A stretch of 56,434 bases of DNA from Candidatus Staskawiczbacteria bacterium (GTDB taxonomy: Bacteria > Patescibacteriota > Minisyncoccia > Minisyncoccales > Staskawiczbacteraceae), in the NCBI GenBank assembly GCA_903845295.1, contig CAIMWV010000010.1, forward strand, positions 1 through 56,434. The letters are read 5' to 3'. Under the pieces are notes generated by a model. That model did no database searches. It was not told where the DNA came from and worked only from the letters and a program-made list of their open reading frames with translations. Each line of letters starts with the position of its first letter. Within the stretch, counting starts at the first letter, position 1. Shown here piece after piece: positions 1 through 56,434 of the stretch. The position numbers and the translations under genes were made by a program.

Positions 1-2
1 AT

Positions 3-935
3 AACATTTTCACCAATCCCTTTTATGCCGGCATTTTTGAATATGGGAAAGGAAATATCCAATATGAAGGAAAGCACGAAAAAATGATTACCCTTGAAGA
101 ATACGATAGGGTTCAGAAAATTCTTGGGAGAAAAGGCAAACCAAGACCAAAAACACACCGCTTTGCTTTTACCGGATCCATTCGATGCGCTGAATGTGGT
201 TGCCTTTTTACGGCCATCGAAAAAGAAAAGATTATTAAAAAAACGGGTGAATTTAAAAGCTTTACATACTACTACTGCACAAGAAAAAAGAAAGATATTA
301 AATGCACTCAAAATAGATCCTTAACTAAGGACATATTAGAAGGACAAATTCAAAATGAAATTAAAAAATATACAATACTTCCCGAGTTTTTGAGTTGGGC
401 TTTGGAGATATTAAATGAAAGGAACGATAGGGAGATTGAAGACAGGAGCAAAATTTACGAGACACAACAAAAGGCGGTAGTTAAATCACAAAACGAATTA
501 GACGAATTAACTAAAATGAGGTATCGCCTGCTAATTGACGACGAGGCTTTTTTGAAAGAGAAAAAAGAACTTCAATCTAAGATAGGTAAACTTAAAGAAA
601 AGTTGAAAGGAACCGAAGCCAGAGCAGAAAAATGGCTTGAGCTTACAGAGAGAACCTTTAATGTCGCTACCTATGCCGGACAAAGATTCTTATCCGGAGG
701 GTTAGAACTGAAGAAGGAAATACTACTGACGTTGGGAGCATACCCTCTTATTAGAGAGCGAAAACTGGTTCTTGAACCCTATGAGTGGTTTATACCAATC
801 AAAAATGACTATCCTCCGTTAGAGGAGGCATATTTAAGGTTAGAACTGGGTAAAACAGGTCAAAATAGGCACAAAATGGAGGCGTTAACCTCCATTCGTA
901 CACAGTGGCGCGGGCGAGGGGATTTGAACCCCTGA
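3..935 (+). CDS. Large serine recombinase, C-terminal part (truncated by window edge)
   Basis: The frame is open upstream of the listed Met: NIFTNPFYAGIFEYGKGNIQYEGKHEKMITLEEYDRVQKIL, typical of the Recombinase domain. CAECGCLFTA...YYYC zinc ribbon and a coiled-coil region follow. The last residues (RGRGDLNP) read into a tRNA gene. Confidence 0.85.
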   Translation, partial: NIFTNPFYAGIFEYGKGNIQYEGKHEKMITLEEYDRVQKILGRKGKPRPKTHRFAFTGSIRCAECGCLFTAIEKEKIIKKTGEFKSFTYYYCTRKKKDIKCTQNRSLTKDILEGQIQNEIKKYTILPEFLSWALEILNERNDREIEDRSKIYETQQKAVVKSQNELDELTKMRYRLLIDDEAFLKEKKELQSKIGKLKEKLKGTEARAEKWLELTERTFNVATYAGQRFLSGGLELKKEILLTLGAYPLIRERKLVLEPYEWFIPIKNDYPPLEEAYLRLELGKTGQNRHKMEALTSIRTQWRGRGDLNP

Positions 936-984
936 TCTCCTCCGTGACAGGGAGGCGTCTTAAACCAGGCTGGACTACGCCCGC
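906..984 (-). tRNA. tRNA-Asp(GTC), CCA encoded
   Basis: Reverse complement GCGGGCGTAGTCCAGCCTGGTTTAAGACGCCTCCCTGTCACGGAGGAGATCAGGGGTTCAAATCCCCTCGCCCGCGCCA folds as a cloverleaf; anticodon loop CTGTCAC. Confidence 0.93.
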
Positions 985-1016
985 ATTTTATTAAATTTTT
1001 CCTTAGACTCGGCCTG

Positions 1017-1044
1017 CACTGAGCGAGTGAAACGAGTCGAAGTG
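1017..1044. repeat. REP-like palindromic repeat CACTGAGCGAGTGAAACGAGTCGAAGTG abutting a tRNA 3' end
   Basis: CACT...AGTG inverted ends. Same style as other CTGAGC...CGAAG repeats in this window. Confidence 0.7.
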
Positions 1045-1118
1045 TGCCGAGGGAGAGATTCGAACTCTCGACCTCGTCGTTATGAGTGACGCGCTCTTAC
1101 CAACTGAGCTACCCCGGC
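1045..1118 (-). tRNA. tRNA with CAT anticodon (elongator Met or Ile2)
   Basis: GCCGGGGTAGCTCAGTTGGTAAGAGCGCGTCACTCATAACGACGAGGTCGAGAGTTCGAATCTCTCCCTCGGCA; standard D and T loops. Confidence 0.9.
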
Positions 1119-1123
1119 GAATT

Positions 1124-1363
1124 TTAATTTTGGATTAATTTTAACTTCTTGTTGCGTGTCATATTTTTAACCTCCCTTTCTCTTTTTAGCGCTATTATCT
1201 TATTATCATATTTTTCAGAAAATACAATTTCCTCCGGAATATGTGACCTTGTATATCTTCCGCCCTTTCCGCTTTTATGCTTCTCAAATCGTTTTTCTAA
1301 ATCATTGGTCGAACCGGTATACAAAGAACCATCCTTGCATTTGATTATATAAACAAACCACAT
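1124..1363 (-). CDS. GIY-YIG endonuclease domain protein
   Basis: MWFVYIIKCKDGSLYTGSTNDLEKRFEKHKSGKGGRYTRSH matches the GIY-YIG core of small UvrC-like/YhbQ-type proteins. Confidence 0.9.
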   Translation of the reverse strand: MWFVYIIKCKDGSLYTGSTNDLEKRFEKHKSGKGGRYTRSHIPEEIVFSEKYDNKIIALKREREVKNMTRNKKLKLIQN

Positions 1364-1382
1364 TTACCTTAAGTTAATTATG

Positions 1383-1453
1383 TTGGGCCGCCCCGAATTG
1401 CACGGGGGCCTGCAGCTTATGAGACTGCCGAGGTACTACTCCTCCACGGCCCG
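1383..1453 (-). tRNA. Atypical tRNA with CAT anticodon (possible initiator, C1-A72)
   Basis: CGGGCCGTGGAGGAGTAGTACCTCGGCAGTCTCATAAGCTGCAGGCCCCCGTGCAATTCGGGGCGGCCCAA folds as a cloverleaf. The D loop is short and the T loop is TGCAATT. Confidence 0.7.
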
Positions 1454-1556
1454 ATGTATGTTTATTACTGTAATACAAAAAATCAATAAAATCAAGTCCA
1501 TCATTTTTTAAAGACGCATGTTACGATTTTATAATTTTGTGATAAAATGATTAAAT

Positions 1557-2963
1557 ATGAAAATAAATTTTTTAGGAGCAGCTCAAAACGTAACCGGATC
1601 CAAACATTTAATCCAAACCCAGGGATATAATTTGCTTTTAGATTGCGGTTTATACCAGGGCAGGAGAGACGAATCCAACAGGTTAAACAGCACCCTTCCT
1701 TTTGAAGCTACAGAGATAAATGCTGCCATACTTTCACATGCGCACTTAGACCATTGCGGGACTTTGCCAATTTTAGTCAAAAACGGATTTAAAGGAAAAA
1801 TTTGCTGCACTCCGGCAACGGCGGAAATAGCAAGATATATTTTATTGGATTCTGCTGAAATACAAAAGCAGGATTGCGAATATTTGAACAGGCATTTAAA
1901 TCCCGGCGACAAGGAATTTATCCCGATTTATACGCCAGAAGATGTCCAGAAAGTTCTTGAACATTTTGAAACGGTTGATTATTTCAGGCAAACCAATAAA
2001 TGGACGGAATTAAATGAAAATATACGATTTAAACTTTACGATGCCGGCCATATTTTGGGATCTGCGATAATTTTTTTGGAAATAAAGGAAAATGGACTGA
2101 CGAAAACGCTCGCCTTTACCGGCGACATGGGCAGGGAGTATTCTCCTCTTTTGCGCTCCCCCGAATATATAGCTGAAGATACGGAAACCCTTATCACAGA
2201 ATGCACCTATGGCGACAGAAACCACAAACCCCTGTCAGATGCAACCAGCGATTTTAAAGATGTTATCGATACCGCTATTAAAAATAAAGGCAAAATAATT
2301 GTTCCAGCTTTTTCTTTGGGCAGGACACAGGACATCATTTATATCTTGCACAAACTTTTAGACGAAAAGCTCATCCCCTCTTTGCCAATATATATAGACA
2401 GCCCGCTTGCTGAAAACATCACGGAAATTTTCCCCAAATATATAAAAGATTTCAATGACAATTTCTGGAAAGATTTTGGAAGCCGCGGCGATTCGCCATT
2501 CTTATTAAAAAATTTAACGTACGTACGGTCCCAGGAAAAATCCAAAGCATTAAATAACAAACCGGGGCCTTTGATGATTATTTCTGCTTCGGGAATGTGC
2601 GAGGGCGGAAGAGTATTGCACCACCTGAAAAATAATATAGAAAATCCTCAAAATATAATTTTACTGGCGGGATACCAGGCTGAAAATACCTTGGGAAGAA
2701 AAATTCTGGAAGGCCAAAGCCCTGTAAAAATATTCGGTAAAAATTACGACGTCAGGGCCCAGGTAAAAGTCCTTAACGAATTCTCAGCCCATGCCGACCA
2801 AAACGATCTTTTGTCGTATATCTCGCATATCAAAAACTTGCAGAGAATATTCTTGGTGCATACGGAGCTCCCCCAGTCAACAGCTTTCAAAAATATATTG
2901 GAAAAATCTTATCCATCTCTGCCGATTGAAATCCCTGCAATGGGCAGTATATTTGAAGTATAA
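1557..2963 (+). CDS. MBL-fold / beta-CASP RNA metallo-hydrolase (Ysh1/CPSF-like)
   Basis: LSHAHLDHCGTLP, GDMGRE, ISASGMCEGGRVLHHLKNN, FSAHADQNDLL motifs. Confidence 0.93.
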   Translation: MKINFLGAAQNVTGSKHLIQTQGYNLLLDCGLYQGRRDESNRLNSTLPFEATEINAAILSHAHLDHCGTLPILVKNGFKGKICCTPATAEIARYILLDSAEIQKQDCEYLNRHLNPGDKEFIPIYTPEDVQKVLEHFETVDYFRQTNKWTELNENIRFKLYDAGHILGSAIIFLEIKENGLTKTLAFTGDMGREYSPLLRSPEYIAEDTETLITECTYGDRNHKPLSDATSDFKDVIDTAIKNKGKIIVPAFSLGRTQDIIYILHKLLDEKLIPSLPIYIDSPLAENITEIFPKYIKDFNDNFWKDFGSRGDSPFLLKNLTYVRSQEKSKALNNKPGPLMIISASGMCEGGRVLHHLKNNIENPQNIILLAGYQAENTLGRKILEGQSPVKIFGKNYDVRAQVKVLNEFSAHADQNDLLSYISHIKNLQRIFLVHTELPQSTAFKNILEKSYPSLPIEIPAMGSIFEV

Positions 2964-3008
2964 AAAAACAGCAGTTTTGCGACTTGCTTGGGTCTCGTAA
3001 AGTTATCC

Positions 3009-3518
3009 TTAAAGATTCTTTACCATTATCACGGCTTCTTTAAGCTCGCTGAATCTTTCACGGTCTATTTCCCTAATGCGGACTTTCTTGAATCCGCATT
3101 TTTTGTACAAACTGATCACCGGATGAAATTGTTTTACCCGCAGACCAATTAATTTTGCTTCCAAAGTTCTTTTCGCTTGGTAAAGCGCAGTTTGTATCAG
3201 CGCTGTCCCAATCCCAAACCTCCGAAATTCTTGAGTAACTCCGATTGTCCACACCCACCATGGCGCGTAACAAACGTGGTATTTGGCAGGAATTGAACTG
3301 ACAATGATCACGCCACGTATCTTGCCCTCAACCTCGGCGACCAAAACAATCTTCGCGGTTCTGAGCTGCATCACCCAGGATACTCTGACACTCAAATTTA
3401 TTTGTTGTTCTTTCCCGCCAACTTCCAGTATGCCTTCTAAATCATCTGCTGTGGCATACCGTATAATTGTTTCTTTTCCGTCTGGTTGGAATCTTTTTAG
3501 TATCCGCTGGCCATTCAT
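3009..3518 (-). CDS. GNAT family N-acetyltransferase
   Basis: GVTQEFRRFGIGTALIQTAL and LYKKCGFKKV motifs. Confidence 0.85.
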   Translation of the reverse strand: MNGQRILKRFQPDGKETIIRYATADDLEGILEVGGKEQQINLSVRVSWVMQLRTAKIVLVAEVEGKIRGVIIVSSIPAKYHVCYAPWWVWTIGVTQEFRRFGIGTALIQTALYQAKRTLEAKLIGLRVKQFHPVISLYKKCGFKKVRIREIDRERFSELKEAVIMVKNL

Positions 3519-3593
3519 GGAACCTCCTTATCGTTGATCTTAAGAACAGATTGATAATTTATCATTAACATTTTTATCACAAATGTCAATAAC

Positions 3594-3624
3594 TAAAAAC
3601 ACCCGGCGCGCCGGGTGTTTTTTT
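3594..3624. terminator. Intrinsic terminator
   Basis: aaaaacacccggcgcgccgggtgttttttt hairpin with T tract, symmetric. Confidence 0.85.
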
Positions 3625-3650
3625 ATAAATATTATGCTCTGAAAACTTCT

Positions 3651-3671
3651 ACCCTTCGGCAAGCTCAGGGT
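3651..3671. repeat. REP-like repeat ACCCTTCGGCAAGCTCAGGGT at lepA 3' end
   Basis: Imperfect palindrome starting immediately after the lepA stop; CCCTTCGGCAAGCTCAGGG motif. Confidence 0.8.
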
Positions 3672-5474
3672 CTACGCACGAAAAACTTCTAAAAATGCTT
3701 TTGTCGGGACGTTTACCTTTCCCTTTGCTTTCATCAGCTTTTTACCTTTTTTCTGCTTTTCCCTAAGCTTGTTTTTCCTTGTTATATCTCCACCGTACAA
3801 ATATCCTGCGACATCTTTCATATAGGCCCTGATTGTTTCCCTGGCGATGACTTTTCCTCCGATTACCGCCTGCAAGGCAACGGAAAATTGCTCGGGAGGC
3901 AGGACTTCCTTTAATTTTTCAACCATTTTCTTTCCCTCAAAATAAGCTTCATCCTGAGCGACAATCCTTGAAAATGCCTCCTCTTTCTGGCCGGCAACCC
4001 AAATTTCCATTTTCGCCAGCTTGCCGGGCCTATACCCTAAAAGGTTATAACTCATTGAGGCATAACCCTGGCTGGCGGTTTTTATTTTGTCGTATAAATT
4101 GGCAATGATGCCCCGCAAAGGAGTTTCAAAAATTATGATTACCCTTTCCGGACTCAGATAATTTGTCGTAATATAATTTCCTTTCAGACTCTTTAAAATT
4201 TCCATTAATTTTCCCACCTGGTTTGACGGAGCAATAACTTCCAAGGACACCCACGGCTCCTCAGTACTCTTTATTGCAGAAGGATTTTCCGGCCAGTCAG
4301 AAGCTGAATAGATCAAAATCTCCTTGCCTTTCTGGTTAAAAATTTTATAAACAACCGACGGCGTTGAAATCACCAGATCCAAACCAAATTCCCTCTGCAA
4401 TCTTTCTGAAATAATTTCTATATGCAAAGTTCCCAAAAATCCACAGTTAAATCCCCTGCCTAAAGCTTCTTTCATTTCCTGTTCAAAAACCAGCGCGGGA
4501 TCCGATAGTTTCAATTTTGACAAGGCAACCTTCAATAAATCGAAATCATCCGGATTTTCCGGATACAAGCTGGCAAAAACCATGGGCTTCGGCTTTTGGT
4601 ATCCGGGCAAAGGCTCAACCGTACCCCTTGTATTTATATTCTGTAATTTTATAATCGTATCTCCGGCTGTAACTTTTCCGGGCTCCTTAATTCCTGTGGC
4701 AATATACCCGATGTCGCCGGCCTTAATTTTATCTTTTGGCGCAAATGTCGGATTTAAATACCCTAATTCTTTTACTTCAGCCGGGGTTTTGGTTGCCATC
4801 AACTCAATTTTTTCTCCGTTGGAAATCTCCCCGTCAACAACGCGCACAAAAGCAATAACGCCTTTAAAAGAATCGTATTCCGAATCAAAAATTAGAGCCC
4901 GGAAATCATTTTTTACAGATTCTTTCGGAGGAGGAACTTCTTTTATAATTGTTGCTAAAACTTGCTCAACGTTTGTTCCGTCTTTGGCGGAAATTTTCAG
5001 AATTTCTTCCGGTAAAACCTGCAACAGATTTGAAAGCTCTTCAACTGTTTCTTCCACCCTTGCAATCGGAGAGTCAATTTTGTTTACAACCGGAATAATT
5101 TTTAGATTTTGATTTTTTGCCAATTCCAAATTAGCCAATGTCTGCGCCTGGATTCCCTGGGTTGCATCAACCAATAAAACAGTTCCTTCAACTGCTTCCA
5201 AAGACCTTGAAACCTCGTAAGAAAAATCAACGTGGCCGGGGGTATCAACCAAATTCAAAATATAATCTTTGCCCTCAAATTTATAATTCATCCTTATAGC
5301 TTTCAGCTTTATGGTAATCCCCTTTTCTCTTTCCAAATCCATAGAATCTAAAAACTGTGGCATCATTTTTTTTGGATCAATAGTTCCGGTCAACTCCAAA
5401 AGCCGATCGGCTAATGTACTCTTGCCGTGGTCAATGTGTGCAATTATTGAAAAATTTCTTATATTTTCTTGCAT
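3672..5474 (-). CDS. lepA: Elongation factor 4 (LepA)
   Basis: MQENIRNFSIIAHIDHGKSTLADRLLE; GTPase motifs; C-terminal GGDITRKNKLREKQKKGKKLMK. Confidence 0.98.
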   Translation of the reverse strand: MQENIRNFSIIAHIDHGKSTLADRLLELTGTIDPKKMMPQFLDSMDLEREKGITIKLKAIRMNYKFEGKDYILNLVDTPGHVDFSYEVSRSLEAVEGTVLLVDATQGIQAQTLANLELAKNQNLKIIPVVNKIDSPIARVEETVEELSNLLQVLPEEILKISAKDGTNVEQVLATIIKEVPPPKESVKNDFRALIFDSEYDSFKGVIAFVRVVDGEISNGEKIELMATKTPAEVKELGYLNPTFAPKDKIKAGDIGYIATGIKEPGKVTAGDTIIKLQNINTRGTVEPLPGYQKPKPMVFASLYPENPDDFDLLKVALSKLKLSDPALVFEQEMKEALGRGFNCGFLGTLHIEIISERLQREFGLDLVISTPSVVYKIFNQKGKEILIYSASDWPENPSAIKSTEEPWVSLEVIAPSNQVGKLMEILKSLKGNYITTNYLSPERVIIIFETPLRGIIANLYDKIKTASQGYASMSYNLLGYRPGKLAKMEIWVAGQKEEAFSRIVAQDEAYFEGKKMVEKLKEVLPPEQFSVALQAVIGGKVIARETIRAYMKDVAGYLYGGDITRKNKLREKQKKGKKLMKAKGKVNVPTKAFLEVFRA

Positions 5475-5483
5475 TTTATTTCT

Positions 5484-7157
5484 TCAAAATTTTTGTTCCT
5501 TAGCTGGATATAAAAACTTTTTTAGGAATGAGTCAATTATGGTTTTGTTCTCGGGAGATTTTAGTAAATGGGTAGCGATGGCATAAGTTACAACGCCGGC
5601 AGTTCCGGATATAATTAATTGGAAAAATATTCCCCAGAAGGTCTGTAAGCTTACAACTGACCCGAGCCACTGCCTTATTAAAAAAGTAAGAATAAACATT
5701 ATTAAGCTGGCAATTAATATTTTATATATAGAATTATGAATTTCTTCCACGTGTAATTTTGGAAATTTTTTATAAAACATATACAAAAGCAAAGAACATT
5801 CTAAAACAGCTGTAATTGTATAAGCCAAAGCCAAAGCAATAACGCCAATATTTGCAACTCCCCCCAATCTTAATATGCTTTGCAAAAAAAGATTAAATCC
5901 GGCTGAAAACCTGACAAGCCACACAAGCAGCAAGCTAAGTGCTATATTAAAAGCAACTGTCAATCCGCTGATTATTGCCGGAATTTTTGTGTTATGGGCT
6001 GCATAAAATGTTTTTGATAAAAATAAAATAAGCGCCTGGGCAATTAAGTTTAAAGCTAAAATACCGAGGCAGGCGGTTGTTAATTTTGTATCTGCCCAGC
6101 CAAATTTGCCGACTCCCAAAACAACCCTGACTATCTGCGCCCTTAAAATCAAAAGAAGCAAACTTATTGGAACTACCAAAAAAATAATCTGGCGGAATAT
6201 GCTGGAAAACTTTCTTAAAAACTCGTCATTTTCTTCTTTCAAAAAAGCCATGGACATTGAGGGAAAGGCGGCTGTTGAAACAGAAACTGCGACAGCGTTG
6301 ACCAGAATTGATGACAAATTATTTGCCAAATTAAAAACTGCTATAGAACCTGACAACAAAGTTGAAGCAATTGCCGTGGTGGCAATTGTGTTCAGCTGCC
6401 CGGCCCCTAATCCCAATGACCTTGGAATCATCATTTTTATTGTTTTTACAACTCCGGGATCTTTATAGTTAAAACTTGCCTTATATCTAAAACCGGAAAA
6501 AAAGAATGCCGGCAACTGGACTATTAAGTGCAAAATTCCCCCCAACACCACTCCCCAAGCCAGCCCTTGCAACCCAAATTTTGGCACAAAAAATAAAATC
6601 CCGATTATTATGCCAAGGTTATATAATAAAGGGGCTAAAGCTGTTACCAAAAATCTGTGAAAAACCTGCAAAATCCCGCTTATCATATTTGAAGCCCCCA
6701 GAATAATCGGGCTCAAGAACATAATACGCATTAATATAACAGCCATTTCCTTTTTCTGTCCGGAAAATCCCGGAGCCATAAAAGAAACAATTAGCGGAGT
6801 AAAAATTATTAAAATTACGCAAACAATAATTAAAAATCCTAAGAACACATTTAAAAGCGTTGAAACATATCTCCACGCATCTTCTTTGGATTTGATTAAA
6901 TACCCGCTAAATATAGGAATCACTGCCGCTGCTATTGCGCCAAAAATCAAAATCAAAGCAATAAAATCCGGAACAGTAAAAGCTGCATAATAAACATCCA
7001 GTTCATTGCCGGCGCCGAAGGTGCCTGCTAAAAGGCGGTCTCTTAACAAACCTAAAACAGCCGATATTAAATAAGAAATTGCCAATATTAAAGAGGCAGA
7101 ACTTATGGATTTTGTCTGAGAATTAAGAAATTTTTGAATCAATTTTTTTTCTTGCAC
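5484..7157 (-). CDS. murJ: Lipid II flippase MurJ/MviN family
   Basis: Polytopic membrane protein; LLRDRLLAGTFGAGNELDVYYAAFTVPDFI motif; GTG start. Confidence 0.93.
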   Translation of the reverse strand: MQEKKLIQKFLNSQTKSISSASLILAISYLISAVLGLLRDRLLAGTFGAGNELDVYYAAFTVPDFIALILIFGAIAAAVIPIFSGYLIKSKEDAWRYVSTLLNVFLGFLIIVCVILIIFTPLIVSFMAPGFSGQKKEMAVILMRIMFLSPIILGASNMISGILQVFHRFLVTALAPLLYNLGIIIGILFFVPKFGLQGLAWGVVLGGILHLIVQLPAFFFSGFRYKASFNYKDPGVVKTIKMMIPRSLGLGAGQLNTIATTAIASTLLSGSIAVFNLANNLSSILVNAVAVSVSTAAFPSMSMAFLKEENDEFLRKFSSIFRQIIFLVVPISLLLLILRAQIVRVVLGVGKFGWADTKLTTACLGILALNLIAQALILFLSKTFYAAHNTKIPAIISGLTVAFNIALSLLLVWLVRFSAGFNLFLQSILRLGGVANIGVIALALAYTITAVLECSLLLYMFYKKFPKLHVEEIHNSIYKILIASLIMFILTFLIRQWLGSVVSLQTFWGIFFQLIISGTAGVVTYAIATHLLKSPENKTIIDSFLKKFLYPAKEQKF

Positions 7158-7234
7158 CCTTCATATATAAATTTTATAGAAGGCTGTATTAATTAATCAT
7201 GATAACCTTTTTTTCTATTTTTTTCAAACAAACA

Positions 7235-7262
7235 AAAAGCTCGATTTAAAATCGAGTTTTTT
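7235..7262 (-). terminator. Intrinsic terminator downstream of rnpB
   Basis: aaaaagctcgatttaaaatcgagttttttg hairpin. Confidence 0.75.
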
Positions 7263-7266
7263 GTTG

Positions 7267-7625
7267 TCCCAGCAAGACTATAAGCCGAATTCTGTATTAT
7301 GTGATTATCTGTCTTGGCCAATGATTACCCATTAGCTCAGGCGAACTACTTTTAACAGAAGCTTGAGATGTATTTAACCCAATCTCCTGCTTTGTTCTTG
7401 CACCCAATAAGGATTTAGCCGTTTCATTTCAACCTTTCGATTGAACTCGCCCTATTCATCTTGCGATGACGGGCGCCTCGCCCTTTCGGGCTCGGCGTTT
7501 CTGTTCGCACCTCTGTCTTACGACCGATGGCTGTTAGCCACTACATTTTTAACTCCCGAAAAGGGGCGTTGGTGTTCGGACTTTCCTCTCCCTATAACAG
7601 GGAGCAATCACTCATCTTGCTGAGA
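7267..7625 (-). ncRNA. rnpB: RNase P RNA
   Basis: Reverse complement contains GAGGAAAGTCCGAACACC and ACAGAATTCGGCTTATAGTCTTGCTG. The ends pair (CAGCAAGA/TCTTGCTG = P1). Confidence 0.95.
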
Positions 7626-7730
7626 CACCTTTACTATACCAGATAATGGTGTTGTGTCAAGTTGAAATTATTTGACTAAAAATTTCCAGAATTATATGAT
7701 AACCTCGGGACACGAAAAGAGAGGTGCAAT

Positions 7731-8021
7731 ATGCTGAAAGATAATATCTCGAGAGAGCTGATAATTTGGCTGCTGCTATTTATAGCGGGAGCCATTGCTT
7801 CAATGTTCTTTGTCATCTACCGAATAGTTGCCATAATTTTCTTCCTGATTTTCTTCACGATGACGCTGAAAAAAACCTCCAAAGACCGGAAACTCAGCGC
7901 ACAAGGAGATCGCTTAGCCGTTTTTTTTGGCAACTTTTTAGGAGCTGTTTTACGCGGAATTACCTGGCCGGTTTTTTTAATATGGCCATACAAACATTCC
8001 GATAAAACAGACGATCACTAA
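7731..8021 (+). CDS. Small membrane protein of unknown function
   Basis: gagaggtgcaat RBS before ATG, two hydrophobic segments, followed by a terminator. Confidence 0.65.
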   Translation: MLKDNISRELIIWLLLFIAGAIASMFFVIYRIVAIIFFLIFFTMTLKKTSKDRKLSAQGDRLAVFFGNFLGAVLRGITWPVFLIWPYKHSDKTDDH

Positions 8022-8056
8022 AAAACCCGGCGCGTGAACCGGGTTTGTTTTTTTTC
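8020..8056 (+). terminator. Intrinsic terminator
   Basis: aaaaacccggcgcgtgaaccgggtttgttttttttc. Confidence 0.8.
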
Positions 8057-8069
8057 TAACAAAACTAAT

Positions 8070-8615
8070 TTATTTTTTTATATAAACATAAATTTTATCT
8101 TCCTCCTTGGCAGGAAGCCATGTCGGAAGGGTAAAATAGTTTGATACAATCCTTGCTCCGGGCTTTAATTCCCTTTCAAATTTCTTTTCCAATCTTTTCA
8201 TCATGTGCTTCATGCCGAAAACAACGACAGCGTCAAAATCTTTTAAATCTTGGCGCCAAAAACTTTTACAATAAATAAACGCTGAACCGTCTGATCCTGC
8301 TTCTTTTATATTTTCCCTTGCCTTAGAGACTAAAAGAGGATTAATTTCATAACCGTAAGCTTTAGCTCCCTCTTTTGCCAAAGCAATAAGTAATCTGCCG
8401 TCCCCTGCGCCCAAATCAACAACGGTTTGACTGGGCTTTATTTCTAAAAGTTTTACCATCTTTCCAACTCTTTCTTTTGTGGTTGGAACATAAATCGCTC
8501 CCCAAAACAAAAAAGGATACACATATCCCCAAATTTTTACTAAAAATACAAGCGGAATTACCACAAAAACGATTGCTAAAAATAAAACTAATAAAAAAAT
8601 TAAGTAAAAACCCAT
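8070..8615 (-). CDS. Membrane-anchored SAM-dependent methyltransferase-like protein
   Basis: N-terminal TM segment; VVDLGAGDGRLLIALAKEGAKAYGYEINP motif. Confidence 0.85.
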   Translation of the reverse strand: MGFYLIFLLVLFLAIVFVVIPLVFLVKIWGYVYPFLFWGAIYVPTTKERVGKMVKLLEIKPSQTVVDLGAGDGRLLIALAKEGAKAYGYEINPLLVSKARENIKEAGSDGSAFIYCKSFWRQDLKDFDAVVVFGMKHMMKRLEKKFERELKPGARIVSNYFTLPTWLPAKEEDKIYVYIKK

Positions 8616-8687
8616 TTTTAAAAAGAACGCCCGCTGCCCATCTCGGGTCGGCGGGACATTCTTTGTTTTAAAGTATAAATACTAGCC

Positions 8688-8873
8688 TTAGCAGCACTTG
8701 CACTTTACCATTTTCGTCACTCCTATAACTATCAAAAGAAGGGGCCAAATAAAACTTACGAAACCGGGTGTTAGTATATTCATTCCCCCCAACAAAATCA
8801 CTAAACCAATCAAAGCAATGCACGCTGGTACTATTTTATGATGCGTGCATTTGCAAACTTTTTTATCCTCCAT
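8688..8873 (-). CDS. Small two-TM protein with terminal Cys motifs
   Basis: MEDKKVCKCTHHK...VKCKCC. Confidence 0.55.
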   Translation of the reverse strand: MEDKKVCKCTHHKIVPACIALIGLVILLGGMNILTPGFVSFIWPLLLIVIGVTKMVKCKCC

Positions 8874-8971
8874 AATTTTATTTTTTATTTTTTTAATTAT
8901 ATAGACCTTTAGCTTATTTTACCCCCACACCATAAAATTTTCAATTTTTGGTGTGAGGGTAAACCACAATT

Positions 8972-9415
8972 TTAAAGCAGCTGCATGATTCCTGTTTGTT
9001 GGTCTAAGGCTTCGTTCACCAGCCTGTCGGCCTCTTTATTTCTTTCCCGCGGAATGTGCTTGAATTTCACCGATTTGAAATCAAATTTTAAATTCCAGAT
9101 TTCTATAAAAAATTGCTGTATTTTCGGATCTGACAACCTGTAGTCGCCGTTCAATTGTTTTACAACCAATTCCGAATCAGCCCTTATTTCTACATCCGAT
9201 ATTTCGGCTATGGATTTCCCGAACAGCGCCTTAAATTTTTTCAATGCAAAAATAATTGCGTTATATTCAGCATCATTGTTTGTTAAGTTGTCTCCCAAAT
9301 ATTCGCCATATTTTTTTATAATCTGCTCTTTCTCATTATAAAAAACAACCCCTATGGCGGCCTTCCCCGGGTTGCCTCTCGACCCCCCATCAGTATAAAC
9401 TATTATTTTTTTCAT
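8972..9415 (-). CDS. Ribonuclease HI-like protein
   Basis: VYTDGGSRGNPGKAAIGVV, ADSELVVKQLNGDYR, HIPRERNKEADRLVNEAL. Confidence 0.93.
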   Translation of the reverse strand: MKKIIVYTDGGSRGNPGKAAIGVVFYNEKEQIIKKYGEYLGDNLTNNDAEYNAIIFALKKFKALFGKSIAEISDVEIRADSELVVKQLNGDYRLSDPKIQQFFIEIWNLKFDFKSVKFKHIPRERNKEADRLVNEALDQQTGIMQLL

Positions 9416-9549
9416 AAATATTTTATTTTCTACTGCACCCTTCCCATAAAAAATGGGGATCTGCTCGCAACCATCATATAAAAAATATATACAAGGTTGT
9501 GTAGATGATAATTTTTTTCATAATTAAAATTCCTTTAATTATTTTTCAG

Positions 9550-10140
9550 TTAATTATTTGAAGCCTCCAAAACATTTATACCGAAATTTTTGAGTTCTGC
9601 AACTAATGGCAGCACCGGCAAGCCGACAATATTAAAGTAATCTCCCTCAATTTTTTCTATAAAAATCCCTCCGCGATGTTGCATGGCATAGGCTCCGGCT
9701 TTATCTAACGGCTCTCCCAGCGCAATATAGTCATCTATGTCTTTTTCGGGAATGTTTGTCACGAAAACTTTGCTTTCCACGGATTTAGAAACTTGTTTGC
9801 CTGTTTCCGTATCAATAATAGTAAAGCCGGTTATGACAGAATGCGCCTTTCCGCTGAGTTTCTGCAGCATAATTTTAGCATTTTCTTTTGCACCAGGTTT
9901 GCCGAGAATCTCTTTACCAAGGACACAAAATGTATCTGCCGCAATAATAATGGAATTCTTATGCCTTTGCGCCACATCTTTTGCTTTTCCCAAAGATAAA
10001 TACTCCGCCAGCTTATCAGGAGGCATATTCAAAGTCATATCCTCTTTATAATTGCTCGGATCCACTTCGAACCTTAAGCCAATCTGCGAAAGCAATCCTC
10101 TTCTCCCGGGAGATGCTGACGCTAATATTATTTTTTTCAT
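9550..10140 (-). CDS. maf: Maf-like nucleotide pyrophosphatase
   Basis: ILASASPGRRGLLSQIGL, AADTFCVLGKEILGKP, GGIFIEKIEGDYFNIVGLPV. Confidence 0.95.
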   Translation of the reverse strand: MKKIILASASPGRRGLLSQIGLRFEVDPSNYKEDMTLNMPPDKLAEYLSLGKAKDVAQRHKNSIIIAADTFCVLGKEILGKPGAKENAKIMLQKLSGKAHSVITGFTIIDTETGKQVSKSVESKVFVTNIPEKDIDDYIALGEPLDKAGAYAMQHRGGIFIEKIEGDYFNIVGLPVLPLVAELKNFGINVLEASNN

Positions 10141-10146
10141 CTGATT

Positions 10147-11163
10147 TTATTTGACCGGATTAACAATATTTAAAAATGCGTTACTGATGTCGGCCAAAAA
10201 AGAATTGTCTTGCAATTGTTTGGTCGCGTTTATAAATTCAATCGGGTCAACCCTTGCGCCGCCGACTCTCATTGAAAAATGTAAATGAGGAGCTGTAACA
10301 TAACCCGTATCCCCGGATAATCCTATTACCTGCCCGCGTTTTACTATATCTCCGACAGAAACTTTAAATTCGTCTAAATGCAGGTACATAGAAAATATAT
10401 CCAAGCCATGGTCTATGATAACTGTTTTGCCGTAATTAGACAAATTTAAAGTTGCAATAACTTTCCCGTCGTTAACGACATAAATATCTGTTTTTTCGGG
10501 CGCCCTCAAATCAACTCCGAAGTGCTGAAGTTTATATGGGAAAAATCCGATAAATTTTCCGAATGAAAAACCGCTTATTTTCATTGCACTTAAAGGGAAG
10601 GAAAACGGAGCTGTAAAATACGGCTCTTTGGTAAAAATACTCAAAACTTTTTTTAAAGCAGGGTTGTCGTTTTTTATTATATTATTAACTGCTTTTTCTT
10701 GCGTGGTTCCGTTTTGGCTTATGCTTGGAGCTTTAGCTGCCGGCTCCGATGAAAAATCAGCCAGAGCCACTTTGATATTTTTTGTTAATTTTTCTGTTGC
10801 AGAAACATCAACGGAAATTTTGTAATCGCCCGGATTTTGGTCAGCGTCAATTCCTAAAAAAGACACCCATTCAGAAGAGTTCCCCTTTCTGTAAAAAATG
10901 AGCTTTTGTTCATCCTGGGCCGCGCCGAAGGACTTTCCAAAATTTCCCGTTATCTCGCTAGCATCGCTTTTGACTCTGATAAAAACAGTATCTCCCTGTT
11001 TTGGATTTTCAGGAAAAATATAAACGCTAAGGACCGTTTTATGGAAAAATAAAAAAATTCCTGCCACTAACAAAAGAATGATAATGCCTCCTGCTATCAA
11101 CAAAAAAACAGAAACTTTTTTGTGATGCCATTTGGGTCCTTTTTTACCTTTTTTGTGTTCCAT
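10147..11163 (-). CDS. M23 family metallopeptidase, membrane anchored
   Basis: FGVDLRAPEKTDIYVVNDGKVIATLNLSNYGKTVIIDHG...SGDTGYVTAPHLHFSMRVGG. Confidence 0.93.
   Translation of the reverse strand: MEHKKGKKGPKWHHKKVSVFLLIAGGIIILLLVAGIFLFFHKTVLSVYIFPENPKQGDTVFIRVKSDASEITGNFGKSFGAAQDEQKLIFYRKGNSSEWVSFLGIDADQNPGDYKISVDVSATEKLTKNIKVALADFSSEPAAKAPSISQNGTTQEKAVNNIIKNDNPALKKVLSIFTKEPYFTAPFSFPLSAMKISGFSFGKFIGFFPYKLQHFGVDLRAPEKTDIYVVNDGKVIATLNLSNYGKTVIIDHGLDIFSMYLHLDEFKVSVGDIVKRGQVIGLSGDTGYVTAPHLHFSMRVGGARVDPIEFINATKQLQDNSFLADISNAFLNIVNPVK
10910..10934. repeat. REP-like repeat in frame inside the M23 peptidase gene
   Basis: tcatcctgggccgcgccgaaggact, encoding SFGAAQDE. Confidence 0.6.
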
Positions 11164-11176
11164 TTGTCTATTATAC

Positions 11177-11204
11177 CAAAAAACACCATTGTGGTGTTTT
11201 TTTT
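11177..11204. terminator. Intrinsic terminator
   Basis: aaaaaacaccattgtggtgtttttttt. Confidence 0.75.
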
Positions 11205-11214
11205 AGTATTTAAT

Positions 11215-11454
11215 CTATGTTAGTCCTTCCTGGTACTCTTTACCATTTAGCGTTGGGAATACCGGATAAATTTTTTGAACACGGCCGACTTGTCCGTCTT
11301 CCAGCCTTACTTTAATGCCGCGGTGATGAAAACTGTCGCTGGTTAAAATTTCCGCCACTTTCCCGCGGGTAAGCTTGCCGGTCGGCTGGTCTTTTTTAAG
11401 CACAATATCCACCTCCGCGCCAATTTTTATATCTGCCCTTTTTTGACCATCCAT
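11215..11454 (-). CDS. YwbE family (DUF2196) protein
   Basis: IKIGAEVDIVLKKDQPTGKLTRGKVAEILTSDSFHHRGIKVRLEDGQVGRV. Confidence 0.9.
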   Translation of the reverse strand: MDGQKRADIKIGAEVDIVLKKDQPTGKLTRGKVAEILTSDSFHHRGIKVRLEDGQVGRVQKIYPVFPTLNGKEYQEGLT

Positions 11455-11457
11455 TTT

Positions 11458-12609
11458 TCACTTCTTCTTAAAAAATATATTTAAACAGCCTTTGAATTTA
11501 TTTAGGTGTTCATTTTTAATACGGAATCCCGATGCTTGCGCGTGGCCGCCGTAGGTTATTAAAAAATCAGCGCAGGTTTTCATTGCATCCACAGAATTTG
11601 TACCTTTTGGATTCCTGACTGAACCGCAAGATTCCTTATCCATTTTTTTAAAAATAAAAGCCGGCTTTTCATATTTGTTGCAGATTACCGATGCCACGGG
11701 ACCCGCCAAGGTTAATTTCCAGGAAGGATCGCCCTCAAAAATAATCTGCTCATCTTGTTTTTGTGAAATTCTTCTCTCCACTTCCTGTATAATATTTTTG
11801 ACTTGTTGCTGTTTGTATTGGTTTTTATTCAAAAGCGTTTCTGCAATTTCCTTGCATTGTTTATTGTCAGAAGAGGTTAAAAGCAAATATGATTCGTTTT
11901 CAAAGTTTAAGCTTTCTGCCGAGTTCAAAGCAGAAATGATCTTTGGCAAAGATTCCTCAAATACTTTTCCGTCCCCTAAAATATCTAAAAAAGCCCTTAT
12001 TGCGGGGCGGAAAGTATTTTTTAATGACCTTAAACCTTGCTCAATAATTTCCTGATTTTGTTCAATCTGCGGAACCATGTCAGCGATAGTGCCCAAAGCA
12101 GTCAATTCCAAAAAACTATTTTTCAAATTCTGAGAAATTTCCCTGCCTAACATTTCCATGCATAAATTAAAGGTCACTCCGACATTGGCTAATCCCTTGA
12201 ATGGATAACTGTCATCTGTTTGTTTCATATCAACAATTATCGAGGCCTTCGGCACTCCATCTAAGGGTTCGTGGTGGTCAACAATAATGACTTCAAAGCC
12301 CATTTTATTTGCTAAATCAACCTCTTTTAAGTTACCTATGCCGAGATCTAATGTTATAAAAAGCGCAGGGGCCTTATTTTTCAGCATATCTAGGGCTTTC
12401 AAATTTATTCCGTAACCGTCATTTTCTCTGTCGGGGAAAAAAGCGCAATCAATATGTCCTCCCAAATTTTTAATCGCCTCCTCCAGAATAACAACGGATG
12501 ATATCCCGTCTAAATCAGAATCTCCATACAAAATAATGCGCTCTTTATTTTGAACAGCTTTTTTTATCCTTTCCGCCGCCTTCTCAATATTTTTAATCTT
12601 CTGGGTCAT
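11458..12609 (-). CDS. DHH-family phosphoesterase / RecJ-like
   Basis: YGDSDLDGISSVVIL, VDHHEP, and GGHAQASGFRI (DHHA1). Confidence 0.93.
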   Translation of the reverse strand: MTQKIKNIEKAAERIKKAVQNKERIILYGDSDLDGISSVVILEEAIKNLGGHIDCAFFPDRENDGYGINLKALDMLKNKAPALFITLDLGIGNLKEVDLANKMGFEVIIVDHHEPLDGVPKASIIVDMKQTDDSYPFKGLANVGVTFNLCMEMLGREISQNLKNSFLELTALGTIADMVPQIEQNQEIIEQGLRSLKNTFRPAIRAFLDILGDGKVFEESLPKIISALNSAESLNFENESYLLLTSSDNKQCKEIAETLLNKNQYKQQQVKNIIQEVERRISQKQDEQIIFEGDPSWKLTLAGPVASVICNKYEKPAFIFKKMDKESCGSVRNPKGTNSVDAMKTCADFLITYGGHAQASGFRIKNEHLNKFKGCLNIFFKKK

Positions 12610-12615
12610 ATTTTT

Positions 12616-13662
12616 TCACTTTAAAGATTCTAGGCCTGGCAATTTATCTCCGGCGAGATAGCTGAGCATTGCCCCGCCGCCCGTTGAAACGTGGCTGAAG
12701 TTATCAATCATACCTTTTTTATTCAAAAATTCAACAGTCTCGCCCCCTCCGACAACCGAATAAGCCCCGCTGTTTATTATTGCATTTGCGATTGCCAAGG
12801 TACCGGCAGCATATTTTTCATCTTCGAATTTTCCGAACGGGCCATTCCATAAAACTGTTTTTGCCTGCATTATTTTTTCCTGGAAATTTTTTACCGATTC
12901 ATCATTTATATCCAAGGCGTCCAATTGGCCGGTGGGAGCTATTATCTTTTCGGGATATTTGAATTTAATTTTTTGTTCTGCAACTTCTTTTGCTATCAGC
13001 CCGCTCACTATCACATAATCTGATACTTCAGAAATATTATTGATGAATTTTGATTTTGTTTCAACCTTTTTCCCGCCGACAATTGTTACCATGGGTTTTG
13101 CCGGATTTTTCATGACTTTATCTAAAACTTCAATTTCTTTTTCAAGCAACAGACCTTGGCAATGAGGCAAGATTTTTGGCACGCCGGTAATTGAAGCCTG
13201 ATCCCTGTGGCAAACTGAAAATGCATCATTTACATAAATATCCCCTAAAAATGAAAGTCTTTTTGCAAAATCCGGGTTGTTTTCCGTTTCTTCTTTATGA
13301 AATCTTAAATTCTCCAGCAATAAAATTTTTCCGGGCGCCAATTTGTTGCTCTGCTCTTCCACCTCCAATCCCACGCAATCATCCTCCTTCTCAATCGAAA
13401 AATTAAGATATTCTGCCAGTTTTTCAGCAACCTTATCCAGTGTAAGCTCCGGAACAACTTTTCCGTCCGGCTCGCCTAAGTGGCTCATCAAAATGATCTT
13501 TGCCTTATTATCAATTAAATATTGGATTGTCGGCAGGGTTTTTTTAATCCTGAAATCATCTAAAACATTTCCTTTTTCATCAAGGGGAACATTAAAATCA
13601 CATCTTACCAAAACGCGTTTGCCGGTAACATCAAAATCTTTCAAAGTTTTTAACATACACAA
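12616..13662 (-). CDS. pgk: Phosphoglycerate kinase
   Basis: GKRVLVRCDFNVPLD, LLLENLRFHKEE, VGGGETVEFL, HVSTGGGAMLSYLAG. Confidence 0.97.
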   Translation of the reverse strand: MCMLKTLKDFDVTGKRVLVRCDFNVPLDEKGNVLDDFRIKKTLPTIQYLIDNKAKIILMSHLGEPDGKVVPELTLDKVAEKLAEYLNFSIEKEDDCVGLEVEEQSNKLAPGKILLLENLRFHKEETENNPDFAKRLSFLGDIYVNDAFSVCHRDQASITGVPKILPHCQGLLLEKEIEVLDKVMKNPAKPMVTIVGGKKVETKSKFINNISEVSDYVIVSGLIAKEVAEQKIKFKYPEKIIAPTGQLDALDINDESVKNFQEKIMQAKTVLWNGPFGKFEDEKYAAGTLAIANAIINSGAYSVVGGGETVEFLNKKGMIDNFSHVSTGGGAMLSYLAGDKLPGLESLK

Positions 13663-13712
13663 AGTTCGGATAAAAAAATTAAATAATATATAAACTTATA
13701 TTTCGGAAGAAA

Positions 13713-13795
13713 GCTCGCACCCTTCATTTAAAAAATATCTTGTACCCTTCATATAAAAATTATATAGCAGGCTATATAAAAGGCTGTAAGCTTTT
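13713..13795 (-). promoter_or_regulatory. Candidate promoter/leader motif upstream of pgk (two copies of GnACCCTTCAT)
   Basis: Minus strand: CAGCCTTTTATATAGCCTGCTATATAATTTTTATATGAAGGGTACAAG...AATGAAGGGTGCGAG; resembles the element upstream of murJ at 7153-7190. Confidence 0.4.
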
Positions 13796-13860
13796 AATCA
13801 TATAGTAATATTATAGAATATTTTTAGTAATTAAACCACTTCTTGTTGATAACACTGCTC

Positions 13861-13910
13861 GCCCTTCGGCTTCCCTTCGGCTCCAATCAGGGCAAGCGCT
13901 CAGGGCTTCA
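13861..13910. repeat. Compound REP-like repeat downstream of paralogue 1
   Basis: gcccttcggcttcccttcggctccaatcagggcaagcgctcagggcttca. Confidence 0.75.
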
Positions 13911-13921
13911 TCTACTTTTAT

Positions 13922-15661
13922 TTATGCGACCTCGCTTTGATAACAACTTTCGCAGTAAACAATTTCCTGGCGGTCCGGAGCATATGAGGTTTCAATTTCT
14001 TTGCCGCATTTTGCACATTTCCGTGAAAATATTTTAATCGGATTCAGCTGTTTGAAACGCACCCTGTCGCGGCAAAGAGGACATTGGCGCGGGATTGGAA
14101 GATCCATCCGGCGGTAGAAATCAAGCTCCATTTTTACCAGCCTATAGTTTTTTCCGCAATCGTCGCATTTTAATATGCCGCCAAGAATCTCGTCTGTAAC
14201 GTCTTTAATATCATCTGCAAAAGAAACCGTTGCCGGTTCATACTCTTTTGCATCGGAATCCCGCCAAACATAGCCGTTGCTGACAGCTTCTTCCTTGGAA
14301 ATCGGGAAAAATTCATAAGCGCTTGTTTCATTATATGCCCACGGAGAAAATTCAGCCGGGAAATATTCTCCGTAACGATATTCTTTCTTCCGCGAATCAA
14401 TATAGGGCACTTCCATCATCTGTTTTTTAATCTTTCCCACCAAATCTTGATAGTCTTTCTTTGAGTATTGTTTATTTAAAATGCAATATTCTGAATTCCG
14501 AATTCCGACGCAGCCGAAAAGGTTTCCCGAGCCATGGCAAGCAAAACTATATTCCAAATCATGCGCATGGTAATTCCAAAAACTGAACTTGATATTATTA
14601 ACAGTAAGGCCGACCCACACCGATTCGTATATCAATTCAGAATTTTCTCCAAATATTGTATAGTCATAAGCGTCTTTCGATGGGCCCAATTTAAGAAGTT
14701 GGCCATATCGGATATTTTCTCCGTTACCTACCTGATAGGAATCGTGCACATTTTTTGAATTAAAAATATAGTCTCCGGTTACGTTTACATTTTTGCGCCC
14801 ATGGAATTGCCTGCGAGGATATTCAAGAAATAATTTTTCTGCTCTTGCCCTGAAATCATTTACGTTTTTCAATGACCCGAAATTCAATTCTTCAAGTTTT
14901 TTTGCGTATTCTTCCTTTGTGTAGGGTTGATTCAATATGTGATATTGCTTGTTACGCAAGTTAATACAGCCTATGCAATTGGAACAGCCTATGAGATCTC
15001 TTGAGAACCAAATGTCCTGTGAATCTTCGCAGTCTTGCGACCAAAACGCACGATAACACTTATTTGCCATCACAGCCTGGTAGCAAAGCTCGCTGTCATT
15101 TGTGAACGCCACGTCAAAACATTCTTTATTTTTTGCCATCGTGTTGGTATAGGCGCAATTTTCACTAAAATCACTTCTGAAGCAAAGGTAGCAATTTTTT
15201 AAATCCGCCGCGCCATTACACCAAGGGCTATTAATCATGGTCGTATGAGAAGTATAGAGGGTTGGATGAGGAACCTCGCGGAAAAGTTGAAGCCACTGTT
15301 CGAAAAATGATTTTTTAAAGTCGTATTCTTTGCCAAATGACTTTGGGTCCCATTCATCCGACCACCATTTTTCTTGCGAATAAATCTTATGCGGATTTCC
15401 CGGAGGATAAAACGTTATCCCCTCTTCCCCAGAATCAAATTTCTGGCGGTATAAAATTCTCCCGCTTGTCCACACGAAGCGCCGCATCATCCTGCACTCC
15501 GGACACCATGTGGGCGAAGGCACTTTCATCTTCTCGCAAAACGCAGAATCATCGGACTCAATCACGAACTCATTATTGCAGTTTTGGCATACTCGCACTG
15601 AGGACTTCGAGTGAGCCTCAGTCGAACTCCCTGCCGAAGTGTTTTTTGTATCGCTTTCCAT
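13922..15661 (-). CDS. Cys-rich dual zinc-ribbon array protein, paralogue 1
   Basis: N-term CQNCNNEFVIESDDSAFCEKMKVPSPTWCPECRMMRRF; two FGCVxLRxxxYxILN-type blocks; C-term ETSYAPDRQEIVYCESCYQSEVA. Confidence 0.9.
   Translation of the reverse strand: MESDTKNTSAGSSTEAHSKSSVRVCQNCNNEFVIESDDSAFCEKMKVPSPTWCPECRMMRRFVWTSGRILYRQKFDSGEEGITFYPPGNPHKIYSQEKWWSDEWDPKSFGKEYDFKKSFFEQWLQLFREVPHPTLYTSHTTMINSPWCNGAADLKNCYLCFRSDFSENCAYTNTMAKNKECFDVAFTNDSELCYQAVMANKCYRAFWSQDCEDSQDIWFSRDLIGCSNCIGCINLRNKQYHILNQPYTKEEYAKKLEELNFGSLKNVNDFRARAEKLFLEYPRRQFHGRKNVNVTGDYIFNSKNVHDSYQVGNGENIRYGQLLKLGPSKDAYDYTIFGENSELIYESVWVGLTVNNIKFSFWNYHAHDLEYSFACHGSGNLFGCVGIRNSEYCILNKQYSKKDYQDLVGKIKKQMMEVPYIDSRKKEYRYGEYFPAEFSPWAYNETSAYEFFPISKEEAVSNGYVWRDSDAKEYEPATVSFADDIKDVTDEILGGILKCDDCGKNYRLVKMELDFYRRMDLPIPRQCPLCRDRVRFKQLNPIKIFSRKCAKCGKEIETSYAPDRQEIVYCESCYQSEVA
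15596..15641. repeat. REP-like repeat in frame near the N-terminus of paralogue 1
   Basis: cactgaggacttcgagtgagcctcagtcgaactccctgccgaagtg, encoding NTSAGSSTEAHSKSSV. Confidence 0.7.
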
Positions 15662-15664
15662 AAT

Positions 15665-16285
15665 TTACTTTTTATCCAAAAAATTAATTATCCGTTGTAT
15701 TTTTTTAACTTCCAGCGCATTTTTTTCTTCTCTTCCTTCTCTCCATGCTAGCCCAATTTTTTCTACCCATCCCTTCTTTTCTTCAATCAATAGGTTTGGT
15801 AACAAAACTTTCGCCTTAACTCCTAAGAATTCTTTTTCAATAGAAATATCATTATAATCACCCGCAAAACGGATTTCTTTGCCATGCATCGGAATTACTA
15901 CCTCCTTCGTCTTATCATCAAAAAAACTAATATGGATATCACAATGGGCAGCCCGTGTTGTTTCTGCGTCAATTGGATCAATTCTTAATAAATCATCCTC
16001 TCCATGCGCCTTGGATTTACAAACTAAGTGGCCTTCTTTTTCCAAAAAAATTTTTGCATCTCCAACGTTATCTCTATCGATTATGAAATCAACGTCTTTA
16101 TGATTCCTGGAAATATAACCCAGATAAGCGTCAACGGCAAAACCGGACAAAACAACATATTTCCAATTTTTTTCAGATGCCCGAATCACAATTCTCTTAA
16201 ACAAATCAATTGCCTTTTTAGTTCTTTCATCCATCTCCCCTTCAGCAAGCGGCGGGATTTCTTTTTTTAATAAATTATCGTTCAT
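15665..16285 (-). CDS. Nucleotidyltransferase-like protein (aminoglycoside nucleotidyltransferase-type fold)
   Basis: YVVLSGFAVDAYLGYISRNHKDVDFIIDRDNV; ARAAHCDIHISFF-type second acidic motif (AAHCDIHISFFDD). Confidence 0.7.
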   Translation of the reverse strand: MNDNLLKKEIPPLAEGEMDERTKKAIDLFKRIVIRASEKNWKYVVLSGFAVDAYLGYISRNHKDVDFIIDRDNVGDAKIFLEKEGHLVCKSKAHGEDDLLRIDPIDAETTRAAHCDIHISFFDDKTKEVVIPMHGKEIRFAGDYNDISIEKEFLGVKAKVLLPNLLIEEKKGWVEKIGLAWREGREEKNALEVKKIQRIINFLDKK

Positions 16286-16327
16286 AAATTAATGGATTAT
16301 GCCACTTCTGTATTGTAGTATTGCTTG

Positions 16328-16376
16328 CCCTTCGACAACCCTTCGGCACGGCTCAGGGCAAGCGCTCAGGGCTTCA
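16328..16376. repeat. Compound REP-like repeat downstream of paralogue 2
   Basis: cccttcgacaacccttcggcacggctcagggcaagcgctcagggcttca, similar to 13861-13910. Confidence 0.75.
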
Positions 16377-16387
16377 GTTGCTTTTAT

Positions 16388-18133
16388 TTATGCCACCTCA
16401 CTATTGTAGCAACTTTTGCAATAAACGATTTCTGGCCTGTCCGGAGCATAAGAAGTTTCAAATTCATTTGGACACTTTTCTTCCCCATGAGAATGATTTT
16501 TCTGCTCGCACATACATTGGCGGTGCCAAAGCTTGATAGGCGTACGCTGGGCAATCCTGGCAAAATGGCGGCAGTTCGGGCACAGTTGCGGAACCGGGAT
16601 GCCCATGCGTTTGTAAAAATTCAGATCGCTCGACGTTACCTTAAAGGCTTCCGTGCATTGGTGGTTGCATTTTCCAGCGTGGGCGCACCCGATTGTTTCC
16701 TTTAAAATTTGTTCATCAACCTGGTCAATCGAGTCCGGAATGTTTTCTGCTTTTAAGGTGATTTTATAATTCTTAGCCGCGAAATCAACCCACCTGTATC
16801 CGTTTTTTAATGCCTCTTCTTTTGACATGGGGAAAAGCTCTTGAGCGATGGTTTCGTTATAGGCGAATCCGTGCATATCCAACGGGAAGGTTGAACCATA
16901 ACGGAATTCCCTTCCCAAAGAGTCTTTGTATGGAAGCGCATCCATTTGCTCTTTGATTCTCGGCACTAATTCTTCATATTCTTCTTTGCTGTATTGTTTA
17001 TTCAAAATGCAATACTGTTTTTTCCGCAAACCGACGCAGCCAAATAAATCAGATGAACTGTGGCAATTTACGCAGTATTGGGCGCGGATTAACTGGTCCC
17101 AACATTCATTTGAAAAAAACACCTGGCTGCACTGGCGGCCGATTGAGGAGCATTCATAAATAAGCTCTGAAAAAGCGGCCCAATATGTAAAATCCATCAC
17201 ATCTTTCCCATCGGTAATTCCAAAAAGATATTTGCCGTCTTCCACTCTTTCGCAATTAAATCCTACCTTCACATTTTTGCATTGCTCTAACCAATTACCC
17301 GAAACATCAGTGCTGTGATTTTCTACAAGACACGGCACGATGTGTTTTGATGAAAATTCTGCCATTTTTTTGCGCATTTCTTCTACTTCCTTGCGACTTT
17401 TTGGCCAAAGTGTTTTAATTTTATCTTTATATTCCTCTTTTGTATATTGCTCGTTGAAAATGCAATAATTCTTATTGCGCAAATTAACGCAACCAAAACA
17501 ATCAGTACAGTTTTTACAATTTAACAAAAAGGCGGAATTTGAGCAGGTACTACATTCTCTTGAATACATCAACCTGTTACAACCATAACAATCAATGCAC
17601 TCAAAACACAGTTCAGACGAATGAATATTATAGTTGTCCATACTATCTTTTGAATCCCAAATTGAAGTGCCGTAAGAACAATTTTCGTTCGTAGAGGCGG
17701 CAAAAATAAGATAACAGTTTTTGTTGTCGCTGGCCCTGTTGGTATATTCGCTGTTTACGTTTGTTCCTTGTTGAATAATTCCCATCCTTGGAACCTTAAG
17801 GAATAAATCTTTAAGCTGCTCGAAAAATGGTTTTTTAAAGTTATAGTCTTTCCCATAAGATTCAGGATCCCATTTGTCAGACCACCAGCAAGAATAGCAA
17901 TAAACAGTGTAGGGGCTTTCCGGCGAATAAAGCAAAATTTTTTCTTTACCGCACAGATTGCACTTTCTTTTAAAAAGAGACCTCTCGCCCCTCCACGCCA
18001 AACGTTTGACCAGCCTGCACTCCGGACACCACGTCGGTGGCGGCACTTTAATCTTCTCATAAAAATTAAAATCGTCGGGCTCAATCATGAACTCCTTTTT
18101 ACAGTTTTGACATGTTCTTTTTTGGCTTTCCAT
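16388..18133 (-). CDS. Cys-rich dual zinc-ribbon array protein, paralogue 2
   Basis: CQNCKKEFMIEPDDFNFYEKIKVPPPTWCPECR...FGCVGLRKKQYCILNKQYSKEEY...ETSYAPDRPEIVYCKSCYNSEVA. Confidence 0.9.
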   Translation of the reverse strand: MESQKRTCQNCKKEFMIEPDDFNFYEKIKVPPPTWCPECRLVKRLAWRGERSLFKRKCNLCGKEKILLYSPESPYTVYCYSCWWSDKWDPESYGKDYNFKKPFFEQLKDLFLKVPRMGIIQQGTNVNSEYTNRASDNKNCYLIFAASTNENCSYGTSIWDSKDSMDNYNIHSSELCFECIDCYGCNRLMYSRECSTCSNSAFLLNCKNCTDCFGCVNLRNKNYCIFNEQYTKEEYKDKIKTLWPKSRKEVEEMRKKMAEFSSKHIVPCLVENHSTDVSGNWLEQCKNVKVGFNCERVEDGKYLFGITDGKDVMDFTYWAAFSELIYECSSIGRQCSQVFFSNECWDQLIRAQYCVNCHSSSDLFGCVGLRKKQYCILNKQYSKEEYEELVPRIKEQMDALPYKDSLGREFRYGSTFPLDMHGFAYNETIAQELFPMSKEEALKNGYRWVDFAAKNYKITLKAENIPDSIDQVDEQILKETIGCAHAGKCNHQCTEAFKVTSSDLNFYKRMGIPVPQLCPNCRHFARIAQRTPIKLWHRQCMCEQKNHSHGEEKCPNEFETSYAPDRPEIVYCKSCYNSEVA

Positions 18134-18144
18134 GTTGTTTTTAA

Positions 18145-18164
18145 CGGCTCAACGCGTTGAGCCG
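18145..18164. repeat. Perfect 20 bp palindrome between paralogues 3 and 2
   Basis: CGGCTCAACGCGTTGAGCCG. Confidence 0.85.
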
Positions 18165-18171
18165 ATGGATT

Positions 18172-19857
18172 TTACGCTATTTCTGCATTGTAGCACTGTT
18201 CACAGTAAATTTTGAATTTCTTTTGACTTTCTGGTGAGTATGAGGTTTCTATGTGTTTACCACAATTGGCACATGCTCCCGCCCAAAGATTCCTTGGGTT
18301 TCGCGTCGCCATTCGTCCTGCATGCCTACAATTAAAACATTGCGATGGAAGTGGGAGTTTGTTTCTCTTATAAAAATTTACTTCTCGATTGATGAGTTTA
18401 AAATTTTTTTGGCAACTTGTACAAGCAAGTGTTTCATTCATAAGCTGATCGCTATATTCTTCCGGGTTTTTCGGTAAATTTTCATGTTCGATAGTTCCTT
18501 GTCCTTTTGTGCTAGGAATATCATCTTTCCATGTAAAGCCTTGGGCCAGAGCTTCTTCTTTGTTTAGTGGCATATACTCATTAACTATTGCTTCGTTATA
18601 ACCAAAAGGGCTTAATTCTTTTGGAAAAAATAATCCCCAATCGCTAGTCTTTTTCAAATTTTCAATGATTTTTTCTTTTAATTCTTCGTATTCTGCTTTA
18701 CTATATTGCTTGTTCAAAATGCAATAAGATTTTTTGCGAAGTCCATAGCACCCGAAAAGATTGTTGCAGTTATGACAATTATCCGAGTAGCAAACATCGT
18801 GTGAATCAACTATCTCGTGGGAACCAATAACCCTATTACTGTTTAGCATGGTCAAGACTTGATAACATTCTGACAAATCACCGGTAAAAGATACGTCGTA
18901 TGAATCTATTGCCTTTCTTACTGTAAAACAAAATTTAGAATCCTCTCCGCTTTTTATATCAAAAGAATAATGAACGTTATGTGCATTGTATATATGATTC
19001 CCAGAAACATTGTTGTTGTGCGAACCGAAGAAAGCGCGCTGGGGAATTTTTGTACGTAAAACATCTCGCTCTTTTAAAATATAATCTATACTTGATTTTT
19101 CTTTTAGCGGATACTTTGATAGAAAATTTTTGTACTCTTCTTTTGTAACTGGCTTATTAAAAATGTTGTAAGACTTATTTATTTGTCCTACACAACCAAT
19201 ACAATTTAAACAATTTCTACAATCAAAAAGTCCAATACTGTCTACGCAACTCTCGCACTCTTGCGAATAAAAAAGTTTCGATGATTCTAAGCAATCGACG
19301 CATTCGTAACAAGATTCTGATTTAAATAGGTATAGATTATCTACCGAATCTCGGCAATTCCAAACAATATGACCATAATCACAGTCTTCATCGTTTAGAC
19401 CACCGAAGATAAGATAGCAATTTTTGCTTTGATTGATTTGGTTTGCATACTCACAATTCTCGGTCTCGGAATTCATCACGTTAACGCGCGGAACTGTATT
19501 GGATAATCTGGCGAGTTGAGTAAAAAATGGCTTCTGGCTATCAAAATCAATCCCGTAAGTCATGGGGTCCCAGTCATCACTCCACCATTCAGATACACTA
19601 TAAACAGGAAAGAGTGCGTCGGGACCATACGCAGAGACAATCATGTCGCCAGATTTACTAGATGGCCTTTTATACAATGTTTTAAAATTTCTAAAAAGCA
19701 TACGCAACTGCTGACGGCATTGTGGACAAATTTCCGGCGCTGGGACTTTCATTTTTTCGTAGAAAGCAAAATCATCGGACTCAATTACGAAATCCTTTTT
19801 GCAGTTTTGGCAGACTCGCACTGAGCCTGCCGAAGTGTTTTTGGTTTCCGATTTCAT
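18172..19857 (-). CDS. Cys-rich dual zinc-ribbon array protein, paralogue 3
   Basis: CQNCKKDFVIESDDFAFYEKMKVPAPEICPQCRQQLR...FGCYGLRKKSYCILNKQYSKAEY...IYCEQCYNAEIA. Confidence 0.9.
   Translation of the reverse strand: MKSETKNTSAGSVRVCQNCKKDFVIESDDFAFYEKMKVPAPEICPQCRQQLRMLFRNFKTLYKRPSSKSGDMIVSAYGPDALFPVYSVSEWWSDDWDPMTYGIDFDSQKPFFTQLARLSNTVPRVNVMNSETENCEYANQINQSKNCYLIFGGLNDEDCDYGHIVWNCRDSVDNLYLFKSESCYECVDCLESSKLFYSQECESCVDSIGLFDCRNCLNCIGCVGQINKSYNIFNKPVTKEEYKNFLSKYPLKEKSSIDYILKERDVLRTKIPQRAFFGSHNNNVSGNHIYNAHNVHYSFDIKSGEDSKFCFTVRKAIDSYDVSFTGDLSECYQVLTMLNSNRVIGSHEIVDSHDVCYSDNCHNCNNLFGCYGLRKKSYCILNKQYSKAEYEELKEKIIENLKKTSDWGLFFPKELSPFGYNEAIVNEYMPLNKEEALAQGFTWKDDIPSTKGQGTIEHENLPKNPEEYSDQLMNETLACTSCQKNFKLINREVNFYKRNKLPLPSQCFNCRHAGRMATRNPRNLWAGACANCGKHIETSYSPESQKKFKIYCEQCYNAEIA
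19819..19837. repeat. REP-like repeat in frame near the N-terminus of paralogue 3
   Basis: cactgagcctgccgaagtg, encoding NTSAGSV, same position as in paralogue 1. Confidence 0.7.
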
Positions 19858-19860
19858 ATT

Positions 19861-21615
19861 TTATACTACCTCGCTATTATAGCAACTTTCGCAGTAAATT
19901 ATTTCAGGACGTTCCGGCGCATACGGCGTTTCAAATTCATTCGCACAATTCGCACTGCCGTGAGAATGATTTTTCTTGTCGCACATGCATTTTCTGTGCC
20001 ATAGCTTAAGGGGGTTTCTTTGGGCGAGGCGTTCGTAGTGCCTGCAGTTGGGGCACATCCTTGGTAAGGGTAAGTTCGCCTTTCTGTAGAATTGCAGCTC
20101 TTCTTTGATTATTTTAAAGGCGGTGGTGCATTGGTGGTTGCACTCACCTTTGTGGCCACATCCTATTACCTTGCCGATAATATCATCGCCGACATCTTTG
20201 ATATGGTCCGGCAAGTCTTGCGATAGTATGTCTATTTTGTAGGTTTTCTCTTCCGGATCTTTCCAGCGATAACCTTGCGGCATGGCCTGTTCTTTGGTTA
20301 AGGGAAAGTACTCTTGGGCAATGGTTTCGTTGTAGGCAAAGGGGCTCAATTCTGAAGGGAAAAATTCGCCATATTTATAAACTCTTCCCTGCTTATCGAC
20401 ATACGGCATATCTGCCATCTGTTTTATAATTTTGGAAACCAGCTCCTCATATTTTTCTTTAGTGTATTGCTTGTTCAAAATGCAGTATTGCTTGCTTCGC
20501 AGTCCCGTGCAGCCAAAAAGATTCTGCGATCCCGTACAGTTTAGAGAATAAGAAACATTTGTGCTACCCTTGATAACCTGGCTGAACAGATAATAGGCGT
20601 TTTCGGTGGATTCAAAGCCAAGCGAAAGCGATTCGTACAGCATTTCACCGCGGCTTAAGCCATAAACATCATAAGAATCCTTCAGCCCGATGCCTATGTA
20701 GTGAGAGAAGGCGGAATTTTCGTAGTTATCTCCGGAAAAATCAAAGCACTCCTTGCAATTCTTTGAATTTTTAAGGTTATCCCCCGTAGATTGGGCTGTC
20801 TTAATCATCTGGGCATATTTGCGCAGCGCTCCTTTTCGGAGGTCGTTATACTTTTCAATGTGCTCTTGTAAAACCGCGTAGCTTCCTAAGTCAATCTGTT
20901 TCAGCTTTGAAAGATATTCCTCTTTGGAATAAGGCTGGTTAAACAGATAGTATTGCTTGCCCCGGAGGTTCACGCTGAAAGAGCAGTTCTGGCAATTCCT
21001 GCAGTCGAAAAGGAAATTTGAGTCTGTGCACGCATCGCAATACTGGGAATACTTCAAGTTGTACGAATTCTCGCATTGGACACACTGGTAGCAGCGCTCG
21101 TTACGCGTGCCGGTGTAACAATCAATGCTGTCTTTACACATGTAAATGCGGTTGGAATACAAGATGCCCTCGCTCTCCCTGCCAGCAATTTGCAAGTAGC
21201 AGTCTTTGGCCCCTGACATATAATTGCAGTAATCAGAATTGCTCGGCGTGGTATTAAAAAGCGCCATGGAAGGCGTGCGCTGCAGCAACTCCAAAAATTG
21301 GGTCATGAAGGGGCGGGAGAAATTATAAGCAACGCCTGCAGCCATGGGATCCCAGGAATCCGACCACCAGCAGTCTTGACAATAAACGACGAACGGCGAG
21401 TCGGCCGGATAAATCGAAACCATCTGCTTGCCGCACTGTGCACAATTCCGGCGGTACAGCGCCCGCTCATTTCTCCAAGTCATCCTGCGCTGGTTGCGGC
21501 ATTCTGGACAAAAAGTCGGCGGAGGCACTTTAATCTTCTCATAGAATGAAAAATCATCGGGCTCGATGATGAAGTCTTTTTTACAATTTTGGCAAATTTT
21601 GGTTTCTTGTTCCAT
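19861..21615 (-). CDS. Cys-rich dual zinc-ribbon array protein, paralogue 4
   Basis: CQNCKKDFIIEPDDFSFYEKIKVPPPTFCPECRNQRR...FGCTGLRSKQYCILNKQYTKEKY...ETPYAPERPEIIYCESCYNSEVV. Confidence 0.9.
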   Translation of the reverse strand: MEQETKICQNCKKDFIIEPDDFSFYEKIKVPPPTFCPECRNQRRMTWRNERALYRRNCAQCGKQMVSIYPADSPFVVYCQDCWWSDSWDPMAAGVAYNFSRPFMTQFLELLQRTPSMALFNTTPSNSDYCNYMSGAKDCYLQIAGRESEGILYSNRIYMCKDSIDCYTGTRNERCYQCVQCENSYNLKYSQYCDACTDSNFLFDCRNCQNCSFSVNLRGKQYYLFNQPYSKEEYLSKLKQIDLGSYAVLQEHIEKYNDLRKGALRKYAQMIKTAQSTGDNLKNSKNCKECFDFSGDNYENSAFSHYIGIGLKDSYDVYGLSRGEMLYESLSLGFESTENAYYLFSQVIKGSTNVSYSLNCTGSQNLFGCTGLRSKQYCILNKQYTKEKYEELVSKIIKQMADMPYVDKQGRVYKYGEFFPSELSPFAYNETIAQEYFPLTKEQAMPQGYRWKDPEEKTYKIDILSQDLPDHIKDVGDDIIGKVIGCGHKGECNHQCTTAFKIIKEELQFYRKANLPLPRMCPNCRHYERLAQRNPLKLWHRKCMCDKKNHSHGSANCANEFETPYAPERPEIIYCESCYNSEVV

Positions 21616-21665
21616 AATTTTTTTTAGTAATTATATTTATGCTGTTTCTGAATTATATCGCTATG

Positions 21666-23381
21666 CTATGCGACCTCGCTGTTATAACACTGCTCGCAGT
21701 AAATTATTTCTTTACGATCTGGGGCATAGCTGGTTTCGAATTTATTGGGGCATCGTTCTGTATGATGCGGGTGATTTTTATCGCACATGCACTGGCGGTA
21801 CCAAAGCTTAACCGGGTTTCTCCAGGCAAACCTGCTGTAATGTCGGCAATTCTGACATATTCGGGGCAACGGAATATTAAGCTTTCTGTAAAACTGCAGT
21901 TCTTGGTTGGTGATTTTAAATACTCCTACACATTCGTGTGCGCATTCTCCTTCGTGAGCGCAGCTAATGACCTCTTTGGTGATGTTTTCATCAACATTGG
22001 CAATGTCATCGGACACATCAGCACTGGACATGGTTGCTTTAAATTGTTTCTCTTTGGAATCGCGCCAAACAAACCCCTTATTTTCAACTTCCTCTTTTGT
22101 GAGAGGAAAATGTTCATAGGCAAAGGATTCGTTGTAAGCCAAAGGACTCATCTCTACTGGGAAGAACTCTCCGTACTCCCCAGTTGATTTCATGTGCTCA
22201 ATAATTTTTGGAACTATCGCCTCGTATTCTTCTTTGGTATATTGTTTATTAAAAATGCAATATTGCTTGTTGCGCAAACTGATGCAACCGAATAGGTAAG
22301 AAGAATTCTGACAGATATAACAATATTGCAAATTGGCATTGGAAGGATAACAGAATGCGGAAAACGCCACGTTATACGCCCCATCGCCCACAACAAGCGA
22401 ATTATAAATTAATTCTGACCCGCTCCCAAAATTACTGTGATCATATGAATCTTTCGCAGGACCCAATGTAAAGTTTTGGCAGTATTTAACATTTTCGCCA
22501 CCAACAATTCTCCAGCAATTCTTAGCGTCTTTGGAATCAAAGATATAGTCTCCGGAAACATTGGCGTTATGACGGCCGTGAATAAATTTATTTGGAAACT
22601 GCGCCCAGTGCCCAATACTCTTCTCTCTTAAAGCTTCGACATTAGTCCTTGAAGTTACCCCAATCTCTTCTAATTTTTCGAGATACTCTTTTTTGGAATA
22701 AGGCTGATTAAATATGTGATAAGACTTATTTTTTAAATTAGCGCAGCCAAAACAATTATTGCAACCAACACAATTCTTGCAGAACATCGCCTCGCTGCAT
22801 CCTTCGCAATCTATAGAATACAGCGTTTTATAGCACTTGGTGATATTAACGCAGTCATAACAAAGCTCAGACTCGTTATAAATATGGCAGTCAAAAATAT
22901 CTTTGGATTTAGCTCCCCAAATAGAATATGCAGAATTCTCCACATATGAGATGCCGAAGCTAAGATAACAATCTTTAGGTTCAGTAGCATTAGCACAGTA
23001 ATCACTGTTCAGCGGCTTAGAAAGGTTCCTGGACATAAGAGGAACTTGCCTCATTAGTTCTTTAAACTGTTCAAAAAATGGACGTGAAAAATCATAATTT
23101 CGTCCGTATTGCAGCGGGTCCCAGGAATCTGAATACCACTCTGACACTTCCATTATTTTAACCGGAGAATCCTCATGAAACATAGAAAAAATTTCCTTGC
23201 CATGGATATCTTTTTTCCTCATGAGCTTCCACTCGTTGCGCCACGAAAACCGTCTTTGCATCCTGCACTCAGGGCACCATGTGGGCGGCGGTACTTTTAT
23301 TTTTTCATAAAACGCAAAATCATCGGGTTCGATGATGAACTCTTGTTTACAATTCTGGCACTGGCGCGTTTCTTGATCCAT
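21666..23381 (-). CDS. Cys-rich dual zinc-ribbon array protein, paralogue 5 (start moved to MDQETRQ)
   Basis: CQNCKQEFIIEPDDFAFYEKIKVPPPTWCPECRMQRR...ETSYAPDRKEIIYCEQCYNSEVA. The 13 aa upstream of MDQETRQ overlap the previous gene's tail. Confidence 0.9.
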   Translation of the reverse strand: MDQETRQCQNCKQEFIIEPDDFAFYEKIKVPPPTWCPECRMQRRFSWRNEWKLMRKKDIHGKEIFSMFHEDSPVKIMEVSEWYSDSWDPLQYGRNYDFSRPFFEQFKELMRQVPLMSRNLSKPLNSDYCANATEPKDCYLSFGISYVENSAYSIWGAKSKDIFDCHIYNESELCYDCVNITKCYKTLYSIDCEGCSEAMFCKNCVGCNNCFGCANLKNKSYHIFNQPYSKKEYLEKLEEIGVTSRTNVEALREKSIGHWAQFPNKFIHGRHNANVSGDYIFDSKDAKNCWRIVGGENVKYCQNFTLGPAKDSYDHSNFGSGSELIYNSLVVGDGAYNVAFSAFCYPSNANLQYCYICQNSSYLFGCISLRNKQYCIFNKQYTKEEYEAIVPKIIEHMKSTGEYGEFFPVEMSPLAYNESFAYEHFPLTKEEVENKGFVWRDSKEKQFKATMSSADVSDDIANVDENITKEVISCAHEGECAHECVGVFKITNQELQFYRKLNIPLPRICQNCRHYSRFAWRNPVKLWYRQCMCDKNHPHHTERCPNKFETSYAPDRKEIIYCEQCYNSEVA

Positions 23382-23386
23382 AATAT

Positions 23387-25168
23387 TTATGCTATTTCTG
23401 ATTGATAACATTCTTCGCAATAAACTATTTCCGGCTGGTCGGGGGCGTATGAGGTTTCAAATTTATTGGGGCAATGTCCATTTTTATGGAAATGTTCTAT
23501 CGTATTGCGGTATGCGTCATTTTCTGACTTTGAACCCCCGCATTGGCATTGCCTTTTATATAAATCTAATTTGGTACGCTGGTTAATGCGTTCAGAGTGG
23601 CGGCAGTTTGAACAAATTCTCGGCAGGGGCAAATTCATGCTGCGGTAGAATGCCAGCTCATCGGGCAATATACGGAATGCTAGAGTGCATTGGTCGTTAC
23701 ACTTTCCCTCATGAGCACAACCTATAATTTCTGCAGTAATAGAATCCGACACATCCTTGATGTTGTCGGGTAGCTCGCTCGCCTGTTTAGTAATTTTATA
23801 ATTGCGTTGGGCGGTGTCGCGCCAGGCAAAACCAAACTCTTCGGCCTGTTTCTTGGTAATGGGAAAATTTTCCTGTGCCAATGTCTCGTTATAGGCAAAC
23901 GGCGAAAATTCTACCGGAAAATATTCGCCGTATTTATACACCCTCCCCTTTGCATCCGTGTAGGGCTTGTCATCCATGTGTTTCTTGATCTTCGAAACAA
24001 GTTTCTCATATTCTTCTTTGGTATATTGCTTGTTCAAAATACAGTACTCTTTTTTGCGCAACCCGATGCAGCCAAATAAATTAGACGAAGACTGGCACAT
24101 GTAAGAATATTCAATATCGTGCACATTCTCTTGCACGTTGTAGCAAAACTTAATATTGTTAGTTCCTAGTCCGCAGGCAGCACACTCATAAATCTGCTGG
24201 TTGCCCGCTCCCCACGCAGTATAATCATAACAATCTTTGCTTCCGGGCGATTCCTGCACATATTGGCAGTAATGCAGGTTTTCGCTTTCGCGCACCAAGA
24301 ATGATTTATTCACGTTACGGGAGTGTGAAATATAATTGCCGGAGACATTCGTATTCGAAAGCCCATTGATATACTTATTCGGGAACTTCAACCAAAATTC
24401 TACAGCTTTCTTACGCATCTCTTGCAGCGCCGCATTTGAACCGATATTAAACTCTGCAATTTTTTTAAAGTAATCCTCTTTATTATATTTCTCATTGAAA
24501 ATGTAAAAAGATTTTTTACGCAATCCGACGCAGCTAAAACAATTATTTATGCCTACGCAGTCCTTGCAGAAAGCAATATCGTAAGATCCCTCGCACTGCG
24601 AAGAAAAAATGGCGTTACGGCAAGACGTCAACCAAAAGCCCTCATAACAACGTTCTGATTTTAAAACGTGTGAACCGTCCACGCAATTCTTCACGTCTCC
24701 CAAGCCGTTGCCGTACATGCAATCCTCTGCCCTCTGGCCATTGAAAGTCAGGTAGCAATTTTTAGGATCGGTAAAATTGTTTACGTAGTCGCTGTTTACG
24801 CCATTTACTACATTCAAATTTTTCAAGGGTACTGTATGCAACAATTCTTTAAACTGCTCGAAGAATGGCCTCTCATCGAAGTTTTTGCCAAACATCATCG
24901 GGTCCCATGAGTCGGTAAGCCAGACTTCTTTTTCATAAACTTTTACCGGCGCATCGGGCGCAAATGCTGAAAAAATATCTTTGCCCGAACAGTCACTTCT
25001 CCGTTTAAATAAAAACCGCTCGTTTCTAAAGGCCATCCTACGTTGGGCACGGCAGAGCCAACAGAATGTCGGCGGCGGTACTTTTATTTTTTCGTAAAAC
25101 GCAAAATCATCGGGCTCGATGACGAACTCCTTTTTACAGTTTTGGCAAGTTTTGGTTTCTTGTTGCAT
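23387..25168 (-). CDS. Cys-rich dual zinc-ribbon array protein, paralogue 6 (start moved to MQQETKT)
   Basis: CQNCKKEFVIEPDDFAFYEKIKVPPPTFCWLCRAQRR...FGCIGLRKKEYCILNKQYTKEEY...IVYCEECYQSEIA. Confidence 0.9.
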   Translation of the reverse strand: MQQETKTCQNCKKEFVIEPDDFAFYEKIKVPPPTFCWLCRAQRRMAFRNERFLFKRRSDCSGKDIFSAFAPDAPVKVYEKEVWLTDSWDPMMFGKNFDERPFFEQFKELLHTVPLKNLNVVNGVNSDYVNNFTDPKNCYLTFNGQRAEDCMYGNGLGDVKNCVDGSHVLKSERCYEGFWLTSCRNAIFSSQCEGSYDIAFCKDCVGINNCFSCVGLRKKSFYIFNEKYNKEDYFKKIAEFNIGSNAALQEMRKKAVEFWLKFPNKYINGLSNTNVSGNYISHSRNVNKSFLVRESENLHYCQYVQESPGSKDCYDYTAWGAGNQQIYECAACGLGTNNIKFCYNVQENVHDIEYSYMCQSSSNLFGCIGLRKKEYCILNKQYTKEEYEKLVSKIKKHMDDKPYTDAKGRVYKYGEYFPVEFSPFAYNETLAQENFPITKKQAEEFGFAWRDTAQRNYKITKQASELPDNIKDVSDSITAEIIGCAHEGKCNDQCTLAFRILPDELAFYRSMNLPLPRICSNCRHSERINQRTKLDLYKRQCQCGGSKSENDAYRNTIEHFHKNGHCPNKFETSYAPDQPEIVYCEECYQSEIA

Positions 25169-25173
25169 ATTTT

Positions 25174-26955
25174 TTACGCTACCTCTGCTTGATAACATTG
25201 TTCGCAGTAAATTATTTCCGGCTTATCGGGAGCATAGCTGGTTTCAAATTCATTGTGGCATTGGCCATCCCCGTGCTGATGCTTGGCTGTATTCGAATAA
25301 ACGCCGTTTAAAGACTTACCGCCTGCGCATTGGCATTTCCTGTGCCAAAGCTTCGAGGGATTGCGCTGGGCAAGGCGTTCGTAGTGCCTACAATTTGGGC
25401 AGAGATGCGGCAGAGGGATATCCATTGCCTTATAAAACTGGAGCTCTGAAGGAATTATCTTGAATGCCGTTGCGCACTGATGGTTGCAGCTGCCAGCGTG
25501 TTCACAAGAGATTATTTCAGACGTAACAGAATCCGGCACTTGCGAAATCGTGTCAGGCAAATCTTTTGATTTTATTGTTGGAGCGTATTTTTTCTCATTG
25601 GCAACTTTCCACTTAACGCCCTGCGCCTGCGCCTGCTCCCGGCTCAGGGGCGAGAGCTCCTGCGCCACTGTTTCGTTATATGCAAAAGGAGAAATTTCGG
25701 CTGGGAAAAATTCTCCGTACTTATATATTCTCCCGCCCATGTCTTTATAGGGCATGGTGTCCATGTGCTCGATAATTTTGGGGACAAGGGCTTCGTATTC
25801 CTCTTTGGTATATTGCCTATTTAGAATGCAGTACTGCTTGCTGCGCAGGCCTATGCAGCCGAATAAATATGAACAGTTGTGGCAGTTGTTCGAATACTGG
25901 ACATCGTGGCAACTGAAAATGAACCGGGAAAACATGCATCTGCTTCCCGGATAAATGGTTGAAACCTCGTAGGCCAGTTCCGATTTCAGGCCAAGGTGGT
26001 CGCAATCAACGCAGTTCTTTACATTAGAATAGGTAAGCCAGAGGTATCTTGAATCCTCGGCACCGCCGAAAACATCGAATACTTTATAACAGTTCTTCGT
26101 TTCCTCAAGATTGTCCCCTACCGAATTGACGGCCCGGATTATGCGGGCAAATTTTCTAGGATACTTAATCGAATGCCCGGCAAACCTCTTCTTAAGATTC
26201 TGTATCGCGGCGTAACTGTTAATGTTAAGCTCTTTCATTTTTTGTTGGTACTCTTCTTTGGAAAGCTGTTCGTTAAAAAGGCAGTGTGCTTTATTGGATA
26301 AATTCACGCAACCCAAACAGTCGTGGCAATTTTTGCAGTTAAACAAGAAACTGGAATCGTAGCATCCTTCGCAGTAGCGGCTGTACTTGAGCTTGGTGCA
26401 GTTTAGGCAATCCACTGTTTCGTAATTTTGCTCACATTTGGTATCCCAGTAGCAATCGGCACATTCTTTACTGTTGAAAATAAATGCCGAATAGTTGGTA
26501 TTCTCATTAAAATCGCCGCCCACCACTAAATAACAATTTTTATTTCCTTCGGTGATGCTGCAATAATCGCTGTTTACGGGGTTTATGTTCAGAACCGCTA
26601 TGTCAGGGACTTCTCTCCACAGTTCTTGAATTTGGGAGAAAAATGGCTTTTTAAAATCGTAGTCCCTGCCAAACGTTATTCCGTCCCATGAATCGCCCCA
26701 CCACGCTTTGTGGCAATAGACTTTCTGCGGATTATCCGGCGAAAAGACGGAAAACGTTTCCTCTGAATGCCCGGGCGCCTCGCATTTCCTCTTGTATAGT
26801 GTGCGCTCATTCCGGAAAACCATTCTCCTGATTTGCCTGCACTCCGGGCAAAAAGTCGGTGCTGGCACTTTTATCTTTTCATAAAACGCAAAATCATCGG
26901 GCTCGATAGTGAACTCCTTTTTGCAGTTTTGGCAAGTTTTGGTTTCTTGTTGCAT
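25174..26955 (-). CDS. Cys-rich dual zinc-ribbon array protein, paralogue 7
   Basis: CQNCKKEFTIEPDDFAFYEKIKVPAPTFCPECRQIRR...FGCIGLRSKQYCILNRQYTKEEY...IIYCEQCYQAEVA. Confidence 0.9.
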   Translation of the reverse strand: MQQETKTCQNCKKEFTIEPDDFAFYEKIKVPAPTFCPECRQIRRMVFRNERTLYKRKCEAPGHSEETFSVFSPDNPQKVYCHKAWWGDSWDGITFGRDYDFKKPFFSQIQELWREVPDIAVLNINPVNSDYCSITEGNKNCYLVVGGDFNENTNYSAFIFNSKECADCYWDTKCEQNYETVDCLNCTKLKYSRYCEGCYDSSFLFNCKNCHDCLGCVNLSNKAHCLFNEQLSKEEYQQKMKELNINSYAAIQNLKKRFAGHSIKYPRKFARIIRAVNSVGDNLEETKNCYKVFDVFGGAEDSRYLWLTYSNVKNCVDCDHLGLKSELAYEVSTIYPGSRCMFSRFIFSCHDVQYSNNCHNCSYLFGCIGLRSKQYCILNRQYTKEEYEALVPKIIEHMDTMPYKDMGGRIYKYGEFFPAEISPFAYNETVAQELSPLSREQAQAQGVKWKVANEKKYAPTIKSKDLPDTISQVPDSVTSEIISCEHAGSCNHQCATAFKIIPSELQFYKAMDIPLPHLCPNCRHYERLAQRNPSKLWHRKCQCAGGKSLNGVYSNTAKHQHGDGQCHNEFETSYAPDKPEIIYCEQCYQAEVA

Positions 26956-26958
26956 AGT

Positions 26959-28623
26959 TTAGGCTATTTCGCGCTGGTAATCTTCCAGGCAGGCTATTTT
27001 TTTAAATCCAAGTTCGGGACTGTAATAATGTTCAATCTCTTTTTTACATTTATAACAAACTCCTTTTTGCGGTATTGCCATTAAACTAAAAGGCTTAAAG
27101 CGCTCTAATGTGCGCCAGTCAAAATGTCGGCGTGGAAGCGGAATTTCATGTTCCCGGTAAAACGACAGCTCATCCTGAGTGATATTGTAGCTAAGTTTTG
27201 TTTCCGGGCACAGGATGCGTTTTTTAGTGATATCATCTGTAACTTGGTCAATGGTGTCCGGCAAGTCGTCTCCGCTTATGATATTTTCATAGTGAGGTTC
27301 AACGGTTTTTTCCCATTTGGCGCCAAACTTTAGGGCTTCTCCCTCTGACATGGGAAACATCATATGAGCCAGAGAAAGATTGTAGCCCGAGTATGCGGCT
27401 GACAGCGGGAAAAAATTACCCCACTCCTCGTTCTTTTCCATAACGCTTTTGATTTTTTCAACAAGCTCTTTGTATTCAGCCTCAGTATATTGTTTGTTTA
27501 AAATGCAATATTTCTTTTTGCGCATTCCAACACAGCCAAAACAATATTCGCACTCTTCACAATTATCTAAGTAACTGCTATATCGGCAGCTTGTAGTATA
27601 AAGATTACACGTATTGCCATAACCGCCAAATTGGTCCATCACGCAAAGAGCGCCTTTCTCTAGACTATAACAACCCGATAAATCAATAGATTCTTTATTG
27701 CCATACCCCCTAAAATTATATCGGCAATTTTCTGATTCTTCCAAAAAATAACATTGATAGCAATTTTTATCGTTGTTAAGGAAGTTTCCTGTGGAATTCA
27801 CCGCCTGAACATTATAATTTTGTCGGTGCACAGCATCCAGTCCAATATGCTGCCAAAAATTTCTTTTCAGGTTTTGGATAGCTGCCCATGATTTTAAATT
27901 ATATTCTTGTAGTTTTTTATCATATTCTTCTTTTGAATATTGCTTATTTAGAATGCAATATTTTTGATTTCTCAAATTCCAGCACATAAAACAATCCTGG
28001 CAGTTCCGGCAATCATACAAAAAGGAACTGTCCATACAATCACGGGAATTAAAAGAATATTTTAAATTATAGCTTTTAAAACAATAAAAGCAATCATACG
28101 AACGCTCAAGATTCCAACAAAATGTAAGATCAATAGAATTTTTACAACTAATCACGCGATAGCCGTAGTTTATGAATTCGCACCAAGCACCCGATCTAGT
28201 TAGATACGTGTCCTTGGATTCCCAGATATCGTCGGTCCAGTCACAATTAACATTTTTAGTACCAGTTTGGTGCGGGTGCGGAACCTTTGATTGCAATTCA
28301 ACTACCTGATCAATAAACGGACGCGAAGAGTCGTAATCTTTTCCATACGTGAGCGGGTCCCATTTGTCTGACACAAATTCGTTGCGCTCGTATATCGGAA
28401 AAGGAACTGATTCAGGAAGAACCGTTATAATTGTTTTACCGCTTAATGCAGATTTTGTAATTCTAAACCTTCCATTCACCCAAAAAGCCAAACCATACTT
28501 ATAACGGCAATAAGGGCACAAAACCGGCGAAGGCAAGTCCATCTTCTCGTATAACGCAAAATCATCGGGCTCAATGGTGAAATCTTGTTTACATTTTTGG
28601 CAAACTTTGGTTTCTTGATCCAC
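26959..28623 (-). CDS. Cys-rich array protein, divergent paralogue 8
   Basis: CQKCKQDFTIEPDDFALYEKMDLPSPVLCPYCR; FGCVGMRKKKYCILNKQYTEAEY. The C-terminal module lacks the CPxCR knuckle. Confidence 0.88.
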   Translation of the reverse strand: MDQETKVCQKCKQDFTIEPDDFALYEKMDLPSPVLCPYCRYKYGLAFWVNGRFRITKSALSGKTIITVLPESVPFPIYERNEFVSDKWDPLTYGKDYDSSRPFIDQVVELQSKVPHPHQTGTKNVNCDWTDDIWESKDTYLTRSGAWCEFINYGYRVISCKNSIDLTFCWNLERSYDCFYCFKSYNLKYSFNSRDCMDSSFLYDCRNCQDCFMCWNLRNQKYCILNKQYSKEEYDKKLQEYNLKSWAAIQNLKRNFWQHIGLDAVHRQNYNVQAVNSTGNFLNNDKNCYQCYFLEESENCRYNFRGYGNKESIDLSGCYSLEKGALCVMDQFGGYGNTCNLYTTSCRYSSYLDNCEECEYCFGCVGMRKKKYCILNKQYTEAEYKELVEKIKSVMEKNEEWGNFFPLSAAYSGYNLSLAHMMFPMSEGEALKFGAKWEKTVEPHYENIISGDDLPDTIDQVTDDITKKRILCPETKLSYNITQDELSFYREHEIPLPRRHFDWRTLERFKPFSLMAIPQKGVCYKCKKEIEHYYSPELGFKKIACLEDYQREIA

Positions 28624-28639
28624 GGTCTTGTGAGCGAGG

Positions 28640-28715
28640 CGAACAAGATTGCTTCGGAAATTAGACCCAGATATATCGAATACATTGAGGGTCTAATTTA
28701 CGCTGAACACATTAT
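28640..28715. repeat. Structured hairpin repeat, copy A
   Basis: GAGCGAGGCGAACAAGATTGCTTCGG[AAATTAGACCC]-AGATATATCGAATACATTGA-[GGGTCTAATTT]ACGCTGAACACATT. Confidence 0.8.
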
Positions 28716-28733
28716 TCGTTCGCTTATTAATAA

Positions 28734-30467
28734 TTATGCTACTTCCGCTTGATAACATTTTTCGCAGTAAACGATTTCCGGCCTATCAGGGGCATAGCTG
28801 GTTTCGAATTCATTGAGGCATCGTCCTGTATGATGCGGATGGTTCTTATCACACATGCACTGACGATGCCAAAGTTTTTGCGGATTCTTCTTTTTGAATC
28901 TTTGAATGTGCCTGCAATTAAAACATAATCTTGGTAGAGGAATGCCCATTTTGCGGTACAATTGCAATTCTTCGGGAGTAATTTTAAAAGCGCTTACACA
29001 ACCATCATTGCATTTACCTTCGTGTTCGCAGCCAATTATTTCATTAACAATTTCATCTTTAGTTTCGGCAATTGATTGAGGAAGATCTTTTGGGCTTATG
29101 GTTATTTTATAATTTCTTTCCTCCGGCTCTCTCCAAGAATATCCTAACTTTACTGCCTGATCTCTAGTCTTTTGAGCATATTCCTGAGCAAATGTTTCGT
29201 TATAAGCAAAAGGAGCTAAAATTGGCGGAAAAAATTCGCCATATTTATATTCAATACCGCTTTTGTCTATGTATGGTTGCGAATTCATATGTTCAATTAT
29301 TTTTGGTAAAAGCTGATTATATTCCTCTTTTGTATATTGTTTGTTAAGTATGCAGTATTCCTTTTTTCTCATGCACACGCAGCCAAAAAGATTATTGGAA
29401 TTTTCGAAACTGTCGCAATATTGTAAATCAAAACCAACAAAGGATATAAAACTAAATTTTACATTGTTAATGCTTCCCGCGCCCAAAATCTCATAGCAAA
29501 AATTTGATTTATCAATAATAACATATGCGTCGTGGCAATTGCTTGAATTGTCTCCCCAAGTTACGTGTTTGCAGTCTTCAATAGTGTCGGACCCATAACA
29601 GTCAAAACTGTTTTTTGAGTTAGAAACATAATCGCCAACAACATTTGCATTCTGCAGGCCGTGCATATATTTTACAATACTGGTCGCGGAAAATTCCCGC
29701 GCTTTGTCTAAAACGGCATTAATTCCATTGTAGTTTTGTAAATTCAATTCTTTTATTTTTGCAGAATATTCTTCTTTTGAGTATTGCTCATTAAAAATGC
29801 AGTAGCTTTTGTTCTTAAGATTCACACAACCTACACAGTTCTGGCAGTTTGAACAATTTTTGCAGGCAAAAACATCCTGACAATTACTGCAATCATCCGA
29901 AAATTTTGCCATATAACACTTTTTGCAGCCAATACATTCGTAGCAAAACTCGCAATCATTCACAGTGTGACAATCGGACGTGTTTCTAGAGCGCATCAAG
30001 TGGTAAGAATAAAGCGAGTCTTCGTTGTTATCACTAACAAAAATCATATAACAATTTTTATTGTATGCCGCGCCGTTGGTGTAATCGCTGTTTGTTTGCT
30101 GAAAAACAAAAGAATAACAACGAGGCACCCTCAACTGAAGCTCTTTTAACTGCTCAAAAAATGGACGAGAAAAATCGTATTCTCTGCCATAGCTTGACGC
30201 ATCCCATTTGTCTGAGTGATAGCACTCGTTGCAGTAAACTATATAGGGAGACTTTGGCGAATAAATAGAAATTATATTTTTCTTGCATAAGTCGCAATTC
30301 CTGCGGTATAGTGTTCTTTCGTTTCTCCAAACAACCCTCCTTACAAACCGGCACTCCGGGCAAAACGTCGGTGCAGGGACTTTTATCTTTTCATAGAACG
30401 CAAAATCCTCTGCTTCGATGACGAAGTCCTGTTTGCAGTTTTGGCACTGCTTTGTTTGGGATTCCAT
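28734..30467 (-). CDS. Cys-rich dual zinc-ribbon array protein, paralogue 9
   Basis: CQNCKQDFVIEAEDFAFYEKIKVPAPTFCPECRFVRR...FGCVCMRKKEYCILNKQYTKEEY...IVYCEKCYQAEVA. Confidence 0.9.
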   Translation of the reverse strand: MESQTKQCQNCKQDFVIEAEDFAFYEKIKVPAPTFCPECRFVRRVVWRNERTLYRRNCDLCKKNIISIYSPKSPYIVYCNECYHSDKWDASSYGREYDFSRPFFEQLKELQLRVPRCYSFVFQQTNSDYTNGAAYNKNCYMIFVSDNNEDSLYSYHLMRSRNTSDCHTVNDCEFCYECIGCKKCYMAKFSDDCSNCQDVFACKNCSNCQNCVGCVNLKNKSYCIFNEQYSKEEYSAKIKELNLQNYNGINAVLDKAREFSATSIVKYMHGLQNANVVGDYVSNSKNSFDCYGSDTIEDCKHVTWGDNSSNCHDAYVIIDKSNFCYEILGAGSINNVKFSFISFVGFDLQYCDSFENSNNLFGCVCMRKKEYCILNKQYTKEEYNQLLPKIIEHMNSQPYIDKSGIEYKYGEFFPPILAPFAYNETFAQEYAQKTRDQAVKLGYSWREPEERNYKITISPKDLPQSIAETKDEIVNEIIGCEHEGKCNDGCVSAFKITPEELQLYRKMGIPLPRLCFNCRHIQRFKKKNPQKLWHRQCMCDKNHPHHTGRCLNEFETSYAPDRPEIVYCEKCYQAEVA

Positions 30468-30487
30468 TTATATTAAATTAATTATTG

Positions 30488-31948
30488 TTAAATTAATGGC
30501 TCTTCTGGTTTATCTTCTGACTTTTTAGCTTCTTCTGGTCCTTTTCCCTTGCCCTGAATTATAGACTTTTCGTGAGAACTCCTCATGATTTTTGACTCTT
30601 CCGATTCCATAAGCTTCTTTGCGGCCTCAGCTGAAATAGTATACTTTGCGCGGGATAGCTCAATAATTTCCTTTCTAAAAGACTTGTGAGTCGCCGGCAT
30701 AACTTTAAGGGTTTCAGCAGAAAAAGGGTCATAAGCTTCCCCATCAATAGTTTCTTTGATGTAAAAATTCTGGACTCCCAGGTTTACCATATCTTTAACG
30801 CCAAATATCGGCGCCATTTCCGGCTCCAATTTGACCGCATCTTCACCGCCCACACGGAACACAATAATGGTTCCCGTATTTCCTAAAACCGCCTGCTGGA
30901 CTTTAGGAATAAGCTGTCCCATATATTGGTGTGCCACGGTAAGGCAAATGGCGTATTTGCGGGCTTCTGATAATATATTTTCAAAGGTTTCAGTCATAAG
31001 ATTATGGAACTCGTCAACATAGAGATAAAAATCTTTTCTTTCGTCTTCCGGCAGAGCGGCCCGCGCCATACCCGCTTGCTTGATTTTCGTAATAAACATT
31101 GAACCAAAAAAACTGGCGTTCTCTTCCCCTAGCTTGCCTTTGCACAAATTAATTAAAATAATTTTTCCTTCATTCATCAGTTTTTCCAAATCAACCTTGT
31201 TTTCTTCCTGGCCGAAAATACCGCGCAAAGCCGGATCTGACAAAAACTGCGCCAGCTTATTCACTAAAGGAATAATGGCTTCGGTATCGTATTTTTCCGA
31301 CCAGTCGGCAAACTCAATGGCCCAGAACCGTTTGACCATGTCGTCCTGAATATATTCAACCACCAGCTGGCGGTAGTTTCTGTCGGTAAGCATGGAAATC
31401 ATACCCCGCATGGTGCCGTGCGGATAATCCAAAAGAGCTAAACAAGTGAAGCGGAACACGTGCTCAAGCCTGGGCGTCCAATTGGCGCCGAATTGCCTTT
31501 CCAACACTTCAATCAAGCCTTGGGTTAACTGGTGCTTGAAGCCCGGGTCAATATTAGCTAAAGGATTGAAAGAAATGGGGAATTTGGCGTCGGAAGGGTC
31601 GATAAGCACTACGTCATCTATCCTGTCTTCCGGGATAAAATCCAAAATTGCATCCACAACATCACCGTGTGGGTCAATAAAACAAAGCCCGTGGTTGTAC
31701 CCGATGTCCTGGCGGACAAAAAGCTCCAGAAGCTTGGACTTGCCTACTCCGGATTTACCGACAATATACACATGCCTGCGCCTGTCTACTCTCTTAATGC
31801 CAAAAATAAACTTTTGCTCTTGCAAAGCCGCTTCATAATTGGTTTTGCCGATAAATGAGCAGTCTTCGGGCTCAACTGTACCATAAATAGGCAGCTCCGG
31901 AGGCGGAGGCGCCAATTTAAATCTGCGGATTCTATTTTTATCTACCAT
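30488..31948 (-). CDS. VirD4/TraG/TraD-like type IV secretion coupling ATPase, copy 1 (start moved to MVDKNRI)
   Basis: HVYIVGKSGVGKSKLLELFVRQDI Walker A, FYLYVDEFHNLMTETFENILSEARKYAICLTVAHQYMGQL. Residues before MVDKNR are translated repeat DNA. Confidence 0.88.
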   Translation of the reverse strand: MVDKNRIRRFKLAPPPPELPIYGTVEPEDCSFIGKTNYEAALQEQKFIFGIKRVDRRRHVYIVGKSGVGKSKLLELFVRQDIGYNHGLCFIDPHGDVVDAILDFIPEDRIDDVVLIDPSDAKFPISFNPLANIDPGFKHQLTQGLIEVLERQFGANWTPRLEHVFRFTCLALLDYPHGTMRGMISMLTDRNYRQLVVEYIQDDMVKRFWAIEFADWSEKYDTEAIIPLVNKLAQFLSDPALRGIFGQEENKVDLEKLMNEGKIILINLCKGKLGEENASFFGSMFITKIKQAGMARAALPEDERKDFYLYVDEFHNLMTETFENILSEARKYAICLTVAHQYMGQLIPKVQQAVLGNTGTIIVFRVGGEDAVKLEPEMAPIFGVKDMVNLGVQNFYIKETIDGEAYDPFSAETLKVMPATHKSFRKEIIELSRAKYTISAEAAKKLMESEESKIMRSSHEKSIIQGKGKGPEEAKKSEDKPEEPLI

Positions 31949-32100
31949 GGTTTTGCGAGCGAGGCGAGCGAAACTACTTCGAAATTCTTGGCCATATGAT
32001 ATATCGAATACATTGGTGCCAAAATTTCGCTGAACACCTTGCTTTTCGTGAGCAAAAAGCGAACGCTTCGTCCCATTTAGCGGGACGCTGAACACCTTAC
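31949..32100. repeat. Structured hairpin repeat, copy B (two consecutive hairpin units)
   Basis: GCGAGCGAGGCGAGCGAAACTACTTCGAAATTCTTGGCC..GATATATCGAATACATTG..GTGCCAAAATTTCGCTGAACACCTT, then CTTCGTCCCATTTAGCGGGACGCTGAACACCTT. Confidence 0.8.
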
Positions 32101-32198
32101 GCTATTTAGTTATATTTAATTATTTCTATCATAGCTTTTTCGCGCCTTTTTAGCAATACAAAATCGCAGGCGAATATGCCGCTTTATCCGGAAATTTT

Positions 32199-32507
32199 TC
32201 ACAATCCAGTAGAGGCAATTAACCAATCTTTGAAGTCACGATTCAGGCGATACAGCGTAATGGTAGCCATACAAGGAACACCCCCCTGGTAATGTTCTCT
32301 GACAATGTCCTCTATGTCTTGAATATGCTTATCAATGGTCATGATGATCATAGTCGCACCCGAAGCCTCGGTTACTCCGCCGTTGACCCGAGAGATTGAA
32401 TCAGTGAGCATAATATCTACTTTACCAGCCATTTTTTTCTCCACTAGGAGTTTGGCAATGGTTTTGGCCGTATCAAGGTTTTGACATGGCACGTAAATAA
32501 AGATCAT
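32199..32507 (-). CDS. CutA1-like protein
   Basis: MIFIYVPCQNLDTAKTIAKLLVEKKMAGKVDIM...YRLNRDFKDWL; CutA-like pattern from memory. Confidence 0.65.
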   Translation of the reverse strand: MIFIYVPCQNLDTAKTIAKLLVEKKMAGKVDIMLTDSISRVNGGVTEASGATMIIMTIDKHIQDIEDIVREHYQGGVPCMATITLYRLNRDFKDWLIASTGL

Positions 32508-32540
32508 GTGATTTATATTAGTTAATAATTAAATTAATTC

Positions 32541-32815
32541 AGGGTGGCGTTACAATATTAGGACCAACTTAGCGGAGTGAATTAAGGCAATATTCAAGGC
32601 GCGAGGAGCGAACCTAATGCCTATGCGCATTGTTCGATCTGAAGCAACGAAGAAGATTGCCTTAATTCGCCCGCCCTTCGGGAAGTCCAAAAAATGGCTG
32701 ATTTCTGTGGGACTCCTCGTCGGCGTAACGCAGAGGTTACAACCTCCTCGTCGTGCCTCGAAATCATCTCATTTTTTGACTTCTAAATTTGGCCATAATA
32801 TTGTAACGCCACCCT
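32541..32815. mobile_element. MITE-like element with 20 bp perfect TIRs and nested internal hairpins
   Basis: Left AGGGTGGCGTTACAATATTA (32541-32560), right TAATATTGTAACGCCACCCT (32796-32815). Internal IRs GAATTAAGGCAAT/ATTGCCTTAATTC and GAAGTCcAAAAAATG..GATTTC/GAAATC..CATTTTTTGACTTC. Confidence 0.85.
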
Positions 32816-34532
32816 AGGCTACCTCGGCCTGGTAGCAACTTTCGCAGTAGACTATCTCCGGACGGTCCGGAAAATAGGATGTTTCAAATTCGTTGGGGCA
32901 TCGTCCTGTATGATGCGGGTGATTTTTATCGCACATACACTGGCGATGCCAGAGTTTGCGCGGATTGCGCCTCGCCAATCGTTCCTGCAGACGACAAGCA
33001 GAACACTTGTGCGGAATTGGCAGATTAAACCGGCGATAAAATTGGAGTTCTGCAGGGTGCAATCTAAAGGCCGTAGCGCAACGCAGATGGCTTGCCTTCT
33101 CTTTTTCCGAATCTTGCGAACTGCAGCTTATAATCTCCTGAAGAATTGAGTCGGTTACGTCTCCAATTTTTGCCGGAAGCTTTTCATGAGGCAAAGTAAC
33201 TTTGTAATCCCGCGCATCACGGTCAAACCATTCCCAGCCTCGTGCAATAACTTCATTTTTTGTAAGCGGAAAATAATCCTGCGCTATGGTGTCATTATAA
33301 GGAAACGGGGAAATTGCAATGGGAAAAAATTCTCCCCATTCTTTGGTTTTTCTCATGTGCTCAATAATTTTTTCTTTCAAGATATGATATTCTTTTTCGG
33401 AATATTGCTTATTAAAAATACAATATGATTTTTTGCGCAACGACATGCAACCAAAAATATCATGGCAATTAAAGTTGAGCTCTGAATAGTGCGAATCATG
33501 GTTATACCATGACTTTGCCATACCAATACATTTTGCGCCCCATCCCGACCCTTCCATCTCGTAATCAAGTTCGTTATCAAGGGTTTCTGTCAAATCCATA
33601 CAATCACGAGCTTCCCAAGCGTCTTGCGCATAACTCGTGTTCTCGGAAAAGCGAACATTGAAACCATAACGAACATTTTTGTCGTAACCTATGTTTTCTC
33701 CCGTAGAGTTAATCGCCTTGCGGCCCTGGTAATATCTTCTTGGATGTTTTACCCAAAAATCTGCAACACGTTTTTTCATTTTTTGCACATCTTCGTACGC
33801 CCAAGAAATCTCTGTCAGACGCTTTTGAAATTCTTCTTTGGTAAGTTGTTCATTAAACCAGCAGTATGATTTACCGCGCAAACCCACGCAACCGAAACAA
33901 TTATTACACCCAGGGCAATCCATAGAAAAATACAAATCATTTGCGTCATGGCAATCTTCAATAAAAAAACACTTATAACAATCGCCACAATTTAATGATT
34001 CGTACATAATTTCGCATTCTTTCGTGGCCCATGAATCTACGCAATCTTTACTTTTTTGATACCAATTCCCATACATGCAATCCTCGCTCTCGCCACTGGC
34101 TACAACCATATAGCAATTTTTATTACGCTCCGATTGGTTGCTATATTCTGAATTGGCACTTTGAGAATTTGCTAACGCAATGCGGGGAACTTTATGCCGG
34201 AATTCAAAAAATTGTTCAAAGAAAGGTCTGAAAAAATCAAAATCTTGCCCAAACGCCATCGGATCCCATTTATCCGACCACCAGCAAGGCTGGCAATACA
34301 CCGGACCGGGATAGGATGAATTATAAATCGAAACCATGCTTTTGCCGCATAGCGAACAGTTGCGCTTATAAAAATTCCATTCATTCCGGTTGGCGGCGCG
34401 CCGCTGGTACCGACAATCAGGACAAAATGTCGGAGCCGGAACTTTAATTTTATCGTAAAACGCAAAATCATCGGGCTCAATCGTAAAGTCCTGCTTACAA
34501 TTTTGGCATTGTTTGGTTTCTGATTGGATCAT
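32814..34532 (-). CDS. Cys-rich dual zinc-ribbon array protein, paralogue 10 (start moved to MIQSETK)
   Basis: CQNCKQDFTIEPDDFAFYDKIKVPAPTFCPDCRYQRR...FGCMSLRKKSYCIFNKQYSEKEY...IVYCESCYQAEVA. ATGA overlap with paralogue 11. Confidence 0.9.
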   Translation of the reverse strand: MIQSETKQCQNCKQDFTIEPDDFAFYDKIKVPAPTFCPDCRYQRRAANRNEWNFYKRNCSLCGKSMVSIYNSSYPGPVYCQPCWWSDKWDPMAFGQDFDFFRPFFEQFFEFRHKVPRIALANSQSANSEYSNQSERNKNCYMVVASGESEDCMYGNWYQKSKDCVDSWATKECEIMYESLNCGDCYKCFFIEDCHDANDLYFSMDCPGCNNCFGCVGLRGKSYCWFNEQLTKEEFQKRLTEISWAYEDVQKMKKRVADFWVKHPRRYYQGRKAINSTGENIGYDKNVRYGFNVRFSENTSYAQDAWEARDCMDLTETLDNELDYEMEGSGWGAKCIGMAKSWYNHDSHYSELNFNCHDIFGCMSLRKKSYCIFNKQYSEKEYHILKEKIIEHMRKTKEWGEFFPIAISPFPYNDTIAQDYFPLTKNEVIARGWEWFDRDARDYKVTLPHEKLPAKIGDVTDSILQEIISCSSQDSEKEKASHLRCATAFRLHPAELQFYRRFNLPIPHKCSACRLQERLARRNPRKLWHRQCMCDKNHPHHTGRCPNEFETSYFPDRPEIVYCESCYQAEVA

Positions 34533-36265
34533 ACTACTTCGTTTAAATAACATTTCTCGCAAAAAATTTTAAATTGTTTTTGTTTTTCTTCGTCATAAAG
34601 CGAAAGGGATTTTTCACCGCAATTGGGGCAAACAAAAGGAAAAAGATCAAAAGGATGCTCAAAAAGAGCCCTTTCCATAATACGTTGCCAGGGGTGTTTA
34701 GTGGGAATTGGCAAATTCATGTGCCGATAGAATTTAAGCTCTTCAGCAATGATTTTAAAGGGCCGACCGGTTGTTTCACACCGGATAGCATCATTTAAAA
34801 TAGAGTCATCAACATTTTTAATATCGCTTGGAATTTCCTGGATGTCACGCAAATTGATTCCAGCTGGTATTTGTGACTCTGGTTCAAGATACCAAGGAAT
34901 GCCACGTTCAGCCGCCTCTTTTTCGCTAATCGGATAATATTTTTGACCCCTGCTTGCCTGATATGGGAAAAGTCCAAAAGAAAGAGAAAATAACTCTCCG
35001 TACTCGCCGTCATTAAGCATTCTTAGTTTAATTTCATCAACTAACGGCCAATAGTCGTTTTCAGAATAGGGCTTGTTAAAAATATGAAATTTTTTGTTTT
35101 TCAGCCCGACGCAAGCAAAACAATTTTGACAATTAGTGCACTCCGAAGAGTATTCAATCCCATTACTTGCCCGGATATAAAGACTGAAAAGAACATTGCT
35201 GCTGCCAGTGCCATTCACCACCTCATAGATTTTCTCGGCTTTATCGGCGTCATAGCAGGAATCCATTATATCTTTGACCCCCCCGAAGGTCTCTACAAAA
35301 CGAAGATTCTGCCCCTCGGGGCCGTCAAAGGCCCAAAAACAATCCTTGCAATTATTAAGCCCGTTGCCAACGCAGTTTATAGTATTGGTAAGCCACAAGG
35401 AACGATGCAGGGCATTTTTGTAAACGCCGTCAAAACGCCGGACAAGATCCTGGAAAACGACCCGATCGCCCAAGTTCAAGCCGGCGATTTTTGCCTGGTA
35501 GTCTTGCTTGCTTAATTGTTTATTCTCAAAAAAATAAGATTTGTTCCTGAGATTCGATGAAAGGAAACAATTATTACAATTTTTGCAATCATACAGGAAG
35601 GCTGAATCCAGGCATTGCACAGACCCGATGCTAAAAATGCAGTGGCTGCAACGGTCAGCGCCCACGCAGGAATAACAGAATTCACAATTCCAAACCCTGG
35701 AGCAGTCAACGCAGAATTTGGAGAATCTCACATCGTCACCATAAGAGCAGTCCTCGCTGTGGAAACCGCCGGAAAAATAGTAATTGTTTTTCCCCCAGCG
35801 GCCACCTACGGAATATTCCGAATTTATCGATGTGATATCCCTCTCGAGAGCCAGGTGCGGCACATTGAAAAATAGTTCTTTAAACTGTTCAAAAAATTTC
35901 CGGCCAGGGTTATATGAACGGCCGTATGATGTTGCTTCCCAGGAATCGGAGTACCAGTAATTAACATCGTAAACCTTGTGGGGCGATGAGGCCGGGAAAA
36001 TAGTAACAATATTCTCGTTGTGGCCGGGGGCCGAGCACGGCCGTTTAAAAAATTTCGGCGTACGCATCAGCAAACCGAACCGGCGGATTTTGCGGCACTT
36101 CGGGCATAGGGTCGGCGGCGGCACCCGGAACATGCGATAAAAATTGATATCCCCTGCCTCCACTTTGAATTTTTGCTTACATTCTAAACACACCCTCTCG
36201 TGGGGAACAAGGTCTTTTAAAATCTTATCAAGTGCTTCGTCAAATTTTGGTGTTTTGGAAATCAT
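34529..36265 (-). CDS. Cys-rich array protein, divergent paralogue 11 (start moved to MISKTPK)
   Basis: CLECKQKFKVEAGDINFYRMFRVPPPTLCPKCRKIRR...FACVGLKNKKFHIFNKPYSENDY...FKIFCEKCYLNEVV. ATGA overlap with paralogue 12. Confidence 0.88.
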   Translation of the reverse strand: MISKTPKFDEALDKILKDLVPHERVCLECKQKFKVEAGDINFYRMFRVPPPTLCPKCRKIRRFGLLMRTPKFFKRPCSAPGHNENIVTIFPASSPHKVYDVNYWYSDSWEATSYGRSYNPGRKFFEQFKELFFNVPHLALERDITSINSEYSVGGRWGKNNYYFSGGFHSEDCSYGDDVRFSKFCVDCSRVWNCEFCYSCVGADRCSHCIFSIGSVQCLDSAFLYDCKNCNNCFLSSNLRNKSYFFENKQLSKQDYQAKIAGLNLGDRVVFQDLVRRFDGVYKNALHRSLWLTNTINCVGNGLNNCKDCFWAFDGPEGQNLRFVETFGGVKDIMDSCYDADKAEKIYEVVNGTGSSNVLFSLYIRASNGIEYSSECTNCQNCFACVGLKNKKFHIFNKPYSENDYWPLVDEIKLRMLNDGEYGELFSLSFGLFPYQASRGQKYYPISEKEAAERGIPWYLEPESQIPAGINLRDIQEIPSDIKNVDDSILNDAIRCETTGRPFKIIAEELKFYRHMNLPIPTKHPWQRIMERALFEHPFDLFPFVCPNCGEKSLSLYDEEKQKQFKIFCEKCYLNEVV

Positions 36266-38052
36266 ATTACTTCCGCTTGATAACATTGTTCGCAGTAAAC
36301 TATTTCCGGGCGGTCCGGAGCATAAGAAGTTTCAAATTCGTTTGGGCATTTTCCGCTATGGTGTGGGTGGTTGTTTGCCTGTGGTGAGCTTGTCGAACCA
36401 TCGCACATGCACTTTCTGTGCCACAGATGCACAGGATTCCTTAATTTTGTTCTTTCAAAATGGCGAGAGTTAAAACATCTTTGCGGAAGCGAAATATTCA
36501 TTCTCTTATAAAAAGCTAATTCTTCGGGAGTGATTTTGAAAGCTTTCGAACAATTATGCTCAAGCGCTTTTTCTTCGCCCTCCTCGTCCCAAGACCTGCA
36601 AAGAACAACCTCTTTTAAAATCGAATCTTTCACGCCTTCAAGATTAGCAGGAATATCCTTCCATGACATTGTATGATTATATTCTTTGCTCGTCATATCA
36701 CGCCAAGAAAATCCTGCCTCAATCGCTCCTTTTTTAGTAAAAGGGAGGTATTCTTGCGCAATTGTTTCGTTATAGCCATGCGGGCAAAATTCGGGCGGGA
36801 AAAACTCGCCGTATTTATACACCCTGCCTTTTGCATCAACGTAGGGCATGTCGTCCATATGTTTTTTGATTTTAGGGACAAGGGCTTCGTATTCTTTTTT
36901 GGTGTACTGCTTGTTTAAAATACAATACTCTTTATTCCTCATTCCAATGCATCCAAATAAATTGTGCGCTTCGTGGCAAAAGATCGAATATTCAATATTT
37001 CTTACAGATGTATATACAAATGCCGAAAATTTTATATTTGAAGCCTCAATAGCCACCGTAAGCCCTTCATATATAAGTTCGACGCCATCACCAGGGTAAG
37101 AATAATCATAACAATCCTTGGCGCCGGGCGGGAACACTACGTTCTGGCAATATCTAACATTTTCAGCATTTGAAACGCGAAATGAATTACGCGTTTCTTT
37201 TGCGTGGTAAATGTAATCTCCTGACACGTTTGAGGTGTGGCGCGCATGAATGTATTTAACCGGCACTGACAGCTTAAATTTATTGAACTCTGCTTTTGCT
37301 TTTTCCAAGCCATCAATGGAACTGAGATTAAACGACTTTATTTTATCTTTATATTCTTCTTTGGAATATGGTTTATTGAAAATGTGATAATTTTTGTTCC
37401 TCAACCCGGCGCATCCAAAGCAGTTTGAGCACCCGGCGCAATCTTGGCACAAAATTAACTCTTGCGAATTATCGCAATCTACGCAACACATAAGCTTATA
37501 AGATTTATTTACAAGAAAACATTCATAGCAAAGTTCACAATCGCTGACAAACAGGCAATCTGCGCAATTCTTTGAATTGTCTAAACCAACACTATATAAG
37601 CAGTCCTCGTCTGTATTGCCGTGAAAAACCAAATAACAATTCTTAACAGATCTGCAGCCTATATAGTAATCGCTGTTTATATTATTTACCGCGCTTCTGC
37701 TCGGTAGCGGAACTTCATGGAGCAATTCTTTGACTTGGGTCAGAAAAGGACGAGAAAAATCAATTTCTTTGCCATACTTTAGAGAATCCCAGTTGTCAGA
37801 CCACCAATAATCTCTTTCGTAAACTTTAACCGGAGCATCGGGAGCAAATGCTGAAAATATTAACTGGCCCGTGGCATCACACTTGCGCTTATATAGGGTT
37901 TTTTCATTTCTCCAAGTTATTCTCCGGCGTAATCTACAATCAGGGCACCACGTGGGTGGCGGAACTTTCATTTTTTCATAAAACGCAAAATCATCGGGCT
38001 CGATGACAAAGTCCTTTTTGCAATTTTGGCATTGTTTGGTTTCTGATTGCAT
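36262..38052 (-). CDS. Cys-rich dual zinc-ribbon array protein, paralogue 12 (start moved to MQSETK)
   Basis: CQNCKKDFVIEPDDFAFYEKMKVPPPTWCPDCRLRRR...FGCIGMRNKEYCILNKQYTKKEY...IVYCEQCYQAEVI. Confidence 0.9.
   Translation of the reverse strand: MQSETKQCQNCKKDFVIEPDDFAFYEKMKVPPPTWCPDCRLRRRITWRNEKTLYKRKCDATGQLIFSAFAPDAPVKVYERDYWWSDNWDSLKYGKEIDFSRPFLTQVKELLHEVPLPSRSAVNNINSDYYIGCRSVKNCYLVFHGNTDEDCLYSVGLDNSKNCADCLFVSDCELCYECFLVNKSYKLMCCVDCDNSQELILCQDCAGCSNCFGCAGLRNKNYHIFNKPYSKEEYKDKIKSFNLSSIDGLEKAKAEFNKFKLSVPVKYIHARHTSNVSGDYIYHAKETRNSFRVSNAENVRYCQNVVFPPGAKDCYDYSYPGDGVELIYEGLTVAIEASNIKFSAFVYTSVRNIEYSIFCHEAHNLFGCIGMRNKEYCILNKQYTKKEYEALVPKIKKHMDDMPYVDAKGRVYKYGEFFPPEFCPHGYNETIAQEYLPFTKKGAIEAGFSWRDMTSKEYNHTMSWKDIPANLEGVKDSILKEVVLCRSWDEEGEEKALEHNCSKAFKITPEELAFYKRMNISLPQRCFNSRHFERTKLRNPVHLWHRKCMCDGSTSSPQANNHPHHSGKCPNEFETSYAPDRPEIVYCEQCYQAEVI
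36379..36401. repeat. REP-like repeat in frame inside the C-terminal zinc module of paralogue 12
   Basis: tggtgagcttgtcgaacca core, encoding GSTSSPQ between CMCD and NHPHH. Confidence 0.65.
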
Positions 38053-38057
38053 AGTAA

Positions 38058-39833
38058 TTAAATTACTTCTTCTTGGTAGCACTGCTCGCAGTAGATAATT
38101 TCTTCGCGACCCGGAGCATATGGAGTTTCAAACTCATTTGGACAATGCCCATCGCCGTGAGAATGTTTTGTGGTGTTTTGATAAACTCCATTCTCTGATT
38201 TTTGTCCGGCACACTGGCATTTTCGATGATATAGCTTTAGTGGATTTCTTTGCGCCAAACGCTCGTAGTGCCTGCAGTTGGGGCACAATCTTGGCAAGGG
38301 CAGATTCATTTTTCTGTAGAATTGAAGTTCGTCTTTGATGATTTTGAATGCGGTTGTACACTGATGCACACACTTACCTTCGTGCGCACAGCTTATTACT
38401 TCGTTTAAAATCGAATCAGAAATGTCTTTGATATCGTCAAGTAAATCTAAATAAGAAACGTCCGGCTTATAATCCTTGGTTTCTGGATCTCTCCATGTAT
38501 AACCTCTCTTTAAAATCTCATCCCTTGTGAGTGGAAAATATTCCTGCGCAATTGTCTCATTATATGCAAACGGGCTAATCTCGGGCGGGAAAAATTCTCC
38601 ATATTTGTATACCCGGCCTTTTACATCGATATATGGCGTTTCGTTCATGTGCTCGATAATTTTGGGGACAAGAGCTTCGTATTCTTCCTTAGTATATTGT
38701 TTATTTAAGATGCAATATTTTTTGTTTCGGAGTCCGACGCATCCGAAAAGATTCGAGGAATTATGGCAACAATATGTATATTGCGTATCATGGCAAACAT
38801 GGGTAAACACGGCAAAACAGCAATGTGACGCCTGAACGCCTGTATCTATAAGCTCATACATCAAGTTTGCGTTGCCGCCAAAACCGTATCCGTCATAAAT
38901 ATCCTTGCCTTGCCAGCCGTGCATATCGAATTTAGAATCTTCTGTTTCGCCAAACACATCAAAGCATTCGTGCACATTCTTTGAACTCATAATATTATCG
39001 CCAGTCGAGTTTGTCGATCTTATAATTGAGGCGAACCGCCGCGGGAATTTTTTCGAAAACTCGCTAAATTTTTCTCGCAACGCCGTAAGACTCTTATAAC
39101 TCCCCAAATTCAATTTTTCGATTTCTTTTTTATAGTCCTCTTTAGAATATGGCATATTCCATATGTGGTAAGACTTGTTTCTCAAATTCACGCACCCGAA
39201 ACAATTATTCGCATTCGCGCACGAACGCAGAAAATATGACCCCAGGCTGTTGTCAGAATCATACGCAAAAAACACTTTGGATAAATTCGCGCTTATTACG
39301 TCCTCGTAACATTGCTCCCCGTCCTCCATAATATAAAGATCCATCGAATCCTTACATCTCAATGCGCCATTAGAATAATGTGTGTTTTCGTTGGTAAACG
39401 ACGCATACGTAAGATAGCAATCCTTCATATCAGCATTATGGTTGCCATACTCGCTATTCCTTACGTTGTTGTTTGCTAAGTTTGGAAGCGGAGCTAATTC
39501 AAATAATTCTTTAAACTGCTTAAAAAACGTTTTTGAAAAGTCATAATCGCGGCCGGATTTAAGCTGGTCCCATTTGTCTGACCACCAATAGTCTCTTTCA
39601 TAAACGACAAGGGGTTGCTCTGGTGCGAACATTGTAATAATATCCTTGCCGGTAGCGTCGCACTTTCTATGGTAAAGAGTGCGCTCATTTCTCCAACTCA
39701 TACGCCGGATAATTCTGCACTCCGGGCAAAACGTCGGAGGGAGCACCTTCATCTTCTCATAAAAATCAAAATCCTCGGGCTCGATAGTGAACTCGTTTTT
39801 ACAATTTTGGCATTGTTTGGTCTCTTTCAACAT
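38058..39833 (-). CDS. Cys-rich dual zinc-ribbon array protein, paralogue 13 (start moved to MLKETKQ)
   Basis: CQNCKNEFTIEPEDFDFYEKMKVLPPTFCPECRIIRR...FGCVGLRNKKYCILNKQYTKEEY...IIYCEQCYQEEVI. Confidence 0.9.
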   Translation of the reverse strand: MLKETKQCQNCKNEFTIEPEDFDFYEKMKVLPPTFCPECRIIRRMSWRNERTLYHRKCDATGKDIITMFAPEQPLVVYERDYWWSDKWDQLKSGRDYDFSKTFFKQFKELFELAPLPNLANNNVRNSEYGNHNADMKDCYLTYASFTNENTHYSNGALRCKDSMDLYIMEDGEQCYEDVISANLSKVFFAYDSDNSLGSYFLRSCANANNCFGCVNLRNKSYHIWNMPYSKEDYKKEIEKLNLGSYKSLTALREKFSEFSKKFPRRFASIIRSTNSTGDNIMSSKNVHECFDVFGETEDSKFDMHGWQGKDIYDGYGFGGNANLMYELIDTGVQASHCCFAVFTHVCHDTQYTYCCHNSSNLFGCVGLRNKKYCILNKQYTKEEYEALVPKIIEHMNETPYIDVKGRVYKYGEFFPPEISPFAYNETIAQEYFPLTRDEILKRGYTWRDPETKDYKPDVSYLDLLDDIKDISDSILNEVISCAHEGKCVHQCTTAFKIIKDELQFYRKMNLPLPRLCPNCRHYERLAQRNPLKLYHRKCQCAGQKSENGVYQNTTKHSHGDGHCPNEFETPYAPGREEIIYCEQCYQEEVI

Positions 39834-39863
39834 GTTTAAGTTAATTTTATTGATTAATCCTAC

Positions 39864-39896
39864 CAAAAAACCGCTTGGAATCCAAGCGGTTTTTTA
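39864..39896. terminator. Intrinsic terminator between the second TraG-like gene and the array
   Basis: aaaaaaccgcttggaatccaagcggtttttta. Confidence 0.85.
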
Positions 39897-39904
39897 TTTC
39901 CTAC

Positions 39905-41908
39905 CTATTTGTTTTGGGCTCCCCTCTCTTCTAGCGGGGGATTTTCTTGGCCAGGAAAAGATGTTTTGTCTTCGTACTTTTCTTCTTCAATTCTCTTCTC
40001 TAGATCCTCTTTAGAGTTTTTTGGCCCTGTGTCTTCTCCGGCTTTTTGGAGAGCTTGCGTTAAAGTTTTTCGAAGATCTTCAACATCAACTGATTTTCTT
40101 TCTTTTTTATCTTTCCTGCTCTTGTTAAATGGCACATTCTCTCCCTTTTGCATTATCTCATTCAAAGAAAAAGTTTTTGTCGCGGCTTTGTTGGGGACCC
40201 TCGATTGCTCTGCGATTTGATTTTTTTCCTTACGAGGTGATTCTTTGCGGGAACTTGGAGACCCGCCTGCGCGGGCAGGCGGCCCGAATTCTATGCCTAA
40301 ATCTCCCAAAGCCTCATTTCCCGCTGGTCTCTTTCCTGACTGGCCCGCCTGCGTAGGGACGCTGGATGCCGCTCTCACTGGCACCGTTGGTTTGCTGGCT
40401 ATTTCCCCGGCTTTCAGCTTTTTCAAACAGCTTTTGCAGTAAACAGGCCTCCCGGCGACCGGCTCAAAAATAACTTTAGTGTCTTTTCCACAATTTGAGC
40501 ACTTGACATCGTATAACTTTGTCGAATCAGAAGATCGGGGAGCGTTCGATTTATATACAGCCTTAGGAAAAATCTGGGGATTAGAAAGATCGGAAGGGTT
40601 CTGAGCACTAGGAACTTCCTGATTGGCCGCCCAGCGATTAATTTCATCTTCAACAACCTTTACAGTATGGGCATATTTTGCCCTGGAAATTTTAATTATT
40701 TCTTCCCGTTTTTTATCGTCCTTAACGAAGGGAGGAATGGTAATAGTTGTGGCAGAAAAAGGCCTGGAAGTAATGCCGTCTATCATGAGTTTTATATAAA
40801 TATTTCGATTCGCCAAACGGATTAAATCATTTTGTAAAAATTCAGGCATGTATTCTTGCTCTAAAAATTCCGCGTCAGCTGCTCCCACTCTAAAAGTAAT
40901 CATTGTACCCACGTTGCCAAAAACAGCGTCCCTGACAGCAGTGCTTGTATCAGTGGTCAGCTGCCCGACGTATTGATGGGCAATAGTCAGATCCAAGCGG
41001 TATTTACGGGCCTCTGACAAGATGTTCACGAAAGAATCTGTAGCGAAGTTTTGGAATTCATCAACATATAAATAAAAATCTTTTCTTTCATCTTCAGGAA
41101 TTCTGACGCGCTCCATGGCCGCCAGCTGTATTTTGGTAATAACCATAGCTCCTAAAATAGCCGCGTTATCTTCGCCAATTCTACCCTTGGAAACGTTAAC
41201 CAGCAGAATTTTTTGATTATTCATTATTTCATCAATATCAATGGTGTTCTTGGCCTGGCCGACAATATTCCTCACAAAAGAAACATTCAGAAACTGTCCG
41301 ACTTTATTTTGGACGGGAGCAATAGCTTCATTGCGGTACCTGGACTCCCACTCTTCATATTCGTTGACCCAAAATGATTTTACCACGGGGTCTTTGAGGT
41401 TGTTAATGATTTTTTGCCGGTAGTCCCTGTCAACCAGCATTCTTGGTATGCCTAAGAGGGTGGTTCCGGGAGTATCCAGCAAAGCTAAAATGCAATTGGC
41501 AAGGATATATTCCATACGAGCCGACCATACATTGGCCCAAATTTTAGTAAAAATGCCGATCAATCCCGATGCTATTAAATGCTTATATCTTGGATCTGGC
41601 ACATCCATAATATTAAAACTAACGGGATATTCCATATCCGCGGGATTAAAATAAACCACATCATTGATCCGATGAGGGGGGATATTATCCAAAATTTCTT
41701 CAACAAACTCACCGTGAGGGTCGATGATAGCAAGCCCTTGTCCATTTTCAATATCCTGCAGAGCCATGTTCTTTAAAAACTGGGTTTTACCGGTTCCGGT
41801 TTTTCCGATTACATACATGTGCTGGCGCCGATCGACTCTTTTAATTCCGAATTTTTGTTCGCCCCTGCGAAAGTTTGTTTTGGCAATAAAAGTTATATCC
41901 TTTGACAT
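39905..41908 (-). CDS. VirD4/TraG-like type IV secretion coupling ATPase, copy 2, with a C-terminal zinc ribbon
   Basis: HMYVIGKTGTGKTQFLKNMALQDI, FYLYVDEFQNFATDSFVNILSEARKYRLDLTIAHQYVGQL; C-terminal CSNCGKDTKVIFEPVAGRPVYCKSC. Confidence 0.9.
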   Translation of the reverse strand: MSKDITFIAKTNFRRGEQKFGIKRVDRRQHMYVIGKTGTGKTQFLKNMALQDIENGQGLAIIDPHGEFVEEILDNIPPHRINDVVYFNPADMEYPVSFNIMDVPDPRYKHLIASGLIGIFTKIWANVWSARMEYILANCILALLDTPGTTLLGIPRMLVDRDYRQKIINNLKDPVVKSFWVNEYEEWESRYRNEAIAPVQNKVGQFLNVSFVRNIVGQAKNTIDIDEIMNNQKILLVNVSKGRIGEDNAAILGAMVITKIQLAAMERVRIPEDERKDFYLYVDEFQNFATDSFVNILSEARKYRLDLTIAHQYVGQLTTDTSTAVRDAVFGNVGTMITFRVGAADAEFLEQEYMPEFLQNDLIRLANRNIYIKLMIDGITSRPFSATTITIPPFVKDDKKREEIIKISRAKYAHTVKVVEDEINRWAANQEVPSAQNPSDLSNPQIFPKAVYKSNAPRSSDSTKLYDVKCSNCGKDTKVIFEPVAGRPVYCKSCLKKLKAGEIASKPTVPVRAASSVPTQAGQSGKRPAGNEALGDLGIEFGPPARAGGSPSSRKESPRKEKNQIAEQSRVPNKAATKTFSLNEIMQKGENVPFNKSRKDKKERKSVDVEDLRKTLTQALQKAGEDTGPKNSKEDLEKRIEEEKYEDKTSFPGQENPPLEERGAQNK
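40263..40282. repeat. Palindromic repeat in frame in the low-complexity tail of TraG-like copy 2
   Basis: ccgcctgcgcgggcaggcgg, encoding PPARAGG. Confidence 0.7.
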
Positions 41909-41925
41909 AAATATATTAAAGCATA

Positions 41926-43416
41926 TTATTCCTCAACCGGCAAATTAGCTGGCGGACCGGCTTTCTTTGATTCAATCTTGACCATGGTTGGCGCCACCAT
42001 CCCAGACACTCTTAACGGGAAGTGCCATAGCGTTGCCATTTCTTCTGTACTTAAAATTGGGCACAAATCATGCCTGTTTGGATAAAGCGGGGGAAATCTT
42101 AAAACAGCCATCCTAAACATTTTTCTGGCTCTCAGGAATACTCTCCTGTTTCTCCAAAAAAAGTGGACTCTCGGCCTTGTTGAGCCCTGGAATCTCCACT
42201 CATTCATATTGGCAGTTAAAAAATGACCCATATACGTACGCGTTATAACTCTGTTGGCCGCCCTCCAATGTTCTCTTTTGGCAACATAAACTCCTCTTAT
42301 ATTTGTCCTAAACGCGGGCTTCTTCATTTTATTTTCAATTTCAGTGATAATCTCCCTTTCTCCCGGAGTCAGCGAAATTTGCCGCTCGCCTGTTTCTTCA
42401 TCCTCTTCAGATGCCCAAGAATACGACGCTGATTCTCCTTCGCCTTCTTTTTCCGGACCCATGGCAAGTTCTCGCGCAACGCTTGCTAAATCTTGCACGA
42501 GCGTAGGCTCTTTCTTCTCCGGACGCTTTGCTAATTTATTAATTATTTTAACTCCTTCTTTTTTCCAATCCGGCTCGTCATAATCTCCAACCGGCACCGT
42601 GGTAAACTGCACCCAGTAATGTTCTCCGGGGCCTAATTTAGACATTGCTTCCAATAAAGAAATTATCGGGTCAAGTCTTTTTTCTTCAGCTGCAATTCTT
42701 TCGCCCTGCGGTTCAAAAAACTTTTCGTATGTCCGCATGGGATAGGCATCCTCTTTGAAGAAATCCCAATCTTCGCCGTACATATCCCATTCTTCGTTTG
42801 GAACTGTCGGGGGCACTAATTTTACATAATCTGTGGCTTCGTGAATTTCAATATCGGGATAGTGGCCGTAAAGCGCAGACTCAATTGAGGTTCTGTGCTG
42901 CTGCAAAGCTCTTACATAGTAATGTATATTGCCCTCAATGCTGGCAATTTCCCAAGAGCACCAAAATGGCCCGTTGCCTAATTCTCCATCGCACCACCTT
43001 TCGCGGAAGTTTCCCACATCCATAAGCGGCCAGATAGCTGCAAACACGTCTTCCATGGCTTTGAGGGGCATAAGCATCGCTTCGAGCGGGATGACTTCTA
43101 ATAAGACCCATTTATGTTTGGCATAATCAAAATCCCAGTTAAGCCACCAGAGATAGAGTGTTTTTAGCTGCTCCATCAGCATTAATGGCAAAAATAGCCA
43201 CCACCAAACTCTCAAAAATGGAACCCATAAAATAATTATAAGCAAGATTACCCACCAAAAGGGATCCCAGACAATTTTTTTTACCTGTTCCCACCAGAAT
43301 GGATCTGGGATCAATACAATAGCCAGGGGCACAAGCACCCACCAAAATAAATAAGGAGGCAATAAAAGAGTCAAAACCAGGATTATCCACCTGAATGCAT
43401 GCGAGGACTGTTTCAT
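41926..43416 (-). CDS. Trp-rich membrane protein paired with the TraG-like ATPase
   Basis: Several N-terminal TM segments (PYLFWWVLVPLAIVLIPDPFWW...FWWVILLIIILWVPFLRVWWWLFLP) followed by a large soluble domain. Confidence 0.8.
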   Translation of the reverse strand: MKQSSHAFRWIILVLTLLLPPYLFWWVLVPLAIVLIPDPFWWEQVKKIVWDPFWWVILLIIILWVPFLRVWWWLFLPLMLMEQLKTLYLWWLNWDFDYAKHKWVLLEVIPLEAMLMPLKAMEDVFAAIWPLMDVGNFRERWCDGELGNGPFWCSWEIASIEGNIHYYVRALQQHRTSIESALYGHYPDIEIHEATDYVKLVPPTVPNEEWDMYGEDWDFFKEDAYPMRTYEKFFEPQGERIAAEEKRLDPIISLLEAMSKLGPGEHYWVQFTTVPVGDYDEPDWKKEGVKIINKLAKRPEKKEPTLVQDLASVARELAMGPEKEGEGESASYSWASEEDEETGERQISLTPGEREIITEIENKMKKPAFRTNIRGVYVAKREHWRAANRVITRTYMGHFLTANMNEWRFQGSTRPRVHFFWRNRRVFLRARKMFRMAVLRFPPLYPNRHDLCPILSTEEMATLWHFPLRVSGMVAPTMVKIESKKAGPPANLPVEE

Positions 43417-43685
43417 ATTCCAGAAGCCCGGATTACAACGGGCAAATATTGAATAATAATAGAAACTATTGAAATGACAAAAAATCCCATTGCGAAAAAC
43501 TCAAAACTAAAAACTGCCGGCACTATAACAAAGGAAATCTTTTTTAAATGCCAGTAAAAAATAAACGAAAAAAGAACAATATAAAAAATTGCCGTCATCG
43601 CAAATAAAACAATTAATCCTATATCAAAAACATCCATAACTTTTACAAAGCAAAAGAAATTCAAAATCCAAATTGCTAAATCCAA
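43413..43685 (-). CDS. Small membrane protein
   Basis: Three hydrophobic segments; overlaps the start of the downstream gene (co-operonic). Confidence 0.65.
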   Translation of the reverse strand: MDLAIWILNFFCFVKVMDVFDIGLIVLFAMTAIFYIVLFSFIFYWHLKKISFVIVPAVFSFEFFAMGFFVISIVSIIIQYLPVVIRASGI

Positions 43686-43880
43686 AATGTATTTTTAACT
43701 TAATTATTTGAATACTTGGATTTGTTTTGGATTTTAAGCTTCGTACTTTGGATTTATTAACTAATTATATCCCAATAAAAGTTTGCAAGCAATATGGCAA
43801 TTTACTAACTATCTTTTTTATGATAATACATATTTAGCACATTGATTTGCTGGTCAACTCTCAATGCGGAAGGGAAAAAC

Positions 43881-44843
43881 ATGATAACGCTTTCAAACGG
43901 CCATGTAATCAAATACTTGGCTGCATCGGGCGCTTTGGCTTTTGACGGCCTCGGCTGGTTGTGGGAATGGCCGCTGAGGTGGCTTGGACTTTTAGACCCC
44001 GCCCTTTTCAACGTGGTGGTCAAGACTTTAACCCGCCATCCGCGAAAAGGAAACTTGCGATGGTGGTGGCCCCTTGGATGCATACGTTTTGTGCATCCGC
44101 GCTTGGACGGCTTGCCGCGGTGGCTGTGGTGGCTGCAATGGATCAGCAGCCTTATTCCTTTCGGAGCCGTAGGAGTTATCAATGCTGTAGGCTTAACAAA
44201 CCCAGGCATTGAGCACTGGTGCAAGGTAATTTGGCCGAAGATAAGAAAGTCCGGAATCAAAACTAAGCTGATTGTTTCGATTTTCGGCAAGCCGGACGAG
44301 CTTATCGAAATGATTGAAATGATCAATGCTTTGGACGATCCGGATCATCTTATTGTTGGCATCCAAATCAACGGTGCCTGCCCGAACTCCGGTGACGACC
44401 TTCTGAAAAATGCAGATGAGGTTATCGAGAGTTGCCGGCGGGCAAAGGAACTCAGCCGTTTCCCGCTTTCTCTGTCAGTTTCAGTGGTGCAATTTACAAG
44501 AAGGATTGTTGCTGAAACGAGAGAGTATATCGAATTCTACACCATCAACAGCGTTCCTCGGTTTTACTTTAAGGGCTGTGACGAAAAGATGAATCATTTG
44601 GCTCGTTTGGGCGGAGGTGGAATTTCTGGTAAAACAGTTCAGGGGGCCACTTGGCTTTTAGCTCAAACATTGGAAAGTTTTGATGTACAGGTTGCCTGGC
44701 CGAGTATTTGGGAAATGGACGATCTGGCCAAAATACGCAAATTGGGATTTGTTGATGCCGTAAGTTTCGGCTCAATTTTCCTCTGCCATCCTTGCCGGCC
44801 GACTGAAATTGTCCGCCAAGATATGAAAACTAAATCCGACTAG
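43881..44843 (+). CDS. Dihydroorotate dehydrogenase-like TIM-barrel protein, Trp-rich variant
   Basis: VVVKTLTRHPRKGN, INAVGLTNPGIEHW, IVGIQINGACPNSGDD. ggaaggg RBS precedes ATG at 43881. Confidence 0.7.
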   Translation: MITLSNGHVIKYLAASGALAFDGLGWLWEWPLRWLGLLDPALFNVVVKTLTRHPRKGNLRWWWPLGCIRFVHPRLDGLPRWLWWLQWISSLIPFGAVGVINAVGLTNPGIEHWCKVIWPKIRKSGIKTKLIVSIFGKPDELIEMIEMINALDDPDHLIVGIQINGACPNSGDDLLKNADEVIESCRRAKELSRFPLSLSVSVVQFTRRIVAETREYIEFYTINSVPRFYFKGCDEKMNHLARLGGGGISGKTVQGATWLLAQTLESFDVQVAWPSIWEMDDLAKIRKLGFVDAVSFGSIFLCHPCRPTEIVRQDMKTKSD

Positions 44844-44936
44844 TGCAGAAGTTATTCGGGTGGCATACGAACACATGGGAGATACTTTCTCCCTTTTTTT
44901 TATCTTTTATATATTTTTATAAGATAAGTGCAAACC

Positions 44937-44968
44937 CATAAAAAAACGGGCGAGTGCCCGTTTTTTTG
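44937..44968. terminator. Intrinsic terminator
   Basis: cataaaaaaacgggcgagtgcccgtttttttg. Confidence 0.8.
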
Positions 44969-44983
44969 TTTCTAAAGTTGATT

Positions 44984-46012
44984 TTAACTCTGCTCCACGC
45001 CCCTTATGAAATATCTGTCGTTAGAATCTTTTTCAAAGTGTTTTTTATTGTTTAAGTTCATCAGCACGGTATTTTTTGCAACAAGCCTTTGAGACAAAAC
45101 TTGTTTCACAACTTCATCTCTGTGTGTCGGCTCATTTTTGTCTTTCAAAACTTTAGTGATTATATCTTTAATGGTCCCTGGAACATATCCCCACTCTGAT
45201 AATGCGTAGGTTCCACGGCCCACCAACACAAACCTTGCGTCCTTTATCAATTCGTTATGAACTGTTTGAGGATAAGTTTTTTTGTTCGGCATATTATAAT
45301 CGGATTTGTCTATCAGTTTTGCTACTTCCGTAAAGTGCAAAGGTTTCCCATGTTTCTTAAAAACTAAAAATGCTTTGTCTTTTACTCCTCTCGGTTTTAT
45401 TTCCGGCCATTCAACTAATCCCATAACTCCCTCTTTGGTGGGTTGGATCCTTTTTGAAATTTCAAGATAAGACAACGTGGCCGGTTCTGAAAGTCCCTGT
45501 TTTGATGCGACTTCGGCATAAAAATTTTTGGCGGGAACCGGATGGCCTATTTTTTGCATTTGTGAAACTAAAGAGTTTAAAGTGCCTTTAACTTTTTCCT
45601 GAGAACTGGGCATATTTGACCAGAAGTAGTGGTAATCCTTTTTCTCGCAAACTTTTGAAAATTGTTCTCCCAATGTCAATAAAAACAAAACATAGGGTTT
45701 CTGGTTTTTACCGCCTAATTCCTCTAAAACATTCTCTTCTTTCTTAAAGCCTCCCTGCCCATCAAAATAAGCGGAAAATTCTGCATAAATGGCGTCTAAT
45801 GCCTCTTTGTTATTTTTTCTCACAAAGCTAAAACCGGCCTCTTCTATTTGGCGCACCCTTTCGCGAGTTATGCCCAATGCTTTGCCGATGGATTCCAAAG
45901 TCTCCGGTTTTCCGGTTTTTACCCCGAATCTGCCGTCAAAAATATCTTTGGTCTTTGGGCTAAGGCCTTTGGTGAACTTTTGGTATATTAGTTTGTAATT
46001 AATTTTATCCAT
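44984..46012 (-). CDS. Sigma-70 region 4-like plus HARE-HTH domain transcription-associated protein
   Basis: ESIGKALGITRERVRQIEEAGFSFVRK; DKAFLVFKKHGKPLHFTEVAKLIDK...DARFVLVGRGTYALSEWGY. Confidence 0.85.
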   Translation of the reverse strand: MDKINYKLIYQKFTKGLSPKTKDIFDGRFGVKTGKPETLESIGKALGITRERVRQIEEAGFSFVRKNNKEALDAIYAEFSAYFDGQGGFKKEENVLEELGGKNQKPYVLFLLTLGEQFSKVCEKKDYHYFWSNMPSSQEKVKGTLNSLVSQMQKIGHPVPAKNFYAEVASKQGLSEPATLSYLEISKRIQPTKEGVMGLVEWPEIKPRGVKDKAFLVFKKHGKPLHFTEVAKLIDKSDYNMPNKKTYPQTVHNELIKDARFVLVGRGTYALSEWGYVPGTIKDIITKVLKDKNEPTHRDEVVKQVLSQRLVAKNTVLMNLNNKKHFEKDSNDRYFIRGVEQS

Positions 46013-46119
46013 ATTATAGATAAACGAAATGGTAATAGATAAACAAGGTGGTTTTCCACCGTTTATTCAAGCTTACCATATTAAAGGCCAGATGTCAAGG
46101 ATAATCCCAAAATAACCCT

Positions 46120-47025
46120 TTAGCGCCCTTTTTGCTCTTTTTTAAGGCTCCATTTATACCAGGAAACCAACAGGGGGCTGGCTATGAAAATCGAGGAATA
46201 TGCTCCTGAAGTTATACCTATAATCAGGGTCAGCGCAAAATATTTAAGAGTTTCTCCCCCTAAAAAGTAAAGTGAAACCAACACAAATTCTACCGTCAAA
46301 ACCGTACTGATTGACCTGCCCAGTGTTTGGGTCAAACTCCAGTTCACCGTATCCTCAAATTGCCCCATTCCCCTCCTTAAAATGTTCTCCCTGATCCTGT
46401 CAAAAATAACAATTGTATCGTGCACGGAAAAACCTAAAATCGTCAGCAATGCCGCAACAATCGGTATTGTTATTTCAATATTGTAAAGTTTTCCCAAGAT
46501 TGAAAAGATTCCGATCGGAACCAGTACATCATGGAATAATGCTATCAAAGAAGTAATTCCGTATTTCCACGAAGAAACCGGCTTTGAAACTTTCCGGAAG
46601 GCAAAAGCGATATACAAAGTGATGGCCACCAGCGCCAAAGCAATTGCCAATTCCGTTTTATTCCTCAATTCCTGCCCGATTGACGGCCCGATATACTGAA
46701 AGCTCTTCTCTACAGTCGGATTTAGCTTGTTCAGAGCGATTAATATCTGTTGGTGAGTTGCTTCGTCAACGCCTTTAAATTGCAAAATGGCCCCATTAGA
46801 TCCTGTCGGCTGGACTGTTATTTCTCCCAGATTAAAACTCTTCAAGGCGCTTTGTATTGCATCGTTTGACGGAGTTTTCTGAAAATTAACTTCCATATTG
46901 CTTCCGCCGGCAAACTCAATCCCAAATTTCAATCCGAACATGGACAGAGAAACAATTGCAGCAATAATCAAAAGGCCTGAAAAAATGTAGTAAATAACTG
47001 AATACTTTGTAAAATTAAATTGCAT
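46120..47025 (-). CDS. secF: Protein translocase subunit SecF
   Basis: FGIEFAGGSNMEV; FSVHDTIVIFDRIREN. Confidence 0.95.
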   Translation of the reverse strand: MQFNFTKYSVIYYIFSGLLIIAAIVSLSMFGLKFGIEFAGGSNMEVNFQKTPSNDAIQSALKSFNLGEITVQPTGSNGAILQFKGVDEATHQQILIALNKLNPTVEKSFQYIGPSIGQELRNKTELAIALALVAITLYIAFAFRKVSKPVSSWKYGITSLIALFHDVLVPIGIFSILGKLYNIEITIPIVAALLTILGFSVHDTIVIFDRIRENILRRGMGQFEDTVNWSLTQTLGRSISTVLTVEFVLVSLYFLGGETLKYFALTLIIGITSGAYSSIFIASPLLVSWYKWSLKKEQKGR

Positions 47026-47031
47026 AGTTTT

Positions 47032-48453
47032 CTACAGAATCCATTTAGCTTTTTCGGCCCACTTGCCGACAAAAACCATCAAGAATATTCTCGTTATAAA
47101 TATTGCTGAAAACAAGCTTACAATAATGCCCAATGCCAATGTAAAAGCGAATCCTTTGATAAACGAAGTCGCCACAAAAAATAAAATTGCGCAGACAATC
47201 AATGAGTTAAAGTTGCTATCGCGAATTGACGGCCAGGCCCGTTTAAATCCCTCATCAATTGCCTGTGATAATCCTTTGCCCGATTTTATTTCCTCTTTCA
47301 TCCTGGCAAATATCAAAATATTGGCGTCAACCGCCATACCGATGGAAAGAATAAAACCTCCGATGCCGGCTAAGGTTAATGTTACAGGAATCAACTTAAA
47401 TATGGCTAAAGTCAGCGCTACGTATATCACAAGGGCAAGGGATGCGAGCAACCCCGGAAAGCGGTAAAACACCACCATAAAAATAACTACTGCTAAAAGG
47501 CCGTATATGCCTGCTAAAAGCGATTTTTGAAGGGATACCGAGCCGAGGGTGGGCCCTACTGTTTCTTGAGAAATCGGGCTTCCAATTTTAACCGGCAGAG
47601 CTCCGGAGTTCAGTCTTGAAGCAATAGAGTTGGCGGTCTGGCTTGACATATCTCCGGTAATAACTGCCTTTCCACCGGTAATTTTATCTTGCACAATCGG
47701 AGCATACAAATCCTGATTATCAATTTTCCCATCGCCGTTTGTATCTATAATAGAAGCCCCGTCCAAAAAAATTGCCAGTGGTTTTTTGATGTTCCTGGCT
47801 GTAATATCTGCAAAAATTTGGGCTCCTGCATCGTTAAACTGCAATTGGATCTGGGGCTTATAAGTTGTCTGGTCAAAAACAATAGTTGCTTTTGTCAAAT
47901 ATTTTCCGGTCAAATCAGTCGGCTTAAAATAAGGATTTTGCAAAGCCAGCTGCCAATCTTTAACTTTTGTAATATCTTGTTTTGCGGCTTCTGCTGCCTG
48001 AACTTGTTTTATAACATCTAAAATTTGCTTGGTTTCCTCGGCAGCTCTTTCTTCGTCAAATTCCAAATATGGAGTCTGGCCGATCATTTGTATCGCCTGC
48101 TGGACATCTGTGACTCCCGGCAACTCAACTGTTAATCTGTCTGTTCCCTGAATTTGCACAACCGGCTCGGAAACTCCGAACATATTGACCCTTCTTTCAA
48201 TCACATCTCTCAGCCCGGACATAGCTGCAGATTTGTCAGTAACCGTGCTTAAATCTGCCTGATAAACCAAACTGACTCCGCCCTGCAAATCGAGGCCCAG
48301 AATATATGGTTTCTCGGGAAAATGCGGGAGAGTCCATGACAGCTTATGATTTAAAAAGTCAACCCCTTTATTGAAATGATTAGGGTATGCAAAAATTCCG
48401 GCCAAAACAGCCAGAATCAAAACGCCGATAAAAATATAATATTTCTGCTGCAT
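47032..48453 (-). CDS. secD: Protein translocase subunit SecD
   Basis: LGLDLQGGVSLVYQ; IGMAVDANILIFARMKEE. Confidence 0.96.
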   Translation of the reverse strand: MQQKYYIFIGVLILAVLAGIFAYPNHFNKGVDFLNHKLSWTLPHFPEKPYILGLDLQGGVSLVYQADLSTVTDKSAAMSGLRDVIERRVNMFGVSEPVVQIQGTDRLTVELPGVTDVQQAIQMIGQTPYLEFDEERAAEETKQILDVIKQVQAAEAAKQDITKVKDWQLALQNPYFKPTDLTGKYLTKATIVFDQTTYKPQIQLQFNDAGAQIFADITARNIKKPLAIFLDGASIIDTNGDGKIDNQDLYAPIVQDKITGGKAVITGDMSSQTANSIASRLNSGALPVKIGSPISQETVGPTLGSVSLQKSLLAGIYGLLAVVIFMVVFYRFPGLLASLALVIYVALTLAIFKLIPVTLTLAGIGGFILSIGMAVDANILIFARMKEEIKSGKGLSQAIDEGFKRAWPSIRDSNFNSLIVCAILFFVATSFIKGFAFTLALGIIVSLFSAIFITRIFLMVFVGKWAEKAKWIL

Positions 48454-48522
48454 TTAGATATGAGTGTCAGTTAAAAAGTATTTTTTAGTATAGCTCTACG
48501 TCCTGAAATAGTCAACTCTTAC

Positions 48523-48999
48523 CTATAATTTTTCCAATAGCTTCAATTCCAATTTGCCGGTTTCTGTATTATAAACGGCGAATGCAGGCTTGTAAAACTG
48601 GCCTGCCAGTTCGCCCGGGTTTATCAGATGACATTTTTTTCCTTCGGCTCCGCTCAGGACAAGTTCGTCCCATGGCCTGTGCGTATGGCCATAAAAAACC
48701 AAATCAAATTTTCCTGACTGGGCCAGTTTCTTTGCCATATCCGGGAAATGGCAAAAGGCAATTTTCTTACCGCCAAACTCTAATTCCATTTTTTCCGGCA
48801 AATCTAAATTATAATCCGCATTTCCTTTTACAAACTTTATTTCCCCGTCAAAATATTTTTTGGCATCGTCAATTGTTTCCTGGCCTGAAATGTCTCCGCA
48901 ATGCAAAATCAGCCGGATCTTCTCTTTCATTATCCAATCTATTGCCTTCTTAAAATTCACCCAATTATTATGCGTATCCGAAATAACCGCTATTTTCAT
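48523..48999 (-). CDS. YfcE/MJ0936-type metallophosphoesterase
   Basis: ISDTHNN, LHCGDISG, KGNADYN, YGHTHRP, INPGE. Confidence 0.93.
   Translation of the reverse strand: MKIAVISDTHNNWVNFKKAIDWIMKEKIRLILHCGDISGQETIDDAKKYFDGEIKFVKGNADYNLDLPEKMELEFGGKKIAFCHFPDMAKKLAQSGKFDLVFYGHTHRPWDELVLSGAEGKKCHLINPGELAGQFYKPAFAVYNTETGKLELKLLEKL
48641..48662. repeat. REP-like repeat in frame inside the phosphoesterase gene
   Basis: ccttcggctccgctcaggacaa, encoding LVLSGAEG. Confidence 0.65.
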
Positions 49000-49064
49000 G
49001 ACTCATCAAGAATTATTTTGTCTTTGAATTTTCCGCGCTCTTCTGACTTATTATTTTTAACTTT

Positions 49065-49301
49065 TTACAATTCTTTTTTATCAAATTTTTTATAATCTAA
49101 AATCGCATTAATAACCTCCAAAATATCCGCCATCTCTTCTATGCTTTCGGCCTTCATGAATTCATTTACCTCTTCCTGTAATTTTTCCTTCAGTTTCTGC
49201 CGATATTCAGCATCATCTGCAATATGAGTTACAGGAATTCTGCCTTTGCTTTTGATTATTTCGGGAATCTTATCCCTGACTAATTTGTTGTATTTAGTCA
49301 T
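49065..49301 (-). CDS. MazG/PRA-PH-like pyrophosphohydrolase (short)
   Basis: [46 protein letters not shown]. Confidence 0.85.
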
Positions 49302-49818
49302 ATATATTAATCCAATATCTAAGTTTTATTTTCCCCGAATCTTTTCCCGAATCTGCCTTTACTTTGCTTTCAAATATCCCACCATTTTTCTCTATTATCT
49401 TCTTTGAACCGATATTGTCTTCATTGCAGGTTACCAATACTTTCTTGATTCCCAATTGTTCTGATTTCTTTAACGCCAGAGCTAAAATTTTTGCCCCATA
49501 TCCTTTTTTTCTTTCTGACGGCCTGATTTCATAACCTATATGCCCGCCGTATTTCCTCAACAACTCTGTCAGCTTATGCCTTATCGAAACTTTGCCGATA
49601 AACTTATCTCCGTCAACAAGCCAATAAACGCTGGCCGGGACATAGCCATTGGGCAGGTCTCTCCCTTTTTCCTGGTTTTTTAACAGCTTTATATAAGCCG
49701 GGAAATTATCTCTCAGCCCTTTTAATGTATCATCTTGACGATCTTCTATTTTAAACTCTTCCTGGGCTTCTAAAAAACTTTTTTTGTATTTTATATTTGG
49801 TTTTACCAGCCTGACCAT
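49294..49818 (-). CDS. GNAT family N-acetyltransferase
   Basis: [57 protein letters not shown]. Confidence 0.9.
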
Positions 49819-49844
49819 ATTATTTATATTATTTATCGATATAT

Positions 49845-50291
49845 TTAACTCTTGGAATTTCTGAGACTGTCTGACGACTTCAATTTTTCTTTGATTCCCG
49901 GCTCTTCAAGCAACATTTTTAAAGGAAGTATCAATGGTTGAGGCAAGTTATTCAGATTAAACCATCCAATTTTTTCACATTTATCAGGTTCCATAATCTT
50001 CGGCGTTCCTAAAATCCCTTTTGCCAAAACTTCTATAGTTACATAATGTTTTTCCGGAGAAAAAATAGTATTGAGGGTTGCCAGCATTTCAATATTTTCT
50101 AAATCCAAACCGACTTCTTCTTTTAATTCCCTTCTGACGCATTCTAAAAAGCTTTCCCCCATTTCCAGATGGCCGCCCACCGACGCCCATGTCCCGCCCT
50201 CATGGTTTCCCTTTCTCAGCATCAAAAAAATCTGGTGCTTATCGTTAACAATATTAATTCCCATTCCAACTTTTGGCCTATTTTTTTCCAT
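49845..50291 (-). CDS. Nudix hydrolase
   Basis: GGHLEMGESFLECVRRELKEEVGLDL. Confidence 0.93.
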   Translation of the reverse strand: MEKNRPKVGMGINIVNDKHQIFLMLRKGNHEGGTWASVGGHLEMGESFLECVRRELKEEVGLDLENIEMLATLNTIFSPEKHYVTIEVLAKGILGTPKIMEPDKCEKIGWFNLNNLPQPLILPLKMLLEEPGIKEKLKSSDSLRNSKS

Positions 50292-50292
50292 T

Positions 50293-51168
50293 TTACTTAC
50301 CAGTAACGCAATTATTAAAAATATTCACTTGATTATTATATTTTGCAATAGCTTCTTTAATTTGCCCTACCAATAAATTATACTTTTCGACCAATTGATT
50401 ATAATCATCCGCCATTTGGCCGTAACCTGCGGAGTTTTGGTTTGCATTGTCAAGCTGTGTTTTCTTATTATTAATCTGCGAAGAAAATATTTCAAGTTGC
50501 GATTCGGCTGAATCAATCCCATTTTTTAAGTTAGTATCCGGCTGGACGCACGCGGCCGATGGAAACCCGAATTCCTGCACGCCAATCAAAACTGTTTGGC
50601 CCTTATAAGTTCCTTTAATTATGGCAACGCCGATTTCCGTGTATCTGTTGTTTAAGATATTCGCCCTATGCCCGGGGCTTGCCATCCAATCGTCAACGAC
50701 TTCCTTTTCCGATGAAAAATTCCCTAAAATTAAATTTTCTCCCTCAACAATATAATCATAACCGAAACCTTGCACCAATTTTCCCGGATCAACGCCAGAT
50801 GGCGAGACGTGCTCAAAATACTGCTTTGAAAACATATCATTGGCTTTGGCCGAAGCTGCCCCATCAAGTTTTATATTTTCTTTTAATGCCAACAAGTTCC
50901 CGTTTTCCTGCCTTTGCAAATTTGTTTCTGCAATAATCCGGCTTTGCAACAAGACAACCGACTTTGCCGCGCCCCCGATATTCAAGGGAGGCGGTGTCAA
51001 TATTTCTTTCTCGACCTGCTTCAATGTTGAGCCAATATCTGTTTTTTTCAAGCTTTGTACGCCCTTGTTGAAACTATTATAAAATTTTACGGCATCATCC
51101 TTAAAGTAAATCCCCGCTCCCAAAGCCGCAATTATCAAAATAAAAATTATACTTTTAGATACCTTCAT
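50293..51168 (-). CDS. CAP (SCP/PR-1) domain protein, membrane anchored, coiled-coil C-term
   Basis: FSKQYFEHVSPSGVDPGKLVQGFGYDYIVEGENLILGNFSS...DDWMASPGHRANILNNRYTEIGVAI. Confidence 0.92.
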   Translation of the reverse strand: MKVSKSIIFILIIAALGAGIYFKDDAVKFYNSFNKGVQSLKKTDIGSTLKQVEKEILTPPPLNIGGAAKSVVLLQSRIIAETNLQRQENGNLLALKENIKLDGAASAKANDMFSKQYFEHVSPSGVDPGKLVQGFGYDYIVEGENLILGNFSSEKEVVDDWMASPGHRANILNNRYTEIGVAIIKGTYKGQTVLIGVQEFGFPSAACVQPDTNLKNGIDSAESQLEIFSSQINNKKTQLDNANQNSAGYGQMADDYNQLVEKYNLLVGQIKEAIAKYNNQVNIFNNCVTGK

Positions 51169-51626
51169 TGCATTTTTAAATTTTGAAGTATCTTAAATCC
51201 CTTTTTGATTGAGCGTATCTCGGGATCCTTCTCTCCTTTTTCTTTGGAAAATATAAGTTTTAGTTCATTCTCGGCTATCCATAAAAAACTGGCGTGATCG
51301 AGCCGATTTATTTTTACATTCTCTATCGGTTCTTCAAATGTAGCGAAATAAATTTTTTCAATTACAGGGGTATCAGTGGTATAAGAAAATTCATCAAATT
51401 GATCAGCGACAACAATATGCATGCCTAATTCTTCTAAAATTTCCCGCTTAAGCCCATCTATAGGATCTTCTCCAGATTCAATGTGCCCGCCGGGCAACTC
51501 ATAGACTCCTGGCATAAAAGTTTTCGTATCAGCTCTCTTGGCTACAAAAACTCTTTCGACACCATCAAAATTATGATGTATAAATGCACAGGCCGTTACA
51601 GTTTGGCTATTATTTTTATTTTCCAT
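51165..51626 (-). CDS. Nudix hydrolase
   Basis: GGHIESGEDPIDGLKREILEELGM. Confidence 0.92.
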   Translation of the reverse strand: MENKNNSQTVTACAFIHHNFDGVERVFVAKRADTKTFMPGVYELPGGHIESGEDPIDGLKREILEELGMHIVVADQFDEFSYTTDTPVIEKIYFATFEEPIENVKINRLDHASFLWIAENELKLIFSKEKGEKDPEIRSIKKGFKILQNLKMQ

Positions 51627-52455
51627 GGCATTTTTTATACTTCTTGCCAGATATCAGATTATTGTTAATTTCTTCAATTGTTTTATGCAATTTAAGATCA
51701 ACTCCGATGCTATCAGCAAAACATATTATGGCCCTTGTGTCTTTCGGCAGGCATTTCCCGCCGTAGCCCCTGTAACCGTCAAAAAATATATCTAAGTGGG
51801 AATCGCCTATCCTATTATCAGCCGCAACAATTTCTTTTACCGTCTCATAACCAATCCCTGATTTTTTGCACAAATCATACATTTGGTTGGCAAAAACCAC
51901 TTTAGATGCCAAAAATGTATTTATAAAATATTTTACCATTTCAGCGTCTCGTGCGCTTACTATTTTTTTGAAGGGGGCATCGGGCAATATTCTTAAAATA
52001 TCTCCGGCAACTTCCCGGCTTTTTGAAGTAAAGCCTACTATCTGCTTATCGGGAAATTTCATGTCATTTTTTGCATTACGCTCCGTCAAAAATTCCGGAT
52101 TAAACAAAACTTTATGGCCGGGATATTTCTTTTGCAATTTTTCCGTTGTGCCAGGGAGAACAGTTGATTTTATAATCACTATCTTCTCGCCTGAAATATT
52201 TTTGCAGGCATCCTCGACATAAGATAAATCAAAACCGTTCTTTTTATCAAACGGAGTCGGCACGCATATAAAAATCACGTCTGCTTTATTTACTTTAACC
52301 AAAGATCCTCTCCCGTTTTTATCATAAACAAAAAGCGGCGCGCCCTTTTCTTTAAAATAATTTTCCAATGCTCCGCCCACGGTTCCCAACCCGATTATGC
52401 CTATGCTATATTTTTTAGAATTCATTGCCATGGCATTTTTTATTTTTCTGGCCAA
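51616..52455 (-). CDS. UDP-glucose/nucleotide-sugar dehydrogenase-like protein lacking the C-terminal domain
   Basis: GIIGLGTVGGAL, STVLPGTTEKL, FNPEFLTERNA, GYGGKCLPKDTRAI. Ends SGKKYKKCHGK. Confidence 0.88.
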   Translation of the reverse strand: MARKIKNAMAMNSKKYSIGIIGLGTVGGALENYFKEKGAPLFVYDKNGRGSLVKVNKADVIFICVPTPFDKKNGFDLSYVEDACKNISGEKIVIIKSTVLPGTTEKLQKKYPGHKVLFNPEFLTERNAKNDMKFPDKQIVGFTSKSREVAGDILRILPDAPFKKIVSARDAEMVKYFINTFLASKVVFANQMYDLCKKSGIGYETVKEIVAADNRIGDSHLDIFFDGYRGYGGKCLPKDTRAIICFADSIGVDLKLHKTIEEINNNLISGKKYKKCHGK

Positions 52456-52889
52456 CCAAACTCAATATATTTTTGTCCATTTAAATAACAATCTATTGCA
52501 CTGCGGATATACAAGATAGTATTTGATGGCAAATTATCTAGCGGAAACCAGGACAAGTCATCGCATTTATTTGGCTCCATATTTTTTATTTCTCCTTTCC
52601 AATCTTTTGCAACAAAAAACAAATCAATTCTTTCATGATCTCCGTGCCAGCGATGCATTGTTAAAACCAATTCCAGATTGTCCGTCTTCAGTTTTACTCC
52701 CGCCTCTTCAAAAGCTTCTCTGACCATTGCGTTTTTCATGGTTTCTCCGCCGTCGGCATGGCCGGCCACTAAACCGTATTTTCCATCTTCAAACCCGGTT
52801 TGGAACCTCCGAAGCAATAAAATTTTTTGTTCTTTGATAAAAAGCGCATAAACCGAGGGAATTAACTTGAATCTTTCTTTTACCGCCAT
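52440..52889 (-). CDS. Nudix hydrolase
   Basis: AGHADGGETMKNAMVREAFEEAGVKL. Confidence 0.92.
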   Translation of the reverse strand: MAVKERFKLIPSVYALFIKEQKILLLRRFQTGFEDGKYGLVAGHADGGETMKNAMVREAFEEAGVKLKTDNLELVLTMHRWHGDHERIDLFFVAKDWKGEIKNMEPNKCDDLSWFPLDNLPSNTILYIRSAIDCYLNGQKYIEFGWPEK

Positions 52890-52890
52890 A

Positions 52891-55365
52891 TTATTTTTTC
52901 TCCCTCATTAGTTTTTTATGCTCTTCAGTATTCAACATCCCGCATTTCTTATATTTCTTGCCGGAGCCGCACGGACAGAGGTCATTTCTGCCGATTTCTT
53001 TTTTACCGGCCTGCCCTGAGCCCGGCGAACGGGATTCAACAGCGCGAGACTGCGGAGTTGGTTTTTGACGAACCTGCAGGCCGGCTTTCAGGATATTTTC
53101 TGCGATATCAGCGTCAATGGTTGCCAGCAGCTGTCCGAATGCTTTATGCCCCTCATTTTTATATTCAACCAAAGGATCCCTGCCCGAATAAGCCCTCAAT
53201 CTCACAGAATCCCTTATGTGATCCATATAAGACAGGTGTTCCTGCCAAAGCATATCCAAAACACGCAAACAAACAAATTTTTCCACTTGTTTCATATTTT
53301 CAGCTCCCAATTCTTTCTCTTTTTTGCCGTACTCTTCTGGCGAAAGCCCGGCTTTCGCGAAAATTTCCAAAACTTTTTCCTTCAAATCAGAAGTTCCCAA
53401 AAATTCTTTTCTTTTTTTATAAATAATTTCCCTGTGCTTATTCAAAACATCGTCATACTCCAACAGGTGGTGGCGCGAGTCAAAATTGAATCCCTCAATT
53501 TTCTCTTGTGCCGACTCAATGGCGCCCGAAATCATTCCTGCTTGTATAGGCTCGTCTTCAGGAATTTTCAAGGCAGTCATCAAAGATTTTATCCTGTCTC
53601 CACCGAAAATCCTCATTAAATCATCTTCCAGTGAAACAAAAAATTGCGTTGATCCCTGATCTCCCTGCCTGCCGGATCTTCCTCTAAGCTGGTTATCAAT
53701 TCTCCTTGCGTCGTGCCTTTCGGTTCCCATAACATGCAAACCGCCCAATTCCTGGACCATTTTAGCTTCCTCGGGACTGGACGGATTGCCGCCTAAAATA
53801 ATATCCACGCCCCTGCCCGCCATATTTGTTGCAATCGTTACGGCTCCCTTTTTTCCTGCCTGGGCTATGATTTCACCTTCCCTTTCGTGGTTTTTAGCAT
53901 TTAAAATATTGTGGGGAATGCCTTTCGTTTCCAATAATTTTCCTAAATACTCGTTCCTTTCAACAGACCTTGTGCCGACTAAAATCGGCTGGCCTTTTTT
54001 ATGGAGTTCCTCAATTTCTTTTATGGCCGCAGAGAACTTTCCGGCTTCTGTTTTAAAAACTTTGTCGGAAAAATCCTTTCTTACCAGGGATTTGTGCGGA
54101 GGAATTGCAACAACCTCCAGTTTGTAAACTTTATCAAATTCTTCGGCGGAAGTCAGCGCGGTTCCTGTCATGCCGGCCAGCTTTTTGTACATCCTGAAAT
54201 AATTTTGGAAAGTGATTGTTGCCATTGTTATAGATTCCGGCCTTACAACAACCCCTTCTTTCGCCTCCACTGCCTGATGCAGTCCCGCTGACCACCGGCG
54301 TCCGGGCAAAATTCTGCCGGTGAATTCGTCAATAATCAAAATCTCCCCGTTTTTTACGGTGTAATCCCTGTCTTTCAAAAATAACGCTTTGGCTTTCAGC
54401 GCAGATTCCAATTGGTGGGTTGTTATGATATCGTTGTCCAACCAGGGATCGAATCCCAGGCTTTTTACAACCCTGTTCTGCCCTTGGTCTGTGAAAGTGA
54501 CTGATTTTGCTTTCTCATCAAGCTCATAATCAATGCCTTTTTCCAAGGGAGATATAACTCTTGCAAAAGTATAATATTTTTCGGTTGCTTCCTCCGCCTC
54601 GCCGGAAATTATTAAAGGCACCCTTGCTTCATCAATTAAAATTGAATCGACTTCATCAACAACAACAAAATTAAAACCGCGCTGGACTTCCTGATTTCTT
54701 TCGTAGACCATATTATCTCTCAAATAATCAAACCCGAATTCATTATTGGTTCCATAAGTAATATCAGCCGCATATGCTTCTTTCCTTGAAACCGGCTTTA
54801 GATAATTCTGGACCACCTTGAAATTTCCCATTGTGTCCCTTTCCTTGTCTTTCTCTTCATTTTTATAATTAGCGTCATAAACGTATCCTGATTCGTTTAC
54901 AATGCATCCTGCAGACAGCCCCAGAGCGTCATAAACCTGCCCCATCCAAACCATATCTCTTTTGGCCAGATAGTCGTTTACCGTAACAACGTGCACCCCA
55001 AGGCCCAATAATGCGTTTAAATAGGCAGGTAGAGTGGCTGACAGGGTTTTGCCCTCGCCTGTTTTCATCTCTGCAATTTTGCCCTGATGCAGGACGATTC
55101 CGCCTATCATTTGCACGTCAAAATGCCGCTGGTTTAAGGTTCTTTTTGAAGCTTCGCGGACCAACGCAAAAGCCGCAGGAAGAATATCTTCCAAGGTTTC
55201 TCCTTTCGCTAATCTTTCTTTAAATTCTTTTGTTTTTTCTTTTAATTGCTCGCCTGAAAGTTTTTCAAATTCCGGTTCAAAAGAATTTATTTTTTCTATT
55301 ATGGGATTTAACCCTTTTACAAACTTTTCATTAGGATCCCCAAAAATTTTAGATAAAATTGACAT
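52891..55365 (-). CDS. secA: Preprotein translocase ATPase SecA with SEC-C motif
   Basis: EMKTGEGKTLSATLPAYLNAL, DEVDSILIDEARVPLIISG, C-term CPCGSGKKYKKCG. Confidence 0.98.
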   Translation of the reverse strand: MSILSKIFGDPNEKFVKGLNPIIEKINSFEPEFEKLSGEQLKEKTKEFKERLAKGETLEDILPAAFALVREASKRTLNQRHFDVQMIGGIVLHQGKIAEMKTGEGKTLSATLPAYLNALLGLGVHVVTVNDYLAKRDMVWMGQVYDALGLSAGCIVNESGYVYDANYKNEEKDKERDTMGNFKVVQNYLKPVSRKEAYAADITYGTNNEFGFDYLRDNMVYERNQEVQRGFNFVVVDEVDSILIDEARVPLIISGEAEEATEKYYTFARVISPLEKGIDYELDEKAKSVTFTDQGQNRVVKSLGFDPWLDNDIITTHQLESALKAKALFLKDRDYTVKNGEILIIDEFTGRILPGRRWSAGLHQAVEAKEGVVVRPESITMATITFQNYFRMYKKLAGMTGTALTSAEEFDKVYKLEVVAIPPHKSLVRKDFSDKVFKTEAGKFSAAIKEIEELHKKGQPILVGTRSVERNEYLGKLLETKGIPHNILNAKNHEREGEIIAQAGKKGAVTIATNMAGRGVDIILGGNPSSPEEAKMVQELGGLHVMGTERHDARRIDNQLRGRSGRQGDQGSTQFFVSLEDDLMRIFGGDRIKSLMTALKIPEDEPIQAGMISGAIESAQEKIEGFNFDSRHHLLEYDDVLNKHREIIYKKRKEFLGTSDLKEKVLEIFAKAGLSPEEYGKKEKELGAENMKQVEKFVCLRVLDMLWQEHLSYMDHIRDSVRLRAYSGRDPLVEYKNEGHKAFGQLLATIDADIAENILKAGLQVRQKPTPQSRAVESRSPGSGQAGKKEIGRNDLCPCGSGKKYKKCGMLNTEEHKKLMREKK
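53009..53036. repeat. REP-like repeat in frame in the secA linker before SEC-C
   Basis: ggcctgccctgagcccggcgaacgggat, encoding SRSPGSGQAG. Confidence 0.6.
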
Positions 55366-55500
55366 AGGTTATATATCTTTTTATAGCTTTTTTAGTGTCT
55401 TTTGTAAACCTTGTACAGAATTGCCTGGAACGAAGCTTAATTATTGCCAGACTTTCCTAATTATGATAGGTTTAAAATAGAACCTTAGGAGGGAAAAATC

Positions 55501-55926
55501 ATGCCGATTTGCCAACATGTCGTATCACGCATGTTGTGGGGCGGCAGCGTCCGTCCCCCAGACCAGCCATGCACCGAAGAAGCAGCGGCTCTCGTCGCTG
55601 TACCTGGCCATCCCGAAGGGATTCATGTTTGCAGAAATCATTTTGAGCAGTGGGCGGTAATATATCGCCCCAAAAAATGCGCCAAATGCGGCGACCCTCT
55701 TGGCGGTCCCCACGGCGGTTCAAAGACTGATTTTTGGGACGAGGTTTGGCCATACCAAATGAAGGTCAAGGGCGTCCTTCACCTCGTCTGTCTTTGGTGT
55801 TATGTGCCGATGCTCTCAACGGCAATGAGTTCAGAGACTGCGGCAATGGCATCGACAGAATTGCCCGACGGAATGCTCGGAGTAGATAAAGGCGACAACC
55901 TTTCCCTTGAGATTCCAATCCGGTAG
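55501..55926 (+). CDS. Small protein of unknown function with a CxxC motif
   Basis: Strong RBS (taggaggg) before ATG; MPICQHVV...HVCRNHFEQW...KCAKCGDPLGG...LVCLWC. Confidence 0.65.
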   Translation: MPICQHVVSRMLWGGSVRPPDQPCTEEAAALVAVPGHPEGIHVCRNHFEQWAVIYRPKKCAKCGDPLGGPHGGSKTDFWDEVWPYQMKVKGVLHLVCLWCYVPMLSTAMSSETAAMASTELPDGMLGVDKGDNLSLEIPIR

Positions 55927-56017
55927 ATATCGGATTGGTAATTTAGAAGATCGCGACAATCTTTGTCCGGTCAATCAGCGAAGCCACAGGTTTCGCTTTT
56001 TTATTTATTTTTTTACT

Positions 56018-56051
56018 AAAAAACCACCTCGACAAAAGGGTGGCTTTTTTA
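56018..56051. terminator. Intrinsic terminator
   Basis: aaaaaaccacctcgacaaaagggtggctttttt. Confidence 0.75.
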
Positions 56052-56053
56052 AG

Positions 56054-56434
56054 TTAGATTTCTATTTCTCCTTTTGATTTTCTCTGATCCCTGCGGTTCT
56101 TGTCAATATTTTTGAATTTATATTTTTCAATTTCCATCTTCAGTTCGTTTTTGGCTCCGACAATAGCCTTAAACAGGTCGTCTGCCCTATACCAAGCCTC
56201 CAGACTTTTACCCGGCAGTATAACCTGGGTTTTAACCAGAAAAATCTTTCCTTTTTTATGATGCTGGGTTTCTTTCTCCACTTCAACAAATACTTCAGCC
56301 AAAGTTTTTCCCTTATCGGGTGTATCCTGCTTAAGGATATCGATGTGTTTTTTAACTGATCCAATCTTTTTTTCAACAAAGTTCTGCAAACCCTCTGTTA
56401 AATCTAAATTTTTTGTTTTTATTATGATTTTCAT
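56054..56434 (-). CDS. hpf: Ribosome hibernation promoting factor / sigma-54 modulation protein family
   Basis: MKIIIKTKNLDLTEGLQNFVEKKIGSVKKHI...ADDLFKAIVGAKNELKMEIEKYK. Confidence 0.9.
   Translation of the reverse strand: MKIIIKTKNLDLTEGLQNFVEKKIGSVKKHIDILKQDTPDKGKTLAEVFVEVEKETQHHKKGKIFLVKTQVILPGKSLEAWYRADDLFKAIVGAKNELKMEIEKYKFKNIDKNRRDQRKSKGEIEI

What the first reader, a model, noticed from the sequence alone, without database searches (positions are those of the whole stretch)
13922..39833. Array of 13 tandem Cys-rich dual zinc-ribbon paralogues
Seen: 13 same-strand ORFs of 554-606 aa share the N-term CQNCKxxFxIEPDDFxFYEKxKVPxPTxCPxCRxxRR and the C-term xETSYAPDRPEIVYCExCYxxEVA, while their interiors differ strongly. 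They fill about 22 kb of a 26 kb span, a very large investment for a genome of this type. Known: the ends resemble a probable zinc-ribbon (zf-trcl-like) family, and I recall such proteins in CPR genomes carrying uninformative or wrong names. Inference: an expanded repertoire of recognition, surface or secreted proteins whose interiors vary between fixed end caps.
Basis: partly seen in the sequence, partly recalled or inferred. Interest (0 to 1): 0.85.

Follow-up and report, generated by a model that had tools for sequence, protein, structure and literature searches.

The report
Motor-linked library of zinc-capped solenoid proteins
A tiny, probably host-dependent bacterium spends about 3% of its genome on 13 related cysteine-rich proteins whose middles are stable, distinct specificities, whose ends are swapped between copies, and which sit beside (in one distant relative are fused to) a membrane secretion-type motor, so they are candidates for the missing substrate-recognition parts or cargo of that motor.

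Summary
Observation confirmed: 13 intact same-strand paralogues (22.8 kb, 2.9% of a 779-kb Patescibacteria genome, probably Staskawiczbacteria), with no match to a characterised family. AlphaFold (pLDDT 91) and periodicity give: two-zinc-finger module, two Cys-rich beta-solenoids, acidic linker, second zinc module. No signal peptide or membrane helix was seen. (1) The 13 copies belong to 13 old clades, patchily present in relatives (0 to >20 copies); between orthologues the interior is under strong purifying selection, so it is not hypervariable. (2) The caps are what turns over: in the first and last ~40 codons same-genome paralogues are often closer than orthologues, and this recurs in a distant lineage, which suggests ectopic recombination or gene conversion confined to the ends. 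(3) The solenoid is tied to a VirD4/TraG-like coupling ATPase: 53 of 53 near neighbours on the same strand, all 7 distant solenoid-only homologues beside one, one fused into a single protein. The array lies between that motor and pgk, which are adjacent in 15 of 15 array-less relatives checked. Best explanation (0.45): exchangeable substrate-recognition subunits of the motor; main rival (0.25): cargo. The biochemical function is inferred, not shown.

The parts
38058..39866 (-). family copy 1 (first after the motor; start probably M at 39833); its tree clade also holds copies of 7 other genomes, several at the motor end of their array
36262..38082 (-). family copy 2
34529..36286 (-). family copy 3, one of the two most divergent (C-terminal zinc ligands partly lost)
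32814..34562 (-). family copy 4
28734..30467 (-). family copy 5
26959..28623 (-). family copy 6, the most widely shared subfamily (members in 10 genomes)
25174..26955 (-). family copy 7
23387..25198 (-). family copy 8
21666..23420 (-). family copy 9
19861..21615 (-). family copy 10
18172..19857 (-). family copy 11
16388..18133 (-). family copy 12, modelled with AlphaFold (pLDDT 91.1, pTM 0.92); subfamily in 7 genomes, several at the pgk end
13922..15661 (-). family copy 13
39905..41908 (-). VirD4/TraG-like coupling ATPase (TrwB_AAD_bind 57 bits, TraG-D_C 25.9) with a C-terminal zf_Tbcl_2 zinc finger (48.9 bits); conserved in array-less relatives
41926..43416 (-). membrane protein (4 hydrophobic segments) homologous to the N-terminal half of a fused coupling ATPase (L192, E 5e-16): probably the split-off membrane half of the motor
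30488..32095 (-). second VirD4/TraG-like ATPase inside the array; this type was listed only from array-bearing or array-relic genomes among 38 relatives
12616..13662 (-). phosphoglycerate kinase, the other boundary of the insertion site (next to the ATPase in 15 of 15 array-less loci examined)
32199..32507 (-). CutA1 in the array; a CutA1 homologue is within 500 bp of a family gene in 14 loci
15665..16285 (-). nucleotidyltransferase-like gene (PF10706 24.6 bits) inserted between two copies
16297..16314 (-). probable fossil C-terminus (NTEVA stop) of a lost copy; part of a 173-bp 3' repeat (13830-14002 / 16296-16468, 78% identical); positions approximate
13832..13849 (-). probable fossil C-terminus (QQEVV stop) of a lost copy; position approximate
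39865..39889 (-). terminator-like hairpin CCGCTTGG-ATT-CCAAGCGG-TTTTTT between motor gene and array, read from the sequence (not listed by the terminator scan); position approximate

Best explanation
The array is a library of interchangeable cytoplasmic subunits for a membrane-anchored VirD4/TraG-like (type IV coupling protein, T4CP) ATPase of Patescibacteria. Each protein has a conserved two-zinc-finger module at either end (proposed docking handles, the ATPase carrying the same kind of finger) and two Cys-rich beta-solenoids between them (proposed recognition surface). Each solenoid type is an old, stable specificity; a genome keeps a changing selection of types. The selection is edited at DNA level by ectopic recombination between the conserved ends, which adds, deletes and re-caps bodies without altering the solenoids. 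Shown: array, repertoire, purifying selection on interiors, cap turnover, insertion between motor and pgk, adjacency and fusion to the motor. Inferred: physical docking through the zinc modules, substrate presentation by the solenoid, and which substrate.
For: Motor link: a TraG-like ATPase is the commonest neighbour (47 genomes/loci, 53 copies within 500 bp, 53/53 same strand); in six separate arrays of a distant lineage an ATPase (E 1e-147 to 1e-160) lies inside or beside the array; all 7 distant solenoid-only homologues examined lie close to such an ATPase on the same strand (directly adjacent or one gene away), often overlapping it, and in L198 (638 aa) ATPase and solenoid are one protein, the solenoid C-terminal, where other T4CPs carry recruitment extensions (own knowledge). 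A second ATPase of the array type was listed only from array-bearing or relic genomes. The motor exists without the array (ATPase-pgk contiguous in 15 of 15 array-less loci), so the array depends on the motor and not the reverse. Motor and clients both carry zf_Tbcl_2. Repertoire: 13 copies in 13 clades, only one same-genome sister pair among 111 copies of 15 genomes. Stable interiors: median dN 0.08-0.09 against 0.18-0.19 in the caps. Cap exchange: same-genome paralogue at least as close as the best orthologue for 72, 71, 41 and 61% of copies in the four terminal 20-codon windows, mostly under 10% in the interior; label permutation z 4.1 and 3.3 at the ends, 0.4 and -1.1 in controls; replicated in a distant lineage. 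Deletion relics keep the ends and lose the middle.
Against: No direct evidence of binding or substrates. Many dispersed copies have no ATPase nearby (50 of the 79 named loci show none in the stretch held), and a single-copy solenoid-zinc variant in G527/G469/G552/G495/G617 has none detected in its neighbourhood. A terminator-like hairpin separates motor from array, so they may not be one operon. The distant solenoid-only loci are only seven. The within-genome excess at the ends is modest in absolute terms (1.6-1.8% nt identity by permutation), and loss of orthology there could partly reflect family-wide constraint with saturation. Low interior dN is partly selected for by choosing pairs with over 80% interior identity; the ends-versus-flanks contrast (0.18-0.19 against 0.11-0.12) is not.
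Confidence: 0.45

Rival explanations
1. Cargo: the proteins are themselves translocated by the T4CP/T4SS into the host or prey bacterium. The conserved zinc caps are translocation signals and the solenoid bodies are effectors acting on different host targets.
For: Same motor association; conserved termini shared by unlike bodies is the usual look of secretion-tagged effector families; patchy, high-turnover repertoire. Patescibacteria genomes hold thousands of VirD4-like T4CPs, mostly far from virB4 and with few relaxases (PMC12102498).
Against: A cargo protein fused to its own T4CP (L198) and 1:1 neighbouring pairs in distant genomes fit a motor subunit better. No toxin or enzyme domain and no conserved immunity-like partner. 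Tightly folded zinc-bound solenoids would be awkward substrates for a narrow channel.
Confidence: 0.25
2. Nucleic-acid-binding regulators: treble-clef modules at both ends bind RNA or DNA, and solenoids give target specificity or mimic nucleic acid, with no obligate link to the motor.
For: C-terminal zinc module net positive (+4.3), solenoids and linker net negative (-3.9, -3.0, -6.4); treble clefs often bind nucleic acids (own knowledge); dispersed copies without ATPase.
Against: Does not explain the ATPase pairing and fusion. Solenoid acidity is mild for a DNA mimic.
Confidence: 0.15
3. Metal or thiol store: 27-42 cysteines per protein buffer zinc or redox in a cell with little other capacity.
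For: High cysteine content and CutA1 neighbour.
Against: In the solenoid, Cys sits in one register of every three and exchanges with Ser, Leu, Val and Ile (36% C, 19% S, 10% L), as core packing residues do. A store would not need 13 distinct conserved subfamilies.
Confidence: 0.05
4. Selfish or neutral gene family: bodies spread and decay by recombination at their conserved ends, with little benefit to the cell.
For: Patchiness, relics with deleted middles, fossil C-termini, dispersed copies.
Against: All 13 ORFs intact, strong purifying selection on bodies, retention of different rather than identical copies within a genome, no transposase or integrase recognised among the commonest neighbours.
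Confidence: 0.07

Closest known systems
Probable treble clef families zf_Tbcl (PF13451) and zf_Tbcl_2 (PF23477) / TIGR04272 CxxC-x17-CxxC
   Same: The end modules carry both motifs; C-terminal zf_Tbcl_2 reaches the curated cut-off (27.0 of 27) in one of the five copies scanned.
   Different: Known members are short zinc domains; here two modules flank two solenoids. zf_Tbcl is below cut-off (17.8 of 24).
VirD4/TraG type IV coupling proteins and their T4CP complexes (e.g. Legionella DotL-DotM-DotN-IcmSW, PMC3441705)
   Same: A membrane T4CP surrounded by extra proteins that help select substrates; the partner ATPase here scores above cut-off for TrwB_AAD_bind and TraG-D_C.
   Different: No sequence relation of the array proteins to any listed adaptor was found; many paralogues instead of one adaptor set; T4CP split into membrane protein and soluble ATPase.
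T4SS of Patescibacteria (MPF-FATA-related; PMC12102498)
   Same: Same phylum; VirD4-like T4CPs abundant, mostly far from virB4, few relaxases; a VirB4-type ATPase exists elsewhere in this genome.
   Different: The passages read name no T4CP-linked protein family or substrate; this solenoid family does not appear in them.
Tight beta-solenoids: insect antifreeze protein (TmAFP, PF02420) and pentapeptide-repeat proteins
   Same: Core residue every third position, ~12-residue coil, Cys/Ser core, Asn/Asp register; a weakly similar Campylobacter phage protein carries a depositor note of PF02420; weak Foldseek hits to pentapeptide-repeat and right-handed beta-helix proteins.
   Different: No significant sequence match in PDB, Foldseek TM about 0.1; no signal peptide found, so disulfides are unlikely.
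Recombination-diversified multigene families with conserved ends (e.g. Neisseria pilE/pilS; own knowledge)
   Same: Conserved ends serve as recombination arms around differing bodies.
   Different: All copies intact with their own starts; exchange changes the caps, not the bodies; bodies under purifying selection.

Membership tests
VirD4/TraG-type coupling protein (claimed for the partner ATPases, not for the 13 proteins) | T4CP P-loop/TrwB domain above the curated cut-off | tested here: met
   TrwB_AAD_bind 57.0 and 33.9 bits (cut-off 20.5), TraG-D_C 25.9 and 26.2 (cut-off 22) for 39905 and 30488
VirD4/TraG-type coupling protein (claimed for the partner ATPases, not for the 13 proteins) | Membrane anchor | tested here: inconclusive
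   The ATPases have no predicted TM helix; the adjacent P0001 has 4 hydrophobic segments and is homologous to the N-terminal half of a fused ATPase (E 5e-16)
VirD4/TraG-type coupling protein (claimed for the partner ATPases, not for the 13 proteins) | Works with a VirB4 T4SS channel | not testable with these tools
   PF19044 match at 107.7 bits on another contig of the same genome; functional coupling needs experiment
zf_Tbcl_2 / CxxC-x17-CxxC zinc finger | Score above the curated cut-off | tested here: inconclusive
   Met in 13922 (27.0 of 27) and in the ATPase 39905 (48.9); below it in the other copies scanned
zf_Tbcl | Score above the curated cut-off | tested here: not met
   17.8 and 16.5 bits against 24; resemblance only
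T4SS effector family | Recognisable toxin or effector domain with adjacent immunity gene | tested here: not met
   No Pfam, NCBIfam or PADLOC domain beyond zinc fingers and weak hits; no immunity-like conserved neighbour
T4SS effector family | Translocation into a recipient cell | not testable with these tools
   needs a reporter assay
Hypervariable/antigenic-variation cassette family (pilE/pilS-like) | Silent donor cassettes and variable bodies under diversifying selection | tested here: not met
   13 intact ORFs with own starts; orthologous bodies under purifying selection
Multigene family with recombination between conserved ends | Ends more alike within than between genomes while bodies follow orthology | tested here: met
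   replicated in a distant lineage

The most novel reading that the evidence does not exclude
Patescibacteria keep a genome-encoded library of plug-in specificity subunits for a T4CP-type membrane motor: each solenoid type selects a different substrate to be moved between the epibiont and its host, and the library is re-stocked by recombination between standard zinc-ribbon end connectors. That would be a new kind of modular secretion or uptake system.
Probability: 0.33. Interest if true: 0.9.

Novelty: new variant of a known kind. Interest (0 to 1): 0.75.

Why it matters
What the type IV coupling proteins of Patescibacteria move is an open question: a 2025 survey (PMC12102498) found 5,713 VirD4-like genes in 2,918 genomes, mostly far from virB4, and few relaxases. 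This finding gives those motors a concrete partner family, conserved across distant Patescibacteria, in one case fused to the motor, and expanded to 20 or more copies in some genomes, so partner identity, substrate choice and host specificity become testable. It also documents an unusual mode of gene-family evolution, in which the bodies are conserved specificities and the ends are the exchangeable connectors.

Tried and rejected
Recent tandem burst: rejected, 13 copies in 13 old clades. Hypervariable interior: rejected for orthologues by dN/dS; dS is near saturation, so only the strong-purifying conclusion is safe. Phage or plasmid origin: one weak E 2e-4 hit over the N-terminal 14% in annotated phages, none in plasmids, one partial IMG/VR contig. 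Known structure: no PDB sequence match of note, no significant full-length Foldseek hit; the LpxA/GlmU-like hits of the full-length model (E above 1) suggested a hexapeptide left-handed helix, but the period-3/12 pattern fits a 12-residue coil better, and the isolated solenoid gives beta-helix/pentapeptide hits of low confidence. Defence system: PADLOC only E 0.03 or worse. RNA element: Rfam none. Assembly artefact: the shared ends are mostly 60-83% identical rather than exact and the pattern recurs in many independent assemblies. Unequal crossing-over between neighbours only: adjacent copies are no more alike at the ends than distant same-genome copies, which favours ectopic exchange. Literature searches for a paper on this family found none.
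Full report
Observation. Six-frame ORFs and translations show 13 intact family members on the minus strand, 13922-39866. A search of the whole 779-kb, 35-contig genome with one copy finds exactly these 13 loci, all on this contig. They total 22.8 kb, 2.9% of the genome. The array is interrupted by a TraG-like ATPase, CutA1, a nucleotidyltransferase-like gene and a 275-bp element with 30-bp inverted ends. Identity: the nearest named records are Staskawiczbacteria and other Paceibacteria/Parcubacteria; the same-genus genome G005 has a 26,901-base contig equal in length to MHPP01000029.1 of a Staskawiczbacteria genome, so the host is probably a Staskawiczbacterium (inference).

Anatomy. Pfam recognises only probable treble-clef zinc fingers at the ends, mostly below cut-off. 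By eye the N-terminal ~100 and C-terminal ~100 residues are the same two-finger module, also found as a free 104-105-aa protein in other genomes (L192, L197). AlphaFold with 121 relatives gives pLDDT 91 and pTM 0.92, with no significant structural match. The interior is two tandem solenoids, each closed by a LRxKxYCIxNxxYxKEEY segment leading into a helix. In the first, Cys and small residues recur at every third position (z 7.4 at lag 3, 6.4 at lag 12): C 36%, S 19%, L 10% in the inward register and N/D 41% in another. That is the pattern of a tight 12-residue beta-solenoid such as insect antifreeze protein (own knowledge). A weakly similar Campylobacter phage protein carries a depositor note of insect-antifreeze hits. 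The Cys exchange freely with Ser, Leu and Val, so they look like core residues rather than metal ligands. No copy has a predicted membrane helix or N-terminal signal.

Distribution. All 11 same-genus genomes hold 3-22 matches; 31 of 247 genomes of the order and 63 of 380 of the phylum have a match (about half of the latter with near full-length copies), and many close relatives have none. In a tree of 111 full-length copies from 15 genomes the 13 copies of this genome fall in 13 different clades, and only one genome has a sister pair. The repertoire is therefore a sample of old subfamilies. Order is loosely kept: some subfamilies tend to lie at the motor end, middle or pgk end.

Which part varies. 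Between orthologues it is the reverse: median dN is 0.08-0.09 in the solenoids, 0.11-0.12 in the flanking regions and 0.18-0.19 in the first and last 40 codons, with synonymous sites near saturation (the solenoid value is biased low by how pairs were chosen, the flank-versus-cap contrast is not). In residues 1-20 orthologues are no more alike (59%) than paralogues (60-62%), while at residues 41-60 they are 84% against 39%. At nucleotide level the best same-genome paralogue equals or beats the best orthologue in 72, 71, 41 and 61% of copies in the four terminal windows, against mostly under 10% inside; the excess over size-matched sets of other genomes is +0.028 to +0.066 at the ends and about zero inside. 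Label permutation gives z 4.1 and 3.3 at the ends, 0.4 and -1.1 in controls. The pattern recurs in a distant lineage (G379, G617, G495, G503). Copies on other contigs are as alike at the ends as neighbours. I conclude, with moderate-to-good confidence, that ectopic recombination or gene conversion acts on about 120 bp at each end. Relics fit this: in G015, G013 and G005 the ends are kept and joined while the middle is gone, and fossil C-termini lie between genes in this window.

The motor. A VirD4/TraG-like ATPase is the commonest neighbour: 47 genomes/loci, 53 cases within 500 bp, all on the same strand. Here one copy (39905-41908, with its own zf_Tbcl_2 finger) precedes the array and a second (30488-32095) is inside it. 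All 38 relatives searched have some match to the first, though in a few it is weak or partial; close homologues of the second were listed only from array-bearing or relic genomes. In all 15 array-less ATPase loci examined, ATPase and pgk are next to each other, with a P0001 homologue upstream in all but one, so the array is an insertion between motor and pgk. P0001 is homologous to the N-terminal membrane half of a fused ATPase in L192. Most tellingly, all seven distant solenoid-only homologues examined stand by a TraG-like ATPase on the same strand (six separate genes, at most one gene between), and in L198 ATPase and solenoid are one 638-aa protein. In the distant lineage, six arrays have an ATPase inside or beside them. 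In the 79 named loci, 29 hold an ATPase in the stretch and 20 have one directly beside a family gene on the same strand; the rest show none nearby.

Mechanism. The motor exists without the array, while expanded arrays usually have a motor close by; the solenoid can be a domain of the motor; both carry the same zinc finger. The best reading is that solenoid proteins are exchangeable recognition subunits docked on a T4CP-type motor, comparable in logic to adaptor-bearing T4CP complexes such as DotL with its partners (PMC3441705). The main rival is that they are cargo. Docking, substrates and direction of transport are inferred, not shown. The 2025 survey of the Patescibacteria T4SS (PMC12102498) found thousands of VirD4-like genes, mostly distant from virB4 and with few relaxases, and suggests non-conjugative roles; a VirB4-type ATPase is present elsewhere in this genome.

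Verdict. Observation confirmed; repertoire idea supported; surface/secreted and variable-interior ideas not supported as stated. New are the stable-body/exchangeable-cap mode of evolution and the link to a coupling ATPase.

Noticed in passing
window 32541-32815: MITE-like 275-bp element with 30-bp inverted repeats (90%); four further partial copies (76-87% identity) elsewhere in the same genome.
   Followed up: partly
L262:3729-5286, L263:4642-6207 (G527, G469); also L264-L266: A single-copy variant with permuted order: solenoids first, then the N-type zinc module (fused or next gene), then a C-type zinc module as a separate gene; no coupling ATPase detected beside it.
   Followed up: partly
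L282 (Campylobacter phage CPt10, FN667789.1 138920-139345): Phage hypothetical protein with weak similarity to the solenoid (E 8e-4), downstream of a P-loop/helicase gene, with a depositor note of insect antifreeze protein hits; found in several Campylobacter phages.
   Followed up: no
L178:4704-4889, 5691-5900; L179:232-576; L188:2628-2894; L160:2256-2357: Mini-genes with intact ends and deleted middles, apparently joined at short similarities between the two zinc modules; G015 keeps only broken copies.
   Followed up: partly
window 44984-46012: Protein with a HARE-HTH domain and a sigma-70 region 4; a protein that looks alike lies between solenoid and ATPase genes in L192 (1954-3003).
   Followed up: no
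window 18134-18171: GGCTCAACGCGTTGAGCC hairpin between two copies; unclear whether terminator or attenuator.
   Followed up: no
L093 (JAMPXW010000002.1): A family array on a contig whose record title says Burkholderiales; probably a mislabelled or mis-binned MAG, not checked.
   Followed up: no
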